From: Spirosoma spitsbergense DSM 19989 | Lineage (GTDB): Bacteria > Bacteroidota > Bacteroidia > Cytophagales > Spirosomataceae | Assembly (NCBI RefSeq): GCF_000374085.1 | Contig: NZ_KB893466.1 | Span: forward strand, 30,714 to 88,958 | DNA: 58,245 bases | Reading direction: 5' to 3' | Shown here: one piece after another, positions 1 to 58,245 of the stretch | Layout: every line of letters begins with the position of its first letter | Position numbering within the stretch: the first letter of the stretch is position 1 | Notes under the pieces: model-generated | Seen by the model: the letters and a program-made list of their open reading frames with translations, nothing else | Databases searched by the model: none | What the model was told of the DNA's origin: nothing | Made by a program: the position numbers and the translations under genes

Positions 1-1240
1 GATAATTCGGTCATTACGCTTCAGGCGGTGCAGAGTGGAGCTTCCAGTAGCTTTGCCTACAACTGGCTGGCGGCCTGTAGTTCCTCAACGGCCAATACCC
101 CGCCAACGGTGGCTAATCCGGTTTCGCCCCAGTCGGCTACGGTTAACATCGGTTACACGCTCTCGCTGGCCAATGTGTTCACCGATGCCGAGACGCCTAA
201 TGCCCTGGTATTGTCGGTAACGGGGCTGCCCGCGGGGCTGAACTTCGTGGCTCCCTCGACTATCTCGGGTACGCCGTCGATGAGTGGGGTGAGCAATGTG
301 ACCGTCACGGCCACCGATCCGGGTAGCCTGTCGGCCAGCACCAGCTTCACCATCACGGTGAGTCCGGCAGCGGGTACGCCCCCCCCACCAACGGGTGCCT
401 TCAGCATCACCAGCGTTCAGACTATTAGTTGCGAAGTGCTCTCGGCGGGTCAGCGGAGACTGACCTTCAATCCCCGGTACGCGGGCCTGAACGGCAGTCC
501 GGTGAGTTTCTCGGTGGTCAATGAGCTGCTGCCGACGACCAATCCGGGTCCTTACACCCTGGACCTGTACACTGATAATTCGGTGGTGACGCTCCAGGCG
601 GTGCAGAGTGGTATCAGCAGCAGCTTTGCCTACAACTGGCTGGCGGTTTGCAGCAGCACGACGGCCAACACCCCGCCCACGGTGGCCAATCCAGTGTCGC
701 CCCAGTCGGCTACGGTGGGCGTGGCTTACACGCTCTCGCTGGCCAATGTGTTTACCGATGCCGAGACGCCCAACCAGTTGACGCTGGCGGTTTCGAGTCT
801 GCCCGCGGGTCTGAGTTTCACGGCTCCTTCGACCATCTCGGGTACGCCTTCGATGTCGGGTGTGAGCAATGTGACCGTCACGGCGACTGATCCGGGCAGT
901 CTGTCGGCCAGTACCAGTTTCAGCATCACGGTGAATCCGGCGGGTGGTACTCCTCCGCCCACGGGTACGTTCAGCATCACGGGCGTGACGACGGTGAATT
1001 GTGGGGTGATCTCGTCGGGCGTACGGAGTGTCACGTTCACACCCCGTTACGCGGGTGTAGACGGCAGTCCGGTGAGTTTCTCGGTGGTCAATGAGCTACT
1101 GCCGACGACCAATCCGGGTCCTTACACGCTCCGGTTGTACACCGATAACCCGACGATCACCCTGAGTGCGGTACAGAGCGGAGTGAGCAGCAGTTTTGCT
1201 TACAACTGGCTGGCGGCCTGTGCGCCGGGTGCGCCGGGTG
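1..1240 (+). repeat. Long tandem DNA repeat, period about 573/570 bp
   Basis: The block starting GATAATTCGGT at base 1 recurs at 574 and, more diverged, at 1144. The units encode the repeated modules of the surface protein and are very similar at DNA level, so recombination could change copy number. The repeat continues out of the window to the left. Confidence 0.85.
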
Positions 1241-1521
1241 CGCGGGTGAGCGGGGAGCCGGTTTCGGGCTTGCAGCTTCAGGTGCTGGGCAACCCGGTAC
1301 GTCAAGTGCTGGAAGTAGCCGTCACAGGAGCGACCGGTAGTTCGCTGAATCTGACGCTGACTGACGGTCAGGGCCGGATTGTCGGTCAGCAGGCTGTAGA
1401 AAAGGCTACTGCTTCGGAGCGGGTTGAGTTCCGTGTGCATCATCTGCCATCGGGTGTGCTGATTCTACGGGCTAATACCTCAACACAGTCGCAAACCGTC
1501 AAGGTGATTAAAGCGGAATAG
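1..1521 (+). CDS. Repeat-containing secreted protein with T9SS sorting tail (5' end outside window)
   Basis: The reading frame is open from base 1, and the first residues (DNSVITLQAVQSG) repeat twice downstream, so the first ATG at 28 is internal and the gene begins upstream. The visible part carries roughly 190-residue repeats: a putative Ig/cadherin-like module (SLANVFTDAETPN, SGTPSMSGVSNVTVTATD) followed by a second module ending FAYNWLAxCSS. The last ~85 residues (LQLQVLGNPV ... LTDGQGRI ... LPSGVLILR ... KVIKAE) match the usual layout of a type IX secretion C-terminal sorting domain. Likely a cell-surface or secreted adhesin-like protein; its ligand is unknown. A strong terminator follows 37 bases after the stop. 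Confidence 0.85.
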   Translation, partial: DNSVITLQAVQSGASSSFAYNWLAACSSSTANTPPTVANPVSPQSATVNIGYTLSLANVFTDAETPNALVLSVTGLPAGLNFVAPSTISGTPSMSGVSNVTVTATDPGSLSASTSFTITVSPAAGTPPPPTGAFSITSVQTISCEVLSAGQRRLTFNPRYAGLNGSPVSFSVVNELLPTTNPGPYTLDLYTDNSVVTLQAVQSGISSSFAYNWLAVCSSTTANTPPTVANPVSPQSATVGVAYTLSLANVFTDAETPNQLTLAVSSLPAGLSFTAPSTISGTPSMSGVSNVTVTATDPGSLSASTSFSITVNPAGGTPPPTGTFSITGVTTVNCGVISSGVRSVTFTPRYAGVDGSPVSFSVVNELLPTTNPGPYTLRLYTDNPTITLSAVQSGVSSSFAYNWLAACAPGAPGARVSGEPVSGLQLQVLGNPVRQVLEVAVTGATGSSLNLTLTDGQGRIVGQQAVEKATASERVEFRVHHLPSGVLILRANTSTQSQTVKVIKAE

Positions 1522-1557
1522 TCTGATTCATCTGCTATCAGAAAGAATGATTATACT

Positions 1558-1592
1558 AACCGGGCCAGGATTTCCTGGCCCGGTTATTTTTT
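1558..1592 (+). terminator. Rho-independent terminator
   Basis: AACCGGGCCAGGA and its exact reverse complement are separated by 2 nt and followed by ATTTTTT. It lies downstream of the surface-protein gene. Confidence 0.9.
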
Positions 1593-1728
1593 GCCGACTC
1601 CCTATTTGCTGGTTAGTAAAGAAAGCTACCCATCCACCCGCTAAAAACATCCATTTGTCGTTATTATCATATTCGATACGCGGATTTCACCTATTTTCGC
1701 CGTTATAGTAATACAACCCACTTCATTC

Positions 1729-1854
1729 ATGACCGAAAATAATACCGGACTACCCTCTTTTATTCGTTCCTGGAATCAGCTCTACGCCATTGTGATGGGG
1801 AGCCTAGCCGTTGAAATTATCCTGTTTTATCTGCTAATGCGCTGGCTGTCATGA
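1729..1854 (+). CDS. 41-residue single-helix membrane micro-protein coupled to symporter
   Basis: The ATG at 1729 opens a 41-codon frame starting MTENNTGLPSFIRSW and containing one hydrophobic helix (about residues 19-39). Its stop codon overlaps the symporter start as ATGA (1851-1854), a classic translational-coupling arrangement. It has no recognised domain. Small membrane partners next to sodium:solute symporters are known in other transporters, so an accessory subunit is a reasonable inference, but nothing in the sequence proves it. No competing long frame exists here. Confidence 0.6.
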   Translation: MTENNTGLPSFIRSWNQLYAIVMGSLAVEIILFYLLMRWLS

Positions 1855-3539
1855 GTATTGTTGACTGGAGTGTGTTGGTGTTGACACTGACTGGTATTGT
1901 TGCCTATGGTATTGTGCGAAGTCGGGGTAGCCGTAGCATGGACGATTATCTGCTGGCCGGTCAGTCGTTGCCCTGGTATCACGTTGGCCTATCCGTGATG
2001 GCTACCCAGGCCAGTGCCATTACCTTTTTGTCGGCACCGGGGCAGGGGTTTACCGATGGAATGCGGTTCGTTCAGTTTTATTTCGGGCTTCCCCTGGCGA
2101 TGGTCGTGCTGTCGATCACCTTTGTGCCCATTTTTCACCGGCTTAAGATTTTTACGGCCTACGAATTTCTTGAGGACCGCTTCGATACGCGGGTGCGGAC
2201 GCTTACGGCGGGACTGTTCCTGCTCCAGCGCGGCCTGTCGACCGGCCTTTCCATTTACGCCCCGGCGATTATTCTTTCGACAATTCTGGGCTGGAATATT
2301 TACTGGACTAATCTGCTGATGGGGGGTATCGTTCTGCTGTACACCGTAACGGGGGGCACCAAAGCGATATCATACACCCACCTGCAACAAATGGCTGTGG
2401 TGACCTTTGCTATGGGACTGGCGGGGTATCTGACGGTGAAAATGCTGCCCGAAGGGGTTGGCTTTGTCGATGCGTTACACGTAGCGGGTGAAGCCGGGCG
2501 TATGAACCTGATCGACCTTAAATTCGACCCGGAAAGCCGGTACAATCTATGGTCGGGCCTGATTGGGGGGTTCTTCCTGCAACTGTCTTATTTCGGTACC
2601 GACCAGTCGCAGGTAGGACGATACCTGACGGGGCAATCCATTGGGCAAAGTCGACTGGGGTTGTTGATGAACGGCTTACTGAAAGTGCCTATGCAGTTTT
2701 TGATTCTGCTGGTTGGGGTGCTGGTGTTCGTTTTTTATCAATTCAATCCGGCGCCTACTTTTTTCAATAAACAGGAAACCGAAAGTCTGAAAAACAGCCG
2801 GTACGCATCGCAGTATCAGCTAGCCGAAATCAAGCATCAGAACCTGACTACCCAGCGGCAGCGGGCCGTTCTCGATATGCAGGCAGCGTTGCAGACGGAT
2901 GATGAAGCAGGGCAGACCGCAGCAGGTACGATACTACGTGAAACCGACGAAGCCCTGAAAGTGGTGAAAACGGACGTGACCAAACTGATCCGGCAAAATA
3001 ACCCGGCGGCCGATACCAACGATGTGAACTATATATTTCTGCGCTTTGTGCTGGACTACCTGCCACACGGACTGATAGGCCTGCTGATTGCCGTTATTTT
3101 CAGTGCCTCCATGGGGTCCATTGCCTCGGCCTATAACTCCCTGGCTTCTACAACGGTGGTGGATGTGTACAAACGGCTGATAAACAAAGCAGGTAGTGAT
3201 GCCGACTACCTGAATGCGTCGCGCTGGGCCACCATTGGCTGGGGTATATTCTGCATTGCGGTGGCGCAGTTTGCCAACCAGTTAGGGAGTATGATCGAGG
3301 CCGTCAACATCCTGGGTTCGTTGTTTTACGGGGTTATCCTGGGCGTGTTCGTGGTGGCTTTTTACGTAAAATCTATCGGTGGTCGGGCTACTTTCTGGGC
3401 CGCTATCATCTCCGAAGTGCTGGTGGTCATAAGCTGGATACTCAATCTGACGGCCTTCCTGTGGCTCAATGCCATTGGGTGTTTGCTGGTTGTGAGTATC
3501 GCCTGGGTATTGCAGCGCACGGTGTTCAGGGATCGTTGA
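1851..3539 (+). CDS. Sodium:solute symporter family transporter
   Basis: A 562-residue polytopic membrane protein of the SSS family (SLC5-like), which usually couples Na+ entry to uptake of sugars, carboxylates or other small solutes. Family-like segments include MDDYLLAGQSLPWYHVGLSVMA near residue 30, TGGTKAISYTHLQQ near 168 and SMGSIASAYNSLASTTVVDVY near 420. Residues about 303-395 form a long hydrophilic, partly coiled-coil insertion between helices. The substrate cannot be read from sequence. It starts within the stop codon of the upstream micro-protein. A damaged copy of its C-terminus is found at 4266-4425. Confidence 0.9.
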   Translation: MSIVDWSVLVLTLTGIVAYGIVRSRGSRSMDDYLLAGQSLPWYHVGLSVMATQASAITFLSAPGQGFTDGMRFVQFYFGLPLAMVVLSITFVPIFHRLKIFTAYEFLEDRFDTRVRTLTAGLFLLQRGLSTGLSIYAPAIILSTILGWNIYWTNLLMGGIVLLYTVTGGTKAISYTHLQQMAVVTFAMGLAGYLTVKMLPEGVGFVDALHVAGEAGRMNLIDLKFDPESRYNLWSGLIGGFFLQLSYFGTDQSQVGRYLTGQSIGQSRLGLLMNGLLKVPMQFLILLVGVLVFVFYQFNPAPTFFNKQETESLKNSRYASQYQLAEIKHQNLTTQRQRAVLDMQAALQTDDEAGQTAAGTILRETDEALKVVKTDVTKLIRQNNPAADTNDVNYIFLRFVLDYLPHGLIGLLIAVIFSASMGSIASAYNSLASTTVVDVYKRLINKAGSDADYLNASRWATIGWGIFCIAVAQFANQLGSMIEAVNILGSLFYGVILGVFVVAFYVKSIGGRATFWAAIISEVLVVISWILNLTAFLWLNAIGCLLVVSIAWVLQRTVFRDR

Positions 3540-3677
3540 ACCAGTAAAAGATATCCGTCTGCTTCCGTGATTTTTTACCAGAGAGTATCTATTTTTTAAC
3601 TTTAAGGCAACGTCATTGCCCTTGTCCGTCAACTATGTTAGTTCGTTTTTTACTCACTTGTCCTGAACCGGTACGCT

Positions 3678-4166
3678 ATGGCAAGTGAATTATTTAATCG
3701 CCGGGATGTCATCGCTTACTTTATTGTGGCGGCCATTGGGGCTTCGCTGCAACTGATTGCGGGTAGTTTGTTGCAGGACTGGTTTCTTATTACCTATGAG
3801 CAGGCATTGCTGGCAGGTTACCTGATTGCTTTTCTCGCCGGTTTCTTTTTAACCAAACTGTTTGCGTTCAACGCCCGAAATTCAGCCCAAACCAAGCGCG
3901 AAGCCGTTAAGTTTACGATGGTTTCCGTCCTCTCCTGTATTATTACCGTCTATGGTTCGTCGATTGCTTACCAGTATTTAGCCAGCGAGTTCGAGCAACT
4001 GACTTTTCTGATCCCGTTTTCAGTAAAAGAGGTTAACGTGACCAAACTCATTTCTCAACTAACCGGTATGGGTCTCAGCTTTGTCAGCAATTATATCCTG
4101 CATAAGCAGTTTACCTTTCGGAACACCGGATTTTACGAGAAGCTCAAAAATCTGCTGGGTTTATAG
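3678..4166 (+). CDS. GtrA-family membrane protein
   Basis: 162 residues with four predicted membrane helices and the GtrA-like pattern (FIVAAIGASLQL at the start, GYLIAFLAGFFLTKLFAFN in the middle, FVSNYILHKQFTFRN at the end). GtrA proteins are small four-helix proteins linked to transfer of lipid-linked sugars for cell-surface polysaccharides; the precise role here is unknown. It follows the symporter by 138 bases on the same strand and ends at a very strong terminator. Confidence 0.8.
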   Translation: MASELFNRRDVIAYFIVAAIGASLQLIAGSLLQDWFLITYEQALLAGYLIAFLAGFFLTKLFAFNARNSAQTKREAVKFTMVSVLSCIITVYGSSIAYQYLASEFEQLTFLIPFSVKEVNVTKLISQLTGMGLSFVSNYILHKQFTFRNTGFYEKLKNLLGL

Positions 4167-4180
4167 AGCGGGTTAGACGC

Positions 4181-4216
4181 AGAAAGGCCCTCCTGAACAT
4201 TCAGGAGGGCCTTTCT
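4181..4216 (+). terminator. Strong hairpin terminator after GtrA gene
   Basis: AGAAAGGCCCTCCTGAA pairs perfectly with TTCAGGAGGGCCTTTCT across a 2-nt gap (effectively a 4-nt loop). The stem starts AGAAAGG and ends CCTTTCT, so it could act in both directions. Confidence 0.9.
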
Positions 4217-4233
4217 GTAAATGATATACTGAT

Positions 4234-4425
4234 ATGCCTTTATTTCATTTTGTCCCCTTCCCCACGAGCATGATCGAAGCCGATAATATCCTGAGTTCGT
4301 TGTCTTACGGGGTTATCCTGGGCGTGTTCGTGGTGGCTTTTTACGTAAAATCCGTCGGGTGTTTGCTGGTTGTGAGTATCGCCTGGGTATTGCAGCGCAC
4401 GGTGTTAAGGGATCGGATTAGGTAA
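4234..4425 (+). pseudogene. Decayed partial duplicate of the symporter C-terminus
   Basis: From about 4266 the DNA is nearly identical to 3287-3535 of the symporter gene upstream (shared YGVILGVFVVAFYVKS and LLVVSIAWVLQRTV), but a stretch of about 100 bp is missing after the FYVKS codons. What remains is a 63-codon frame with an unrelated N-terminus and no transporter core, so it is not expected to be functional. The copy starts downstream of the GtrA terminator. The following 4426-4633 shows no gene. Confidence 0.85.
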
Positions 4426-4633
4426 AAGCGCCCGTTGCGTAAGGTCGGCACGGGTCACGACCGGGATTAACTGGGGACGAAACGCTGGTCGGGTATTAAG
4501 AGACCAACGTGCATCAAATGACGAATAGTGTCACCTGTTGCACGTTGGTCGGTTCGTGATGAAGTAGAAAAGAAAATTAATCGATAACGAAGGTGTCCAG
4601 TTCAGTAACCGTTGTGTAGCGGTAAAGCATACA

Positions 4634-5392
4634 CTACATGTCGGCCGTGGTTAATGCCGCCGACGTTTTTGGCTCATTCTTGGTAGAAGCTACGGCAGCA
4701 CTATAGATGACCAGTCCGAAACCGATTTTGTTAACGGCATCACCAATGTTATAAATCAGGTCAAGGTTAAGGCCCAGCCCGCTCAGTAAACCACCGGACA
4801 TGGTCATGTATCCAATAGGATAAATACCCCAGCCGACCAGAACGAAATTGCGCAGCAACCGAACGGCTTTGGCTACTTCAGGATTTGGCGATAGATCGGC
4901 CACCTGTTTTACGCTACCCATCGTTGCTTCGTATACAATACCCAGGTAACCCAGGGTCGAAACGGCTCCCCACAGTATAGTCCGGGTAGGGTCAATCGAC
5001 TCACCAATGTAACCCGTAACCAGCATGAATACCGAATACCCAATCAAACGCCATAAAGTAGACGTTTTGCCGCCGTAAGGTTTGATCAGGAGATAAAACT
5101 CAACGCACATGAGCGGAACGGTCAGTGTCCAGTCGATGTAGCGAAACTCGGTTGGTGAGGTTTTCGTCTCAAGCCAGACACCCCGCATGTAGAAGTAGTG
5201 AACAGCTGCAATCATGGTGATGAGTCCCGAAATCAACAGGGAAGTTCTCCATTTGCCTGCCACCTCACCGCGTTCCAGAAAAAAGAACACAGAAGCGGCA
5301 AACATGGACATGTAGCCCGTAAAGAAAGTAAACCCAATAACGTCACCTGGCTGGAGTGTTTCCAGTAAAATGGAAGTGATTTGATTAAACAT
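4634..5392 (-). CDS. Light-driven proton-pump rhodopsin (proteorhodopsin/xanthorhodopsin type)
   Basis: 252 residues, seven helices. Aligning by eye with proteorhodopsin gives the pump signature in helix C: R84, D87 (proton acceptor), T91 and E98 (proton donor), i.e. a DTE motif. H65 lies 22 residues before D87, as in proteorhodopsin H75/D97. K222 in DAVNKIGFG is the retinal Schiff-base lysine. The tuning position (proteorhodopsin 105) is M95, which predicts green absorption. The protein should sit in the inner membrane and export protons in light. It lies downstream of, and on the same strand as, the retinal-forming blh gene, with its own promoter-like box. Whether it binds a carotenoid antenna needs alignment of the helix E/F fenestration residues. 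Confidence 0.95.
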   Translation of the reverse strand: MFNQITSILLETLQPGDVIGFTFFTGYMSMFAASVFFFLERGEVAGKWRTSLLISGLITMIAAVHYFYMRGVWLETKTSPTEFRYIDWTLTVPLMCVEFYLLIKPYGGKTSTLWRLIGYSVFMLVTGYIGESIDPTRTILWGAVSTLGYLGIVYEATMGSVKQVADLSPNPEVAKAVRLLRNFVLVGWGIYPIGYMTMSGGLLSGLGLNLDLIYNIGDAVNKIGFGLVIYSAAVASTKNEPKTSAALTTADM

Positions 5393-5459
5393 TGTTGAAG
5401 AGAGTTTATTGTGTATATGAAGGTGTTGTCTAATTCGTCCATAGAATTGTACAACGGGT

Positions 5460-5467
5460 CAAATGTA
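5460..5467 (-). promoter_or_regulatory. Bacteroidota -7 box (TACATTTG) before rhodopsin
   Basis: On the minus strand TACATTTG matches the TAnnTTTG consensus and lies about 70 nt before the rhodopsin start. I see no clear -33 TTTG at the ideal spacing; the upstream DNA is very AT-rich. Confidence 0.5.
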
Positions 5468-5603
5468 TTTTGTTTAACGTTCATAAAAAAATATTAAACA
5501 AAAAATATTTTTTCAGGCCTGTCCATTTGTTTCAGGATGTGTTCAGTGGGCGGTTTTCTCCCTGAAAGGGTACCGTCGGGGATGGTAAGAAACTGGAAAC
5601 GAC

Positions 5604-6563
5604 TTATTTGCGCAGCAAGTCTAACTGGTGCATTACCTGAATATGGGGTAACGTAATGGTTGACAGTAGGATAAAGAGGTAGGGCAACGGGTCGAACTGG
5701 GGCGTGTAACTGGTCCAGATGCCAGCCCCGGCCAGTAAAAAGCCAACTGCCAGGAGTGTGAGTGGAATAGACTGGCGCCAGAGTTTCCAGACCGACTGGG
5801 CTGGCGAGGTCGGTCGCTGCAGAAAGGTCCGTATGTTGCCGAACGAACTTAACGAATGCCAGCCACCAAAGTAAAGCATGAAAGCCGGGAGCAGAGGCAG
5901 CACGTAAGTCAGGATAAGCACGATCCCCAGCCGGGCCAGTCGCCAGCCATTGACGGTCATAGGCCGGTGGCCAAACGAGAGCATAGCCAGCACGATCCCC
6001 AGCGTAGCCCAGCCACGCAGCAGCGCACCGGTTTGACCCGAAACCCAGCTCAGGAACTGGAGGGTGGTGGGGTCATTCTGAACAATTCGGGCTACGATGG
6101 GTGCTACATCTGCGTAATGGGTCAGCAGAATAAACCCCAGCACAAAGCCTCCCGATACGAACCTCGTTACTGACCAGTACACATCATCGGGGGCATTCTC
6201 AATGTCGGTTTCGCCGAAATGCCAGGCCGAAATCAGTAAAAACAGGACTAAACTCAGTACGGGAAAAAATAGCCAGGCCAGACCGTAAGCCGCCATCGTG
6301 ATAACGTACTTGATAATGAACCGGGTGAGCGAAAAAGGCCGCGACTGCCGGAGACTACCCTCCTGTTCAATAACATGGTCGAGCGCGCCGTGTGGAATGC
6401 CCACCAGCACTAATAAGCTGAAGCAGAAAATAAGTTGAACCGGTACCGATAACGGCCCCACCCAGTACTGATAGCCCGCCAGCATAAAGCCCGCCAATAT
6501 AGTCAGGCTGGTGGGTATGCGTTGAATAAAGGTACTGAGCCTTTGTAAGAAGGTAGCGATCAT
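5604..6563 (-). CDS. blh: Brp/Blh-family beta-carotene 15,15'-dioxygenase
   Basis: 319 residues, strongly hydrophobic with multiple membrane helices. It holds the family's histidine motifs: GIPHGALDH near residue 55, SAWHFGETD near 112, FGGWHS near 231 and LPHIQVMH near 307, which in this family coordinate the iron centre. Blh cleaves beta-carotene into two molecules of retinal, the chromophore of the rhodopsin encoded 211 bases downstream. The pair therefore forms a compact light-energy module, provided beta-carotene is made elsewhere in the genome. The start at 6563 gives a normal full-length protein. Confidence 0.92.
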   Translation of the reverse strand: MIATFLQRLSTFIQRIPTSLTILAGFMLAGYQYWVGPLSVPVQLIFCFSLLVLVGIPHGALDHVIEQEGSLRQSRPFSLTRFIIKYVITMAAYGLAWLFFPVLSLVLFLLISAWHFGETDIENAPDDVYWSVTRFVSGGFVLGFILLTHYADVAPIVARIVQNDPTTLQFLSWVSGQTGALLRGWATLGIVLAMLSFGHRPMTVNGWRLARLGIVLILTYVLPLLPAFMLYFGGWHSLSSFGNIRTFLQRPTSPAQSVWKLWRQSIPLTLLAVGFLLAGAGIWTSYTPQFDPLPYLFILLSTITLPHIQVMHQLDLLRK

Positions 6564-6726
6564 GGCAGAAAGAAAGGCGGTAGCTGGTCGCCCTGTTAAC
6601 TGACTGGGCCTGTAAGGAGTTCAACACGCAGGCAAAACTTACGGCTGCTGAATGGCGGGAGATGCAAATTCAGGCAGTCGGACGGATTTTCGGCCTCTTT
6701 CATGAAGACTTACTGTCTTTTAAGAA

Positions 6727-6894
6727 GCTGTTTGAGTTAATCTTTTCGCCTGTAAACTGCGCTTTTTCGCCAGATTGGGCCCTGAAAAATCCTCATTTAG
6801 CTGGGCTAAACCACCGGGCGGCCCCGTCCGGTTTTCAGGGCCCAATCTGACAAAAAACTACTCTTTTCTATCACTAAAATTTAACTCAAACAGC
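6727..6894. mobile_element. MITE-like foldback element, 168 bp, with 9-bp target duplication
   Basis: The ends are perfect 14-bp inverted repeats (GCTGTTTGAGTTAA at 6727-6740 and its complement at 6881-6894). Immediately outside, TTTTAAGAA is repeated directly at 6718-6726 and 6895-6903, as expected for a target-site duplication. A second perfect 18-bp inverted repeat lies inside (6771-6788 and 6832-6849). It encodes no transposase, so it would have been moved in trans by an IS with 9-bp duplications. It occupies most of the gene-free stretch 6564-7193; the AT-rich remainder (6904-7193) shows nothing I can name. Confidence 0.85.
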
Positions 6895-7193
6895 TTTTAA
6901 GAACTGAGATAGTAAATAACTGAAATGATAATTAGCTGTAACCAATTCGCTATTTTCTTTACAGTAATGATGAATTGACGATTCATTGGTACAAGGATGA
7001 TTTTTGGTGATTATTATCCAGGTTTATTGAATTAAAGCTCTGATAATAAACTTATTAGTACTATTTTCTGCACGCCTGTTTGCTCCCCTTTTTGCATTAA
7101 AAGAAGTTATTTCTTTACTTAAAATCGATCAATTTGAATTCTTGTTACTACAGTTCCGACTAAGTCAATCCGAGTATCCATAAGCCTAGTTCC

Positions 7194-8594
7194 ATGCTTT
7201 ACACAACGCATGTTCACAGCCCGCGCCCGCTGATCACTCGGCTGGCCTATCTTGGTATTTGTCTGCTGCTTGCTGGTGAATCCCTGGCTCAAACGCCCCA
7301 ACTCCAACTAGCACTGGTAACCACAGGATTGATTCGCCCTACGGATGTAGCTGGTATTGGCCCTGGTGAATTTCTGGTTGGCCAGACGGACGGGAAAATT
7401 CGGCTGATTCGGCAGGGAACCATACTGACCACGCCTTTTCTGGATCTGACAGACCTGATTAGTGATCCAACTTACGAAGGCATATTCGGTATCACCATTC
7501 ACCCTGATTACACCAGTAATGGGTTTATCTACGTGCATTACGCCCGCAAAAACGACCGCTCGTCGGTTTTTGCCCGTTTCACCCGGAAAAGTACCAATCC
7601 CGATCAGGCTGATTTGACCTCGCAACTGATTTACTTTACCGTTCCCTACACGAATCCATTGGGTGGGCACCGGTCAGGCCGGATCGGGTTTGGACCAGAC
7701 GGTTACCTGTATATGACAACGGGTGACTCCTCGCCCGGTGCACGGGACAGTATTGGTGACCCCGACAGACTGGCGCAGGATATATACGGCCCTTATGGCA
7801 AGCTATTCCGTATCGATGTAAATCAGGGGAGTCCGTACGCCATTCCGCCCGATAATCCTTATGCTGATCCCAACGACGGGGTGCCGGATGAGTTGTATGC
7901 CCTGGGAATGCGTAACCCCTGGCGCTGGAGTTTTGACCGGCAAACCGGCGACTTCTGGATGGCCGATGTTGGGCAGGATGGCTGGGAAGAACTGAACTTT
8001 ACGGCGGCCAATGCTCCTGCGCTCCAAAATTATGGCTGGCCTTGTTTTGAAGGAAACCATCCGTACAACCCGTGTTGTACACCCGGTACGGCGTTCCATA
8101 TGCCTTTGCTGGAGTACGAAGGGTATTCGTCGGGGATCAGGGCATCCATTACGGGTGGGTTCGTATACCGGGGTAACACCTATCCTGATTTGAAGGGCTG
8201 GTATGTGTACGGCGATTTTGAGCGGGGAACCTACTGGACCCTCAAACGGGCTGCCGACAATACGTATCAGCAAATTCAGCAATCCATTGCCCTGATTACC
8301 AGTCCAGTCTCATTCGGTGAGGGGACCGATGGCGAGTTGTACGTTCTATCCTTCAATGAGGGAGCATTGTATCAAATCATCACCCAGTTCGTTGGTCCTC
8401 AGACCATTGCCAGCATTCAGAGTGGAAACTGGCTCAGTCCAGCTACCTGGAATTGCCAGTGTGTACCGGGTACTTCAGACGAGGTGACCATCTCGACGGG
8501 TCATACAATTCTGGTAGATCAGTCTGTATCTGTCAAAAAACTGGTGCTGGGGGGTAAATTATCCTGCCTGGATGGGGGCCGGGTTTCGTTTTGA
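7194..8594 (+). CDS. PQQ-dependent sugar dehydrogenase-like secreted protein (GSDH family)
   Basis: 466 residues. A signal peptide (hydrophobic about 15-31, ending SLAQ) is followed by a six-bladed glucose/sorbosone dehydrogenase propeller with the typical GGHRSGRIGFGPDG segment (H159 is the likely catalytic base), YGKLFRI, ALGMRNPWRWSFD and ADVGQDGWEELN. Family members oxidise aldose sugars in the periplasm with PQQ as cofactor. After about residue 395 a Trp- and Cys-containing tail (SGNWLSPATW ... VPGTSDEVTI) resembles the start of a small beta-rich domain and then stops, without an obvious T9SS tail. No pqq synthesis genes are in the window. The gene ends just before a two-way terminator. 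Confidence 0.85.
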   Translation: MLYTTHVHSPRPLITRLAYLGICLLLAGESLAQTPQLQLALVTTGLIRPTDVAGIGPGEFLVGQTDGKIRLIRQGTILTTPFLDLTDLISDPTYEGIFGITIHPDYTSNGFIYVHYARKNDRSSVFARFTRKSTNPDQADLTSQLIYFTVPYTNPLGGHRSGRIGFGPDGYLYMTTGDSSPGARDSIGDPDRLAQDIYGPYGKLFRIDVNQGSPYAIPPDNPYADPNDGVPDELYALGMRNPWRWSFDRQTGDFWMADVGQDGWEELNFTAANAPALQNYGWPCFEGNHPYNPCCTPGTAFHMPLLEYEGYSSGIRASITGGFVYRGNTYPDLKGWYVYGDFERGTYWTLKRAADNTYQQIQQSIALITSPVSFGEGTDGELYVLSFNEGALYQIITQFVGPQTIASIQSGNWLSPATWNCQCVPGTSDEVTISTGHTILVDQSVSVKKLVLGGKLSCLDGGRVSF

Positions 8595-8651
8595 CGTTTC
8601 TGAATCACGTTGTTCATGTTCTGGTCAATTATCGGGAGTAAACGTAAAAAA

Positions 8652-8683
8652 GAAGGCCGTCCTGATTCGTCAGGACGGCCTTC
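8652..8683. terminator. Bidirectional terminator between convergent genes
   Basis: GAAGGCCGTCCTGA, loop TTCG, then the perfect complement. It is preceded by an A-rich run, giving a T-run on the minus strand, and serves both the dehydrogenase and the convergent DUF2911 gene. Confidence 0.85.
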
Positions 8684-8704
8684 ACCGGTACGGGAACAAC
8701 GTAT

Positions 8705-9604
8705 CTATTTCATCTTCTTTCCCTTGCCTTTTACCACAGGCATGGCAGGCATTTTGGCGGTGTACTCCGAAAGACTTTTCTCGATGCCGTCCTTGAAGAA
8801 CGGGAAAGCCGCGTCGTTGGATGACTGACCTACCGACAGGGCTTTTTGTGCCAGCGGAACAGCTTCGGTATACTTACCCATTTTAGCCAGAATCTGCGAC
8901 TTCACGTATAGATTGCGGTACGTTTCTTTCATGGCAATCGACTTGTCGATCCAGGTCAGCGACTGCTCCAGATTGCGGCCCTTCGATACGTTGTAGCTGG
9001 CTGCGGCCTGCAATACAGCCGCATCCTCCGGCTTCTCGGCCACTGCCTTGTCTACATTGGCGGCTGTATTGGCATTGACATCCACTTTCAGGTTAGCGGC
9101 AGCTTTGGCATTGGCCCACATGAAATTCATCGTAGCGGTGCTGTCCGTCAGGTCACCAAAACCAATGGTAAATGTTTCGATGGTTTCGCTGTTTTCCGCT
9201 GGCGTCAGGTTGACGCGCAGGGCATCCTCTTCCTGCTTGTAGGTAGCCTCGGTAACCCCCTTGTTTTTGTTGAAGATCAGCGTGAAATTACCCTGTTCAG
9301 GAATCGACATGATCGCGTAGGTGCCAGCGGCCAGCGTCTTGCCATTCACCATCAGGTCGGTGGAGGTCGTAAACAGCGTGGCAGCATTGGCACCCGTCCG
9401 CCAGACTTTTCCGACTGGAACAAAATCACCCGAAAATGGCTGACGGCCTTTCAGGCTGGGGCGTGAATAAACAACGGTCAAATCGGTGGTACCAACGGTT
9501 TGCATGACCGTAGCACCGGGACTAGGCGAAGGAAGCTTAATTTGAGCGGTGGCTAACTGGGCCGCCAGGCAGAACGTAACACCACTCAGTACGAGTTTAC
9601 GCAT
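8705..9604 (-). CDS. DUF2911 domain protein with C-terminal TPR-like helices
   Basis: 299 residues: signal peptide about 1-20 (FCLAAQLATAQ), then a DUF2911 domain to about residue 165 with its usual segments (VYSRPSLKGRQPF, GKVWRTGANAATLFTTSTDL, AGTYAIMSIP, FTLIFNKNKG). The last ~120 residues form helical pairs (TYRNLYVKSQILAKMGKYTEAVPLAQKAL) resembling tetratricopeptide repeats. DUF2911 proteins are common periplasmic or secreted proteins of Bacteroidota with no defined function. Convergent with the sugar dehydrogenase and sharing its terminator. Confidence 0.85.
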   Translation of the reverse strand: MRKLVLSGVTFCLAAQLATAQIKLPSPSPGATVMQTVGTTDLTVVYSRPSLKGRQPFSGDFVPVGKVWRTGANAATLFTTSTDLMVNGKTLAAGTYAIMSIPEQGNFTLIFNKNKGVTEATYKQEEDALRVNLTPAENSETIETFTIGFGDLTDSTATMNFMWANAKAAANLKVDVNANTAANVDKAVAEKPEDAAVLQAAASYNVSKGRNLEQSLTWIDKSIAMKETYRNLYVKSQILAKMGKYTEAVPLAQKALSVGQSSNDAAFPFFKDGIEKSLSEYTAKMPAMPVVKGKGKKMK

Positions 9605-9680
9605 GATTGTAAAGTAAATTAGTTTAGTTGTTTGTGAAAAACGATGCCAAATTGCGGCTTTTTACCTGAAAACCCAACTC

Positions 9681-10253
9681 ATGCACCGGCAACCCTTACT
9701 AAAACTACTCCGCCAGCACCGGCCCGTCGATCCGGATGAACAGGCAATGACGCAGGCCACCATCGACTTTGTGGAGCAATACCCCAACTGTTTTGACCGC
9801 TCCCTGCTGAGTGGCCACATAACCGGTTCCGCCTGGATTGTTTCCCCCGACCGGCAACAAACCCTGTTGATTCACCACCGGAAACTTGACCGGTGGCTCC
9901 AGCCCGGTGGCCATGCCGATGGCGACCCGGATGTGGCAGCGGTTGCCCTGCGGGAAGCGCAGGAAGAAACGGGGTTGACCACCCTGACAGTAGTAGCTCC
10001 CCCTGGTGATAATTCTAATTCAGATATCAGCCAGACAGTAGCCATTCTTGATGTGGACATACACCCGATTCCGGCCCGGAACGAGGTGCCGGAGCATCTG
10101 CATTATGACATTCGTTTTCTGGTTGAGGCCGACCCGACTGAGCCACTGGGATTTTCGGACGAAATCAATAATATCCAGTGGTTTACCCTCGAAACTGCTT
10201 CTAACTACACAGATTCGGAGTCAATTATAAGATTAATCCGTAAAATGAAGTAA
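9681..10253 (+). CDS. Nudix hydrolase
   Basis: 190 residues with a Nudix box at about 77-99 (GHADGDPDVAAVAL then REAQEETGL). The catalytic REXXEE core (R91, E92, E95, E96) is intact; the first acidic position of the consensus is proline (P83), a change I recall from related GGHxDG-type Nudix proteins. These enzymes hydrolyse nucleoside diphosphates linked to another group; the substrate is not predictable. Divergent from the DUF2911 gene with 76 bp between starts. Confidence 0.88.
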   Translation: MHRQPLLKLLRQHRPVDPDEQAMTQATIDFVEQYPNCFDRSLLSGHITGSAWIVSPDRQQTLLIHHRKLDRWLQPGGHADGDPDVAAVALREAQEETGLTTLTVVAPPGDNSNSDISQTVAILDVDIHPIPARNEVPEHLHYDIRFLVEADPTEPLGFSDEINNIQWFTLETASNYTDSESIIRLIRKMK

Positions 10254-10304
10254 AAACTAAAAATATAGTTATTTTTTTAATGGTTTTTTAATTCAAAGAA
10301 TTTG

Positions 10305-10312
10305 TATCTTTG
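10305..10312 (+). promoter_or_regulatory. Bacteroidota -7 box (TATCTTTG)
   Basis: A perfect TAnnTTTG match 26 nt upstream of the start at 10339, in an AT-rich intergenic region. Confidence 0.65.
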
Positions 10313-10338
10313 TTACACAACAAAACCATTAAAAAGCT

Positions 10339-10752
10339 ATGAAAACGGAACTCTTTTTAATCGTCTTTTTGAGTTTGTTCGTTGGGATAACGGGCGTCTA
10401 CTCACAGAACAGGCGGGATGTTCAGCCGGTTAAACCGCTTAACAATCCGCTCTTTTCACCCCATAATTATAAACATCCTCAGGCGGCAGCAGCTGCTCGC
10501 AGCTGGGAAAACAAGCCCGGCGTAGGCGTCAACAGTCCCGTATCTACGGAGACACAACTGGCAAATTATAAGCGGCAGATGCCGAACAAAAAGCCCGTTG
10601 GTGGTGTAGTGATACCACATACACCATCGACTAGTCTGGCTGACCGGAATTATAAAATTCAGCGTCTGAGCGTACCCCAGCGTTCGACTAATCCGGGGGA
10701 ATATTATGTCGAACAACCCGCCAAAGTAGTTAAAGACACCCTTGTTGATTGA
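10339..10752 (+). CDS. Small secreted hypothetical protein
   Basis: 137 residues with a clear N-terminal signal peptide (LFLIVFLSLFVGITGVYS then Q). The mature part is polar, rich in Asn, Pro and Lys, with no cysteines, no repeats and no domain I recognise. A good promoter box upstream and a hairpin terminator downstream indicate a single-gene transcription unit. Probably an exported protein of Bacteroidota with unknown role. Confidence 0.75.
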   Translation: MKTELFLIVFLSLFVGITGVYSQNRRDVQPVKPLNNPLFSPHNYKHPQAAAAARSWENKPGVGVNSPVSTETQLANYKRQMPNKKPVGGVVIPHTPSTSLADRNYKIQRLSVPQRSTNPGEYYVEQPAKVVKDTLVD

Positions 10753-10761
10753 ACACCAAAG

Positions 10762-10806
10762 TCATCAGCCCGGGCCATCAAATTTCTGTATGGTCCGGGC
10801 TGATGA
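10762..10806. terminator. Hairpin terminator
   Basis: TCATCAGCCCGGGCCAT pairs with ATGGTCCGGGCTGATGA (one G-T pair) around an 11-nt loop. It is placed between the small secreted protein and the convergent macrodomain gene. Confidence 0.75.
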
Positions 10807-10879
10807 TTACCACTGACAAACGTATTTTGGGGAACGATGTGGGCCAGATGGCCCATCGTTAACAACCGCACGTACGGAG

Positions 10880-11392
10880 CTAGGTGCTCTGAGGAAGTAA
10901 GTGCTGGTATAGGGTAAAATTGTCCATATCGAAGCATACAAACCTGATTTCCTGTAGGGAAGAGGATTCTTTAAGAAACAGGTTAACACTGTTAACCGCC
11001 ACCAAAGCCGCCTTATCTTTCGGGTAGCCATATACACCGGTACTGATATTCGGGAAGGCAATGCTGCTCAGGTTATAGGCTGCTGCCAGCTCCAGCGACC
11101 GACGGTAGCAACTCGCCAGCAGGTCCGGTTCACCATGATTTCCATTCCGCCAGACGGGGCCAACGGTATGGATAACGTACGGAGCCGGTAGCCGGTACCC
11201 CTTCGTTAGTTTGGCATCGCCGGTCGGGCAACCGTGCAGCGTTCGGCACTCGGTCAGTAGCTGTGGACCGGCCGCCCGGTGAATGGCCCTGTCGACACCC
11301 CCGCCCCCCAGTAAACTGGTATTCGCTGCGTTGACGATAGCGTCGACCGTTTGTCTGGTGATATCACCCTGAATAACCCGAAGCGTTGTCAT
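10880..11392 (-). CDS. Macrodomain protein (O-acetyl-ADP-ribose deacetylase-like)
   Basis: 170 residues forming a single MacroD/YmdB-type macrodomain: [19 protein letters not shown] (D10, N21, N24 at the ADP-ribose pocket), the glycine-rich loop [40 protein letters not shown] and [14 protein letters not shown]. Such proteins bind ADP-ribose and typically remove it from acetyl or protein targets. It is divergent from the asparaginase gene and convergent with the small secreted protein. Confidence 0.92.
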
Positions 11393-11495
11393 ATAACCTG
11401 CCTTGTCTGGTACAGTTTACTAACCACCAATACCTGCCCGGTGTTCGACACCCGGTGTTATCGACAAATGAAGCGCGGGTGGCGACGTTCTGCCT

Positions 11496-11503
11496 TACCT
11501 TTG
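11496..11503 (+). promoter_or_regulatory. Bacteroidota -7 box (TACCTTTG) at the asparaginase start
   Basis: A perfect TAnnTTTG box ends 3 nt before the ATG at 11507. If used, transcription would begin at or just inside that codon, so the true start could be a later codon or the mRNA could be leaderless. Confidence 0.45.
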
Positions 11504-11506
11504 CGT

Positions 11507-12625
11507 ATGGCTTATAAAACGGTACGGATTAATTTAACGCTAACTCAGTCTCTCCGACAGTCTGTACTGGTTATTTACACCGGTGGTACCTTCGGAATGG
11601 TGTACGAACCGCAGACTGGTCAGCTTGTTCCCTTTGATTTTGATCAGGTTGTTGACCGACTCCCCGAACTCAAGCGACTCACGTTTGATATTACCCTGCT
11701 TACCCTGCCGAATATTATTGACTCATCGAACATGAAGCCCGCCATATGGGTCGAACTGGCGCAGATTATTCAGGATAACTACCGGCAATACGACAGCTTT
11801 GTGATTTTGCACGGTACTGATACGATGGCTTACACCGCATCGGCATTGAGTTTCATCCTGGTTGGCCTGAACAAACCTGTTATCCTGACCGGCGCACAGC
11901 TACCCATTGGCGTAGCCCGCAGCGACGCCCGGGAAAACTTCATCACCGCCCTCGAAATTGCTGCCGCAGTGGACACTGCCGCCGTGGATTCGGCCGCATT
12001 GGACGCTGCCGCCGTGGAGGAAGGCTTTCGGCCTATTGTACCCGAAGTATGTGTGTATTTCAACTCGTTGTTGCTGCGGGGCAATCGATCGACCAAGCGG
12101 GAGAGTGTCCAGTTTAACGCGTTTGCGTCGGAAAATTACCCGCATCTGGCCACGGCTGGCGTTAGTATCGATTACAACCGACCGTTTATCCGGCCCTGGC
12201 AACCCGATCAGCCATTGACTCTTCGTACCGTTCTGGACCCAAACGTAACCATCCTAAAATTGTTTCCGGGCATTACCCAGCCGGTTGTGGAGTCGATTGT
12301 GAACATACCCAATCTTCGGGGAATTGTTCTTGAAACCTTCGGAGCCGGTAACGCACCGACGGACGAGTGGTTTCTGGATACCCTGAAACGGGCTATTGAT
12401 CGGGGGGTGTCGGTGTTCAACGTATCGCAGTGCGAAGGAGGGCGCGTAACGCAGGGCCATTACCAGACCAGCCAGCAATTGTTGCAGATTGGCGTCGTGA
12501 GCGGAGCCGACATCACAACCGAAGCGGCCATTACCAAACTGATGGTACTGCTTGGGCAGGAACGTGACCCAGCGCGACTGCGTACGTTACTGGCACAGCC
12601 ACTCTGCGGAGAAATGAATGACTAA
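11507..12625 (+). CDS. ansA: Type I L-asparaginase
   Basis: About 372 residues when started at ATG 11507; the frame is open back to 11351 but that would overlap the divergent macrodomain gene. It carries the asparaginase signatures: VIYTGGTFG with T28 as likely nucleophile, LHGTDTMAYTAS with T104-D105 as the second catalytic pair, TGAQLPIG and RGNRSTK. It converts asparagine to aspartate and ammonia in the cytoplasm. Odd feature: residues about 152-171 are a low-complexity stretch (AAAVDTAAVDSAALDAAAVE) encoded by a degenerate short tandem repeat, absent from typical family members. The N-terminus is also ~18 residues longer than usual, so the true start may be downstream. Confidence 0.88.
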   Translation: MAYKTVRINLTLTQSLRQSVLVIYTGGTFGMVYEPQTGQLVPFDFDQVVDRLPELKRLTFDITLLTLPNIIDSSNMKPAIWVELAQIIQDNYRQYDSFVILHGTDTMAYTASALSFILVGLNKPVILTGAQLPIGVARSDARENFITALEIAAAVDTAAVDSAALDAAAVEEGFRPIVPEVCVYFNSLLLRGNRSTKRESVQFNAFASENYPHLATAGVSIDYNRPFIRPWQPDQPLTLRTVLDPNVTILKLFPGITQPVVESIVNIPNLRGIVLETFGAGNAPTDEWFLDTLKRAIDRGVSVFNVSQCEGGRVTQGHYQTSQQLLQIGVVSGADITTEAAITKLMVLLGQERDPARLRTLLAQPLCGEMND

Positions 12626-12678
12626 CAGTCAGAAAACACTACCTTAGTCAGGCAAGCTGGTAACCCACTCAGTCACGA

Positions 12679-12710
12679 CCCGTATTTACGTGAATACGGG
12701 ATTAGTTTTG
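12679..12710 (+). promoter_or_regulatory. Promoter box with overlapping inverted repeat before MetX-like gene
   Basis: CCCGTATT-6 nt-AATACGGG (12679-12700) directly precedes TAGTTTTG (12703-12710), a TAnnTTTG match. The palindrome would cover the -33/-7 spacer, the expected place for a repressor site (inference). Confidence 0.4.
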
Positions 12711-12798
12711 CCCCGTATGGTCGGACGGCCGATGCCGGCTAAACAGCGCAGGGTCGGTAGATAGATTAACTGATTGCTCTTAAAAAGTCTCATCAACA

Positions 12799-13881
12799 AT
12801 GAAAAAACTTTTCCTGCTGCTTCTGGTCGCCCAGCATGTGCTGGCTCAGTCAACGACTCCGGCTGGTCGTACTGAGTTTGTGATTGATAATTTCCCAACC
12901 GAAAACGGGGTTACCTTACCCAAAGCCCGCGTGGTATACGGCACATACGGGCATCTGAATAAAGACCGTGACAATGCCATCCTGCTGCCCTCGCATTATA
13001 TGGCTACCGCCCGCGGCTACGAATGGCTGATCGGACCGGGAAAAGCCCTGGATACCACCCGGTATTTTCTGGTAGCGACCGAACTCTTCGGCAACGGCCG
13101 GTCCTCGTCGCCCAGCAATACGCCCGAACCCTTTCACGGCCCCCGCTTCCCGGTCATGACCATTCGGGATAATGTAGCGGCCGTCCATCGGTTGTTGCGT
13201 GAGCAGTTTTCCATCACGCACCTGCGGGCCATTATCGGTTTTTCGATGGGCGCACAGCAGGCTTTTCAGTGGGCGGTAAGTTATCCTGCGTTTGCCGACC
13301 GAATTGTGGCGACAGCGGGTACGGCCAAAAACTATCCGCACGGTGTCGTCCGGCTGGAAGGACAGATTGCTGCTCTCACCGCCGACGCTGCCTTTATGAA
13401 CGGAGACTATACCGAACCACCCATTAAAGGCATTCAGGCTTTCTCGGTGGTCTGGACGGGTTGGTTATACTCGCAGGAATGGTGGCGGAAGGAACTCTGG
13501 CGCGAACGGGCCAAGCCGGGTACCACCTTCGAGCAGGTGCTGACCAATTACCGCACCCACTTTATTGAGGGGGCGGATGCCAACGACCTGATTCTGCAAA
13601 TGCGTACCTGGGAGTATCACGACGTGGGCAGTACCAAAGGGTTCGATGGAAACGTGGAAAAAGCCCTGCGCTCCATACAGGTGCCTTTGTTATACATGCC
13701 CTCCGAAACCGATCTTTACTTCCCACTGGGCGATGCGAAATACGAGGCTGCTTTTATTCCCAATGTTGTGCTGAAGCCCATTCCTTCCCTGTGGGGGCAC
13801 ACCGCTGGGGCCGCCAGTAATCCGGCCGATGCCAAATTCCTGAATGAACACATTCGTGCTTTTCTGACCGGGACCAAATAG
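12799..13881 (+). CDS. Secreted alpha/beta hydrolase of the MetX (homoserine acetyltransferase-like) family
   Basis: 360 residues with a signal peptide ([14 protein letters not shown]). The fold matches MetX-like acyltransferases: [32 protein letters not shown] and the nucleophile elbow GFSMGAQQ (S149), with D305 in SETDLYFP and H334 in WGHTAGA completing the triad. Real homoserine acetyltransferases are cytoplasmic and lack an export signal, so this is more likely an exported esterase or acyltransferase of unknown substrate. It ends about 100 bp before the tRNA pair. Confidence 0.82.
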
Positions 13882-13978
13882 GAATGGGTATCGTAGCCTT
13901 CTTTTTTTAGGGACATATTGCGTTTCTGGCATCAATCCTGCATCTTTGCACTCCGATTCGTCGGGGCATGAGTGACAC

Positions 13979-14068
13979 AGAGAGGTGTCCGAGTGGTTGA
14001 AGGAGCACGCCTGGAAAGTGTGTATGCGGGTAACCGTATCGAGAGTTCGAATCTCTTCCTCTCTGCCA
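13979..14068 (+). tRNA. tRNA-Ser (anticodon GGA)
   Basis: 90 nt including CCA. Acceptor AGAGAGG pairs with CCTCTCT; the anticodon arm CACGC-CTGGAAA-GTGTG shows anticodon GGA; a long class II variable arm (TATGCGGGTAACCGTATC) and T-arm GAGAGTTCGAATCTC are present. The long variable arm and anticodon identify serine. Confidence 0.96.
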
Positions 14069-14096
14069 GTACGTTAAGACAGGAAATACGACTAAT

Positions 14097-14186
14097 AGAG
14101 AGCTGCCGGAGTGGTCGAACGGGTCTGATTCGAAATCAGAAGTACTCGTAAGGGTACCGGGGGTTCGAATCCCTCGCTCTCTGCCA
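14097..14186 (+). tRNA. tRNA-Ser (anticodon CGA), prophage integration site
   Basis: 90 nt including CCA. Acceptor AGAGAGC pairs with GCTCTCT; anticodon stem TCTGA/TCAGA encloses TTCGAAA (anticodon CGA); there is a long variable arm and T-arm GGGGGTTCGAATCCCTC. Its 3' end holds the left prophage attachment repeat (14171-14184), so the last bases, CCA and terminator are supplied by the phage. Confidence 0.95.
14171..14184. other. attL core repeat
   Basis: CCCTCGCTCTCTGC at the 3' end of tRNA-Ser(CGA), repeated exactly at 52958-52971. Similarity extends imperfectly upstream into the T-arm on both sides. Confidence 0.85.
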
Positions 14187-14206
14187 TTACAATTTGAGTA
14201 CCACCG

Positions 14207-14235
14207 AAGCCTCCCGAAAAAGGAGGCTTTTTTTG
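14207..14235 (+). terminator. Terminator after tRNA-Ser, phage-supplied
   Basis: AAGCCTCC, 7-nt loop, GGAGGCTT, then a T-run. It lies to the right of attL, so it belongs to the prophage and replaces the host terminator now stranded beyond attR. Confidence 0.85.
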
Positions 14236-14300
14236 TTCCATAGGTCTGTAAATCACTCTTTTCCAGGCTTAACTCTTTATCCTTAACAGGAGGTTGTTAC

Positions 14301-14329
14301 GGTGGCACCATTAAAATGGAGGTGGCACC
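14301..14329 (+). promoter_or_regulatory. Two direct GGTGGCACC sites 20 bp apart before integrase
   Basis: GGTGGCACC at 14301-14309 and 14321-14329 sits between attL and the integrase. Spacing of about two helical turns fits arm-type integrase or excisionase sites, or an operator. No other feature was seen in 14236-14439. Confidence 0.4.
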
Positions 14330-14439
14330 GTCGCATTTGGCTTTTACCGTTGAACTGTATCCACCCACTGGCTGTAAGTTTGTTATCCCGTTGATTTTTT
14401 AACCTCTTTTTAACGGAGAGAAACTTATAACCCGTAGTA

Positions 14440-15699
14440 ATGATAAGTCAGAGAATGGAACTCCTTTTTTGGGCTCATACGTCTAAATCAAATCCGGAAT
14501 TAGTTACAATTTATTTCCGATTAACGTTATCGAAAACCAGAGTAGAGTTAGGCTCTACCGGCATTAAAGTGCACCGTAAACATTGGAGTTCGGAGGCCCA
14601 ACGGATAACGGCGCGTACTCCGGTGGCACAACAACAAAACCACACACTAGAAATATGGCGCTCCAGAGGCATGGCCATCCATAACGAGCTCATGCTAAAA
14701 AGAGAGCCATTCTCTGCCAGCTACTTTAAAAAGCTATTCCAGCAAAATGGCCGTGGCTTTACTTTCCTTCAGCTCTTTACCACTTACCTGGCTGGAGTAA
14801 AAAAGGATCCGGATATTACGGCAGGCACCTACGAAACGTATTCAGCGGTATTTAAAAAAGTGGATGGCTGGCTGGTGGCCAAAAAACAGGCAGATCTGCC
14901 AGCGGAAAAATTCAGCCTGGCAGTTATTGAGCAGTACCGTGGCTTTATGCGAATAACCGAGAAACGAGCCAGCGCCACCATTCGCAAACATACCCAAACC
15001 ATTAAACAGGTTCTTTCATGGGGTTTACTAAATGATTATACGGTAAAGGATCCGCTCCAGGGTTATAGGGTGGCCAGGGAAAAAACAAAGCCTCCGGTTT
15101 TCTTGCTGCCGTTTGAATTAATGCAGCTCCTGGAGTTTTCATTTGCCCCGCATGAAACGGTACTTTCTCAAATAAGAGATAATTTTTTAATCCAGTGTTT
15201 TACTGGTTTCGCCTATGCCGATTTAAAAACCTTTACCTCCAGCGATATTCTAAGTAAAGAGCAGAGAGCTCCGGATGGCTCCACCATTAAGTTTTTGCCG
15301 TGGGTGGAGAAAGACCGTAAAAAAACGGGTAATACGGCTATGCAGCCACTCCACCCGATTGTTAGCCAGATATTAGCGGCCAGGTATGATGGCAGGCCGG
15401 AAAAGCTCCGGATCCGGCCAAACCAGAAAACTAATCTTTATCTAAAAGTTATCGGGCTAAAACTTGACTTTATTAAGGTGTTAACCACCCACGTAGGCCG
15501 TAGGACGTTTGCCAACTTATGCCTAAACGGTGGGTTATTTTCCCCCCTTTTTGCCTCAATAGCTCCGGAGGTTCTTGAGTTTAAGGATGGCCATTTTTCA
15601 AAGGAGGCCACTATAACAATGATGGGCAGAACGTCGGATAAAGGCCTGGAGGCATACGTAAAAGTAGACGAACGGCGAATAATGAGCGAACTCCAGTAA
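14440..15699 (+). CDS. Tyrosine recombinase (phage integrase)
   Basis: 419 residues in the layout usual for Bacteroidota integrases: an N-terminal arm-binding domain (about 1-100), a SAM-like core-binding domain (about 105-215) and a C-terminal catalytic domain. Catalytic features include HVGRRTF (H351, R354), with Y406 in LEAYVKVD as nucleophile. The region normally holding Arg I reads QCFTGFAYADLKT, the variant seen in many Bacteroides-type integrases, and the second His position appears as R397 (MMGRTS). It should catalyse integration and excision at the tRNA-Ser site. Adjacent to attL, transcribed inward, and closed by a hairpin. Confidence 0.92.
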   Translation: MISQRMELLFWAHTSKSNPELVTIYFRLTLSKTRVELGSTGIKVHRKHWSSEAQRITARTPVAQQQNHTLEIWRSRGMAIHNELMLKREPFSASYFKKLFQQNGRGFTFLQLFTTYLAGVKKDPDITAGTYETYSAVFKKVDGWLVAKKQADLPAEKFSLAVIEQYRGFMRITEKRASATIRKHTQTIKQVLSWGLLNDYTVKDPLQGYRVAREKTKPPVFLLPFELMQLLEFSFAPHETVLSQIRDNFLIQCFTGFAYADLKTFTSSDILSKEQRAPDGSTIKFLPWVEKDRKKTGNTAMQPLHPIVSQILAARYDGRPEKLRIRPNQKTNLYLKVIGLKLDFIKVLTTHVGRRTFANLCLNGGLFSPLFASIAPEVLEFKDGHFSKEATITMMGRTSDKGLEAYVKVDERRIMSELQ

Positions 15700-15700
15700 A

Positions 15701-15736
15701 ACCGGCCTGGAGCTCTCGTTTGAGTTCCAGGCCGGT
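15701..15736. terminator. Hairpin between integrase and late operon end
   Basis: ACCGGCCTGGA pairs perfectly with TCCAGGCCGGT around a 14-nt loop, between convergent genes. Confidence 0.7.
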
Positions 15737-15738
15737 GA

Positions 15739-15963
15739 TTAATCCTTAATGCTGGAAAACGCTCTAGTGAGTGCCTCCTGGTAATTGTTTATTTTATATT
15801 GCTCCCAAAGTGCCAGTAAATCGTTTGTGGTGAATGTTTCCCCCTGCCGGAGCTCATCCATAAAGCCATCAAGGCCAGCCATTAAGTGGGTGCCTGCCTC
15901 TTTTGCGGCCTGGACTTTGAGCGTATAATTCTCTATCTGGTTTATAGCCTGCTGAATATTCAT
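15739..15963 (-). CDS. Small hypothetical phage protein
   Basis: 74 residues, mostly helical and charged (MNIQQAINQIENYTLKVQAAKEAG ...), with no recognised domain and no membrane segment. It is on the same strand as the late genes but separated from terminase by 360 bases, so it may be a separate unit. A bacteria-like codon pattern and fit before the hairpin support it being real, but evidence is modest. Confidence 0.5.
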   Translation of the reverse strand: MNIQQAINQIENYTLKVQAAKEAGTHLMAGLDGFMDELRQGETFTTNDLLALWEQYKINNYQEALTRAFSSIKD

Positions 15964-16196
15964 TCTGTGTTTATGTTAATTTTGGTGAATAATAGAAAAC
16001 GGATTTGGTGCCATTTTTCGCCTAAATATGCGTCTGGAGCCCTAATTATTAATTTAGAAAGGTCAAAAAATCCTATGTTTTTAAAAGTTGCACCCCTTAA
16101 ACGTCTTATAGAGCTAATATTGAGCCATTTACGCAAAAACACCCCCCTAAAAGTGGTGTTTTTTCCTTTATCGACCCCGCCCTTTATCATTTTGGA

Positions 16197-16269
16197 ACTT
16201 TCCAGTTTTCCACTTTCCGAATATATGAAAGCCATCCAGCCAAAACTGGAAAGTGGAAAATTGGAAAGT
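16197..16269. repeat. Near-perfect 22-bp inverted repeat downstream of terminase
   Basis: The arm at 16197-16218 (ACTTTCCAGTTTTCCAC then TTTCC) matches the complement of 16248-16269 with one mismatch, around a 29-bp loop. Each arm itself contains three TTTCC units about 8 bp apart. The surrounding gene-free stretch 15964-16323 is AT-rich with no convincing gene; an overlapping 91-codon minus frame was not accepted. Confidence 0.65.
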
Positions 16270-16323
16270 AAAACAACTTAGTGCACTCCAAGCCAGCGCC
16301 ACAAGCGCCTTACCACTCCAAAG

Positions 16324-17853
16324 TTAAAAGTAGTCCAGGTCAAAATCTCCACCGCCCTGGAGACTCCTGCCGCCTTTTAGTTTCCAGAGTATATAGTAGT
16401 CGACCGTATCAGATAGGTGAGTGGCCAGCTCTTGGTCTACCTTGCTGCTCTCACTCCGTTTGCTCTTGGTGTAGTCGGTATTGAGTGGACTGTTATCCAT
16501 ACTTATCACCGTGGCCTTACATCGGATCCCGTCCACCCGTACCCGTATCAGATCCGTATTACGCTCTGCAAAGACGTTGTTAAGGTCTTTAAACTTGTCA
16601 ATGTGGGGAGGGTTAAAATTTAGCGCCTGCGTAGAAACGTGCCATCCAGAGGCCTCTAAAATTTCGGCCACTTGGTCAAACATGGACTTTGTAGAGCCAG
16701 CGCTTTTATTCTTACCGTTCCGGTCTCCGGTTAGGGTTATCTGCTTAGTCTTATGGCTCACGTACTCGGTGGCTATAAGGGTGGCCAGCGTCTGCGCCAT
16801 TGTCATAGCTACGCCATCGGCATCAATTCCCGGTTCTTTGCAGTAAAGGTTATCGATAAGCCTGGCCTCTGTGTAATCGCTTTGCCATAGGGTGGCGCTA
16901 GTAAAGTGTGCGTTAAAGTCCAGGCTGGCCTCTATTCGGTGGCTGGTGTTATAGAGCAGCTCACCACTCCAGGCCGCTCTGGCCTCGTATTCGTCGCTTT
17001 CCTCTTTTATAACGTGGATGTGGTGCTGGAATGACGGATAAAAATTGTGTGGCATCTTGGAGAGCCGCTTTCCCTCCACCTCCACCTCATACTCCAGCTT
17101 AGTAAGGTTTTTCTGGAGCGTGTCCAGGTAGTCATCTGGCAGAAAGGCCAAATTATCCCGCGTCTTTACTTCTAGGAAAAAATACCGGCCTGGCTCGGTT
17201 TTAGAAAGTGCCTCAATGTCATACATCCACTGGCCTGCCAGATCCCAGGGAGGTGAGGAAAATACGGCCAGCATCTGGTGGAATGTAGAGCTAAACTTTC
17301 CCACGTTGGCCCGTAAGGTAGGCAGTACCACCTTAAGCCATTCCTTTTTAAAGTTTAGCCCCTCATCGATAACATATAGATCATAGTTAGCGCCACGGTT
17401 TTCCGCTGCCGCCATCTTAAAGCTCTCAAATTCAATTACAAACCCGTTTGGAAAGCTTATGCAGTTCTCCCAAATATCCGGAGCCTCAAATGGCCGCTCA
17501 AAATGTGCCGGTGGCTCCCTCCAGAGCACAAAGCACCCCGCTCCGGTCTTAAAATCATACTCCGTAATGCCGTGCCGTTTCCACCCCGCTTTTAAGCCGC
17601 TGGTGAGCTTGGATTTAGCTTTTTTAATCGTTGGTACACCCCACCCACATTTGGCGCGTGGCAGATCGTCCGAGGCCAGTAAAAGGAAATCGGAGAGCGT
17701 TACGGATTTACCGGAGCCACGGCCTCCAATCATGGCCGCAATTTTAAACCGGCTGTTATAAACGGCCTCCAAAAAAATGGCCTGTTTTTCGTTTACCTCC
17801 ACCTCCAGCTCATCCTCTGGGCGGTCGTTAGTCTCCAATTTCATAGGTAGCAT
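16324..17853 (-). CDS. Terminase large subunit
   Basis: 509 residues. The N-terminal ATPase has Walker A GGRGSGKS (43-50) and Walker B YDLYVIDEG (D163, E164). The C-terminal RNase H-like nuclease has acidic residues in SLDFNAHF (D312), TLTGDRNG (D377) and HLSDTVDYY (D482), the usual three-metal-ligand pattern. It packages phage DNA into proheads. A second possible start is M4. It overlaps the upstream gene by 26 bp and is the last clear gene of the late block, far from the portal gene. Confidence 0.93.
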   Translation of the reverse strand: MLPMKLETNDRPEDELEVEVNEKQAIFLEAVYNSRFKIAAMIGGRGSGKSVTLSDFLLLASDDLPRAKCGWGVPTIKKAKSKLTSGLKAGWKRHGITEYDFKTGAGCFVLWREPPAHFERPFEAPDIWENCISFPNGFVIEFESFKMAAAENRGANYDLYVIDEGLNFKKEWLKVVLPTLRANVGKFSSTFHQMLAVFSSPPWDLAGQWMYDIEALSKTEPGRYFFLEVKTRDNLAFLPDDYLDTLQKNLTKLEYEVEVEGKRLSKMPHNFYPSFQHHIHVIKEESDEYEARAAWSGELLYNTSHRIEASLDFNAHFTSATLWQSDYTEARLIDNLYCKEPGIDADGVAMTMAQTLATLIATEYVSHKTKQITLTGDRNGKNKSAGSTKSMFDQVAEILEASGWHVSTQALNFNPPHIDKFKDLNNVFAERNTDLIRVRVDGIRCKATVISMDNSPLNTDYTKSKRSESSKVDQELATHLSDTVDYYILWKLKGGRSLQGGGDFDLDYF

Positions 17854-18370
17854 TTTGGATGGTTTTAGGCTCCTGGCCAGCGTTATTGTTTACGGTGAGT
17901 TGCTTTACTTTAAACACCACTTTCGATGGCTTTTTGTAGGTGTCGGAATCCAGAATTTTGCCACTTTCGTAGGCTCCATCTATTTTGGCCGCTTTATCCA
18001 GTAGGATGCCGTAATTATAAAAATCTCCGGCCTCCTTTGCCTCTTTGGCAGCGCTCCGGAAAAGTTCGGCGTATAGGTCTTTAATTCCCTCTTTGTCTCT
18101 GGCCTGCCGGAGCTCCACAAATACCGAGTAGGCCAGCGCCATTATCTCCCTGGCTCTCCGCTCCTGGAGCTTACTGGAGTTTTTCAGCATGGCCAGTACC
18201 TGGCTATCAGTATGCCCCTGTTTTAGCCAGGCTCTGGCAGAGTCTATTTTATCCCAGGTCTCCCACTGGATAGGGGAGAGCTCCGTACCATTAAGGAGGT
18301 AATCCTGGAAAACATCCAGTTCCCCCCGTACTTTGTCTAAATAGCGGTTATTGCCCTTTAATTGCTTCAT
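17828..18370 (-). CDS. Candidate terminase small subunit
   Basis: 180 residues, largely helical, immediately upstream of and overlapping the large terminase gene. The N-terminal part (AWLKQGHTDSQVLAMLKN then SKLQERRAREIMALAY) could be an HTH-like DNA-binding unit, followed by an amphipathic helix that may drive ring assembly. The assignment rests mainly on position and helical composition; I see no definite family signature. Confidence 0.5.
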   Translation of the reverse strand: MKQLKGNNRYLDKVRGELDVFQDYLLNGTELSPIQWETWDKIDSARAWLKQGHTDSQVLAMLKNSSKLQERRAREIMALAYSVFVELRQARDKEGIKDLYAELFRSAAKEAKEAGDFYNYGILLDKAAKIDGAYESGKILDSDTYKKPSKVVFKVKQLTVNNNAGQEPKTIQNATYEIGD

Positions 18371-18797
18371 AGTTTAAAAGTCTTAGCTCATCCTCATACT
18401 GTTCTTTAATAGCCTTAAGCCTGGCCAGCTCCTGGCTCCAGGTGGCCGCTTTGGCGTGGTCTGGTCTCTCGGAAATCTTGGTTTCGTACTTGTAAATATT
18501 TACTCTAGTTTTCTGGAGCTCCACTTTAATCTCTGCCGAACGGAGCCCACTGGTGGCCGTGGTTGGTTTGGCCTCTTTCTCCGGTCTCCGTACCTGGCCG
18601 GTGGCCAGTTCGTGCCTGGCATCTTTCCAGAGCTCCCTGGTGGCCAGGATCTGCTCCACCACTGGCCTCCGGCCCTCCACATCGTTATCCGCAAAATCGG
18701 CCAGGGTATTAGACAAAAGAGCAGCCTCTTTATGGAGCCGTTCGGCCTCCAGAATGAGCTGCTCTTTTCGTTGATCCGGAGCGGATCCGCTGGCCAC
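18348..18797 (-). CDS. Coiled-coil phage protein
   Basis: 149 residues, Glu/Lys/Ala-rich, with long heptad-like helices at about 8-45 and 95-145 (KVELQKTRVNIYKYETK, LARLKAIKEQYEDELR). No domain recognised. It overlaps the candidate small terminase gene by 23 bp and sits in the packaging/head gene block, so a structural or packaging-accessory role is likely but unproven. Confidence 0.7.
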   Translation of the reverse strand: MASGSAPDQRKEQLILEAERLHKEAALLSNTLADFADNDVEGRRPVVEQILATRELWKDARHELATGQVRRPEKEAKPTTATSGLRSAEIKVELQKTRVNIYKYETKISERPDHAKAATWSQELARLKAIKEQYEDELRLLNYEAIKGQ

Positions 18798-18811
18798 CTC
18801 CGTGGCTGGAG

Positions 18812-19321
18812 TTAACTGTTTTTTTTTGCTTCGTCTGCCGCTGCCTGTGCCAGCGCTGCCGCTTTTTTTTCGGCTGCTACTTTTGCGGCCCCCGTTAGTG
18901 GTTTGGGCGCTGCCGGAGCGGCCTCCGGAGTTGTTACCGGAGTAGTCTCCGGAGCGGTCGGTTTTGCAGAAAGTGCCAATTTTTTGAGGTTCTCAATTTC
19001 CAGTTCTTTCTCAATTAGCTGGCTATTGAGAAAAGAATTTTGTGTTTTGAGTGCCTCGTTTACTTCGTTGAGTGCCTGGTTTTGGGTGGCCAGCTCGGTG
19101 TTATTGTCCAGAACTTGCGCCAAAAAATCCGCGTCTTTCTGGCCATCGGTTTCCGTTGGATCCGGAGCCACTGGCTGCTCCAGTCGGTAAGCCTCTGCCT
19201 CCTGCTCATAGTCGGCCAGTGCCTTTTCCCAGGTGTGTTTTTTGTGCTCGGTTTGGTCTGCCTGGTAGTTCATCTCTGCCAGTTGAGCCGCTGCTAAAAG
19301 TTGGCTAATTGCTGCTTTCAT
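18812..19321 (-). CDS. Coiled-coil, Ala/Pro/Thr-rich phage protein
   Basis: 169 residues. The central region (about 65-120; NTELATQNQALNEVNEAL ... SQLIEKELEIENLKKL) is a clear coiled coil, followed by a low-complexity TPETTPVTTPEAAPAAPKP linker and an Ala/Lys-rich tail. It precedes the previous coiled-coil gene by 14 bp, pointing to a shared head-assembly operon. No function can be assigned. Confidence 0.7.
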   Translation of the reverse strand: MKAAISQLLAAAQLAEMNYQADQTEHKKHTWEKALADYEQEAEAYRLEQPVAPDPTETDGQKDADFLAQVLDNNTELATQNQALNEVNEALKTQNSFLNSQLIEKELEIENLKKLALSAKPTAPETTPVTTPEAAPAAPKPLTGAAKVAAEKKAAALAQAAADEAKKNS

Positions 19322-19404
19322 TGATCTAGTTTAAAAAGAGAATAAAATTTTGTTTTCGTCGATACCTGGCGCGGCCTTTTCGGTAGATTATTTGGCCGGT
19401 TGGC

Positions 19405-19605
19405 CTATTTGTTGGCCTTTTCCGTGGTGGCCGCTGGTGTGGTGGCCGCTGGTTGATCTGTTACTTTGCAGTAAACACCAGGATAAAGCGCTTGGATGCT
19501 TTCCGCGTCGGCCACGGCCATTTTATCACTTACCACCACCGTCCGCTCACCAAAGCCAAATTTTATGCCGGTGGCGCTGTTTAAAACTGTTACTGTTTTT
19601 GCCAT
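19405..19605 (-). CDS. Small phage protein, possible head accessory
   Basis: 66 residues (MAKTVTVLNSATGIKFGFGERTV ...), beta-like N-terminal part and an Ala/Thr-rich tail. It lies just after a terminator and within the head genes. Size and position suit a head-decoration or completion protein, but no signature is visible. Confidence 0.6.
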   Translation of the reverse strand: MAKTVTVLNSATGIKFGFGERTVVVSDKMAVADAESIQALYPGVYCKVTDQPAATTPAATTEKANK

Positions 19606-19619
19606 TGTCTGGATGAATA

Positions 19620-19660
19620 AAATAAAGGCCTCACTGCCTGCCGCTGTGAGGCCTTTATTT
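19620..19660 (-). terminator. Terminator within head gene block
   Basis: AAATAAAGGCCTCAC and GTGAGGCCTTTATTT form a perfect 15-bp stem with an 11-nt loop between two minus-strand genes. Confidence 0.8.
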
Positions 19661-19682
19661 AGATTAGAGTGTAAGAGGAAAA

Positions 19683-20390
19683 TTAAGAGAGAGAAACGCC
19701 TGGAATGGCCAGAGCGGCCCCGATTGGAACATAACCAAACATATAGCCATCATTTTTGGCCTTTAGCGTCCACTCTCTCCGGTCGCCACCTTTGGCTCCG
19801 GTGGTGTGTACCACCTCAAACTGGAGACCCATGAGAGTAGTACCTAAAACAATCCGCTGGCCATCGGTCAAAATGACCACGGCCACCACCTCCGTGTTTA
19901 TGAGCTTTTCAATAGCGGCCACCTGATCCTTATTAAATCCGGCCACCTTTACCTCCAGCATCTGCTCCCAGGACTGGTATCCGGTGGAGCCCTTTAATGC
20001 TTCGTCTGCTTTTAGGCTGTTGTCAGAAACTTGCACCTCCGTAAATGTCCCAACGGGTGGCCCTACCACCATAGCAGGAGCCACGGCCAGCTCACCGGCC
20101 AGAATGTCGGCCCGTTTAGGCCATTCGGCTGTAAATTGATCCGTAGGACAAAGGAATAGTTTACGGCCACCTCCAGGGTTTACGGTTTGTTGTGGAGTGC
20201 GTGGAATTGCGGCCAGGGTGGCCAGAGCCAGGCCGTGGCTATCAAAAAGGGAGATGCCGGTGGCCGCTGTAAACACCTGGCTGGAGAGCGGCATGGCCAC
20301 CACTCCGGCCAGTACGCTGCCGGTCTCGGTGGCCACAAATGCCCCGATGGCCACCACCAGGAAACTCATTAGAATTTTTGCAAACTTCAT
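19683..20390 (-). CDS. Phage structural-block protein with N-terminal hydrophobic segment
   Basis: About 235 residues when started at ATG 20390 (MKFAKILMSFLVVAIGAF); an upstream extension to 20447 is possible but less likely. The N-terminal ~30 residues are hydrophobic and Gly/Ala-rich; the rest looks beta-rich with no domain I recognise (QSWEQMLEVKVAGFN, TDGQRIVLGTTLMGLQFEVV). The latter segment resembles phage proteins that adopt tail-tube-like folds. It sits directly downstream of the capsid gene and is bracketed by terminators. Confidence 0.65.
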   Translation of the reverse strand: MKFAKILMSFLVVAIGAFVATETGSVLAGVVAMPLSSQVFTAATGISLFDSHGLALATLAAIPRTPQQTVNPGGGRKLFLCPTDQFTAEWPKRADILAGELAVAPAMVVGPPVGTFTEVQVSDNSLKADEALKGSTGYQSWEQMLEVKVAGFNKDQVAAIEKLINTEVVAVVILTDGQRIVLGTTLMGLQFEVVHTTGAKGGDRREWTLKAKNDGYMFGYVPIGAALAIPGVSLS

Positions 20391-20452
20391 GCTGATTTGT
20401 TGTTTTTGTTTTGGTTGAAAAAAAGAGGAAAGTAAAAACCGGAGCACATTTG

Positions 20453-20488
20453 TAAACCGGCCACCGAGTGCTCCAGGTGGCCGGTTTA
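20453..20488 (-). terminator. Terminator after major capsid gene
   Basis: TAAACCGGCCACC pairs perfectly with GGTGGCCGGTTTA across a 10-nt loop, directly after the capsid stop codon on the minus strand. Confidence 0.8.
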
Positions 20489-20493
20489 TGGTA

Positions 20494-21471
20494 TTAAACT
20501 TTGTCGTTTAGGAATGTGAACTTACCAAACCCGTAATCAAAGCCCACGCTCATCCGGATGTTGATTTTTGTGGCTTTTACGTCTTTTACTACGGTTAACG
20601 TATAAGCGGCCACATCCTCATTACAAACAAAGTTCATGTTTGAGGCTGGAGTAATTACGGTGGTAGATTTGCCGGAAAGGCCTACATCTGCCACCAGAGT
20701 AATGTTTTCGTAACCGTCTAGCGTGGCCATAGTCTCACCTGGCCGAACGGTGGCCGGAAATTTAGCCTGCCGTCTGCGGTTGATACTCCGAACCATTCCA
20801 GGAGAGCAGCGGAATTGCAAAGGAATTTCCAGCATGGCCTGGTTAGCGGCCTCTACTACTTTGCAGAGCTCCAGAGCTTGCTCGTAGCTGTTAGAGTCGT
20901 CTATAACCGTGGCCGCTGCCAGTACGTTAGAGGCTGGAATGTCACCACCGGCAGCGCGGCCAATGGTCGTTTTTGCCAGGAGGCCGGTAATGGCGTAAGC
21001 GCTGCCAGTGCTGGCTGCATTCTTAACCGCTTTCCAGCTCGCACGCTCCACCAAGTTAGCCCGTGCCGTGCGTAGGATCTGCTCCAAAAAGAACACCTCA
21101 AACGGATTCTCCAGTACGGCCTTTTCCGAGCTTAAGCCCTTTACATACTGCAAATAAGAGCGGTAAAGCGTTTGAATTTCGCCCGTTGTAAATTGTAGAT
21201 CAATGTCCACATCTTCAAAGGTCGGAATCCGAGCGCCAAACTGGAGCGCTCCGGCGCTTGGCGTAAAGTCGTCAGATGCCGCCCGTAGTATGTCCATAAT
21301 CTGGAGGTTAATAAGTGGGCTCTTATTATCCGTAACCAGGAGCTGGTAAAGCTCCCGAATCTTTGCCTCGCCATCCACTAATACATCCGTGATAATTTCC
21401 TTTTTACCGTCGAATACTTGCATTAATGCGGCAGGCAGTTTACTAAAATCGTAACCCGTTGTTTGTGCCAT
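20494..21471 (-). CDS. Probable major capsid protein
   Basis: 325 residues with HK97-capsid-like composition: an N-terminal helical arm, a spine-helix-like region (FEVFFLEQILRTARANLVERASWKAV) and an A-domain-like C-terminal region with NMNFVCNEDVAAYTL and KATKINIRMSVGFDYGFGKF. It directly follows the protease and scaffold-like genes, the usual order in tailed phages, and is followed by a strong terminator. Assignment from context and length; no short diagnostic motif exists for this family. Confidence 0.75.
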   Translation of the reverse strand: MAQTTGYDFSKLPAALMQVFDGKKEIITDVLVDGEAKIRELYQLLVTDNKSPLINLQIMDILRAASDDFTPSAGALQFGARIPTFEDVDIDLQFTTGEIQTLYRSYLQYVKGLSSEKAVLENPFEVFFLEQILRTARANLVERASWKAVKNAASTGSAYAITGLLAKTTIGRAAGGDIPASNVLAAATVIDDSNSYEQALELCKVVEAANQAMLEIPLQFRCSPGMVRSINRRRQAKFPATVRPGETMATLDGYENITLVADVGLSGKSTTVITPASNMNFVCNEDVAAYTLTVVKDVKATKINIRMSVGFDYGFGKFTFLNDKV

Positions 21472-21533
21472 TCTTTACTGTTTGATTAAAAAAAGAGGTG
21501 GTTAAAAAAAGTTGATTGATTGCTTTCCTGGAT

Positions 21534-21965
21534 TTAAGCCAGGCCTTTGCTTTTGCGGAATACGGCCAGCGCTTGCTGGTTGTAGCTGGTTAGGTTGTTG
21601 TCTACTTTGCTGGTGGCATCTCCCTCCGGCATCTGTGCACCGGCCCCGGCCTGCTTCTCAAACCAGCCTTTGTATTTGTCCCGGTCGGCCTCTGCCGTGG
21701 TGAGTGAGCTCTGGAGCGTGGTCTTATCGCTTTCCAGTGCCGTTACTTTCGTGTCCAGGCCATCCGCTTTACTCTGGAGTGTTCCCTTTTCGGCCTCCAG
21801 GCTCGTTACTTGCGTTTCCAGGCCAGTAACTTTATTCTGGAGCTCCTGGACTTCGCTCGTAAATTGGTTGTGCTCATCGGTGGTTAATTTCTCCGAAACG
21901 GCTTTTCCGGATTTTCCGAAAAATGAGGCCATAAACGTGGCCAGCGTCTGCTTTTCCTGTGCCAT
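21534..21965 (-). CDS. Scaffold-like coiled-coil protein
   Basis: 143 residues. After a short N-terminal part (about 1-35), residues 36-105 form repeating heptads (ELQNKVTGLETQVTSLEAEK ... LDTKVTALESDKTTLQ), then a Gly/Asn-rich tail. Located between the S49 protease and the capsid gene, exactly where tailed phages encode scaffolding proteins, often cleaved by that protease. Confidence 0.7.
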   Translation of the reverse strand: MAQEKQTLATFMASFFGKSGKAVSEKLTTDEHNQFTSEVQELQNKVTGLETQVTSLEAEKGTLQSKADGLDTKVTALESDKTTLQSSLTTAEADRDKYKGWFEKQAGAGAQMPEGDATSKVDNNLTSYNQQALAVFRKSKGLA

Positions 21966-22008
21966 AGGCTTTTAGTGGTTTACTGGTTAAAAAATTGATT
22001 GATTGATT

Positions 22009-22887
22009 TTAAGCGGCCATTTGAGCGGCCCGTTTGATAGCTTGCTGGAGCGTTCCCTTTTTATCTGCCAGGCCTAAACTTATCCCCTTATCCGTGCCAT
22101 ACATCCTGGCCGTTGTCCATTCGTCGGACTTTAGCAGGCCAGCGCGGCCCCGCCGAACAAACCCCACAAACTCCTTTTGGCAGTTGTCCAGCATGGCCTG
22201 GATTTCCGTCCGTAGCTCATCGGTGAGCGGTTCAATGCCATTTACTCTGGCCTTGTCTACGCTCTCGGTAGCTCGGAAAATTTCAACCTCCAGCCCTTGC
22301 TGCTTTAGCGCTTTGCTCTGGTCGGTGTAAACCATGAGCGTACCCACCGAGCCAATGACTGGTAAAGGTGAATCCTCCAGCCAGATCTCCGTGGCCTGGC
22401 TCCCGATGAAATAGGCAGCGCTGGCCATGAAATTAGACCAAACCAGTATTGGCTTTTTAATGAGTCTCATGGCATCGGCCAGCGCCCGTAAACCATCCAC
22501 CGCCCCGCCCCCCGAATCAATCCGGAGTACGATGGCCTTAATATCCTCCATCCGGTCGGCCACGGCCAAAAGGCCAGCCAAATCCTCATACCCCCAGGAG
22601 CAAAGGCCGTACCTGGAGAGCGTTCCAATAATCGGAATAACACAAACGCCCCCCGTAGTGTATTGCGTGGCCACATACTCAAAATAGGAGATTGTACCGG
22701 CCATTACGTTAAGGCCTGCCGTGGCCAGGTGTGCCTGGATGTTCCTGGCAGGATGTTCTGCAAACATGGCAGCGGCCACCGGCTCCTTACCCGCCTGGAG
22801 CCGTGGCCTTACTATGGACTCCATCCGGCTGGCCAGCCCCTCCTCTAAATACCAGAGCCCCGAAATAGATAAAAACCCCCCTCTCAT
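22009..22887 (-). CDS. S49-family serine peptidase (prohead protease)
   Basis: About 292 residues from ATG 22887; a TTG start 72 bp upstream is less likely because it would fall right at the leader element. ClpP/SppA-type fold: VIPIIGTL, IDSGGGAVDGLRAL, then SNFMASAAYFIGSQ with likely nucleophile S156 and Lys base K212 (SVDKARVNG), spaced as in short SppA enzymes. In phages, S49 peptidases mature the prohead by cutting scaffold and capsid. It is followed by the scaffold-like gene and capsid, supporting this role. Confidence 0.88.
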   Translation of the reverse strand: MRGGFLSISGLWYLEEGLASRMESIVRPRLQAGKEPVAAAMFAEHPARNIQAHLATAGLNVMAGTISYFEYVATQYTTGGVCVIPIIGTLSRYGLCSWGYEDLAGLLAVADRMEDIKAIVLRIDSGGGAVDGLRALADAMRLIKKPILVWSNFMASAAYFIGSQATEIWLEDSPLPVIGSVGTLMVYTDQSKALKQQGLEVEIFRATESVDKARVNGIEPLTDELRTEIQAMLDNCQKEFVGFVRRGRAGLLKSDEWTTARMYGTDKGISLGLADKKGTLQQAIKRAAQMAA

Positions 22888-22963
22888 ACTGTCGTTAAAA
22901 TGTTGTTTACTGCCAGTGCCTGGCCTTGAAAGGTGTAAAAGTGGCCGCTGCCTGGCCAAATCA

Positions 22964-22970
22964 AAAGGAC
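22964..22970 (-). promoter_or_regulatory. GTCCTTT leader element (a)
   Basis: Minus strand GTCCTTTTGA directly after a terminator T-run, 77 nt upstream of the S49 peptidase start. One of seven copies. Confidence 0.55.
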
Positions 22971-22971
22971 G

Positions 22972-23001
22972 TAAAAAAGCCAGCCCTGGAGAGAGCTGGC
23001 T
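22972..23001 (-). terminator. Terminator upstream of S49 peptidase leader
   Basis: AGCCAGC and GCTGGCT form a stem with a 10-nt loop, followed on the minus strand by TTTTTT. Confidence 0.75.
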
Positions 23002-23008
23002 GGTGGCG

Positions 23009-23130
23009 TAAAACAGTAGAATCTTTGGCCGGTGAGCTGCCGGTGGTGGCCGCTCCGGCCAGGATCCGGAGCAGATCCGGCCCCGATTGGCAAAAAATGG
23101 CCTGGCCTGGCCAAAGATTATACTGTTTTA
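23009..23130 (-). repeat. Long inverted repeat overlapping DUF1353 stop codon
   Basis: 22-bp arms (23009-23030, starting TAAAACAGTAGAATCTTTGG, and 23109-23130) match with one mismatch across a 78-nt loop that itself contains a perfect hairpin GCTCCGG-7 nt-CCGGAGC. As RNA it would be a large branched structure at the end of the DUF1353 message. It may be a termination/processing signal or a remnant of a foldback element. Confidence 0.7.
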
Positions 23131-23577
23131 GGCCGTTGGTGTTTGTTGCCTGAACTTGCGCCAATTCCAGCCACCAAACGCCCGAACGGCCCCAAAGTAC
23201 AAACGGTTGCGCCACTGGCCAGGATTAAACCGCTGCATAAGCTCCAGATAAATGCCATCGGCATAAGAGCGGCCATCTACATCCATAAGCTCCGGATAGT
23301 GCTCCAGGTGTTGCTCCCAATTCATATACAAATAATCGTGTACAATAGCGGCCAGGTTAGTACGGTTATTGTAGGCAGGCAGTAAGCTCTGGCTCCAGGG
23401 TGGCGTACTATGGCAGTCCGTTAGAAAGTTGGCCGGTAGCAATACCCGCCTATAATCCACCAGCTCCACCAGTACATCCTGCTCCACTCGCATTTGGTCG
23501 GGTTTAGGTAGTCGACTATCGATAATTACCGGCAGGCTGTAAAACGTATCTGACCACTCAATAAAGCGTTTACTCAT
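23128..23577 (-). CDS. DUF1353 family phage protein
   Basis: 149 residues with the DUF1353 pattern: VLLPANFLTDCHSTPPWSQSLLP, AAIVHDYLY (conserved His-Asp), a later SYADGIYLELM and LYFGAVRAFGGW. This family is common in tailed phages, usually near tail or lysis genes, and has no proven function; a peptidase- or hydrolase-like fold has been suggested. Its stop codon lies in the 3' arm of the large inverted repeat. Confidence 0.8.
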   Translation of the reverse strand: MSKRFIEWSDTFYSLPVIIDSRLPKPDQMRVEQDVLVELVDYRRVLLPANFLTDCHSTPPWSQSLLPAYNNRTNLAAIVHDYLYMNWEQHLEHYPELMDVDGRSYADGIYLELMQRFNPGQWRNRLYFGAVRAFGGWNWRKFRQQTPTA

Positions 23578-23584
23578 GGTTGCA

Positions 23585-24031
23585 TTACAGTGCTTTCCGT
23601 TTGTCCAGGTTGGTTATCTCCTGGCCAATGAGTGCGTAAATGAGCGTAGTAACCGGCGTTTTGTCGCCAATAGGTAGGCCCATTTTTTTAAGGTCTCCCA
23701 GGGTAATGTTTTGAAAAAAATCCCGCTGGCTTATGGCTCCCTCTGTTCCCTCATCCACTATCTGGCCGGTAATGTCTACAAATGCCCCGCTGGTTTGTCG
23801 TGTTACCAGTTGATCCTGGTAGCGCTGGAGTGTTGCCATTCGCTGGCTATCGGTTAGGCCTTTGTCTGTCTGTATTCGCTCCAGGAGTGGCTGGCCGGTT
23901 TCGTCGGTGGTAATTATTCGCACCTGTTGCACCATGTTTAAATCTGGGCCTATTATAAAGTTTTCATGTTTGGCCACTCGTTTAAAGCCTGTAACGGCCT
24001 CCGAGGTGATTGGTGTTTTTATAGTGTCCAT
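23585..24031 (-). CDS. Hypothetical phage protein of tail region
   Basis: 148 residues, polar, no membrane segment and no recognised domain. The N-terminal half looks beta-rich (FKRVAKHENFIIGPDL, QQVRIITTDETGQPLLER). It lies 7 bp upstream of the DUF1353 start and 24 bp downstream of the tail-fibre stop, so it is clearly within the tail/fibre operon. Confidence 0.7.
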   Translation of the reverse strand: MDTIKTPITSEAVTGFKRVAKHENFIIGPDLNMVQQVRIITTDETGQPLLERIQTDKGLTDSQRMATLQRYQDQLVTRQTSGAFVDITGQIVDEGTEGAISQRDFFQNITLGDLKKMGLPIGDKTPVTTLIYALIGQEITNLDKRKAL

Positions 24032-24055
24032 TAAAAGAATGAGTTAACTGGTGAA

Positions 24056-25750
24056 TTAAAATGATTGTAGTGCTGATCTTCTCCAGCCACCGGCTACTTT
24101 GACATAAAAGAAATTTTGATCCCAGGCAATTTGGCCGGTTTGGCCGTTTGGGTCTCCTGTGCCGGTTGGTGTATATGCCTGCTCCAGTCGGAGCTGTTGG
24201 TGGCCGGTGGCTCCGTTGATGTGTAGCCTGGAGGTTGGCCCGGTTGTTCCTATTCCCATACTTCCGTTTGCCCCCTCTATTCTAACCCGTTCGACTAACG
24301 CCCCCGCTCCATTCCAACCCCTAATAATAAAGCTATTTGTGTTAGTCGGCCCAACGTCCCAAAATCCCGCGTCAGTCTGTGACAGACGGATAAAGCCACC
24401 CCCTCCGGCAGATTGCATATTGATAAATTGAGCTAATACGCCATCTGTTGGAGAGTCTCCCACCTCAAAGCGGCAAACTGGATTTGGTCGATTGATCCCC
24501 ACTTTGCCATCTCCCTGGACTCTCATTATCTCTCTACTGGTAACAGGAGATAAACCCGCGTAAAATATGTGGCTATCTGATACGCTGTTAACTTGATAGC
24601 GTAATGTGCCACCATCCACCCCGAACCCGTAAAACTGCATATCCGTACCCGTTGCGGATCCGTAGAGTACAATTTTTCGGCTGTTAATGACTGACGGAAA
24701 ACGGAGCACCCCCGTTAAATAGGCGTTTCCCTCTACGGTGAGCCGCTCCGCTGCGTTCCCCGCTCCCAGGATAAAATCCCCGTTTCCGGTTAGCCAGGCC
24801 AGCCTCCGCTTTGCGGCTGCTGCCGTTAGTTGCCAAAAGGTAAATCCATTGCCTGCTATATTGGAGCTAATTAAAGCCAAATCGCTGGAGCCAGGTATCC
24901 AGTTTGCGGCCAGGCTTAACTGGCCAGTGCCTGGAGTTGCTAACGGATTTAACGGAAAGGAGCCATCTCCATTACCAGCGATAAAGGAGGTAAAGCGTGA
25001 ATCCAGCGCCATGAGTGGCGAATAATTGGCCATGTCCAACGAGTTAAATACCAACGTGCCAGGAGGTGCCAGTATGGTGGTAATGCTAGGGAAAACAGTG
25101 GCCTGCGCGTGTCGAATAACTTTAAAGGCTAATGCCTGAAAAGTGTTATCTGTCCGAGCGTAAATAATAGTACTATTGTCTGCCTGCTGATAGGCCACAA
25201 TACCTACGGCATAGCCAAAACCTTGTGTAGTGTATTGGTATGTAAACCCGCCCCGGTTGGCCACGTAAAGGTTAATGTGGATGTGGCTACCGCTGGCATT
25301 ATCCCAGGGTTTAGCGGTTAGTGTAATGTCCGCAAAATCATACGTGCCTCCAGTGGTGGCAGGCAGTTGACAGATAGGGTAATACCGTATATTTATGGCA
25401 TCGGCTCCGGATGTAAGGGAAAATAAACCACCGGCAGGCTGGCCGTTTATGGTATCAAACCAGGCCTCCGGCGCTTGGAGTTGCGCCCCTGTTCCGTTCT
25501 CCGTTGTTCGGCCTGCCACCACTTTGCCAATGTGGTAAATGGTATCGGCCTGGTTTCCGCTCGGTTGTCCGTCTGTCGTTCGGAGCCAGGAGTAAGTGGC
25601 TCCAGTTACGGCAGACTTTACCCAGTCAATCAGTGCGAAAATAACAGCGCGTAAGGTGGTGGCCGTGTTTCGGCGTGGTTGGCCTGGTGGTGAGTCCACC
25701 AGGTTAGAGTTAATGATGTTTTTTAAAAATGCGTCGTCTGGTGCTGCCAT
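24056..25750 (-). CDS. Probable tail fibre / receptor-binding protein
   Basis: 564 residues. A short helical N-terminus (about 1-45) is followed by a Gly/Thr/Asn-rich beta-type body. Near the C-terminus are repeats typical of bacterial and phage fibre proteins (GKVGINRPNPVCRFEVG, GSMGIGTTGPTSRLHINGAT), ending in a short domain GQIAWDQNFFYVKVAGGWRRS. This layout is usual for fibres of Bacteroidota phages and would set host range. No peptidase chaperone motif is evident at the end. Confidence 0.75.
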   Translation of the reverse strand: MAAPDDAFLKNIINSNLVDSPPGQPRRNTATTLRAVIFALIDWVKSAVTGATYSWLRTTDGQPSGNQADTIYHIGKVVAGRTTENGTGAQLQAPEAWFDTINGQPAGGLFSLTSGADAINIRYYPICQLPATTGGTYDFADITLTAKPWDNASGSHIHINLYVANRGGFTYQYTTQGFGYAVGIVAYQQADNSTIIYARTDNTFQALAFKVIRHAQATVFPSITTILAPPGTLVFNSLDMANYSPLMALDSRFTSFIAGNGDGSFPLNPLATPGTGQLSLAANWIPGSSDLALISSNIAGNGFTFWQLTAAAAKRRLAWLTGNGDFILGAGNAAERLTVEGNAYLTGVLRFPSVINSRKIVLYGSATGTDMQFYGFGVDGGTLRYQVNSVSDSHIFYAGLSPVTSREIMRVQGDGKVGINRPNPVCRFEVGDSPTDGVLAQFINMQSAGGGGFIRLSQTDAGFWDVGPTNTNSFIIRGWNGAGALVERVRIEGANGSMGIGTTGPTSRLHINGATGHQQLRLEQAYTPTGTGDPNGQTGQIAWDQNFFYVKVAGGWRRSALQSF

Positions 25751-25758
25751 TTTAGTAG

Positions 25759-26322
25759 TTAGGCGTTAAAAGAAAAATCAAAACTTAAATCAAAATCTAC
25801 ATCTGCGAAAAGTTCGGCAGAGTCGAACGTTTCAATAAACCAGGCCGGATGGCAAAAGCGGCCTTTGAGGGTTAGGCTCATGGAATTGGTGGCGTTTACT
25901 GTCCGGCTCATCTCCATCCGGAGGCCGTTCCCTGGCTCACCGGCCAGATAGGCCTGGCCGTTTCTGTCCAGCCATAAGGCCAGCCAGCGCCTGGCTCTGT
26001 TCAGGTGAATCCAATCCAGGAGCCCCGCCTGGTTTCGTGGCACCGTGGCCACCAGCTCTGGCCTGTAAACCGTTCCGGCCTGGCCAGTCTCCTGGAGCTC
26101 CTGGAAAGAGCAGCCACCCACCGGAAAAATTAACTCCGTGGCCACCGAGCCACCGGCCACGGCCAGGCCGAAACGGGAGACCGTTCCCGGTGTGGTGGCT
26201 GGCCATTCCCCCGGTGGTGAGATGGCCAGTACGGCATCCACTGGCAAGAGCTTAAGCCTGGCCACCTGGCCAGCGTTGGGCGTTTGCTGGTAGCTGCCAA
26301 AAGATTGCTCTGTTAGTACCAT
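25759..26322 (-). CDS. Hypothetical phage protein upstream of fibre gene
   Basis: About 187 residues from ATG 26322 (MVLTEQSFGSYQQ); the frame extends to 26349 without stop. Beta-rich composition with Trp-containing segments (LDWIHLNRARRWLALWLDRNGQAYLAG) and an acidic, Phe-rich C-terminus (ELFADVDFDLSFDFSF). Eight bases separate it from the fibre gene. Probably a tail-tip or fibre-connecting protein; not recognised as a family. A leader element lies 36 nt upstream. Confidence 0.65.
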   Translation of the reverse strand: MVLTEQSFGSYQQTPNAGQVARLKLLPVDAVLAISPPGEWPATTPGTVSRFGLAVAGGSVATELIFPVGGCSFQELQETGQAGTVYRPELVATVPRNQAGLLDWIHLNRARRWLALWLDRNGQAYLAGEPGNGLRMEMSRTVNATNSMSLTLKGRFCHPAWFIETFDSAELFADVDFDLSFDFSFNA

Positions 26323-26357
26323 AGTAAGCCAAAAGTAATGGCCTGGCACCCCGCTGG

Positions 26358-26364
26358 AAAGGAC
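26358..26364 (-). promoter_or_regulatory. GTCCTTT leader element (b)
   Basis: Minus strand GTCCTTTCCAG, 36 nt before the start at 26322 and just after a terminator. Confidence 0.55.
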
Positions 26365-26388
26365 GAAAGTTTTGGCCTATTAAAAAGC

Positions 26389-26423
26389 AAAAGAGGCCTC
26401 CATTTAAAATGGAGGCCTCTTTT
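26389..26423. terminator. Perfect bidirectional terminator
   Basis: AAAAGAGGCCTCCATTT and its complement, separated by 1 nt. It has a T-run on both strands and separates two minus-strand gene groups. Confidence 0.9.
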
Positions 26424-26425
26424 GC

Positions 26426-26485
26426 CCGGCCTAAATTGCACACATCCGGCCTAAATTGCACATATCCGGCCCAAACTGCACCAGG
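26426..26485. repeat. Three tandem 20-bp repeats
   Basis: Units start CCGGCCTAAATTGCACACAT (26426), CCGGCCTAAATTGCACATAT (26446) and CCGGCCCAAACTGCACCAGG (26466). Exactly 20-bp spacing puts the same face of the helix on one side, as in iterons or multi-site operators. It lies in a short intergenic stretch before the terminator and leader (b). Confidence 0.8.
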
Positions 26486-26518
26486 CCGGACTTTTTAACG
26501 CAAACTTTTTATTTATTC

Positions 26519-26992
26519 TTAGGAGGCCATTACCAGCTCTCTGTTTGACTTATCCACCCGCTCCAGGTAATCCCGGTATATTTTCCGCACCGTATCAAAA
26601 TCAATGTCCACATCTGGCTCTATGCCGTACCTGGCCAGAAAGTTCCGGATAAACTTGGAGTAGTCTCCACCACATAGCTCATGGAGCGCCCTCACCTCAC
26701 AAATTAACGAGCGCCTAAACTGCTCATCCAATGATTTAACCAGGCTGGCCAGTTTCTCCGGTGGTACTTCGTGTGTCCGTTCCCGGCAGCTATACCAGAT
26801 AACTAACTTTGTGCCGGATAGATCCGGCCTCGGCATAACAAACGGTATAGGCCTGGCCACCGATGAAATATAAGAGCCAATAAAGGAGCGGCCACCCACG
26901 TACAAAGCGCCATCCACTAACTGGCCAAATTCGGCATTTAAGAGGTATCTTTTTAGATAACGTGGAACGGATAACGTGATTTTTTTACGCAT
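26519..26992 (-). CDS. Hypothetical phage protein
   Basis: 157 residues, basic N-terminus (MRKKITLSVPRYLKRYL) and helical C-terminus ending FDTVRKIYRDYLERVDKSNR. No membrane segment or recognised domain. Located downstream of the tape-measure gene, separated from the fibre group by repeats and a terminator. The terminal region could be DNA-binding, but there is no definite signature. Confidence 0.6.
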   Translation of the reverse strand: MRKKITLSVPRYLKRYLLNAEFGQLVDGALYVGGRSFIGSYISSVARPIPFVMPRPDLSGTKLVIWYSCRERTHEVPPEKLASLVKSLDEQFRRSLICEVRALHELCGGDYSKFIRNFLARYGIEPDVDIDFDTVRKIYRDYLERVDKSNRELVMAS

Positions 26993-27088
26993 TTACTAGA
27001 GGTTGGTTTTTTCATAGATCAAGTGGCTAACGGTCATTAAAAGTAACCACTAGCCACTTAATTTACAAGAGCTCAAAAGCCTGGTTTA

Positions 27089-30000
27089 TTATTTACCACC
27101 AAAGGAGGAAATAGCCCCTATTAACGCATCTAACCGGCCAGCCTGGTTAGTTCCCCAAATTGCGCCCTGGACTCCATCCACGGCCCCGCGTACCTGGTAA
27201 ACAGCGCCCTCCACCGCGTTAACGGATCCTTTCAAACTGCCCACCTGGCCAGCCATGTTATCCAGGCCGCTCTTAGTCGAATAGGCCAAACTATCCAGCG
27301 CCTGGCTGTTTGCGCGTCGGAGCGTATCCAGGGAGGTGGCCACGTTGCTGGCTAAATCGTTCATGGCTTTTTGTAGGTGTACGTCCGTGGTCTCGGTGGC
27401 GCTCACAATAGCGGCCAGGAGTTTGAGCTGTTGTTTGCCAGTCTCCACCGCTGCCGCTTGTGCCTGGTTGGCCTGGTCGGCTCCACCGAGTGCCTCCGGA
27501 TCCTCGTTTAATACCACTCCACCATCCTGGTAGGCCTGCCGCTTTCCAGGTATGCCTCCATACAAAAAGAGCGGTTTGCTCCACTGGCCACCGTTCAAAA
27601 TACCACCATCCATAAAGGCTGGCCCCCGGTCGTTCAAACTTACCGGCCTGCTCCGCTGGCCTGGTGTCCTGGCATTCTTAAACATCTGCCGAATGAGCGG
27701 CATATTTGCCCTGGTCTGTTCCCGGCTTATTATGGCCTCATCTCCCTCCATCTCACCGCGTTCTCTGCCGGTGGCTCTGTCGACAATGGCCAGGCCTCCG
27801 GAGCCGTAGGTGGAGCCGTGCCGCCCTCCCTCCGGAATAAATCCACCGTGGGCAAAGGTTGGCATAGGCTGGCTTTTGATCTTAGCCACCTGGATGCCCG
27901 TCATTATGGCGCTGGATGCCGCAAACACTAGGTTTACCGGCCAGAACCCACTGGCCAGCGCTTTAAGGGTGGCCAGCGCTCCGGTAATGATGGCCGTGGC
28001 TATATCGGCCTTTTGCTGTGCTTTCCAGGCTTTTTGTTTAGCGTCGGCCTCTAATGCTTTGGCGCGTTTATCCTCTGCCTCTATCGCTGCCTCCAGATCC
28101 TTTTTATTTTGGATCCTGGTGGCTTTTTCCTGCTCCAGCAATTTGAGCTTCTTAGCTTTCTCATCCTCTGCCGTTTTAACCTTTTCCGCTGCCTCATCTT
28201 TGGCGCTCTGGATTAGCTCTTTGGCTCGGTCTTTATCGGCAGTTTCCAGCTCCTTTATGAGCTTTATTTTCTTGTCGGCATCATCTTTGGCGTTTTTGGT
28301 TTTAGCCTCATACTCATCTTTTGAGAGCTTGGTTTTGGTCTCAAAATCGGTGTTAGCCTGCTTAATCTCCAGCTCGGCCCTAGCTTTAGATTCTTCCACC
28401 ATTTTTTTACGGGTGGCAGAGTCTAAATCTGTCCGCTTTTGGATGCTGGCCATTTCGGCATCCCTGGTGGCCTCGGCAGCGTCAATTTTTTGCTGCTTCT
28501 CATCTTTGGCCAAATCCACGGCATCATCATGCACCGCCTTTGCTGCCGCCTGCTTTTCCTCCTGCTCCTGCTTCGTTCGGGAAATTTCGGCCTCCATATC
28601 GGCCTTACTCTGGCTGTTACTCATATCGGAGTACAGTTTTTCCAGGCTGCTAATTTTGGCCGTTTCGGTCTGCTTAATATTTTTAATATTATCGCTGGCC
28701 TCTGATTTAACGGTTTTAATGGCCTCCGTGGCCTGGTCAATGGCCAGCTTTTCCGTGGCCACCTGGTCGTTAAGGAGCGCCACTTTCTCATCCCGTTCTC
28801 GTTTGGCCTCCGCTATCTCCTTATCCGCTCGTTTCTGTGCCAGGTCGGCCAGGAATTGAGCGGCCTGGCTGGCCATCTGGCCAATGGCTGCATATTTGGC
28901 CGTATTTTCCTCCAGTCGTTTCTGCCAGGCCTGTTGTTCTCCTTTTACAATATTGTTCGCGTGTTCTACGAATGCCATTAAATCCCCTTTGAGCAGTGCC
29001 GTAAATGCGTTACTGGTCTCCGTCCAGATGGCATTTTTTTTGGCCTTAAGCTCCTGCTCAATTTTGGCCACCTCTGCCGCATTTTTGGCGCTGGCCAGTT
29101 CCCGCTCGTTCCGGTAGCGGTTTTCTATGGCCGTAATGGCCACCGCTAACTGGTCTTTATCGGTAATTTCCCTGGTAGCTTTGGCTTTTTCGGCTGCTTC
29201 TTCGGCATCCAGTTTTTGGCTGGTGGCAGTGAGTTGGATGGTGAGCCGCTCCTGGTGGATTGCTGCCAGCTTGGTGGCATTACCTTTGGCCTGGAGCTCC
29301 TTTAAATCCAGCATGGCGTTTTCTGCCAGCCTCTCCTGCTCCAGTATGGCCTTAGTGGTTTCCAGTCGTTTCTTTTCCTCATCCTCCGATTTTTTGCGTT
29401 TCTTTTCCGCAAACTCACCGGCCACTCTGGCCACATCTTCCTCCAGTTTTAAATCCAGTGCGGCAATCTGCTGGTTTTTAATTTGCTCATCCTGGAGCCC
29501 CCTCATTATGGCCTCTGCCTCTGCATCTCGTTTGGATCCGAGTTTTGCCAGTTCCCGCTGGAGCTCATCTTTAATGCCAGCTATGTGAGCCTCTGCCTCA
29601 ATTTTGGCCAGATCCTCCAGCGCTTTTTTATTGGCATTTTCCCGCTCCTTAAGCATTTTCTCATGCTCTTTCTGTTCCTCTTTTCTGGCCTTTTCTGCCT
29701 CCTTTGCCTGTGCCTCCAGTGCCTTTTTTTGCTCATCGGTTAGCCCTTTGCCATGAGCTGCTCCCTGTGCTTTACCGGCAAATTCGGCCTTTACCACGTT
29801 GGCCGGATCTGACCAAATGGCCACCACGGCAGCGGCCCCCGCTTTAATATTGGTCTTTACCTCTGCCACCACTTTCTCACCGGCTGCTTTGGTTTGATCC
29901 CAGGCTTTACCAGCGGCCTCAAAGTTTCCGGTTAAAAACAGTCCGATGGCCACCCCTAGATTTTTCATTACTCCAGCGGATCCCACGGCGAAATCTGCCA

Positions 30001-31159
30001 GCGTACTCCAATAAGTAACCACCGATGTAATGAGCGTGGCTATCACTTTAACCAGTCCGGATATGACAGTAATCCCCATACTCATGGTGGAAAGGATGGC
30101 CAAAAAAACCGGCTTTAGTTGGGTGCCTATCTCAGTTTTTAGTGAGTCGAAACTATCCCCCAGGTTTGAGGCTTTACCGTCTAACGTTTGCATCATTTCG
30201 GCATTCTGGCCAGCCACTCCTTTCATTTCGCCAAACTTTATAATGGCTCCCTGGATGGCCTCCGGCGTATTCTTTACCGTCTGGTTTAATCCCTTAAAGG
30301 AAAGCGTAACCTCATCCCCCGATTTTTTGGCCGAAATACCAAACTCCTTTAAACGCTCATTCTCTCCGGTCTGTGCATCCAGAGCGGCCTCTACCAGTTG
30401 GTCAAATGTTTTGCCCTGGCTGGCTGCTAGGTCGGTGAGCGCCACCATTTCCTTTTGGCTCGGTCGCATCCCACGGTTAACCATTTTTACATAGCCCTCC
30501 GTAAGCTCATCCACCGAGTAGGCCGTTTCAGATCCTAATTTTTTGAGCGCTGCCATAGAGCTCTGTGCCTCTTTCTGGCTCCCTAGCGCGGTCTCTAAAA
30601 CTTTACCGTACTTCTCAAATTTTGCCGTGGTCTCAAAAATGCTTTTCCCGATGTCGATAATAAAGCCAATAACCTGGAGCGCCATAAACGCCTGGAATGC
30701 TTTGGCCATCACACCTACGCCACCGCTCACTTTGCTCCAGAGGCCTGGCTGGCCTAAATCCTCACCGCCTTTTTTGATCTTATCCACCTCATCCTTTACG
30801 CCCTTAAATTGTTTCTCTGCCTCACCGAGTCGTTTGGAGGCCGTAATAAATTCCTCCGTGCCTGGCTTAAGTTGTTTTAAATCCCTGGTGAGCTGCTTTA
30901 CCAGGCTATCCAGTTGGCCGTATGTCAGGGTAGTAAGATCAACCTCCTTTTTTAAGGCCGTGGTGGCCGTTTGAACGTCTTTTAATTCGCTCTTATACTT
31001 CTGCCAGTTTTCCCCTCCTTTGCCGCCCTCCTTTTCAATGTCATTAATAGTTTTTTTGAGCTCTTTGGCTTTGGTGTTAAGCTCATCGATGCTTTTACTC
31101 ACATCGCCATTATTGAGCTTTAGAGTGAGTGTAGCTACCTCGTTTAGATTCATTGCCAT
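27089..31159 (-). CDS. Tail tape measure protein
   Basis: 1356 residues, the largest gene here. The N-terminal ~110 residues (LTLKLNNGDVSKSIDELN ...) match the typical tape-measure start. Hydrophobic segments lie around 350-385 and 1080-1110, with a very long Lys/Glu/Ala-rich coiled coil from about 470 to 1070, and a Gly-rich C-terminus containing GGFIPEGGRHGSTYGSGGLA, a segment frequent in tape measures. It sets tail length during assembly, and at this size a long non-contractile tail is expected (inference). It shares a 1-bp overlap with the upstream gene. Confidence 0.92.
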   Translation of the reverse strand: MAMNLNEVATLTLKLNNGDVSKSIDELNTKAKELKKTINDIEKEGGKGGENWQKYKSELKDVQTATTALKKEVDLTTLTYGQLDSLVKQLTRDLKQLKPGTEEFITASKRLGEAEKQFKGVKDEVDKIKKGGEDLGQPGLWSKVSGGVGVMAKAFQAFMALQVIGFIIDIGKSIFETTAKFEKYGKVLETALGSQKEAQSSMAALKKLGSETAYSVDELTEGYVKMVNRGMRPSQKEMVALTDLAASQGKTFDQLVEAALDAQTGENERLKEFGISAKKSGDEVTLSFKGLNQTVKNTPEAIQGAIIKFGEMKGVAGQNAEMMQTLDGKASNLGDSFDSLKTEIGTQLKPVFLAILSTMSMGITVISGLVKVIATLITSVVTYWSTLADFAVGSAGVMKNLGVAIGLFLTGNFEAAGKAWDQTKAAGEKVVAEVKTNIKAGAAAVVAIWSDPANVVKAEFAGKAQGAAHGKGLTDEQKKALEAQAKEAEKARKEEQKEHEKMLKERENANKKALEDLAKIEAEAHIAGIKDELQRELAKLGSKRDAEAEAIMRGLQDEQIKNQQIAALDLKLEEDVARVAGEFAEKKRKKSEDEEKKRLETTKAILEQERLAENAMLDLKELQAKGNATKLAAIHQERLTIQLTATSQKLDAEEAAEKAKATREITDKDQLAVAITAIENRYRNERELASAKNAAEVAKIEQELKAKKNAIWTETSNAFTALLKGDLMAFVEHANNIVKGEQQAWQKRLEENTAKYAAIGQMASQAAQFLADLAQKRADKEIAEAKRERDEKVALLNDQVATEKLAIDQATEAIKTVKSEASDNIKNIKQTETAKISSLEKLYSDMSNSQSKADMEAEISRTKQEQEEKQAAAKAVHDDAVDLAKDEKQQKIDAAEATRDAEMASIQKRTDLDSATRKKMVEESKARAELEIKQANTDFETKTKLSKDEYEAKTKNAKDDADKKIKLIKELETADKDRAKELIQSAKDEAAEKVKTAEDEKAKKLKLLEQEKATRIQNKKDLEAAIEAEDKRAKALEADAKQKAWKAQQKADIATAIITGALATLKALASGFWPVNLVFAASSAIMTGIQVAKIKSQPMPTFAHGGFIPEGGRHGSTYGSGGLAIVDRATGRERGEMEGDEAIISREQTRANMPLIRQMFKNARTPGQRSRPVSLNDRGPAFMDGGILNGGQWSKPLFLYGGIPGKRQAYQDGGVVLNEDPEALGGADQANQAQAAAVETGKQQLKLLAAIVSATETTDVHLQKAMNDLASNVATSLDTLRRANSQALDSLAYSTKSGLDNMAGQVGSLKGSVNAVEGAVYQVRGAVDGVQGAIWGTNQAGRLDALIGAISSFGGK

Positions 31160-31722
31160 TAGTCGGAGAATGCCACTTTAAAGGCCCGGCTGGCCGTTAA
31201 GTTGCAGGCCGTGGCCAAATCTTTAAACAGGTAGGGGAGTACATCTTTAAGCAACGGATCCGAGTAAATGCCCCGGTAGCCACGTTTTACGTTTGGCTTT
31301 CTCTGGAGACTCATTTTATAGGCCCATGCAATACGTTGTATGGCCTGCGCTTCCGTGCGTGGAAAGACTCCGGTAGGGTAGCCAGGCACATAGGCAAAGT
31401 GGCCAATTCCCACCTTTTCCACGTAATTCTCCAGCGCCAAAAGTGGTGGTGTTCGGCTGTAATTGAGCTGCTGTAAATCTTTGATCCGGCCATAACTGGC
31501 CATTTGCAACTTAGCGGAAACATAGCCCTCTCCAATAGTGGCCGCTTCGTGTCGAAACGAGTTTAACAGCTCTCCGGAGAGCACCAGGCCAGCGGCCTGG
31601 ACTCTGGCCACAAAAGCCCGCTCTGCCTGTATAATGTATTGATCTAGGATTTTAGCCACATCCCGGTTAGTGGTGAGCCATTCGGCCCTGGCATCCCCTC
31701 GGATGCCGTTTGTTTCTGCCAT
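31159..31722 (-). CDS. Hypothetical phage tail protein upstream of tape measure
   Basis: 187 residues, helical (VAKILDQYIIQAERAFVARVQAAG, LLNSFRHEA) with a Tyr-rich middle. It overlaps the tape-measure start by 1 base, which usually marks tail-assembly chaperone or tail-completion genes. It shows no frameshift signal I can identify. Functional guess: tail completion or assembly protein. A leader element lies 55 nt upstream, after cassette 1. Confidence 0.65.
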   Translation of the reverse strand: MAETNGIRGDARAEWLTTNRDVAKILDQYIIQAERAFVARVQAAGLVLSGELLNSFRHEAATIGEGYVSAKLQMASYGRIKDLQQLNYSRTPPLLALENYVEKVGIGHFAYVPGYPTGVFPRTEAQAIQRIAWAYKMSLQRKPNVKRGYRGIYSDPLLKDVLPYLFKDLATACNLTASRAFKVAFSD

Positions 31723-31776
31723 TAGTTGCTAGATTTATTGTTTGGCTGGCAAGCTAAACCACCAGGCAGGAGCTCA

Positions 31777-31783
31777 AAAGGAC
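31777..31783 (-). promoter_or_regulatory. GTCCTTT leader element (c)
   Basis: Minus strand TTTTTTGCGTCCTTTTGAG, 55 nt before the start at 31722. It lies between a weak hairpin (31785-31812) and the tail genes, and marks the downstream edge of cargo cassette 1. Confidence 0.55.
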
Positions 31784-31946
31784 GCAAAAAAGCCACGGCT
31801 GGCTGGCTGTGGTGCGTAGCATTAGCTATGAATAAAAAAAACTTATTGTTACATTTAACACGAGTAATGATGTAGTTGAGTTTTGCAAATCAGTCTCACG
31901 AAAGAGAGATATTGCTTATCAATTCTAATTAAATAAATCAACTCTA

Positions 31947-33410
31947 ATGTGCCCTAACCTTAAAAATAATAATAAAATAATGGCGTTTGAACCAGTAATA
32001 CCTTTCAAATCAAGTTTTGAATTTATTGAAAACTTTGAGTTACCTAAAGTTGGAATGATTAGAAGTGATAAATTCGGAATTCAAGAAACTGAAACTGAAA
32101 TTTTTACATCTAAAAATCGTTTTGATTTTAACTTTCGAATAAAATCAAAATCTTTTCAAGAGAATATAGATAAAAATATAGCAATTAAAAATATTGATCT
32201 TGTATATAATGATACAAGTTTAGTTTTAGATGAATTATTTATATCAAAAGAAGATTTTAGTTTTGATGGTAATCATTCATATGCCGGACATATATCAAGA
32301 TTTTGGCCTAAGGATTTTAAAAAAAGTTCATCTTATTATTTTAAAATTATTATACCGTTACAAAAGAAAATAGATTATCATAATAAATTAGACTATAGAA
32401 TAAAATATGGAATAATAGTTGATATTGGTAAAAGATTGTTTCGTGTTAAATTGTCCTCATTTAAGCAGCCTGACGGAAATGAAAAATATTTCTTTACCCT
32501 TGAGTCTAACGAAAAAGGAACACTTGATTTTGTTGCTAAGCACACCTTTTCAATATTGATTGCCATTGGTTATATAACAGGGGAATTTATTGGCGGTAAG
32601 TGTTATTATTTTGTCTATAAAAGTAAAACAAATACAACGCATAATTTTTTTTGTTTCTCAGAATTAAGAGCTTCGATGACTTCAAGTTATGTGCCTGTAT
32701 TTTCTAATCCCTATGCTTACGAGTACTACCGTCTCCCAAAGAATAGAGCATTAGCTGATAAAGTAGCTAAAACCTTGAGGCCTCTCAGTTCAAATGAATT
32801 TAGTAAACTTTGTGAAGAAATTAATTCATCTACAGATTTTGCATCTATTTTGATGGCAGTAATAGAATCAAGTACAGCCAGCTTATTGCCTATGGCTGGT
32901 GGTTATGCGATTGCCTTGGAGGCATTGTCAGATTTGATTTTAAAAGAAGTATTACAAGAAAACTTAGCTCCGATTAAAGATAAAAAACTAGCTAGTTTGT
33001 TATTGTTGGAATTGAAGGCAACTCTAAGTAGAGTTTGTCCAGATTTAGATAGTGACTCTCGGACCCCCATCATTAAGAAAATTGATAATATAAATCAAAA
33101 AACAAACATGGATAACTTGAAAGCTCCTTTTGAACTTTTAGGTATTGCATTGTCAAAATCAGATTTGCATATAATTAAAACTAGAAATGATTTATTACAT
33201 GGTAGAATTCCAGTTATAGACAAGATAAGCGCGAAAAATATTCAAGAAGAAAATAAGATTTTATTTTACACATCAGTTAGTCTCTATGTATTAATTAATT
33301 GTTTGGTATTAAAACGTATTGGGTACAATAACAAAATAGTTAATTACCCTAAAATTTATCAAAATTACACTAAGATTAAACTTAAAGGAAAACACTTTAG
33401 GCAGATATGA
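31947..33410 (+). CDS. Cargo cassette 1: HEPN-domain protein, candidate abortive-infection RNase
   Basis: 487 residues, strongly AT-rich coding and on the strand opposite to the phage genes. The N-terminal ~250 residues are beta-rich and unrecognised. The C-terminal ~170 are helical and contain IIKTRNDLLHGRI, i.e. an R-x4-H HEPN ribonuclease motif (R413, N414, H418). The layout (N-terminal beta-rich sensor, C-terminal HEPN) resembles ApeA-type anti-phage proteins. I infer an RNase that acts on host or phage RNA upon infection. M12 (31980) is an alternative start. The companion RES gene follows. Confidence 0.7.
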   Translation: MCPNLKNNNKIMAFEPVIPFKSSFEFIENFELPKVGMIRSDKFGIQETETEIFTSKNRFDFNFRIKSKSFQENIDKNIAIKNIDLVYNDTSLVLDELFISKEDFSFDGNHSYAGHISRFWPKDFKKSSSYYFKIIIPLQKKIDYHNKLDYRIKYGIIVDIGKRLFRVKLSSFKQPDGNEKYFFTLESNEKGTLDFVAKHTFSILIAIGYITGEFIGGKCYYFVYKSKTNTTHNFFCFSELRASMTSSYVPVFSNPYAYEYYRLPKNRALADKVAKTLRPLSSNEFSKLCEEINSSTDFASILMAVIESSTASLLPMAGGYAIALEALSDLILKEVLQENLAPIKDKKLASLLLLELKATLSRVCPDLDSDSRTPIIKKIDNINQKTNMDNLKAPFELLGIALSKSDLHIIKTRNDLLHGRIPVIDKISAKNIQEENKILFYTSVSLYVLINCLVLKRIGYNNKIVNYPKIYQNYTKIKLKGKHFRQI

Positions 33411-33563
33411 TTTAGATGAACCATATTTAAATTTCTTAAATAAGCCTTTAGGTTTCTATGCATCCAACTTTAATAATTAAAAGTGATTCTGATTTGTTTA
33501 ATGTTAAAAATTTTTTAACCTATTAATGTGGAAATTTTCACTAGTAATTATATATACAATATA

Positions 33564-34421
33564 ATGAAAATGCGACCGTATCAAATATTAGAACAACAGC
33601 TGGTGCCTCTAAGGCGCTTTTTGCTTAAAGGTTCTATTCGAGAAAATGACATATCCGGTTTAGTCTATTACTTTGGGAAAATATCTAATTTTCTTACAAG
33701 TCTTACTTACAAAGAAAAAATTAAGGGATTTAAACGAGTAACGATTAATAAAAGGGTTTTAGGTAAGCAGGAAAGGATTTTAGATACTTCATATTTACAG
33801 TATCCACCTAAAGGATTCGTAAAAAACTATGGAAGGCTAAACTCGCCTGGTGAAAGTATTCTATATGCAACCTTTGATCCAATGACGGCCATTTATGAAC
33901 TACGGCCAGTTGAGGGGGACTTAATTACCTATTCTACTTGGGAATTGACCAGTAATTATGATTTAACAGTGACTCCGATTTATAAAGTCTTAACTAAAGA
34001 TGGAGAAATTTTTAACGGAGATTCTTTGAGAGCTAACGCAATAGCACATGAGCACATGGCTAAATTAGATGAAGAATTACAACTACAGTTAAATGTTATT
34101 TTAGATTTTATTGCAAGTTGCTTCGTTAAAGAAGTTGATGATACGAATCACTTTGATTATTTCCTAAGTGCGCACTATGCAAATAGGATATTTTGGGAGT
34201 TACAAGATGGAGAGATTGATGCAATCATATATCCAAGCGTTAGACAGAATTTAACTCTTTCTAACATTGCAATAAAGCCAGAAGTTTTCATTGAAAATTA
34301 TACTTTAAAGGAGGTTGAAGAAAGTATAGTTGAAAAAGTTTCTGATAATGGCCGTGCGTGGAGCTTAATAGGCACTGGTGATTCAAGACAATTCGAAAAT
34401 GGAAAAGTAATTTGGCAATAA
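33564..34421 (+). CDS. Cargo cassette 1: RES-domain protein
   Basis: About 285 residues from ATG 33564; GTG at 33528 adds 12 residues. The RES signature is clear: YGRLNSPGESILYATFD and AIYELRP, giving R91, Y101 and E112, with IIYPSVRQ and NIAIKPEVF later. RES toxins degrade NAD+ (phosphorolysis or hydrolysis) or ADP-ribosylate targets, and normally sit beside an Xre-type antitoxin; none is present here. The N-terminal ~80 residues may restrain activity or bind a partner. AT-rich like the HEPN gene, 153 bp downstream of it on the same strand, so probably co-acquired. Confidence 0.75.
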   Translation: MKMRPYQILEQQLVPLRRFLLKGSIRENDISGLVYYFGKISNFLTSLTYKEKIKGFKRVTINKRVLGKQERILDTSYLQYPPKGFVKNYGRLNSPGESILYATFDPMTAIYELRPVEGDLITYSTWELTSNYDLTVTPIYKVLTKDGEIFNGDSLRANAIAHEHMAKLDEELQLQLNVILDFIASCFVKEVDDTNHFDYFLSAHYANRIFWELQDGEIDAIIYPSVRQNLTLSNIAIKPEVFIENYTLKEVEESIVEKVSDNGRAWSLIGTGDSRQFENGKVIWQ

Positions 34422-34462
34422 GCAATAATCCTTTTAAGTGGTTAAAGCTTATTGCTAAATTA

Positions 34463-35884
34463 CTAAGCCCTCACTAGGAGAGCCGTGGCTGGCTGCTTAA
34501 TCGGCAGACTTATGGAGATGCTGGCCACCCAATAATCCAGGCCGTTTATGTGCACCTTTTCGGAAAAGTCTAGCGTGGCCAGATCAACCTCGTTTAAATC
34601 CAGATTCCGCTCCAGGTAGAAACGGCTCACTCGGTTGGCCTCCGTTCGTTTCCAGAATGTAGCGGCCAGGCCATCGGCTCCAGTCCAGTAAAGGGAGAGC
34701 GCCCCCCGTTTGGCCGTGGCCACCGGCAGCGGTTCCGCGTTCGGAGCTGCCTGGAGCCCGTTCCAAAACAAGAGCCGTGGCGTAAACTTACTGGAGAGCT
34801 GGCCGAACTGCTCCGAGATACCGGCCTGGCTCGTTATGGCCAGGCCGGTGGCCGGATCCGTTAGCAGGGTGGAGAAACGGCTGGTTAGTGGTGTTATGGT
34901 GGTTTCGGTGGCCAGCTCCGGCGTTAGGTAGTCGGCCAGGATTGGTGGCTTGTCTTTGGTCAATCCGTCGCCACTGTCCTGCTCACTGCCTAACTGCAAA
35001 CGCCTGGCCATCTCTGGCCGCTTTTTAGCCCCTTTGAGCGCTTTTTTGCTCCAGTCTTTACTGGTGGCCATTTTGTGGTAATTATCCATAAAATCCAGCC
35101 TTATGGCTCTCTCATTGGTATCCACTCGCATGGCCAGGTTAAAGAGTTTCCGGAGCTCCAGCAATAGCCCCGGAATGGTAAGCTCTGGCAGGTGTTTCTG
35201 GAGCTCCACCGTAGTACGGCCATCCAGCGCCCTGGTGTTGTAGAGTAAGAGCTGGCTCAAATCCGGATCCTCCATAAACTGGCCGGTTATGCTTACTCCG
35301 GTGAGCTCCGATATTTGCAAAAGGATTTCCTTTAAAAAAGGGAAAGGCACCACCGGCCCCGCTGCCGTATAAGCTCCGGCCTGGTAGTTGTTGACTCTGC
35401 CGGAGTAGTTTATGGCCGTTCCGTTCGTGCCGTAAAAGTCGGCATTTAGTACCGTAGGAAAGGCCAGAACGTTCCGGCCAAATTGCTGGAGTGTTGGCGT
35501 AAGGGTGGCCGGTAGTGCCAGGGTGCCAAAAGAGAGCTCTGGCAGCGTTTTCTTTTGCGCGTCGCCAAATAGCTCACCGAGTGGCTGAACAACGGCCAGC
35601 GCAAAGGTTTGCGCGGCCTCGGTGAGTATGGCCACCCCGGCCTGGAGCCGCTGGCCATTATAATACTTTTCGCATTTGTAACGCATACCCACGGCCTCAC
35701 TCTGGAGCAGATCCGGAAAGCCCAAAATTATCCGGTTTCGCCTGGTGGCAGGCAGCGCTGGAATGGTTGCCCTATTGCTCAAAATATCCTCATAAGCCAG
35801 GAAAGGGTTTATGAGCTCCAGCCCCACCGATGTATCCGGCGTAAGGTCGACCACCTGGCCATCCATTCTAATTTGTAAGCTCAT
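34463..35884 (-). CDS. Phage tail hub/baseplate-region protein
   Basis: 473 residues (MSLQIRMDGQVVDLTPDTSVGLEL ...). It has a beta-rich N-terminal part and domains that look tail-associated, with a hydrophilic Lys-rich loop near 280-300. It overlaps the next upstream gene by one base. In phages of this layout, large proteins around the tape measure form the distal tail and hub. No family name can be assigned with confidence. Confidence 0.65.
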   Translation of the reverse strand: MSLQIRMDGQVVDLTPDTSVGLELINPFLAYEDILSNRATIPALPATRRNRIILGFPDLLQSEAVGMRYKCEKYYNGQRLQAGVAILTEAAQTFALAVVQPLGELFGDAQKKTLPELSFGTLALPATLTPTLQQFGRNVLAFPTVLNADFYGTNGTAINYSGRVNNYQAGAYTAAGPVVPFPFLKEILLQISELTGVSITGQFMEDPDLSQLLLYNTRALDGRTTVELQKHLPELTIPGLLLELRKLFNLAMRVDTNERAIRLDFMDNYHKMATSKDWSKKALKGAKKRPEMARRLQLGSEQDSGDGLTKDKPPILADYLTPELATETTITPLTSRFSTLLTDPATGLAITSQAGISEQFGQLSSKFTPRLLFWNGLQAAPNAEPLPVATAKRGALSLYWTGADGLAATFWKRTEANRVSRFYLERNLDLNEVDLATLDFSEKVHINGLDYWVASISISLPIKQPATALLVRA

Positions 35885-37950
35885 TAGGTTAGTTTGATGT
35901 AAAGTTTGTTGCCGGATGCTGGCCGGATTGGTAGCGCTAATTGTTCGTAGCCGTCCAGGTTGGCCAGATAGTTCTGGTTTGAAACCAGAGCGCCATCCAC
36001 GTAAACCTTTACGTTTAGCGTGGTGCCTGGAGTGCCGTAAATAATTAAAAGATAGTCAAATGTGGGTTTTGCCGGAAAACTTAGATCCGTGGAAAAGCGT
36101 GGATAGATATATGGCCTGGTTTCCCCTTGTAAATTCCAGGTATTGCCAATGGCTGGCTCTTGCGTGTCGACTACGTTTAAATAAATATCAAATAGGTTTG
36201 GGTTGTTGACTCGGTAACGCCAATGGCCTGCCACGGTGGCCACCTGGTAGAGCTCCGGCGCTGCCGTACAAGTGCCAAACTGGTCGGCATAAGCCTGCGT
36301 ATTGAGTTGCCTAAATTCGGCCTCTGCTCTCTGGCTGGCTTCGTCCTGGCTGATCTCGGAGCCGTATTTTCCGGCTGGTATGATAATGGTGGCCGTGTCG
36401 CCTATCTGGCCATTTATGCACGTTGTACGCTTGTAAGTGGTCGGCCTGGTGAGCGCCTGGCTAGGGTAGGGAGTTGATCCGGCAGTAACGCCTGGCAGCG
36501 GCAGGCTATCCGCATAATCCGAATTACCTGGCTGGTTTGGCTTTTCGGTGAGTGGTTTAAAGGTGGTGTTATCGTCCACGTAATACTTTTGGAGTTTGAG
36601 CGGCCTGGCTTTTCCGGTTCGTTTGCCGTATTCGTCCAGGATCTGGACAACGCCCACCCCTCGCCACTTGGTAGGCCTGGCCATTACGGCAGGAGCCACC
36701 GGCATGGTGGAATAATTAAACTGTGGTGTGGCCATTCGAAAAGTAAAGCTCCTGGCCTGTAAATCGGAATTATCCTCCTTAATTACCAGGCCGCTGGTTA
36801 AGAGCTCCAGCGCCTGGTGGCCACGGCTATCCACCAGGTAAACCTCTTTGGCCAGGAGTAACTCACTCAAATAAAGGAGCTGCTCCTGGCTCTGCTGTTC
36901 AAAATATCCCGTACTTATGGCCAGCTCCCTGGAGCCTTTTATCTGAATCACTCGGAGCTCTGCAAAATCGGCAGGAGCTCCGGCAGGCCGCTCCATCTCT
37001 GCCGTTGTTCGTTCGGTGTTCAGGGTTTCGGATCCCTCTCCCAAAAGTCGTAATGTGTCCCATCCTCCCAGGCTATTGGTAAATAAAATCCATTGCTCCT
37101 GGCTCCGGTAGGTGTAATCTATTTTGTACGTCCGTACCTCACTGATCCGGTTTCTGTTGCCATCGGTAAGCCAAACCTCATAATAGTCCACATCTCCAGG
37201 CCTAAACTGGAGCGCTGCCGGATGGACTGGTACACTAACCACCTGGAACGGCTGGCCACCGGCCAGCGCCCCCCGCTCCAGTACCTCCACCGTGGCACCG
37301 TTGTATTTTGGCCGCTTATAGTGGACTCTAACCCGCCGTAAAATGGTGGCTGGCACCGTGGCCATATTGAGCAAAAAATGTAAATACTCCGGCTGGTTTG
37401 GCCCTATCGTTTTGCCGTTCGGGTGCCAGGTCAGGAAAGGCCGGTTTTTGCTCATGTAGTCGGTAAAAAACGAATTACCCCAGGCCACAAAATCCCGCTC
37501 CGAGAGCCCCGCTTTTAATACCCACCGGCTGGCCTGGCTCCTAGTGGCTCCTGGCAGGAGCTGGCTATTATTTTCCACGGTCTCCGTGGTAATGTATGGC
37601 ATGGTAAGCGTAGGAATTATGGCCATCTCGGTAGTACCAAACTCCGGCTTTTGGTGCTCCAGGAATCCATCCAGGAGCTCATCCAACTGGAAATAACAGC
37701 CCTCGTAAACCACCGAGCCATTACCCCTGGCCGGTGGCTTTTCGGCTCCTGGCATCTTTACCAGTCGTTTAAATTGGCTGGAGCCAGCAAACTCCGGAAC
37801 TAAGAGCTCCAGGTAATACCGGAGGCCGGAGCGGTCGGCCAGGCTGGTATCTACCGAATCAATTACGTACTCTATCTGGTTTCTGGAAAACATAACCGGC
37901 AGGAAGGCTAGGCCGGTATTTAACGGGTCAATCTGTGTACTAAAGTCCAT
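35884..37950 (-). CDS. Large tail protein with DUF5977-like segment
   Basis: About 688 residues from ATG 37950 (MDFSTQIDPLN); the open frame to 37980 uses TTG. Near residue 545 ASQRAEAEFRQLNTQAYADQFGTC resembles the DUF5977 repeat of Bacteroidota surface and phage proteins; the C-terminal ~110 residues look like a carbohydrate-binding-type beta sandwich (FDYLLIIYGTPGTTLNVKVYVDGALV). Probably part of the tail tip that contacts the host. A leader element sits 56 nt upstream. Confidence 0.65.
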   Translation of the reverse strand: MDFSTQIDPLNTGLAFLPVMFSRNQIEYVIDSVDTSLADRSGLRYYLELLVPEFAGSSQFKRLVKMPGAEKPPARGNGSVVYEGCYFQLDELLDGFLEHQKPEFGTTEMAIIPTLTMPYITTETVENNSQLLPGATRSQASRWVLKAGLSERDFVAWGNSFFTDYMSKNRPFLTWHPNGKTIGPNQPEYLHFLLNMATVPATILRRVRVHYKRPKYNGATVEVLERGALAGGQPFQVVSVPVHPAALQFRPGDVDYYEVWLTDGNRNRISEVRTYKIDYTYRSQEQWILFTNSLGGWDTLRLLGEGSETLNTERTTAEMERPAGAPADFAELRVIQIKGSRELAISTGYFEQQSQEQLLYLSELLLAKEVYLVDSRGHQALELLTSGLVIKEDNSDLQARSFTFRMATPQFNYSTMPVAPAVMARPTKWRGVGVVQILDEYGKRTGKARPLKLQKYYVDDNTTFKPLTEKPNQPGNSDYADSLPLPGVTAGSTPYPSQALTRPTTYKRTTCINGQIGDTATIIIPAGKYGSEISQDEASQRAEAEFRQLNTQAYADQFGTCTAAPELYQVATVAGHWRYRVNNPNLFDIYLNVVDTQEPAIGNTWNLQGETRPYIYPRFSTDLSFPAKPTFDYLLIIYGTPGTTLNVKVYVDGALVSNQNYLANLDGYEQLALPIRPASGNKLYIKLT

Positions 37951-38005
37951 AAAAAAAGGCTCAATCGTTGATTTTGTCAAAGTTGAGCCCTGGAGTGAGT
38001 ACTGG

Positions 38006-38012
38006 AAAGGAC
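38006..38012 (-). promoter_or_regulatory. GTCCTTT leader element (d)
   Basis: Minus strand GTCCTTTCCAG, 56 nt before the start at 37950. It marks the downstream edge of cargo cassette 2. Confidence 0.55.
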
Positions 38013-38071
38013 GGATTAAATTGCCTAATTGGATACTATAGTTCTATATTTGAGTTACTTGATTTTAGAAA

Positions 38072-38578
38072 ATGGATTTACCAACGCACATCTTAGATAT
38101 AATTAAAACTATTACTGGCTGTATAGCTATAGTTGCATTGATAATCACAGTTAAGCAACTTAAACTATCTAGAGCAACTGTTTTGTTGAACAGTTTAAGG
38201 GGTATTTATGAAGAGAATACAAAAATAAGAAAACTCTTTGCAGATGGAATTAAGCAGAGAAATATCTTGGTCTCATTGTTGGAGAATGATAAATTGGAAA
38301 AGAGTTATATTTATTATATCTATAGCGATGAAAAATATAATGCGATTAGAGAGATTGGATACCATTATGAATATATGGGACTTATAATTAAAAATAAAGT
38401 GCTACCATTCAATGTACTTTTTAGCCTTATTCAATTTCCAGATACATTTTGGGATGAATCAGGGGTATTCGTTTGCCTAATGCGAGAGAACTACACAGTA
38501 GATTTTTGGGAAAATTTTGAATATTTACAAAAAAAATATAAAAAAAAGCGCCTAAAGAAAAAGAGAAGAAAGTTATAA
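38072..38578 (+). CDS. Cargo cassette 2: single-helix membrane protein
   Basis: 168 residues: one N-terminal membrane helix (about 9-28; IIKTITGCIAIVALIITV) and a helical cytoplasmic domain with a Lys/Arg-rich tail (KKRLKKKRRKL). It resembles the DUF4760-type layout, but I cannot confirm membership. AT-rich coding and plus strand, unlike the surrounding phage genes. Probably a moron gene expressed in the lysogen. Confidence 0.6.
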   Translation: MDLPTHILDIIKTITGCIAIVALIITVKQLKLSRATVLLNSLRGIYEENTKIRKLFADGIKQRNILVSLLENDKLEKSYIYYIYSDEKYNAIREIGYHYEYMGLIIKNKVLPFNVLFSLIQFPDTFWDESGVFVCLMRENYTVDFWENFEYLQKKYKKKRLKKKRRKL

Positions 38579-38637
38579 AGTAGAAGTTTGTTATAATATT
38601 TTCATTTTTACTTTAACAATAAATTTTTTTTCAGAGT

Positions 38638-39654
38638 TTATTTATTGTTTCCCAAGCCATCGATTAATTTAACAGTGCTTTCCTTATAGAAAATGTCGCT
38701 AATCGTTTTCATTAGTTCTGAAATTCCTATAAAGTAACTTGACCCCCCATTGTGAGACTCTATTAAATCGTTCTTTAGAAAATATTCTAATGTATTATTG
38801 ATAGTTTCTTCGTCTTCTTCAGGACTACCTACTAAGATGCCAAATTCACGTCTGGGGTCGATTATTAACTTTGCGTATAATTCTTTAAGTCTTTTAACGC
38901 CCAAGATTACACTTTCACGGTCATTAATTATTTTTTCAGAATATACTTGCATTATCCCTAATGTATGTGGTTTTTTCAGGAGGGAAAAAGATAAATTCTC
39001 CAGCTTTCTAATAAAATATGGCCTGTTGAAATTTTCGTATATTAAAATTGAATAGGCCATAATTATTAGTTTTTCGTTTTTTAAGGTTACAATTATGGGA
39101 TTGTATTCTTTGCTCAGTTTTAAATACTGAGTCTGTATGTAATTTCTTTTTCTACTTATAGTACCTTCTTGGGAGAACTCAATTCTCTCAAATACTTGAT
39201 ATAAAAAGATGAATATAATAATCCATAGCTCGTTTGCTAAAGTGGTAAAGTCGGGTATTAGATTTTTTTTTGTAATAATTATTTTTTCATATCCGTAGTA
39301 TGATGTTAAAATTATTCCCGCCCAGTATAAAAACTGCCTGTACCAATTGAGCAAGAGACCTCTACCGTTTATTAAGTTTATTGCTAATCTGATAATCACG
39401 TAGTATATGCTCACCATGTAAAAATTCTTGGTGTACTTGTCAAGATTAAAAAAGTATATAATTGATGCAACCAGTAGTAAATACACTACTGGTGATAAAA
39501 CTCGAATGATGAAGTTTAGAGCTGGAGCTGTATCTTTCTCGACAAACATTGAGATAGACATATAACCAATAGAATAAGAATGCTTTCCAATCCAGTTTAT
39601 GATAAAGAAAAGTAAAAACCCTAGGAATATCTGAACTATTATTATGTCAATCAT
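38638..39654 (-). CDS. Cargo cassette 2: multi-helix membrane protein with cytoplasmic domain
   Basis: 338 residues. About four to five membrane helices in residues 1-165, followed by a soluble domain (about 170-338) with a C-terminal winged-helix-like piece (LEYFLKNDLIESHNGGSSYFIGISELMKTIS). AT-rich coding. It begins 12 bp after a small phage membrane gene stops, but composition sets it apart. Not recognised. A membrane anchor with a soluble sensor fits superinfection exclusion or defence (inference). Confidence 0.6.
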   Translation of the reverse strand: MIDIIIVQIFLGFLLFFIINWIGKHSYSIGYMSISMFVEKDTAPALNFIIRVLSPVVYLLLVASIIYFFNLDKYTKNFYMVSIYYVIIRLAINLINGRGLLLNWYRQFLYWAGIILTSYYGYEKIIITKKNLIPDFTTLANELWIIIFIFLYQVFERIEFSQEGTISRKRNYIQTQYLKLSKEYNPIIVTLKNEKLIIMAYSILIYENFNRPYFIRKLENLSFSLLKKPHTLGIMQVYSEKIINDRESVILGVKRLKELYAKLIIDPRREFGILVGSPEEDEETINNTLEYFLKNDLIESHNGGSSYFIGISELMKTISDIFYKESTVKLIDGLGNNK

Positions 39655-39666
39655 TTTTATAAATTT

Positions 39667-39840
39667 TTAATTACTTCCATTTGCAAAATTTTGCTGTAGG
39701 CTCATTTTGATTAAGTTAAACTTCGTTCCGATAAGGAGCCATTGCCCTGAAAATACAGTGGCTCCAGCCAGGTAAAGCAATACGAAGGGAGCGACTAGCA
39801 TCCAGACTAACCAAAAGCGAATCATTTTAAAGAGTTTCAT
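39667..39840 (-). CDS. 57-residue small membrane phage protein
   Basis: ATG at 39840 opens a 57-codon frame: MKLFKMIRFWLVWMLVAPFV followed by a continuing hydrophobic stretch to about residue 36, then a polar tail. Too short for a simple ORF scan. It overlaps the stop region of the upstream gene by 14 bp and keeps phage-like composition. Could be a holin-like or tail-chaperone-size protein; one membrane helix is certain. Confidence 0.55.
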   Translation of the reverse strand: MKLFKMIRFWLVWMLVAPFVLLYLAGATVFSGQWLLIGTKFNLIKMSLQQNFANGSN

Positions 39841-40297
39841 ACATTTCAGCGTTTATCATTAGGCCAATTCTAAACCGTACCTCGTAGCCGTAAGAGGCCT
39901 CTAAAGTAACCATAGAAACTGGCTCCATAAAGGTCTTTGCCAGCGGGTCAATCAAAACGGTATAATTATCCTCCTGGCTCCGAATGGTGGCCGCTATGCC
40001 GGTGGCCATCTGTTCGGCCTCATCAAACGCTCTATCTTCGTCTAGTTCGTCGCTCATGTTTCCGGCGCAAACAACGTAAAACGTGGCATCAAACCAGGCC
40101 ATACTTAAGCCAGCGCCATTATCCTCCGTGCTGTACTTAGGCCGTAATAAAAAAACGGCAGGATAAAGATCCTCACTCCTGGAGTTCGCTATAAGTCTGT
40201 CCATTTTATCCCCTCCGGATTGGCTCACCGTGTTAACGCCTGGCACCGATTGAGCCAGCGGTTTAAAGAAGTCCCAAAATAAATTTGTACAGGTCAT
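39827..40297 (-). CDS. Phage head-tail connector/tail-terminator-like protein
   Basis: 156 residues; mixed alpha/beta composition. The shape (short N-terminal helix, DNGAGLSMAWFDATFYVVCAG strand region, C-terminal ASYGYEVRFRIGLMINA) is like tail-terminator or minor tail proteins that are encoded between portal and tail genes. It shares a 1-bp overlap with the upstream gene. No diagnostic motif. Confidence 0.6.
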   Translation of the reverse strand: MTCTNLFWDFFKPLAQSVPGVNTVSQSGGDKMDRLIANSRSEDLYPAVFLLRPKYSTEDNGAGLSMAWFDATFYVVCAGNMSDELDEDRAFDEAEQMATGIAATIRSQEDNYTVLIDPLAKTFMEPVSMVTLEASYGYEVRFRIGLMINAEMYETL

Positions 40298-41154
40298 TAG
40301 CTCGCGTCTTGTTGTTTACGGTGTTCTATTTCGGCCAGTATATCCTTTCTGTTTTCCTCCAGGAAAATTAAAACATCGTGCAAATTGGCCGCTTTGGTCT
40401 GCTCCAGGTTGCCAAAAATTCCCTTTGTTGCCAGGAGGTGGCTGTTTTTAATCCAGCTCTGGCCAGGGTATTGCTCCGGCTCTCCGGCCTCACCACCACC
40501 GAGCTCATACCTGGCCAGTACGTGCTCCATGTTTCCCGCAAAAAACAGGAGTACGGCCATTTTGTGGCCTGGCTCCAGGGTGGCCAGGAGTTTGGCTCTC
40601 TCTTTGGCCGTAAACTCGTTGTAAAGCTCTCGGTGGTCTCCGTTCCAATCCGGAGCGCTCTGGTAATCTCCAGCCCTGGCTGGTCGACAAATAGCGGCCA
40701 CTAACAAATCCAGGTACTCATCTCCTTTGACTAGCTGCCGGATCCAAACCAAAAAGTAAACGTAAGCATCTGTTAGCTCTCCGTAACTCATGGTTAAAAA
40801 TCCGGTTTCCGGCAGGAGCCAGGTGTGGCCAAAGTCCAGCTCCAGGCTGGCAAATGGCTGCTCCTGGATTGGCTCCGTTTCCATCCACCGGAGTTGGCTC
40901 TTTAGGGTGTGCAATACCAAGGCGTTAGCCTCTTTGGCTCGTTTGCCCACGGTTGGCCCAAAATGCTTTTGCATAAGTTTGAGCCAGGCTTTTTTCCGGA
41001 GCCCTAGCACTAAACGGATTTTTTCGTGGAAACTCTCCGGCGTGGCTGGAGCAAAGTAAACAAGCTGGAGCAGTTGCGGAATCCGCTCCGGATCTAGCTC
41101 ACTCCAGCGCTCCGGCAGCTCATAGGCCTGGCCATCTAGTTGGATTGGTTGCAT
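40297..41154 (-). CDS. Hypothetical phage protein
   Basis: About 285 residues from ATG 41154 (MQPIQLDGQAYELPERW); the longer frame to 41250 has no good start context. Soluble, helical, Trp/Leu-rich, no domain recognised. It lies between the connector-like gene and the lysis candidates. A forming-tail or head-completion role is likely from position only. Confidence 0.65.
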   Translation of the reverse strand: MQPIQLDGQAYELPERWSELDPERIPQLLQLVYFAPATPESFHEKIRLVLGLRKKAWLKLMQKHFGPTVGKRAKEANALVLHTLKSQLRWMETEPIQEQPFASLELDFGHTWLLPETGFLTMSYGELTDAYVYFLVWIRQLVKGDEYLDLLVAAICRPARAGDYQSAPDWNGDHRELYNEFTAKERAKLLATLEPGHKMAVLLFFAGNMEHVLARYELGGGEAGEPEQYPGQSWIKNSHLLATKGIFGNLEQTKAANLHDVLIFLEENRKDILAEIEHRKQQDAS

Positions 41155-41165
41155 TTGGTTTGTGG

Positions 41166-41291
41166 TTATTCGGTAAAGAGTAAGGCCATGAGTACGCACC
41201 CAAATTTGTAGCCAGCCAGCCCTAAAATGGATAGGATCAACATGGCACAAAGGGTAAATCTGGCCGTTTTTTGTTTCGTTAGTTTGTACAT
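41166..41291 (-). CDS. 41-residue hydrophobic micro-protein
   Basis: ATG 41291; MYKLTKQKTARFTLCAMLIL then further hydrophobic residues to the end (LAGYKFGCVLMALLFTE). One or two short helices with a basic N-terminus. Placed 11 bp upstream of the next gene start and close to the endolysin-like gene, so holin-like function is possible, but size alone is not proof. Confidence 0.45.
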   Translation of the reverse strand: MYKLTKQKTARFTLCAMLILSILGLAGYKFGCVLMALLFTE

Positions 41292-41343
41292 TTTGGTGAG
41301 TTTATGGTAGTTGTTTATGGGTTTCCGGCAGGCTCATAATAAC

Positions 41344-42015
41344 TTAAGGAGGCTTAAGGGTGGCCAGGTATGGCGTTAGCCAGTTGGCAATAAATTTGAT
41401 CTCTGACTTTTTGCGCCTGTTGATATAACAGCCATATTTTGTGCCACGGCCTCCGGATGTGTTAAACCCTATCAGTGTTACAAATTCGTCGTCAGGATCC
41501 CAGACATCGGAAACTAAGCCCTCTATGTGGCTGGTGTAAATACTAACGGCATCCATCCGGCGCGGCATTACTCCGAGCCGCTGGTTTCCCCGCTGGTTTT
41601 TTCGGTAGATAATTTTTCCGGTGGTGGAAAAGTAGCTGGCCACGGCTCCGAGCGCTCTAACCGGCAGTTTTACGCCATTCACTCGGTGAGCGTAATAATA
41701 GCCAGAGGCACAATAGGCCGAACGGATTGGCAGGCCGTTATAACGGTTAATTTTGGTAATCCACGGAGCATCATTATTATTGTTTATCTCCGTCATTCCC
41801 ACAAAAACAGCGGCAGAATCCAGGATGGCCTGCCGCAAAATAGTCTCATCCAGGGTAAATGGTTTGGCTGGATAGGTGGCGTTTTTATCCGGCCCCTGGA
41901 TTGGCTTAAGGGTGGCCACCTTTTGGGTGGCCACCGGCTGATTTACGGTTTGACTCCGTGCGACAAAGCAGAATGCAAAATAAATAAAGCAACAAAACCG
42001 AATGTTATTAGGCAT
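41344..42015 (-). CDS. CHAP-like peptidoglycan hydrolase, candidate endolysin
   Basis: 223 residues. An N-terminal hydrophobic signal-like segment (about 1-21) is followed by a linker and a cysteine-hydrolase-like domain: GMTEINNNNDAPWI, then AYCASGYYYAH with C102, YTSHIEGLV with H163, and IGFNTSGG with N185, giving a Cys-His-Asn set. This pattern suits CHAP/NlpC-type amidases or endopeptidases that cut the cell wall at lysis. Export by its own signal would bypass a classic holin. It overlaps the upstream membrane gene by 73 bp. Confidence 0.65.
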   Translation of the reverse strand: MPNNIRFCCFIYFAFCFVARSQTVNQPVATQKVATLKPIQGPDKNATYPAKPFTLDETILRQAILDSAAVFVGMTEINNNNDAPWITKINRYNGLPIRSAYCASGYYYAHRVNGVKLPVRALGAVASYFSTTGKIIYRKNQRGNQRLGVMPRRMDAVSIYTSHIEGLVSDVWDPDDEFVTLIGFNTSGGRGTKYGCYINRRKKSEIKFIANWLTPYLATLKPP

Positions 42016-42707
42016 CTCTGGAATGGGGTTAAATCCTCAAAAAACTCTGTAAAAAAATCCTTTCTTGACCGAATGAAAGGCAGCAAATAGAGCCCTACAA
42101 ATGGCACCAGGATAAGTAGTTTAAAGAGCCCCACCGGCAGATCCCAAAACTCCACGTACTTCTCAAAAAAGAATTTTTGATTGCTGGTAATGTCGTAAGC
42201 GTTCATTTGCTGCTCAACTGGCAGCGCTTTATTGAGCGTGTTTATCTCATCTCCTACGCTGGTAAAATTGGAGCTTGCCCAAATGATGGCCACCACCAGG
42301 AGGGAAATCTGGACAATGGCACCCAAACGGTGTTTGAGCAGGCCGTGGACTTTCTCCAGGGTGGATTTTTCGGCCTCGGTTGGCTCTGTCGGTTCATCGA
42401 TGGCCAGGCCTAACTCCCGGCCTAATTGTACGGCCTGCCGGTCGGCATCCAGCGCCCACTGGATGTACATTTTCTTACTGGTTTCGTCGGTCTCCTTTGC
42501 TGCCGTGGCTCGGAATCCAGCGGCATCCTCTCGGAGCCCCTGGTAATTATCCAGCTTCGCCTGCCGCTCTGCTTCGTCGGCCTGCTGTTTCTTAAAAATA
42601 AGCTCATCCTCCTGCCGCTGGAGTTCCTCCCTGGCTAACTGGAGTTTGTAGGCCGCTGCCTCGTAAGGATCTAGTGGCGTGTCCACTGTGCTGTTTTCGT
42701 CGTTCAC
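41943..42707 (-). CDS. Phage membrane protein with N-terminal coiled coil
   Basis: 254 residues. Residues about 15-105 are a charged coiled coil (AREELQRQEDELIFKKQQADEAER), followed by three hydrophobic helices (LGAIVQISLLVVAIIWASS, FKLLILVPFVGLYLLPFI, CLITFGFVALFILHSALS). The gene overlaps the endolysin candidate by 73 bp. The position suggests a lysis or membrane-anchoring role, but it is larger than usual holins. Not recognised. Confidence 0.6.
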   Translation of the reverse strand: MNDENSTVDTPLDPYEAAAYKLQLAREELQRQEDELIFKKQQADEAERQAKLDNYQGLREDAAGFRATAAKETDETSKKMYIQWALDADRQAVQLGRELGLAIDEPTEPTEAEKSTLEKVHGLLKHRLGAIVQISLLVVAIIWASSNFTSVGDEINTLNKALPVEQQMNAYDITSNQKFFFEKYVEFWDLPVGLFKLLILVPFVGLYLLPFIRSRKDFFTEFFEDLTPFQRCLITFGFVALFILHSALSHGVKP

Positions 42708-42728
42708 TGGTTTTACTGTTTTTGATTG

Positions 42729-43697
42729 TTAGAGAATTATTAAAGAGGAATTTGTAAAATCGTCGGTGGTGCTCTGGCCGGTTTTTGGTAGGCTGGCCTG
42801 GTGATAGCCTGGCCAGAGCTCGGTGGTGGCCGTGGCTTTTAGGTAGTCCTGGAGCTCGGAAAGATAAAACTGGCCATCCTGGTAGAGTTGCCGCTTTTGG
42901 GTGCCTTTGTTGGTCTCACTCGGAGCCACTTCCTCCATAGTACCGTTTTTACTACGGCGCTCGGTAATGCCGGAAACATCCAGCGTTAAAGGGAGATAAG
43001 GATAAGCCTCAAATAGCGCCATGTGAGCCAGCGCTGGCCGGATGGCATCCAGTAGAGCCTGCTCTGGCTCGGTGAACGTATAGGCCGAATTTGCCCACTT
43101 TGCTTTTAGATCCGTATAAACCGGCTCCGTTAGGACTGGCTTAATATAGGTTTGTTCGGCTCTCCGAACGTAAGTAATGAGCTGCTCAAATAGTCGGCTT
43201 TTGCGCCCTAGTGTGGGTAAATGTTCGGCCAGCTCGGAGGCCGAACGAATCCAGAGCTTTTGGCGCTTTTTATAGGCTGCTGAATCCAGCCAGGCCGGTG
43301 GCCGGATCTGTTCCACTGCCATCCAAAAGTTTTCCTGTGCTAAATCCAGCATGGCCAGGTTAGCCTCACGGCTATCCACATACTCCCACTTAGCCACGGC
43401 CACCGTGTTTTGGGTGTTTAGCTTTTGAATCCCTAAATCACTGGCTCGGAGTTTTAGGTGTGGAAAAGCCATCTCATAACAGCGCCAACTCATGCACGAA
43501 TTAGCCAGATAAAGTAAATCGGCCTCCGGAGAGCCTGCCACTGGATTGCCTAAACCGGCCAGGTAGGCCATTAGCTCCTGGCCTACCTGGTCGACAAACC
43601 AGCGCTCGGAAAAGTTGGCAAATGGCTCCACCGTGGCAAAGTCCAGTTTTGCCTGGATGCCTCCCAGGTGTTGCTTTAAAATCTCTCTGTTTAGCAT
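42729..43697 (-). CDS. Phage protein downstream of portal (DUF6712-like)
   Basis: 322 residues, soluble, Trp/Leu/Ala-rich helices (MLNREILKQHLGGIQAKLDFATVEPF ...). It overlaps the portal stop by one base. From memory the start and position are like the DUF6712 proteins that follow portal genes in Bacteroidota phages; this is not certain. Likely a head-tail connector or adaptor. Confidence 0.6.
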   Translation of the reverse strand: MLNREILKQHLGGIQAKLDFATVEPFANFSERWFVDQVGQELMAYLAGLGNPVAGSPEADLLYLANSCMSWRCYEMAFPHLKLRASDLGIQKLNTQNTVAVAKWEYVDSREANLAMLDLAQENFWMAVEQIRPPAWLDSAAYKKRQKLWIRSASELAEHLPTLGRKSRLFEQLITYVRRAEQTYIKPVLTEPVYTDLKAKWANSAYTFTEPEQALLDAIRPALAHMALFEAYPYLPLTLDVSGITERRSKNGTMEEVAPSETNKGTQKRQLYQDGQFYLSELQDYLKATATTELWPGYHQASLPKTGQSTTDDFTNSSLIIL

Positions 43698-44968
43698 TAT
43701 GCTCCGTGGTTTACTACTGCCTGTTTTCCGGTTGGATTTTTGTCCAGGGTGGTAAGTTGTACCTCCTTAAAGGCCGGTATTAGATCCTTATAGCCCATCA
43801 CTCGGAGCGCCATCTGGATAGGCTCCAGTAAAATCTGCCTTTGTACCGGCGTTCTAAAATGTTGCTGGTAGTCGGCCACCGTCCGTACCTGGCTGCCAGA
43901 GTCTCCGGATTTGCTGCCAGGTGTTACGCCACCCAAAACCGGCAGGATCCCCACCGCGTTGGTAATGGAGATGTTAGCCATCTCCCAAACCTTTGCATAG
44001 GCATCGTCGGAGTTTTCGTTTTTCATTGGCACCACATCGATACTTTCCAGCGCTTTGCCATCGTCGGCCCGTAGGTAGCGCACCAGGAGGGATTTATTAA
44101 CGTTCTCCACTCCGGAGAGCCATGTTTTGAGGTTTTCCCCAAAGGATGCCCATTTTTTACGGATGGCCTCCGGCTCCAGATCCCTGCCGCCCTCCTGGTC
44201 AAAATAATCCTTTGGCATCTTGATAAGGTACTTAATGTTGTACCCGTTTTTGAGGCCGGATTTGTGGAATAAGGGTATTAGGTTGGCCACCTCTATCCAG
44301 TCCCTGGAGCACCACCAGGAGGGAAAAGCATAAAATGGATTGCCAGAGATGTGCTCCCGGCTGTGGAAAATACTCACCACGTTCCGCTTTGGATCCGCTC
44401 GGTTAAAGGCCTGTATTTTCTCACTCTGGCCAGTCTTTCCCCACCCCTCACCAAAGGAGGAATTTTGTAGGTAATGCTGGACTTTGTTGGCCACCGGCCT
44501 GCCAATTCGCGTGGTGAATCCATCCGAGATGGAAAGCAGCGGCAGGCCATCCGGTGTAAACTCAAAGCGCGTAAAGTGGTTGGCATTTGTTACCCGCTCG
44601 TTAATGGCTGCTATGGCATAATTCTGGAGCTCCGTCTGGTACAACCAATCTTTTAAACGCTCATCCATGTACGGCTCCAGGTGGGTGGTTTTTCCCTCAT
44701 GTACCTGGTTGAAAAAGCCTACTCCAGTGCCAAAAATCATATCCCTGGTGGCCTCCAGGAGCGGCCTCACCTGGTTGTTTTGTTCTACCAGCCTGGCCAT
44801 TTTGTTTGGCTGGTTATCCTCCGGCCCCCACGGAATATGATCTAAACCGTTTTGGTGAGTCAGGAGCAGACTGGAGCCAAAAACCTGATCCCGGCCATTT
44901 ACTAGCTGGAGCACCGCCCCGTTTTTCTCACTCGGTATTAAAAAAGCATTCTCACTAATTGACTCCAT
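43697..44968 (-). CDS. Probable portal protein
   Basis: 423 residues. Portal-like features: an N-terminal acidic region; LEATRDMIFGTGVGFFNQV resembling the DNA-packaging wing; SIFHSREHISGNPFYAFPSWW; a central helical clip/stem part; and C-terminal VADYQQHFRTPVQRQILLEP like the crown region of portals. The portal forms the ring through which DNA is packaged by terminase. It is more than 25 kb from the terminase genes, which is atypical. Confidence 0.72.
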   Translation of the reverse strand: MESISENAFLIPSEKNGAVLQLVNGRDQVFGSSLLLTHQNGLDHIPWGPEDNQPNKMARLVEQNNQVRPLLEATRDMIFGTGVGFFNQVHEGKTTHLEPYMDERLKDWLYQTELQNYAIAAINERVTNANHFTRFEFTPDGLPLLSISDGFTTRIGRPVANKVQHYLQNSSFGEGWGKTGQSEKIQAFNRADPKRNVVSIFHSREHISGNPFYAFPSWWCSRDWIEVANLIPLFHKSGLKNGYNIKYLIKMPKDYFDQEGGRDLEPEAIRKKWASFGENLKTWLSGVENVNKSLLVRYLRADDGKALESIDVVPMKNENSDDAYAKVWEMANISITNAVGILPVLGGVTPGSKSGDSGSQVRTVADYQQHFRTPVQRQILLEPIQMALRVMGYKDLIPAFKEVQLTTLDKNPTGKQAVVNHGA

Positions 44969-44971
44969 AAA

Positions 44972-45271
44972 TTAAAAAGTATGTACCACTCGTAGGCCGT
45001 TATAGTGTGTAATGAGGTCTATACAGATCTCAAAGGGTTTGTTATTGTTCTCTAGGTTCTCCAGGAGTAAAACGTGGTTTAAATTGATGTTCCCCCGGTA
45101 GCCACGCTCTCCAGGTAAGTTTTTGCTGCATTTGCGTACTCTGGCCTTTTGGCCCACCGTGCTATCCTTTTTTACGTACTTAAGGCCGAACGTATGCACC
45201 TGGCCGCTGCCTCTGGTATCCTGGTGGATTTCGGCAAACATGGCCCTCCTGGTGATTGTATTAGAGGCCAT
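44972..45271 (-). CDS. Small phage protein upstream of portal
   Basis: 99 residues, basic (MASNTITRRAMFAEIHQDTRG ...), with a beta-like C-terminal part (KPFEICIDLITHYNGLRVVHTF). No membrane segment or domain recognised. It overlaps the upstream gene by 11 bp and precedes the portal start by 3 bp. Confidence 0.6.
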   Translation of the reverse strand: MASNTITRRAMFAEIHQDTRGSGQVHTFGLKYVKKDSTVGQKARVRKCSKNLPGERGYRGNINLNHVLLLENLENNNKPFEICIDLITHYNGLRVVHTF

Positions 45272-45464
45272 AAGTTAAGCGTTTGCTGGCCGAAACGGCA
45301 GGCTCCAGGACTCGGTAATAATGGCCGGAGGCCAGGGTAATATGGCTCACCTGGTCAGGCTTCGCCATATCCTGCTCCACCGTGGCCACGTACTCCGGAT
45401 TGATGTCCACGGTTCGGCTAGGCCCGTCCGAGTCAGTAATAAATTTGATAAGTTTTAAGGCCAT
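45261..45464 (-). CDS. Small phage protein
   Basis: 67 residues, beta-like (LKLIKFITDSDGPSRTVDIN ... HITLASGHYYRV). It overlaps the next gene by 11 bp. A leader element lies 58 nt upstream. Unknown role. Confidence 0.6.
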   Translation of the reverse strand: MALKLIKFITDSDGPSRTVDINPEYVATVEQDMAKPDQVSHITLASGHYYRVLEPAVSASKRLTYGL

Positions 45465-45521
45465 CGGCTCTGGTTGTTTTTAAGTTGGTGGCTCAAAGTT
45501 GCGCCCTGGAGCCACCACTGG

Positions 45522-45528
45522 AAAGGAC
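45522..45528 (-). promoter_or_regulatory. GTCCTTT leader element (e)
   Basis: Minus strand AGTCCTTTCCAGTGG, 58 nt before the start at 45464, at the stop codon of the upstream gene (45536). Confidence 0.55.
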
Positions 45529-45535
45529 TGTTTTG

Positions 45536-45967
45536 TTAGGGTAATAAGCCTTTTATTTTACCCGCTATGTAGAGCGCTACGGCCATCCTCATGGCCCAAA
45601 CCTCCAGCCTGGCCTGCTTCGTTTTTAGGGTTTGCTCACCGAGTAACTGCTTTGTGGTGGTGAGCTCTCCGGAGAGTTTTGTGGTGGTGAGCTTGTACGC
45701 CTGGAGCTCTCCAGCCTGCCGCTGGTTTATGGCCTCCTGTTCCGAGATTTGCGCTTTGTAAACCACCTCTCTCTTAATAGCCCAGTCCAGTTTTATAAGA
45801 TCCTGGTGGATGTTTTTGGCGTTATGGATGTAATCCACGGCCACGGCCAGGCTATCGGTGGAGCACCTGTTTTTTGTATCGTTCGTTGATTGTCCGCATA
45901 GTTTCAAGCTCATTAAGAGCAGCGGCAGAATCCAGCGCGTTTTTTTCACGGAAAAATAAAAGCTCAT
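45536..45967 (-). CDS. Candidate outer spanin-like / membrane coiled-coil protein
   Basis: 143 residues. N-terminal hydrophobic segment ILPLLLMSLKLCGQS has a Cys at a lipobox-like place, though Leu rather than Gly/Ala precedes it. Then a coiled coil (about 65-115; SGELTTTKQLLGEQTLKTKQA) and a C-terminal hydrophobic patch. It starts inside the upstream gene in a different frame (116-bp overlap), like nested Rz/Rz1 spanin genes. Spanin assignment is a hypothesis. Confidence 0.5.
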   Translation of the reverse strand: MSFYFSVKKTRWILPLLLMSLKLCGQSTNDTKNRCSTDSLAVAVDYIHNAKNIHQDLIKLDWAIKREVVYKAQISEQEAINQRQAGELQAYKLTTTKLSGELTTTKQLLGEQTLKTKQARLEVWAMRMAVALYIAGKIKGLLP

Positions 45968-46226
45968 TTTGTAGGTGTTTTATAGTTATGTTTCTTTCGG
46001 ATAGTACGGCGCTCCATCTCACCGAGTCGGCAAAGGATTGAGCCGTGGCATTTGTTCGGAGTAGCGTGGCTCTTTCATCCTGGCAGGCCTGGAGCTCTCC
46101 CTGGCCGGTAAATCGACTAATGAGCCAGGTGGCACCAATACCGATGGCCACGGCCACCAGCTCCCAAATAAAGCGGCTGGAATTGCCCTTTATAAATTCC
46201 CAGATAGTACTTAAAAACTGTTTCAT
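45852..46226 (-). CDS. Candidate inner spanin-like protein
   Basis: 124 residues: one N-terminal membrane helix (about 19-38; IWELVAVAIGIGATWLIS), then a periplasmic-looking coiled coil (QACQDERATLLRTNATAQSF ... LFFREKNALDSAAALNELE). This is the standard layout of an Rz-type inner spanin; the next gene is nested out of frame in its 3' end. A leader element lies 33 nt upstream, just after cassette 3. Confidence 0.5.
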   Translation of the reverse strand: MKQFLSTIWEFIKGNSSRFIWELVAVAIGIGATWLISRFTGQGELQACQDERATLLRTNATAQSFADSVRWSAVLSERNITIKHLQNELLFFREKNALDSAAALNELETMRTINERYKKQVLHR

Positions 46227-46258
46227 GGCTCAAAGGTGGCCACCGGCCTGGCCAGCCA

Positions 46259-46265
46259 AAAGGAC
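46259..46265 (-). promoter_or_regulatory. GTCCTTT leader element (f)
   Basis: Minus strand GTCCTTTTGG, directly after a terminator T-run, 33 nt before the start at 46226. It marks the downstream edge of cassette 3. Confidence 0.55.
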
Positions 46266-46266
46266 A

Positions 46267-46294
46267 TAAAAAAAGCCCTCCTGAATGGAGGGCT
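46267..46294 (-). terminator. Terminator after cassette 3
   Basis: AGCCCTCC, 5-nt loop, GGAGGGCT; on the minus strand the stem is followed by a T-run. It isolates the cassette transcript from the spanin-like genes. Confidence 0.85.
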
Positions 46295-46316
46295 CAAAAC
46301 TCGATAGTCGTACTTA

Positions 46317-46931
46317 CTAGGTATTGTCTCGTTCTCTGTTCCTTCGTTCTGATTTGATTCGCTCTATAGTTAATAGAGAGTGATGCATCTGACCAAAAGT
46401 AAACACATTGGAAACCAAGTTAGGAATAATGAGCAAACCCCAAAAGCCTAAAAAAGACAGAATGAAAACAAGTAGAGCATTAACAGAATCCACCGTGATT
46501 TGAGAATTTGATTTGAACTCAAACTTGTTTAGAAAAGTGATCAAGAAAGCTGCAATAAAAGCGGCTAATTGTAAAAGTATAGAGAATGCAAAGACCCCAC
46601 TGAGTTTTTGAAAAATGGTAGATTTTTTTCCTGCATTTTTTCTGGTCATAGCTTTAAGTAGACTTCCATTACCAAAGCCTACAATAAGTGCATATCCTCC
46701 TAAGTTGAATCCTAGTAAATTTGGAAAAACGGCCATTATCTGTTCGGTCCAGAATATTAAAATTTCATAAAAAGATTTAGAGGAGAGCCAAGTTATGACT
46801 AATGTAGTGACAGCAAGCGCAATGCTTACCCAAAAAGGTATAGACTCTCCAATCTCTTTAGCATCATATGCATGCATAATGCCCTTGTAGCTGAATGGAT
46901 GGTCTTTTTTGATTTGATCGTTATCATTCAT
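46317..46931 (-). CDS. Cargo cassette 3: four-helix membrane protein
   Basis: 204 residues, AT-rich coding. Four hydrophobic helices: about 32-48, 65-90 (containing FPNLLGFNLGGYALIVGFGN), 110-130 and 148-172. The GFxxGGYAxxxGFGN segment recurs in membrane proteins encoded next to defence genes, as far as I recall. The start overlaps the upstream gene's stop by 8 bp, so the two proteins are probably made in fixed ratio. Tetra-spanning effector paired with a soluble sensor is the scheme of Kiwa, but I see no direct homology to KwaA. Confidence 0.65.
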   Translation of the reverse strand: MNDNDQIKKDHPFSYKGIMHAYDAKEIGESIPFWVSIALAVTTLVITWLSSKSFYEILIFWTEQIMAVFPNLLGFNLGGYALIVGFGNGSLLKAMTRKNAGKKSTIFQKLSGVFAFSILLQLAAFIAAFLITFLNKFEFKSNSQITVDSVNALLVFILSFLGFWGLLIIPNLVSNVFTFGQMHHSLLTIERIKSERRNRERDNT

Positions 46932-47811
46932 CGTTGTTGTTATATCGTTGTGTTACCTCCATAAATATAACATTTTTTAGGTTATCTTCAGATGTTGCCA
47001 TTGCCTTATTTCTTTCAGGATGCTCCTTTGTAACTATGGTTTTAGTTTTTCCTTGAGCATTTTTGATCTTAGCCCTAACTTGACCATTTTCAACAGCAAG
47101 TTTTAAGCTGCCTCTGATCAGCTTTGTATTCATATTTATTGATTCATTCTTCTCTGCCTGAAAATCTAAACTAGCCTCACTTACATTAGAATCCTTCAAT
47201 TCATCGTCCAGCCAGTTACCTGCTTCGTCGCCAATATCGTCTGCATTGGTGTATGACACACTAATGTGGAGTTTCTCTACTTTATCTGCATTAAATATCT
47301 CTTCAAATACGTCTTGTGATTGCTGAACTATGACAGAAAAATCTTCATCACTACTAAGGACTTTGGGTATTGCTTTTATGAAGAAATCGTAAGCATTCTT
47401 TATAGTAAAATCTGAGGATAGTTTTAGGGCAAAACGGTGAGCTTGTGGAATAAAAACATACTCTGTTTCTTGCTTGTTGGGAAATAAACCACTTTCTAAG
47501 TTCATTGTAATGTCCTCTCTCGTAATTACGTTAACCCAAGCGTTATTTTCCAAGTCAGTAAAACGAGTTATCTTGCCGTAATAGAACTCTTTTCCATCAA
47601 TCTTTTCTGGAAACATTGTTCTTATAAATGCTCTTTTCCCTCTGCCAACATGCTCTGTGATAGTGTTATTAAACAAATCCTGGAAAATTTCTCTGTAAGC
47701 TGTTTCACCTCTTCTTCTATCAGAAATTATTTTGATGTTTAAAAGCAGATAGGTAAACGGTATTTGCTTGGGTTTCTTAGGTCCATCTTTTGTTCTTCTT
47801 AGGAGAGCCAT
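46924..47811 (-). CDS. Cargo cassette 3: DUF4747-like soluble protein
   Basis: 295 residues, AT-rich. Segments resembling DUF4747 as I remember it: LLLNIKIISDRRRGETAYREIFQ at the start, FYYGKITRFTDLENNAWVNV near 78, FIPQAHRFALKLS near 118, KLHISVSYTNADD near 182 and LAVENGQVRAK near 239. No nuclease or nucleotide-binding motif is apparent. It overlaps the membrane-protein gene by 8 bp. Two copies of the repressor-operator 9-mer lie in its promoter region. Candidate sensor of a two-gene defence or exclusion system. Confidence 0.6.
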   Translation of the reverse strand: MALLRRTKDGPKKPKQIPFTYLLLNIKIISDRRRGETAYREIFQDLFNNTITEHVGRGKRAFIRTMFPEKIDGKEFYYGKITRFTDLENNAWVNVITREDITMNLESGLFPNKQETEYVFIPQAHRFALKLSSDFTIKNAYDFFIKAIPKVLSSDEDFSVIVQQSQDVFEEIFNADKVEKLHISVSYTNADDIGDEAGNWLDDELKDSNVSEASLDFQAEKNESINMNTKLIRGSLKLAVENGQVRAKIKNAQGKTKTIVTKEHPERNKAMATSEDNLKNVIFMEVTQRYNNNDE

Positions 47812-47884
47812 AATCTAGTAAGGTACTGATTTTGATATATATGAGGGATGTGTCGCCTTTCAAGTTGTAAACTTCGTGTTGGCG

Positions 47885-47926
47885 ATATTGTAAAAGTATT
47901 GCAAGGTAACACTTTGGACAAAAGTA
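47885..47926 (-). promoter_or_regulatory. Cassette 3 promoter with repressor-type 9-mers
   Basis: TACTTTTG on the minus strand (47919-47926) fits the TAnnTTTG box. Downstream of it, ATATTGTAA (47885-47893) and GTATTGCAA (47896-47904), on the plus strand, are direct repeats 11 bp apart and match the 9-mers in the repressor control region (52186-52308). Confidence 0.45.
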
Positions 47927-47955
47927 GGTTTAAATTCAAATTTTTCAAGCATGTA

Positions 47956-48246
47956 CTACGGTTGTTTACGTTCTGCTTTGATCTCTTGAAGCATTTCTAT
48001 CAGGTCAATCTGGCCAGGTGTGAGTTTTTCGGCCTCTTTTTTCATTGTTATTTTCTTTATGGCATCATTTTGAGCTTTTTCTAGGATGGCCTGCGAGATG
48101 AATCTGTTTTGATTCTTCACTGTAGCCAGTATGGCAGCGGCCTCCAGAGTTATCTGTGGGGAGATGGCCTTTGATGGCACCGCTTTACGACCGGAACCAG
48201 CTGGCCTTACTTTCTTCGATCCATCTTTATTGTATCCCTTTGGCAT
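47956..48246 (-). CDS. Small early phage protein, possible DNA-binding
   Basis: 96 residues, very basic N-terminus (MPKGYNKDGSKKVRPAGSGRK) followed by helices (PQITLEAAAILATVKNQNRF, ISQAILEKAQ). The layout of basic tail plus short strand and two helices is reminiscent of ribbon-helix-helix DNA-binding proteins. Located just upstream of cassette 3 on the same strand. Function unknown. Confidence 0.55.
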   Translation of the reverse strand: MPKGYNKDGSKKVRPAGSGRKAVPSKAISPQITLEAAAILATVKNQNRFISQAILEKAQNDAIKKITMKKEAEKLTPGQIDLIEMLQEIKAERKQP

Positions 48247-48300
48247 GGTGGTTTTGTGTCTTAGTACAAGTGTAATGAGAAAGTAAGGCCAGGCCGTGTT

Positions 48301-48519
48301 TTAAGCTCTCCATAGTTTGGTGGAAATCTTCCCGGCCATCGTTGGGACTACTTCCGGCCCGTATTGGCCTCCTGGCTCATCCGCTGGCCATTTTCGGCAT
48401 TTGCTACAAGTGCATTTACTGGCCTGGCTGGCCGCTGGCCGGTAAGGAATCAGTAAACTATCTTGTACCTCCTGGTAATCCTGTATTTGTTCGGCTGTTA
48501 ATTGGGTGGTGTTGATCAT
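48301..48519 (-). CDS. Small Cys-containing phage protein
   Basis: 72 residues with a CTCSKC cysteine cluster (about 36-41), which could bind zinc, and an N-terminal helix (LTAEQIQDYQEVQDSLL). Between ssb and the basic small protein in the early block. Unknown function. Confidence 0.5.
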   Translation of the reverse strand: MINTTQLTAEQIQDYQEVQDSLLIPYRPAASQASKCTCSKCRKWPADEPGGQYGPEVVPTMAGKISTKLWRA

Positions 48520-48569
48520 AGAGCAAAAGGATGGCCAGCCCTAGAGTAAGAGCTGGCCAGGCTGAATGG

Positions 48570-48977
48570 TTAAAAAGGTAAATCGTTATTTTCCTCATCT
48601 CCTGCCGTGGCTGGAGCAGCGGCCACTGGAGCCGTGGCCGCTGGCCGCTCATCGTTGGGCGAATATCCCAGGGAGATGTTTTGTACTTGAATCCGGATGG
48701 CTCCGTGGTGCCTGCCATCTTTCTCATAAACCCGAACGGATGGTTTGCCCTCCACCAGTACCTCCCGGCCTTTGGTGAGCCAGGAAACTACTTTAAAAAA
48801 CCGCTCCTGCTCGGTGTTGCAGTCGTACCAAATTACCCGTTCTACTTTGGTGCCATTTCCGTCTTTATAACTCTCATCCACGGCCAGGGAAAAGGCTACA
48901 AATTTGCGGCCCTGGTGGTCTATAATTCTGGCATCCTGGCCAATTCGGCCAATAACTTGTAACTGGTGAAGTTTCAT
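48570..48977 (-). CDS. ssb: Single-stranded DNA-binding protein
   Basis: 135 residues with an OB fold: VIGRIGQDARII, FVAFSLAVDESYKD, VIWYDCNTEQERFFKVVSWLTKGREVLVEG, then an Ala/Pro linker and the acidic tip ENNDLPF, which binds partner proteins. Phage-encoded SSB supports replication or recombination. It directly follows (1 bp gap) the next early gene. Confidence 0.92.
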   Translation of the reverse strand: MKLHQLQVIGRIGQDARIIDHQGRKFVAFSLAVDESYKDGNGTKVERVIWYDCNTEQERFFKVVSWLTKGREVLVEGKPSVRVYEKDGRHHGAIRIQVQNISLGYSPNDERPAATAPVAAAPATAGDEENNDLPF

Positions 48978-49232
48978 TTATTTGGTTGGTTGAAAAATTA
49001 CGCTTTGTTGACTGGCAAAAATTTGCCCCTGGAGCTTAAAAATTACGCTTTGTTGTTCCTGGCAGTAGTCAACCATATTGGCCAGCATATCCTTTAAAGC
49101 GTTGGCTTGTTGGCCGTTGATTGCTCCCTTTAAAAATCCGGCCTCTATGCACCTGGTTAGGTTGCCGGTGGGTGCCAGATCCTGCTTAATGGCCTGGAGT
49201 TCTCTGGTACTTGGTACGGTTGTTTTTCCCAT
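48978..49232 (-). CDS. Small early phage protein
   Basis: 84 residues, helical (TRELQAIKQDLAPTGNLTRC, QQANALKDMLANMVDYCQEQ). Its stop abuts the ssb start, so the genes are probably cotranslated. No domain recognised. Confidence 0.55.
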   Translation of the reverse strand: MGKTTVPSTRELQAIKQDLAPTGNLTRCIEAGFLKGAINGQQANALKDMLANMVDYCQEQQSVIFKLQGQIFASQQSVIFQPTK

Positions 49233-49244
49233 CTCTTTAGGTGT

Positions 49245-49586
49245 TTACTGGTTAATAATTTGGTCTTTTACCTCTGCGTACTCTACCACGCTGCCGGTGG
49301 TAATTCCCTGTACTATCTGGAGCGTTTTGGCCAGCATCTCCAGGTTTTGGCATCCTGCCAACTGCCTGCCAAACTCCAGCAATACGTTACGGCTGGCCAG
49401 GTAAAGCCCCCGCTCCGGTGGTGCAAGGTCGGCCAGGATCCGGCCCCGGCTTTTATCCGCTGCTTTCTGGATTGGGTCTTTAATTGGCAGGCTGGCCAGG
49501 AGCAAAAGAGCCAGCTCCTGGAGGTGGGTGTTTACGATAACCCGCTCTTTTGCGGAGCCAGTAAGTGGTGGCTTATTTAGTTGCAT
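49245..49586 (-). CDS. Small early phage protein
   Basis: About 113 residues from ATG 49586 (MQLNKPPLTGSAKERV), chosen because the longer frame would overlap the small membrane gene. Helical, Leu/Ala-rich (LQELALLLLASLPIKDPIQK, LLEFGRQLAGCQNLEMLAK). No domain recognised; 12 bp upstream of the next gene. Confidence 0.55.
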   Translation of the reverse strand: MQLNKPPLTGSAKERVIVNTHLQELALLLLASLPIKDPIQKAADKSRGRILADLAPPERGLYLASRNVLLEFGRQLAGCQNLEMLAKTLQIVQGITTGSVVEYAEVKDQIINQ

Positions 49587-49605
49587 AGTGGTAAGGTTTT
49601 GAGGG

Positions 49606-49749
49606 TTACTTTTTTGGTTTAAAACTGTCACCAGGCAGGAGAGCCACGCAAGCCAGCGCTAAAATGCCCACTATAATTATGACGGTGGCGAGTCCTAGAA
49701 TTAGGCCACAAAGAGCAGCTCCAGGAGTGAGAATTAAGAGTTTAAACAT
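49606..49749 (-). CDS. 47-residue hydrophobic micro-protein
   Basis: ATG 49749: MFKLLILTPGAALCGLILGL then more hydrophobic residues to about 39 and a basic tail DSFKPKK. It overlaps the upstream gene by 8 bp and precedes the next start by 19 bp, tight packing that supports a real gene. Membrane protein of unknown role. Confidence 0.5.
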   Translation of the reverse strand: MFKLLILTPGAALCGLILGLATVIIIVGILALACVALLPGDSFKPKK

Positions 49750-50098
49750 GAGTTGAATAGTTTAAAAATTTGGGTGAAAATCCGTTATCTACCAGGCTCT
49801 TATCTAATGAGTCCGAGAATGCTTGTAAATGGGGGTTTAACTCTATTGTCCGGAGTACTTTCCAGAATGCCACGGCCAGAGAGAGTGGCATTTTTACAGG
49901 GTATTGTTTAGCGTAATTTCGATGGTGCCAGGTAAGCATTTGGTTAGGAGTTATCCGGCCTCTCCACTCCACCAGCGTAATTTCCTCCAGGCTTAAGGTA
50001 TTTAGAGCGGCCTGTGTGCTGTATTCGCTTGGTGTGTGGATTAATTCTAACAGGGAGGCCATTCCGGCCTTATACGTGTAAATCGTAATCCGTTGCAT
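49742..50098 (-). CDS. Early phage protein
   Basis: 118 residues (MQRITIYTYKAGMASLLELI ...), with a Trp-rich middle (WRGRITPNQMLTWHHRNYAK) that may mediate binding. No domain recognised. Directly follows the next gene (4 bp). Confidence 0.6.
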   Translation of the reverse strand: MQRITIYTYKAGMASLLELIHTPSEYSTQAALNTLSLEEITLVEWRGRITPNQMLTWHHRNYAKQYPVKMPLSLAVAFWKVLRTIELNPHLQAFSDSLDKSLVDNGFSPKFLNYSTHV

Positions 50099-50102
50099 CT
50101 CC

Positions 50103-50915
50103 TTATTTGGCTCTGGTGTAAAGGCTGCTAAGGTTGTTAATGGCCTGCTTTGCGTTGTTTGCCGTTTGCTGGTTGTCCGGATCCAATGGAGTGGCCGCTG
50201 GTGCCATGTTCGGCGTATTTCGGCCTGCCTCTCGGTGGTTATCTGGCCGCTGGTGGTTAACGGCAGGCTGGTGGAACTGGCTGGCCTGCTGTTGGCCGGT
50301 GGGTGGCGCTGGCCGGTAAGCTACTGGTGGCCGCTGGATGGCTGGAGCGTCTGAATAGTTTACTTTGCAGGCTCTCCACCAGGCCTCTACTCGTTTGTAA
50401 GGGTATTTATTTACGAGCTGTTTGCAGTGCTCTACCAGTATATCCTCCGTAGGAAAGCGCTGGAGCGAAAAGGTGAAATCTATGGCCTCAAAATCTCTTT
50501 TGCTCTCTCTCGGTGGTAGTAATTTGAGTGGCTCAAATGGATGGCCGGATAGTTTCGCGTCGTAAATCCGTTGTAAAAAGTTAACGCTGGCCACATCTAG
50601 CTGGAGCTCATCATGTACCACAAAATAAGTAGGGTACATCTCCAGTAAAATCCTGTCTTGGCCTTTATGCTGGAGCGCTCCACCGCGTTTGTACCAAAGC
50701 ATTTGGTAGGTTTTGTCTAGGTATCCACTGTTGCAGATCCTGGCCACACAATCCTGGAAAAGCGCTTGTTTGTCGTGCTTTTCGGCCTGTCCTACATTCA
50801 TAGAATAGCCATCAAAAACGTAAGCCTTTTCGTTCGTCAAATAAAGCTCCCAGCGAAAAGTGGAGTTATGCCGGTCTCCTACAAATTTCCGGCGCTGTGT
50901 TGTTTCTGTGTTCAC
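50103..50915 (-). CDS. Early phage protein with disordered C-terminus
   Basis: 270 residues. An N-terminal ~180-residue folded part (SGYLDKTYQMLWYKRGGALQ, HDELQLDVASVNFLQRIYDA) and a Pro/Gln/Asn-rich tail. First gene of a contiguous early block ending at ssb. A replication or recombination accessory role is plausible from position, but no motif (helicase, primase, nuclease) is visible. Confidence 0.6.
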   Translation of the reverse strand: MNTETTQRRKFVGDRHNSTFRWELYLTNEKAYVFDGYSMNVGQAEKHDKQALFQDCVARICNSGYLDKTYQMLWYKRGGALQHKGQDRILLEMYPTYFVVHDELQLDVASVNFLQRIYDAKLSGHPFEPLKLLPPRESKRDFEAIDFTFSLQRFPTEDILVEHCKQLVNKYPYKRVEAWWRACKVNYSDAPAIQRPPVAYRPAPPTGQQQASQFHQPAVNHQRPDNHREAGRNTPNMAPAATPLDPDNQQTANNAKQAINNLSSLYTRAK

Positions 50916-51543
50916 GGTTTTAGTGCTATTAGAGTGTGTTTCTATTTGATTTGAGCCCTTTAAGGTTTAGGAGAGCCAAAAAAAGATAATTGCTCTGGTG
51001 GCTTAATCTGGCTCCAGGAGCCATTTTTTGAGTTTTGCGCTCATTTTTGGGCGTGTTTTGGGCTTTTTCGTGGCCATTAGCCTCCAGTTATTCGGTTATG
51101 AAAATAGACCTTTTGAAAAAAGGGGTTATTCTAAATGTTTTCTAGTTACTCTAAAAGTTATCTATCTGTTAACCAAATAGTTAACTCTGTGTTTAACTGC
51201 GAATTGGGCTTAAAAAGGTGCCAAAATGGCATACCTCTACCGGCCAGCCTTTGAGGCTGTTTTTTTTGCGGTTTCGTAAAAGAGTTGGCCGTGTGCACCT
51301 GGCCGGTATTGTAATCCGAACGGTTAGGACTATACGTTTTTAGATTGGTGGCCTGAATCTATGCCAGGCCACCAATTCCTTACCCTAATAGTCTTTTCCG
51401 TTAGTAGGGGAAAACTTTCCCTTTGCAGGTGGTAGGGAGTCGAACCACTTAAACGCTGGCCTCTTGCCAGTTCGCTACTCTCCAGTAGAGCGTACCACCT
51501 AGCCCTTTTATTTTGAGAGTTGGGCTCTCCTTATCGTTTCCGC
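50916..51543. other. Gene-free 628-bp stretch with structured elements
   Basis: No convincing gene. Visible elements: a terminator-like GGCTCC-A-GGAGCC plus T-run near 51012-51031; inverted GTTAAC-6 nt-GTTAAC near 51172; a perfect hairpin ATTGGTGGCCTG/CAGGCCACCAAT at 51344-51376, surrounded by further short complementary segments; and a tRNA-like block at 51427-51500. It could hold the early-promoter/leader or a replication origin. Confidence 0.5.
51427..51500 (-). other. tRNA-like cloverleaf, degenerate
   Basis: 74 nt on the minus strand. Ends AGGTGGT/ACCACCT form a 7-bp acceptor-like stem; GGTTCGACTCC matches the T-arm box exactly; GCTC-7 nt-GAGT resembles a D-arm; a CTGGC/GCCAG hairpin replaces the anticodon arm. 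The T-stem pairs poorly and no normal 7-base anticodon loop fits, so this is at best a decayed or tRNA-mimicking element. Confidence 0.35.
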
Positions 51544-51777
51544 TTAAGCGGCTGTATTGATATGGTTAAAGTGCTTTGGAAATTTCCGAGCTCGGAGTAT
51601 CACATACTGGAGCCGTGCGTTTATGATGGCCTCCTGGAGCGTTGCTTTTTTGCAGTTGTCAGACTCCACCCGTTTAAGGAGTACGTCCAGGTAAATTTTT
51701 GATGTTTCATAAGCAACATCTAATTGCTCCGTCGTGAGAGCCACTATTTGCTCCCTGCTCATGTTTTGGTTTGTCAT
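51544..51777 (-). CDS. Small early phage protein
   Basis: 77 residues, helical (REQIVALTTEQLDVAYETSK, KATLQEAIINARLQYVILRA). No domain recognised. A leader element lies 36 nt upstream. Confidence 0.55.
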   Translation of the reverse strand: MTNQNMSREQIVALTTEQLDVAYETSKIYLDVLLKRVESDNCKKATLQEAIINARLQYVILRARKFPKHFNHINTAA

Positions 51778-51812
51778 TCGGCCCGAAAGGTAGGAGGGTG
51801 GTAAAGTGAAAT

Positions 51813-51819
51813 AAAGGAC
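51813..51819 (-). promoter_or_regulatory. GTCCTTT leader element (g)
   Basis: Minus strand AGTCCTTTATTTCAC, 36 nt before the start at 51777; the most diverged downstream half of the seven. Confidence 0.45.
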
Positions 51820-51838
51820 TGATTTAAACCGGCAACGC

Positions 51839-52135
51839 TTAAGCAGTTACTGGCTCGTTTGTCTCCGATAAGAGCGGAATGGTGTTAGTGCTTATATTCT
51901 CCCAAGTGAATCCAAAGAAGTCTACAAACTGCTTTACTATCCAGTACGGCAAAACGGAAATATCTACGCTCTCCCCTTGCTTTGACTCTTTCTCTAGGAT
52001 CGACCGTTTGAAATAGGTTAAACAATCGCTTTTCATGTGGTATTTAATAGCCAGTTGTCCGTGCATGGCCAGCCAGCTATCCAGATCTTTATGCTTAAGA
52101 GCATCGTAATGCTCTTGGATAGTGGTAGTACTCAT
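51839..52135 (-). CDS. First early gene facing the repressor
   Basis: 98 residues (MSTTTIQEHYDALKHKDLDSWL ...), soluble, helical, Trp/Phe-containing C-terminal part. It is the first gene on the minus strand across the operator region from the repressor, where Cro-like or early lytic regulators normally sit, but I see no HTH motif. Confidence 0.6.
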   Translation of the reverse strand: MSTTTIQEHYDALKHKDLDSWLAMHGQLAIKYHMKSDCLTYFKRSILEKESKQGESVDISVLPYWIVKQFVDFFGFTWENISTNTIPLLSETNEPVTA

Positions 52136-52183
52136 ATAAAAAAATGACCGTTTAAGTAAAAAAACGTGCTAAATTCCGGTGAT

Positions 52184-52308
52184 TGTTACAATATTTGTCC
52201 GTTCACCGTTGCATTGTGTTGCAATATTATGAAGTAAACCTATTAGATTTTAAAGTAAACACTAATAATTTTATAGAATGCTTTAAAATTTAATACAACA
52301 TATTGTAA
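52184..52308. promoter_or_regulatory. Lysis/lysogeny control region with three operator-like 9-mers
   Basis: TTACAATAT (52186-52194), TTGCAATAT (52219-52227) and, inverted, ATATTGTAA (52300-52308) lie between the divergent first early gene and the repressor. Three related sites in a divergent AT-rich intergenic region fit repressor operators, as in lambdoid switches (inference). Confidence 0.55.
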
Positions 52309-52383
52309 ATCAGTTGTTTATAAAAAAGGTGACTTTGAGTATTTTTAAGCGTCTATTTCACATAAAAGCAAAAAATCATCCGT

Positions 52384-52863
52384 ATGACTAACACTATTAG
52401 CTCTAGGATTAACCAGGTAATGGAAAAGGAGCGAATGAGCGTAACCGCATTCTCAAAAGCCGTAAACAAAAGTTATACGGCCATTAGTATGATACTAAAA
52501 GGATCTAGTAAACCCGGTTGGGAATTGTTGGAGTCCATCCTGGAGACTTTTCCAGACGTAAATCCAGGCTGGTTAATGACTGGAGATGGAGAGTTTTTAA
52601 AAGCCAGCGTTACGCCTGCCGCTCCAGGATCCGGTGGAGATGCCTACCTGGTGGAGCACCTCCATACGTTGGAGGAAAACTTTGCCAGGCTGGCCAAACA
52701 ACTGGAAAGTAAGGACAAACAAATAGAGGGTTTACAAAGGACTGTGGATGCCCTTATAAGTCGGCCAGCCACTCCGGCCTCAAATTTTCTTAAGCCTGCC
52801 ACCTTTACCGGAAAGGTTTTACCACTCATGGCTCAAAAAAGATTTATGCCCTTAACGGCCTAA
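52384..52863 (+). CDS. HTH repressor, CI-like
   Basis: 159 residues. An N-terminal XRE-type HTH (about 4-60; SRINQVMEKERMSVTAFSKA, NKSYTAISMILKGSSKPGWE), then a linker and a coiled coil (about 85-123; TLEENFARLAKQLESKDKQI) that would oligomerise the protein. No LexA-type self-cleavage domain, so induction probably does not use the RecA-CI route. Plus strand, divergent from the early lytic genes and adjacent to attR: the expected master regulator of the prophage. Confidence 0.85.
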   Translation: MTNTISSRINQVMEKERMSVTAFSKAVNKSYTAISMILKGSSKPGWELLESILETFPDVNPGWLMTGDGEFLKASVTPAAPGSGGDAYLVEHLHTLEENFARLAKQLESKDKQIEGLQRTVDALISRPATPASNFLKPATFTGKVLPLMAQKRFMPLTA

Positions 52864-52900
52864 ATTTTTTGTGTTGCGGTAGTACTTTCGGTGGCAGGCC

Positions 52901-52919
52901 ACTGCTCAATTAGAGCAGT
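52901..52919. other. Small hairpin inside attR arm
   Basis: ACTGCTC-5 nt-GAGCAGT, perfect stem, without a T-run, between the repressor stop and attR. Could be a repressor-transcript end or an attachment-arm structure. Confidence 0.4.
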
Positions 52920-52957
52920 CCGGTGGTTTTCAAATAGTTACGGCAGAGTGTTCCAAA

Positions 52958-52971
52958 CCCTCGCTCTCTGC
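52958..52971. other. attR core repeat
   Basis: CCCTCGCTCTCTGC, exact copy of the attL core. The DNA to the right begins TGAAGGCC rather than CCA, giving the original host sequence after the tRNA. Confidence 0.85.
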
Positions 52972-52972
52972 T

Positions 52973-53003
52973 GAAGGCCAACACATAAAGTGCTGGCCTT
53001 TTT
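52973..53003 (+). terminator. Displaced host terminator of tRNA-Ser
   Basis: AAGGCCAACAC and GTGCTGGCCTT (one G-T pair) with loop ATAAA, followed by TTTT. It probably ended the tRNA transcript before phage insertion. Confidence 0.75.
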
Positions 53004-53258
53004 TGTGTTTATGTCTGTCGGTCAAATACTTACGTTTTGTGGTCTCCTATAGTGTATCGTAATTTTGATACACGACTTTCTTTAATGTATCAATCTGGGG
53101 GTAAATCCCTCGCCTTTAGGCGAAGACCGCTCAGGCGGCCCTGTTCAGTTTTACTCTTTGGAGCAGCAGAAAAATCACTACTCGTTTTGTTTCTTTAGTC
53201 GGCCCCAGAATTTTCTGGCGTTAGCCGATTCTGTTAACAAAAGATCAAGGTACGTAAA
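53004..53258. other. Gene-free DNA between attR and IS
   Basis: No gene accepted. It holds a perfect GTGTATC-8 nt-GATACAC hairpin (53052-53073) and short GC-rich inverted pieces near 53110-53140 (CGCCTTTAGGCG). No further identification is possible. Confidence 0.4.
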
Positions 53259-54483
53259 CCAGGGCAATCGCTTTAAAATAGGTGTTGGACTTTGGGTAAT
53301 TTTGGTAGATTTCTGTTCTACCCATATCGTTGCTCATGGAATCTCCCCAGAAGTATTTCGAAGCCCTGCCTGATCCGCGTATTAAACGAAAACAACTGCA
53401 TGACTTTCAAGGCGTTATTATGCTCGTACTATGTGGAGTAATCGCTGGTTGTGATGAATGGACGACGATTGAGGAATATGCCAAGACCAAGATTGACTTT
53501 CTCCAAACCTTCTTAAAGCTACCCAATGGCATCCCATCCCACGATACGTTCGGCGATATTTTTGCCCAAATAGATCCCGTCCAGTTTTAGGAATGCTTCT
53601 TAGCCTGGACGTTAGGAGTATGTACCTTGAGTCCGGGCGAGATTGTCAGTATCGATGGCAAGCAACTACGGGGGGGCTATGATAAACATAATATAAAGGC
53701 CACTATTCACATGGTCAGTGCGTGGGCTAATCAAAACCGCCTGGTCTTAGGGCAGGTTAAAGTGGACGATAAGTCAAACGAAATAACGGCTATTCCCCAA
53801 CTAGTCAGGGTATTAGTCCTGAAAGGATGTATCGTCACCATTGATGCAATGGGGTGTCAAATCAACATTGCTAAACTCATTGTGGAGGCTGAAGCGGACT
53901 ATGTGCTGGCCCTAAAAGCCAATCAGGGCACGCTCCATCAACAGGTTCAGGACAGCTTTGAGCGCGAAACGCCCACCCATACCTACACCGAGTTGAGTGC
54001 GGGTCATGGGCGGGTAGAAAAGCGGACCTATTCGGTTTTGACCGACCTCAAGTGGGTAGAAAATGTCGAGGCCTGGTCGGGGCTACAAACGCTTATTCGT
54101 GTCCAATCAGAGGTCTTCCAAAAACTGAGTCAAAAGGCGACGCGTGAAACGCGGTATTACATAAGTAGTATTCAAGTTATTGATAAAGAGTCAGATAGCA
54201 AAAAGCTTGCACAAGCTATTCGGAGCCATTGGGGCATCGAAGTATGCTTACACTGGTCCCTTGATGTGACCGCGCCGGCGGACCGGTTTTAACGAGGATC
54301 ATTCACGGGTTCGTACAGGTTACAGTGACCAGAATTTATCGGCAGTTCGTAAAATTGCCTTAAATCTTTTGCGGGCTGATGAGACGGTAAAAAAAGGCAT
54401 CAAGACCAATCGCATGAAAGCGGGCTGGGATAATGCCCATCTCAAGTCTATACTACGAGTTTAATTTAAAGCGATTGCCCTGG
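53259..54483 (+). mobile_element. ISAs1-family insertion sequence, 1225 bp
   Basis: 19-bp perfect terminal inverted repeats CCAGGGCAATCGCTTTAAA (53259-53277, and inverted at 54465-54483). The interior encodes an H-repeat/ISAs1-type DDE transposase in broken form. No matching direct repeats are found directly outside the ends, so the original target duplication has been lost. Confidence 0.88.
53336..54464 (+). pseudogene. ISAs1-family transposase, broken by stop and frameshift
   Basis: Reading from ATG 53336 gives the usual ISAs1 N-terminus (YFEALPDPRIKRKQLHDFQG, GIPSHDTFGDIFAQIDP), then an in-frame TAG at 53588-53590. The next part (53627-54292) has the catalytic block VSIDGKQLRGG, DAMGCQIN, ALKANQGTLH and RSHWGIEVCLHW. 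A short GC-rich insertion near 54268-54285 shifts the frame before the conserved EDHSRVRTG ... NLSAVRKIALNLLR end (to 54464). Not expected to make transposase. Confidence 0.85.
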
Positions 54484-54811
54484 TCGCACCAGGTAGCTTC
54501 ATGAGCGGATTGCGACCTTTTTTCTTTTTACAATGAAGCGGCCCACTACGGCACGTTTGCCTGCCGGCCCAGGTCAGACCTGAGCTTCCTGGATTTTGGC
54601 CTCGATACAGTGCAGTGTACGGCGAGCCTTAAAACAAGTGGGGTTTACCGTGGACAACACCCCGGCCCGCCGGGAAAACGGAAGGTAGTGCAGGTCATTA
54701 ACAGGTAACGCCGACAGAATTTCTTTTGGTGTCCCTGAGCCACATACGCCGAGAGGTTACCGAAACTTTCGCCCATTTTGTGTTCATTTGTACGTTCCTA
54801 AAAACCTCCTT
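54484..54811. other. Gene-free stretch upstream of quinohaemoprotein gene, with coding-like remnant
   Basis: On the minus strand an open stretch of about 60 codons ending at a TGA at 54574-54576 (ending STVNPTCFKARRTL then HCIEAKIQEAQV) reads like the C-terminus of a lost gene but has no start. I cannot name it. TTCATTTG near 54784 is a one-off match to the -7 box ahead of the downstream gene. Confidence 0.35.
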
Positions 54812-56917
54812 ATGAAACGGTTCACCTACCCTGCCTTACTCCTGACCGTTGGCCTGCTCAGCCTGACCGAAAAACCCGTCACTACCGACTGGCCTGAATA
54901 CAATGGCGGGCCAGACCGCAACCATTTTTCGCCCCTTACGCAGCTAAATCCGGGCAATGTAGCGGGCTTACAGGTCGCCTGGGAATATGCGTCTGGCGGA
55001 GTCGATACGCTCAAAAACAACACCCAGATTCAGTGCAACCCGCTCATCATCGACGGCGTGCTGTACGGCGTTTCGGCGGGTTCGCAGGCCTTTGCCCTCG
55101 ACGCGGCCACGGGCAAGGAGCTTTGGAAAACGGCCTTCACTGACGATACCTTCGCCATGAATAGCCGGGGTGTTACCTACTGGACCGATGGGCGACAGCC
55201 CCGGATTTTCTTCGCCTATGGCTCGCTGCTCTACGCCCTCGACGCCCGAACGGGAAAACCGGTGGCCAGTTTTGGCAAAGGCGGAAAAATCAACTTAAAG
55301 GAGGGCCTTGCCCGCCCCGGAGCCGACGAGTACGTGGTGAGCAACACGCCGGGCGTGGTGTATAAAAATCTGCTCATCATGGGCCACCGGGTGTCGGAGA
55401 TCGCCCCGGCCCTGCCCGGCGACGTGCGCGCCTATGACCTGCGCACGGGGCGGATCGTCTGGACCTTCCACACCATTCCACACCCCGGCGAGTACGGGGC
55501 CGACACCTGGCCCAAAGACGGCCACCTTAACTTCGGCGGAGCCAACAACTGGATGGGCATGGCCATCGACCGGCAGCGCGGTATCGTATACGTACCCACG
55601 GGAACGGCAGCATTCGATTTATACGGCAGTACCCGGCCCGGCCAGAACCTGTTTGGCAACAGCCTTATAGCCCTTGACGCGGCCACGGGCAAGCGACGCT
55701 GGCATTTTCAGACGATCCACCACGACATCTGGGACCGCGATATTCCGGCTCCCCCCAATTTATTCACCGTCGTGCATGCCGGCAAAAAAGTGGATGCCGT
55801 TTCGGTTTTATCCAAACAGGGTTTCCTGTTTGTCTTCGACCGGGTCACGGGTCAGCCCCTGTTTCCGATTGAGGAACGACCTATGCCCGCTTCCAGTGTT
55901 CCGGGGGAAAAAGCCTGGCCCACCCAGCCAGTTCCCCTCAAACCCGCCCCTTTTACCCGGCAATCGTTTTCGGAAAGCGATATCAACGACTTTGTCACCG
56001 ACCGCGACACGGTGCTGGCCCAGCTCAGGCGCTGGCAATCGGGTAAGCAGTTCATTCCCCTTCCCCTGAGCCCCAACCGGACCGTGTTTTTCCCCGGCAC
56101 CGACGGTGGCGCACAGTGGGGCGGGGCAGCGGTGGACGAAGCGGGCATTATGTACGTTCCCTCCAAGCAAATTCCGGTCACCATGGCGCTGGTTCCGACC
56201 CCCGCCGGTTCGGCCTCAGCCCTGCCCGTTGACCGCACCGGTAGCCAACTCTACCAAACCCACTGTGCCGCCTGCCACGGCCAAAACCGCGAAGGTAGCC
56301 ACGACGGGACCTATCCGGCCCTCATGGGCATTTCCCAAAAACGCAACGAGACGTCGGTGGCCCAGGTGCTGGCCAAAGGTCAGGGTATGATGCCTGCCTT
56401 CACCCACCTGAAGGCAGCCGAGCGGAAGGCCATCGTGGATTTTTTGTTTGGCAAAACAACGTCCGTCGCCAGCCAGGCGGGCCTGAACACCGCACCCTAC
56501 CACCACACCGGGTTTACCCGCTGGTACGACCGGGCCGGGTACCCCGTTAGCCGCCCACCCTGGGGCACGCTGACGGCGATCGACCTGAATACGGGCGAAC
56601 ACCGTTGGCAAGTCCCGCTGGGGGAGTACCCCGAACTGGTGGCAAAGGGCCTGCCCCCGACGGGCACCGACAACTATGGTGCGCCGGCCGTCACGGCGGG
56701 CGGGTTGCTCTTCATTGCCTCCTCGCGCGACGAACTGATTCGGGCTTTCGACCGCAAAACGGGACGTGAACGCTGGCGGGACAAACTGCCTGCTGCCGGG
56801 TATGCTTCGCCGAGTACCTACGCTGTTAATGGCAAGCAATACGTGGTGATTGCCTGCGGGGGTGGCAAACTCAAAACAAAGTCGGGGGATCGGTACGTGG
56901 CGTTTGCATTACCGTAA
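54812..56917 (+). CDS. Quinohaemoprotein dehydrogenase (PQQ propeller with cytochrome c domain)
   Basis: 701 residues from ATG 54812 (a TTG start at 54788 is unlikely). A weak signal-like hydrophobic start is followed by an eight-bladed PQQ propeller: YGVSAGSQAFALDAATGKELW, FHTIPHPGEYGADTW, NWMGMAIDRQRGIVYVPTG and HFQTIHHDIWDRD (H303-D305). A CAACH haem motif (C485, C488, H489) lies in a cytochrome c domain inserted at about 473-560, before the last propeller blades. Such periplasmic enzymes oxidise alcohols or sugars and pass electrons via haem. With the gene at 7194 this is the second putative PQQ enzyme in the window. Confidence 0.88.
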   Translation: MKRFTYPALLLTVGLLSLTEKPVTTDWPEYNGGPDRNHFSPLTQLNPGNVAGLQVAWEYASGGVDTLKNNTQIQCNPLIIDGVLYGVSAGSQAFALDAATGKELWKTAFTDDTFAMNSRGVTYWTDGRQPRIFFAYGSLLYALDARTGKPVASFGKGGKINLKEGLARPGADEYVVSNTPGVVYKNLLIMGHRVSEIAPALPGDVRAYDLRTGRIVWTFHTIPHPGEYGADTWPKDGHLNFGGANNWMGMAIDRQRGIVYVPTGTAAFDLYGSTRPGQNLFGNSLIALDAATGKRRWHFQTIHHDIWDRDIPAPPNLFTVVHAGKKVDAVSVLSKQGFLFVFDRVTGQPLFPIEERPMPASSVPGEKAWPTQPVPLKPAPFTRQSFSESDINDFVTDRDTVLAQLRRWQSGKQFIPLPLSPNRTVFFPGTDGGAQWGGAAVDEAGIMYVPSKQIPVTMALVPTPAGSASALPVDRTGSQLYQTHCAACHGQNREGSHDGTYPALMGISQKRNETSVAQVLAKGQGMMPAFTHLKAAERKAIVDFLFGKTTSVASQAGLNTAPYHHTGFTRWYDRAGYPVSRPPWGTLTAIDLNTGEHRWQVPLGEYPELVAKGLPPTGTDNYGAPAVTAGGLLFIASSRDELIRAFDRKTGRERWRDKLPAAGYASPSTYAVNGKQYVVIACGGGKLKTKSGDRYVAFALP

Positions 56918-56989
56918 ACAGTTCCTTGGTCGTTCAGAGGTTGTCTAACGTTTGATGAGAGACAGGAATCGGTCCGGTACTTTTTGGCA

Positions 56990-57001
56990 GGGGGGGGGGG
57001 G
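56990..57001. repeat. Run of 12 G
   Basis: A homopolymer of 12 guanines between the dehydrogenase stop and the IS30 remnant. Prone to slippage and to sequencing error. 56918-57124 otherwise shows no gene. Confidence 0.8.
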
Positions 57002-57124
57002 CGCCACTGCGACTGTGCCGTGCTCATCTCAAATTTCTCTGTCCTGTACCCAACCGATTTGACCGCAGCGCTGCCCGCAATTCCCACCGGGCAGCCGACG
57101 CTGTGCCAACGGGGCCACCCGTGC

Positions 57125-57600
57125 GGTCTTGACCGGAAGGGTACTTCGGCACAGCGCTTTGGTCGCTGCACTAACCAGAGCACGCGTCTGTTTGGATCCC
57201 AATTTGACGATCAGCACGTACTTTGTACGTCGTTCGCCCAATGTTAAGAGAGCCCCATCATGACCTTTGCCAATGACCGTATCAGCTTCCCAGTGACCCA
57301 GTTCGGTGTTCGTCTCAACGATAGGTGGACGTAGATCAATGCTGACCCGATTTGGACCGGGTGGCCGGAGCCATGAGTTGACGTTTGAGGAGTTTACCCC
57401 GTTTCTTATAATGCTTGCGGTGACGAATACGAGGATACTGAGTAAGTGACTCATCATCAAAAGTTTGCCTGTCAGCTATGGCCTCATGACGATAGATGTA
57501 GCGGTAGATAGTTTCGTGATGTAGCACCTTTTGTGTGGCCATCCGTTGTAGCACACCGTAAATCTGTTCTGGTGAATGGTATTCCCAAACACCTGGTGCG
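57125..57600 (-). pseudogene. IS30-family transposase remnant
   Basis: On the minus strand, [15 protein letters not shown] and [17 protein letters not shown] in one frame are followed, after a frameshift near 57375-57400, by PNRVSIDLRPPIVETNTELG and HWEADTVIGKGHDGALLTL in another, typical of IS30 transposases. The N-terminal ~90 residues are missing (lost at the dnaK junction) and the frame loses similarity after STLPVKT (57125), before the remaining DDE residues. Non-functional. Confidence 0.85.
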
Positions 57601-57601
57601 G

Positions 57602-58245
57602 ACATTAAGCCGGGCGAAATTTGAGCAACTGGCCGATTCGCTGATTCAGCGGAGCCTGGAGCCTTGCCGCAAGGCGTTGAAAAACTCCGGTCTGTCGGCC
57701 AGCCAGATCGACGAAGTCATTCTGGTGGGTGGTTCGACCCGGATCCCGAAAGTACAGGAAGAAGTAGAGAAGCTGTTTGGTCGCAAGCCGTCCAAAGCCG
57801 TTAACCCCGACGAAGCCGTAGCCATTGGGGCTGCCATTCAGGGTGGTGTGTTGACGGGTGAGGTAAAAGACGTCCTGTTGCTCGACGTTATCCCGCTGTC
57901 GCTGGGTATCGAAACGATGGGTGGCGTATTCACCAAGATGGTGGATGCCAACACGACGATCCCGAGCAAGAAAGTAGAAACCTACTCGACCGCATCGGAC
58001 AACCAGCCCAGTGTGGAGATCAATGTATTGCAGGGCGAGCGGCCTATGGCGGCTCAAAACCGTCAGTTAGGCCGGTTTATCCTGTCCGATATTCCACCGG
58101 CACCGCGTGGGGTTCCCCAAATCGAAGTAACGTTCGACGTAGATGCCAATGGTATTCTGCACGTAACGGCCAAAGATAAAGGCACGGGTAAAGAGCAGAA
58201 AATCCGGATTGAAGCATCGAGCGGATTGACCGATGCCGAGATCAG
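57602..58245 (+). pseudogene. dnaK: dnaK 3' part, truncated at the IS30 junction (continues beyond window)
   Basis: The plus strand reads [84 protein letters not shown] and [10 protein letters not shown], i.e. DnaK from about residue 300 into the substrate-binding domain. The ATPase N-terminal half is missing: the frame meets IS30 remnant DNA at about 57601. There is no start. It could be a fragment of an IS-split duplicate, with an intact dnaK elsewhere, or an assembly join. Confidence 0.85.

Follow-up and report, generated by a model that had tools for sequence, protein, structure and literature searches.

A temperate Spirosoma phage probably keeps several slots for cargo genes at the borders of its transcription units, with the cargo of three of them (slots A, B and C) placed ahead of the downstream operon's own promoter. 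The phage is a prophage in a stretch of 58,245 nucleotides from Spirosoma spitsbergense DSM 19989, which we call the window and to which all coordinates refer. The prophage stretch contains phage genes, and its probable limits are taken from a 14-bp direct repeat (14171-14184 and 52958-52971), the left copy of which lies within the 3' part of tRNA-Ser (14097-14186). The prophage and its three cassettes are as follows.

14171..52971, no strand, prophage of ~39 kb
31813..34462, no strand, slot A cassette, GC 0.297
38013..39666, no strand, slot B cassette, GC 0.293
46270..47955, no strand, slot C cassette, GC 0.355

An earlier note on this DNA had described the cassettes as unlike the phage backbone in base use and partly in strand, and both points hold. 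GC elsewhere in 16324-52135 is 0.506, and all 112 sampled 1-kb segments of that region with GC below 0.40 overlap a cassette. Genes lie on the plus strand in the first cassette, on both strands in the second and on the minus strand, that of the phage genes, in the third.

A search for relatives gave 28 rows, comprising the window itself, 21 rows that correspond to 18 loci, and 6 weak rows that were excluded (E > 1e-7). Slots were counted in the window and the 10 closest of the 18 relatives, since gene order differs in the 8 most distant; genomes G003 and G014 each supply two of the 10. For slot B the counts exclude G003a, whose flank runs past the contig end; for slot C they exclude both G003a (contig end) and the rearranged G003b. 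A barrel-protein ORF is visible at the slot B end of G003a. With the window included, slot A is filled in 10/11 prophages, slot B in 8/10 and slot C in 8/9, four of the last through homologous flanks and the others as four of five more judged by eye. Every one of the 10 close relatives has in slot A either cargo other than the window's or none. Empty alleles occur at slot A in G028a (108 bp) and at slot B in G014a (248 bp) and G014b (230 bp); none of the nine slot C intervals assessed is empty, and G028a has no AT-rich cargo there. Homology between cargo genes (E 1e-4) stays inside a single slot, and of the six cargo genes in the window just two, the slot C pair, turn up again, both in a single relative (G014a) and in the same slot. 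In these prophages the cassette genes are thus not fixed parts of a phage core, nor does the recurring pair lie at an unrelated position. Between the leader and the core gene upstream of it, related prophages hold different cargo or none, and the modular cargo slots that the earlier note had proposed are supported by unrelated AT-rich genes or empty intervals at the same places.

Slot A, with a GTCCTT leader, also occurs in other genera. A match was found in 62 of 200 genomes of the family; 10 prophages were taken, and slot A, measurable in 8, exceeds 1 kb in six and has GTCCTT ahead of the next gene in all eight. In G095 slot A spans ~3.6 kb by positions, the computed value of 1437 being apparently shortened by a stray match, and the ORF listing contains no cargo ORF in slot A of G054.

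Each cassette had been said to adjoin a GTCCTTT leader, and minus-strand copies lie exactly at 31777-31783, 38006-38012 and 46259-46265, each next to a cassette. The window holds eight copies, all on the minus strand, a raw number no higher than chance would give (9.12 on average in shuffled sequence; at least 8 in 65/100 shuffles); what is non-random is their strand, their place and a second part. Seven of the eight match the two-part form GTCCTTT-N21-A-NN-TT, which does not occur on the opposite strand of the prophage in the window. Across the window prophage and the 10 close relatives this form occurs 65 times in the phage sense, once in antisense and 0 times in a reversed control. The motif is rigid, with a spacer of 21 in 65/77 copies, and an ORF start (simple ORF picker) lies no more than 90 nt downstream of 63/77 sense GTCCTTT copies. 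At slot A the leader has GTCCTTT in 8 of the 11 close prophages and GTCCTTC in 3 (G009, G014a and G014b). The leaders of the window are listed below; the last four, absent from the earlier note, have no AT-rich cargo in this phage.

31751..31783, minus, leader A, promoter-like two-part motif ahead of 31159-31722
37979..38012, minus, leader B, promoter-like, ahead of 35884-37980
46233..46265, minus, leader C, promoter-like, ahead of 45852-46226
45495..45528, minus, further leader ahead of the 44972-45271 operon
26332..26364, minus, further leader ahead of 25759-26349
22938..22970, minus, further leader ahead of 22009-22959 (head maturation protease)
51787..51819, minus, further leader ahead of 51544-51777

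The leader has the look of a promoter for phage operons, with GTCCTTT in the -33 region and a TAnnTTTG-like -7 box. Column frequencies in the second part of 63 leaders are T/C, A 0.94, then TT 1.00, T 0.81 and G 0.73. This part resembles the -7 box TANNTTTG of Bacteroidota primary-sigma promoters, the first T being loose and G frequent at one N position (29 percent of leaders); a G inside the host box is reportedly almost absent. The host -33 box TTTG is not matched, as GTCCTTT is followed by C or T and seldom by G. With a looser leader pattern than in the 65/1/0 count, AT-rich inserts were found in 24/53 leader-bearing intervals versus 13/178 without a recognised leader, a Fisher odds ratio of 10.5 from prophages that are not independent. 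The proposed tie between leader and slot stands for slots A, B and C, but not as a rule: the leaderless intervals with an insert include a recurrent slot D, between 27089-31159 and 26519-26992, which is filled in 5/11 prophages and is without GTCCTTT, and 29/53 leader intervals have no AT-rich insert, so that the leader looks like a general mark of operon starts and not of slots.

Further elements lie at the cassette borders.

31786..31806, minus, terminator-like 21-mer directly ahead of leader A
37956..37991, minus, inverted repeat over the second part of leader B, then T7 and ATG; 0/100 shuffles equal
46268..46295, minus, terminator-like hairpin with T7 between cassette C and leader C
47919..47948, minus, host-type promoter-like site TTG-N19-TACTTTTG ahead of the DUF4747 gene

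Terminator-like hairpins are present at some cassette borders but close upstream of only 17/71 leaders. Host-type promoter-like sites accompany just 3/47 cargo genes versus 0.64 expected, two of the three being in the window. These counts weigh against the account that follows, as do slot D, the departures from the host -33 and -7 boxes, and, described below, a promoter-overlapping repeat above chance at only 20/65 leaders, the many non-defence inserts and the lack of PADLOC hits in the window cargo. We propose that at slots A to C the downstream phage operon would begin with its own promoter, the two boxes described above, often with a terminator-like hairpin that overlaps the promoter or stands just ahead of it. 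The foreign AT-rich cassettes, each with one gene or a few, would then lie after one operon ends and before the next promoter, so that phage genes would not be parted from their promoters; it is plausible that the placement of cargo protects downstream expression by insulation. The cargo, often defence or envelope genes, would probably be expressed in the lysogen and help the host as morons do, at slot C probably through a RexAB-like exclusion pair. We consider it rather unlikely that the border unit (terminator, phage-specific promoter and, at slot B, a hairpin with its 5' arm over the -7 box) is an evolved docking design, not merely a site of tolerated inserts, which would both shield lytic operons from lysogen-expressed cargo and give short homology for swaps of defence cassettes between phages.

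It is likewise rather unlikely that the leader and terminator blocks are themselves exchange sites, at which cassettes are swapped when similar leaders from different phages or slots recombine through short homology. In slot B of G022 a PQQ-propeller gene does lie between two leader copies with an exact common stretch of 28 bp, G003b has a slot-B-like leader at another place, and the 21-base terminator ahead of leader A of the window recurs unchanged before slot A and slot C leaders of other prophages, at both slots in G008 and at slot C in G032a. However, this is one case of leader-flanked cargo; no other long repeat joins slot ends in the 30 slot occupancies scanned, repeats of 13-17 bp lie at scattered places in 7 others, and the spacer between the leader parts is variable even among close relatives, as expected of a promoter. 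We give little credence to the leader being a binding site or RNA element, such as an operator silencing late genes or an anti-termination site. The deviation of its first box from the host TTTG would fit such a role, as would an inverted repeat overlapping the promoter around the second part, above chance at 20/65 leaders and clearest at slot B (7/9), though not above chance at window leaders A and C; against it stand the likeness of the second part to the host -7 box, the single fixed spacing and the ORF starts closely downstream, as described. Finally, although the cassettes are unlike the phage in composition and gene content, it is very improbable that they move on their own, as transposons or as retron or integron-like units, and target the leader, since the cargo proteins scanned contained no transposase or recombinase domain and the 30 slot occupancies scanned showed no recurring terminal or target repeats and no transposition footprint.

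To return to cargo slots at operon borders, the three cassettes of the window carry the following genes.

31947..33410, plus, ApeA-like protein, HEPN RX4H motif invariant in 16 aligned sequences
33528..34421, plus, RES-domain protein (PF08808 over its cut-off at E 1.8e-6), with 33564 as a possible ATG start
38072..38578, plus, DUF4760 protein, PF15956, E 1.1e-5, 26.1 bits against a cut-off of 25
38638..39654, minus, 338-aa protein whose family is widespread (378 proteins matched at E 0.001, the best 120 of them listed), no match in a Pfam scan
46317..46931, minus, 204-aa putative membrane protein, phrog_20580, E 2.4e-15
46924..47811, minus, DUF4747 protein with predicted RexA fold, PF15931, E 2.4e-36

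The first protein resembles the anti-phage protein ApeA (HEPN) in its beta-rich N part, its helical C part and its invariant RX4H; R413, N414, L417, H418 and G419 are invariant across the 16 sequences, helices are present in the RX4H region, and a relative bears the name 'ApeA N-terminal domain-containing'. Unlike ApeA, it is partnered by a RES protein and is missed by the Pfam models (0 families at E 0.1 and 0.05, ApeA N-terminal and HEPN_Apea included), and is for this reason called ApeA-like only.

In slot C, RexA is the best fold match of the predicted DUF4747 structure, and profile comparison with lambda RexA gave a probability of 0.3 percent and no sequence similarity. The adjacent 204-aa protein has four hydrophobic stretches, counted by eye. 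The pair resembles lambda RexAB, Sbash gp30/31, CarolAnn gp44/43 and Butters gp30/31, described in PMC6426596, PMC6426606, PMC7542560 and PMC11077077, in being a prophage-borne DUF4747-type cytoplasmic protein of predicted RexA fold with a small putative membrane protein after it. The window pair differs from these systems in occupying a late-gene slot and in having no profile similarity to lambda RexA, and its role in exclusion is putative.

Inserts in the relatives include defence or envelope genes, slot A carrying ThsB-like TIR, NACHT, OLD/GajA-like, PIN_8 and PD-T7-3; many are not defence genes, and others have no defence domain. PADLOC at 0.001 matched 4/10 cargo proteins displayed singly; the six in the window have no PADLOC hit. 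As several of the relatives' inserts match known systems, the slots can show where to look for new Bacteroidota defence genes, with unmatched inserts (cassette 2 and the pair of RES and ApeA-like proteins) as candidates. The two-part leader would serve as a signature by which promoters of these phages' operons could be recognised.

The slots can be classed with phage morons and hotspots, as a structured form with several slots. A moron, as defined in PMC4378225, is one or more extra genes separating two genes that are neighbours in relatives; such genes deviate in composition and are likely useful to the lysogen. Slots A and B, filled in the window, have the empty alleles of 108, 248 and 230 bp, and the cassettes deviate in composition (GC 0.30, 0.29 and 0.36 versus 0.51). 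A promoter and a terminator of its own are further marks of a moron; here the promoter-like sites and terminator-like hairpins given above accompany some of the cargo. They differ from the morons described there in forming several fixed slots throughout one phage group, three at a common phage promoter motif, and in that cassettes are often of two or three genes, with an own promoter for few cargo genes. The Pseudomonas Mu-like phages of the same account are also related temperate phages with accessory genes, some of low GC, at fixed places (regions of genomic plasticity), but it describes no common flank sequence for them, whereas here a promoter-like leader stands at one flank of A, B and C. 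How phages acquire such genes is there called mysterious; acquisition becomes testable by junction analysis in the present group, which has several slots in both filled and empty states, a cargo gene flanked by a duplicated leader, and a border element in common. Finally, in the antiviral hotspots of P2-like phages and P4-like satellites, as presented in PMC9122126, a fixed phage locus carries diverse antiviral systems among relatives, and slot A too offers at a single locus a range of antiviral systems that differ from relative to relative. The present phages differ in having several slots each, Bacteroidota hosts, envelope cargo as well and a defence role that is putative.

The prophage in the window adjoins tRNA-Ser genes, and a 14-bp repeat at 14171 and 52958, which is sequence from the 3' part of a tRNA-Ser, gives it a size of about 39 kb (plain coordinates are window positions). 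PHROGs assignments within it comprise the terminase large subunit, head maturation protease, tape measure, tail assembly chaperone, single-strand binding protein and a repressor-like regulator. A plus-strand gene (15886-16281), placed between 14440-15699 and the terminase gene, encodes a 131-aa product; it has relatives at the corresponding place in four close prophages, and a search for a family found none. All of the 1-kb windows below 0.40 GC sampled in 16324-52135 (112/112) touch one of three cargo cassettes. These are listed below with the variable intervals of the prophage and its 10 closest relatives; G-numbers denote genomes, and a and b separate prophages in one genome.

Cassettes and variable intervals, with core genes named by window coordinates
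Slot A, between 34463-35884 and 31159-31722: 0.8-3.4 kb, GC 0.28-0.39 in 10/11
Cassette 1, slot A, 31813-34462, plus strand: ApeA-like protein and RES protein
Slot B, between 39827-40297 and 35884-37980: AT-rich insert in 8/10
Cassette 2, slot B, 38013-39666: 338-aa protein, minus strand; DUF4760 protein, plus strand
Slot C, between 47956-48246 and 45852-46226: AT-rich in 4/4 with homologous flanks
Cassette 3, slot C, 46270-47955, minus strand: DUF4747, then membrane protein
Slot D, between 27089-31159 and 26519-26992: AT-rich insert in 5/11, no GTCCTTT
Other variable interval, before 22009-22959
Other variable interval, before 44972-45271: AT-rich insert in G032a
Other variable interval, before 40297-41250: in G014a and G014b
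Other variable intervals, some in the early region

The earlier note had taken the three cassettes, each next to a GTCCTTT leader, for modular cargo slots. A relative of the 35884-37980 protein was found in 17 of the 36 genus genomes. In the window prophage and its 10 closest relatives, with genes called by a simple ORF picker, the spacing of many late neighbour genes stays within about 100 bases and three intervals vary widely. AT-rich inserts occupy 24/53 intervals with a leader vs 13/178 without, in a comparison of related prophages that are not independent of each other. Slot A measures only 108 bases in G028a and the slot B insert just 486 bases in G009, and slot C was AT-rich in four of five further prophages judged by eye. 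Contig 1 of G014 carries three related prophages, of which two are separated by about 42 kb. Several core genes of the G032a prophage (loci L045 and L046) contain stop codons, and this prophage appears decayed.

Slot A extends beyond the genus. A relative of the 34463-35884 protein occurs in 62/200 family genomes, and among 10 prophages fetched from these the slot was measurable in eight and longer than 1 kb in six, two of which (G060 and G037) are not AT-rich there. GTCCTT precedes the downstream gene in 8/8 printed flanks, and GTCCTTT in 6/8. The cargo includes an ApeA protein above both Pfam cut-offs adjoining a KAP NTPase (G079), a TonB-type receptor with two-component-like genes (G116), DUF2971 (G095) and, in G060 and G037, D12-class DNA methyltransferases that are 80 percent alike.

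Judged by sequence and predicted structure, defence-type cargo is common in close relatives, chiefly in slot A, yet not universal. Slot A holds a ThsB-like TIR with an EAD11 partner, NACHT, OLD/GajA-like with an ion channel, PIN_8, PD-T7-3 and domain-less proteins; slot B holds bSEFIR, a barrel protein, PQQ propellers, DoxX and an ECF sigma factor; and slot C holds AlbA_2, an RHS-repeat protein and unknowns. PADLOC at E 0.1 matched none of the six window cassette proteins, and the 338-aa protein of cassette 2 has 378 family relatives at E 0.001. Cargo ORFs of at least 100 aa oppose the phage gene direction in 13/17 cases in slot A, 5/13 in slot B and 5/12 in slot C. When cargo was compared between prophages and slots at E 1e-4, the window slot C pair recurred in the same slot of G014a (73 and 70 percent), a PQQ propeller was common to slot B of two prophages and a barrel protein to slot D of three, and no homologous cargo was found between different slots. 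One slot A cassette of G022 (L035:15729-18481) combines OLD/GajA-like, 146-aa and small ion-channel proteins. A slot C gene pair in G013 (L044:10982-12471; 310 aa, and 183 aa with hydrophobic stretches) is arranged as the DUF4747 pair, with no recognisable relationship to it.

We consider it likelier that the slots reflect selection for places where an insert does no harm, and leader-guided recombination of cargo is possible. The only exchange footprint found lies in slot B of G022 (L036, about 2090-3400), where a PQQ-propeller gene is flanked by a pair of slot B leaders that share a 28-bp exact repeat; this duplication may record a gain of cargo.

Some slot borders carry terminators predicted from sequence. 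A long palindrome, read from the sequence, opens the slot A insert directly after the upstream core gene in G003a, G009, G008, G003b and G014a, as would a putative two-way terminator between convergent units. A hairpin and T run stand just upstream of the leader in 17/71 cases, and an identical 21-base terminator-like element recurs in window slot A, G008 slots A and C and G032a slot C. At slot B, 7/9 leaders examined have an inverted repeat that exceeds the 5 percent shuffle level. Its 5' arm extends as far as the leader's second part, and T, then ATG, follow the 3' arm. The arms vary in sequence among prophages with pairing kept: GGCTCAAC pairs with GTTGAGCC in G003a, GGCTCACC with GGTGAGCC in G009 and GCCTCACC with GGTGAGGC in G003b. 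The two leaders lacking the repeat belong to G014a and G014b. Both have an empty slot B (248 and 230 bases) but are also the most distant prophages among the 11; a repeat of this type is absent from window leaders A and C. A transcript arriving from upstream would hold both arms, and one begun at the leader would miss the first. The repeat could thus block read-through and yet leave the predicted promoter working, because only upstream-started transcripts would contain both arms.

In the same 11 prophages (414 kb), GTCCTTT occurs 77 times in the sense of the phage genes and 15 times antisense, where an order-2 model expects 13.3 and 32.3. With the second part, counts are 65 sense, one antisense and none for the reversed control; the spacer is exactly 21 in 65/77 sense copies. 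Across the 36 genus genomes the strict pattern shows no overall enrichment (89 matches vs 213 for the reversed pattern); 46/89 lie within the fetched prophages and that of the window. In G003b, a leader closely like the G003a slot B leader (L040:9762-9796) lies well away from slot B, where the prophage is rearranged.

We read the leader as a putative phage promoter of primary-sigma type with a special upstream box, which perhaps needs a phage factor. The 96-aa phage protein encoded at 47956-48246 weakly matches the PHROG of a late promoter transcriptional regulator (E 0.012) and is a candidate for reading GTCCTTT. Bacteroidota host promoters, as described in PMC6847099, have a -7 box TANNTTTG, in which G at one N position is rare, and a -33 box TTTG. 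The leader's second part, (T/C)A-N-(T/C)TTTG, is near this -7 box, GTCCTTT does not fit the -33 box and, unlike in the host promoters described there, G is frequent at one N position.
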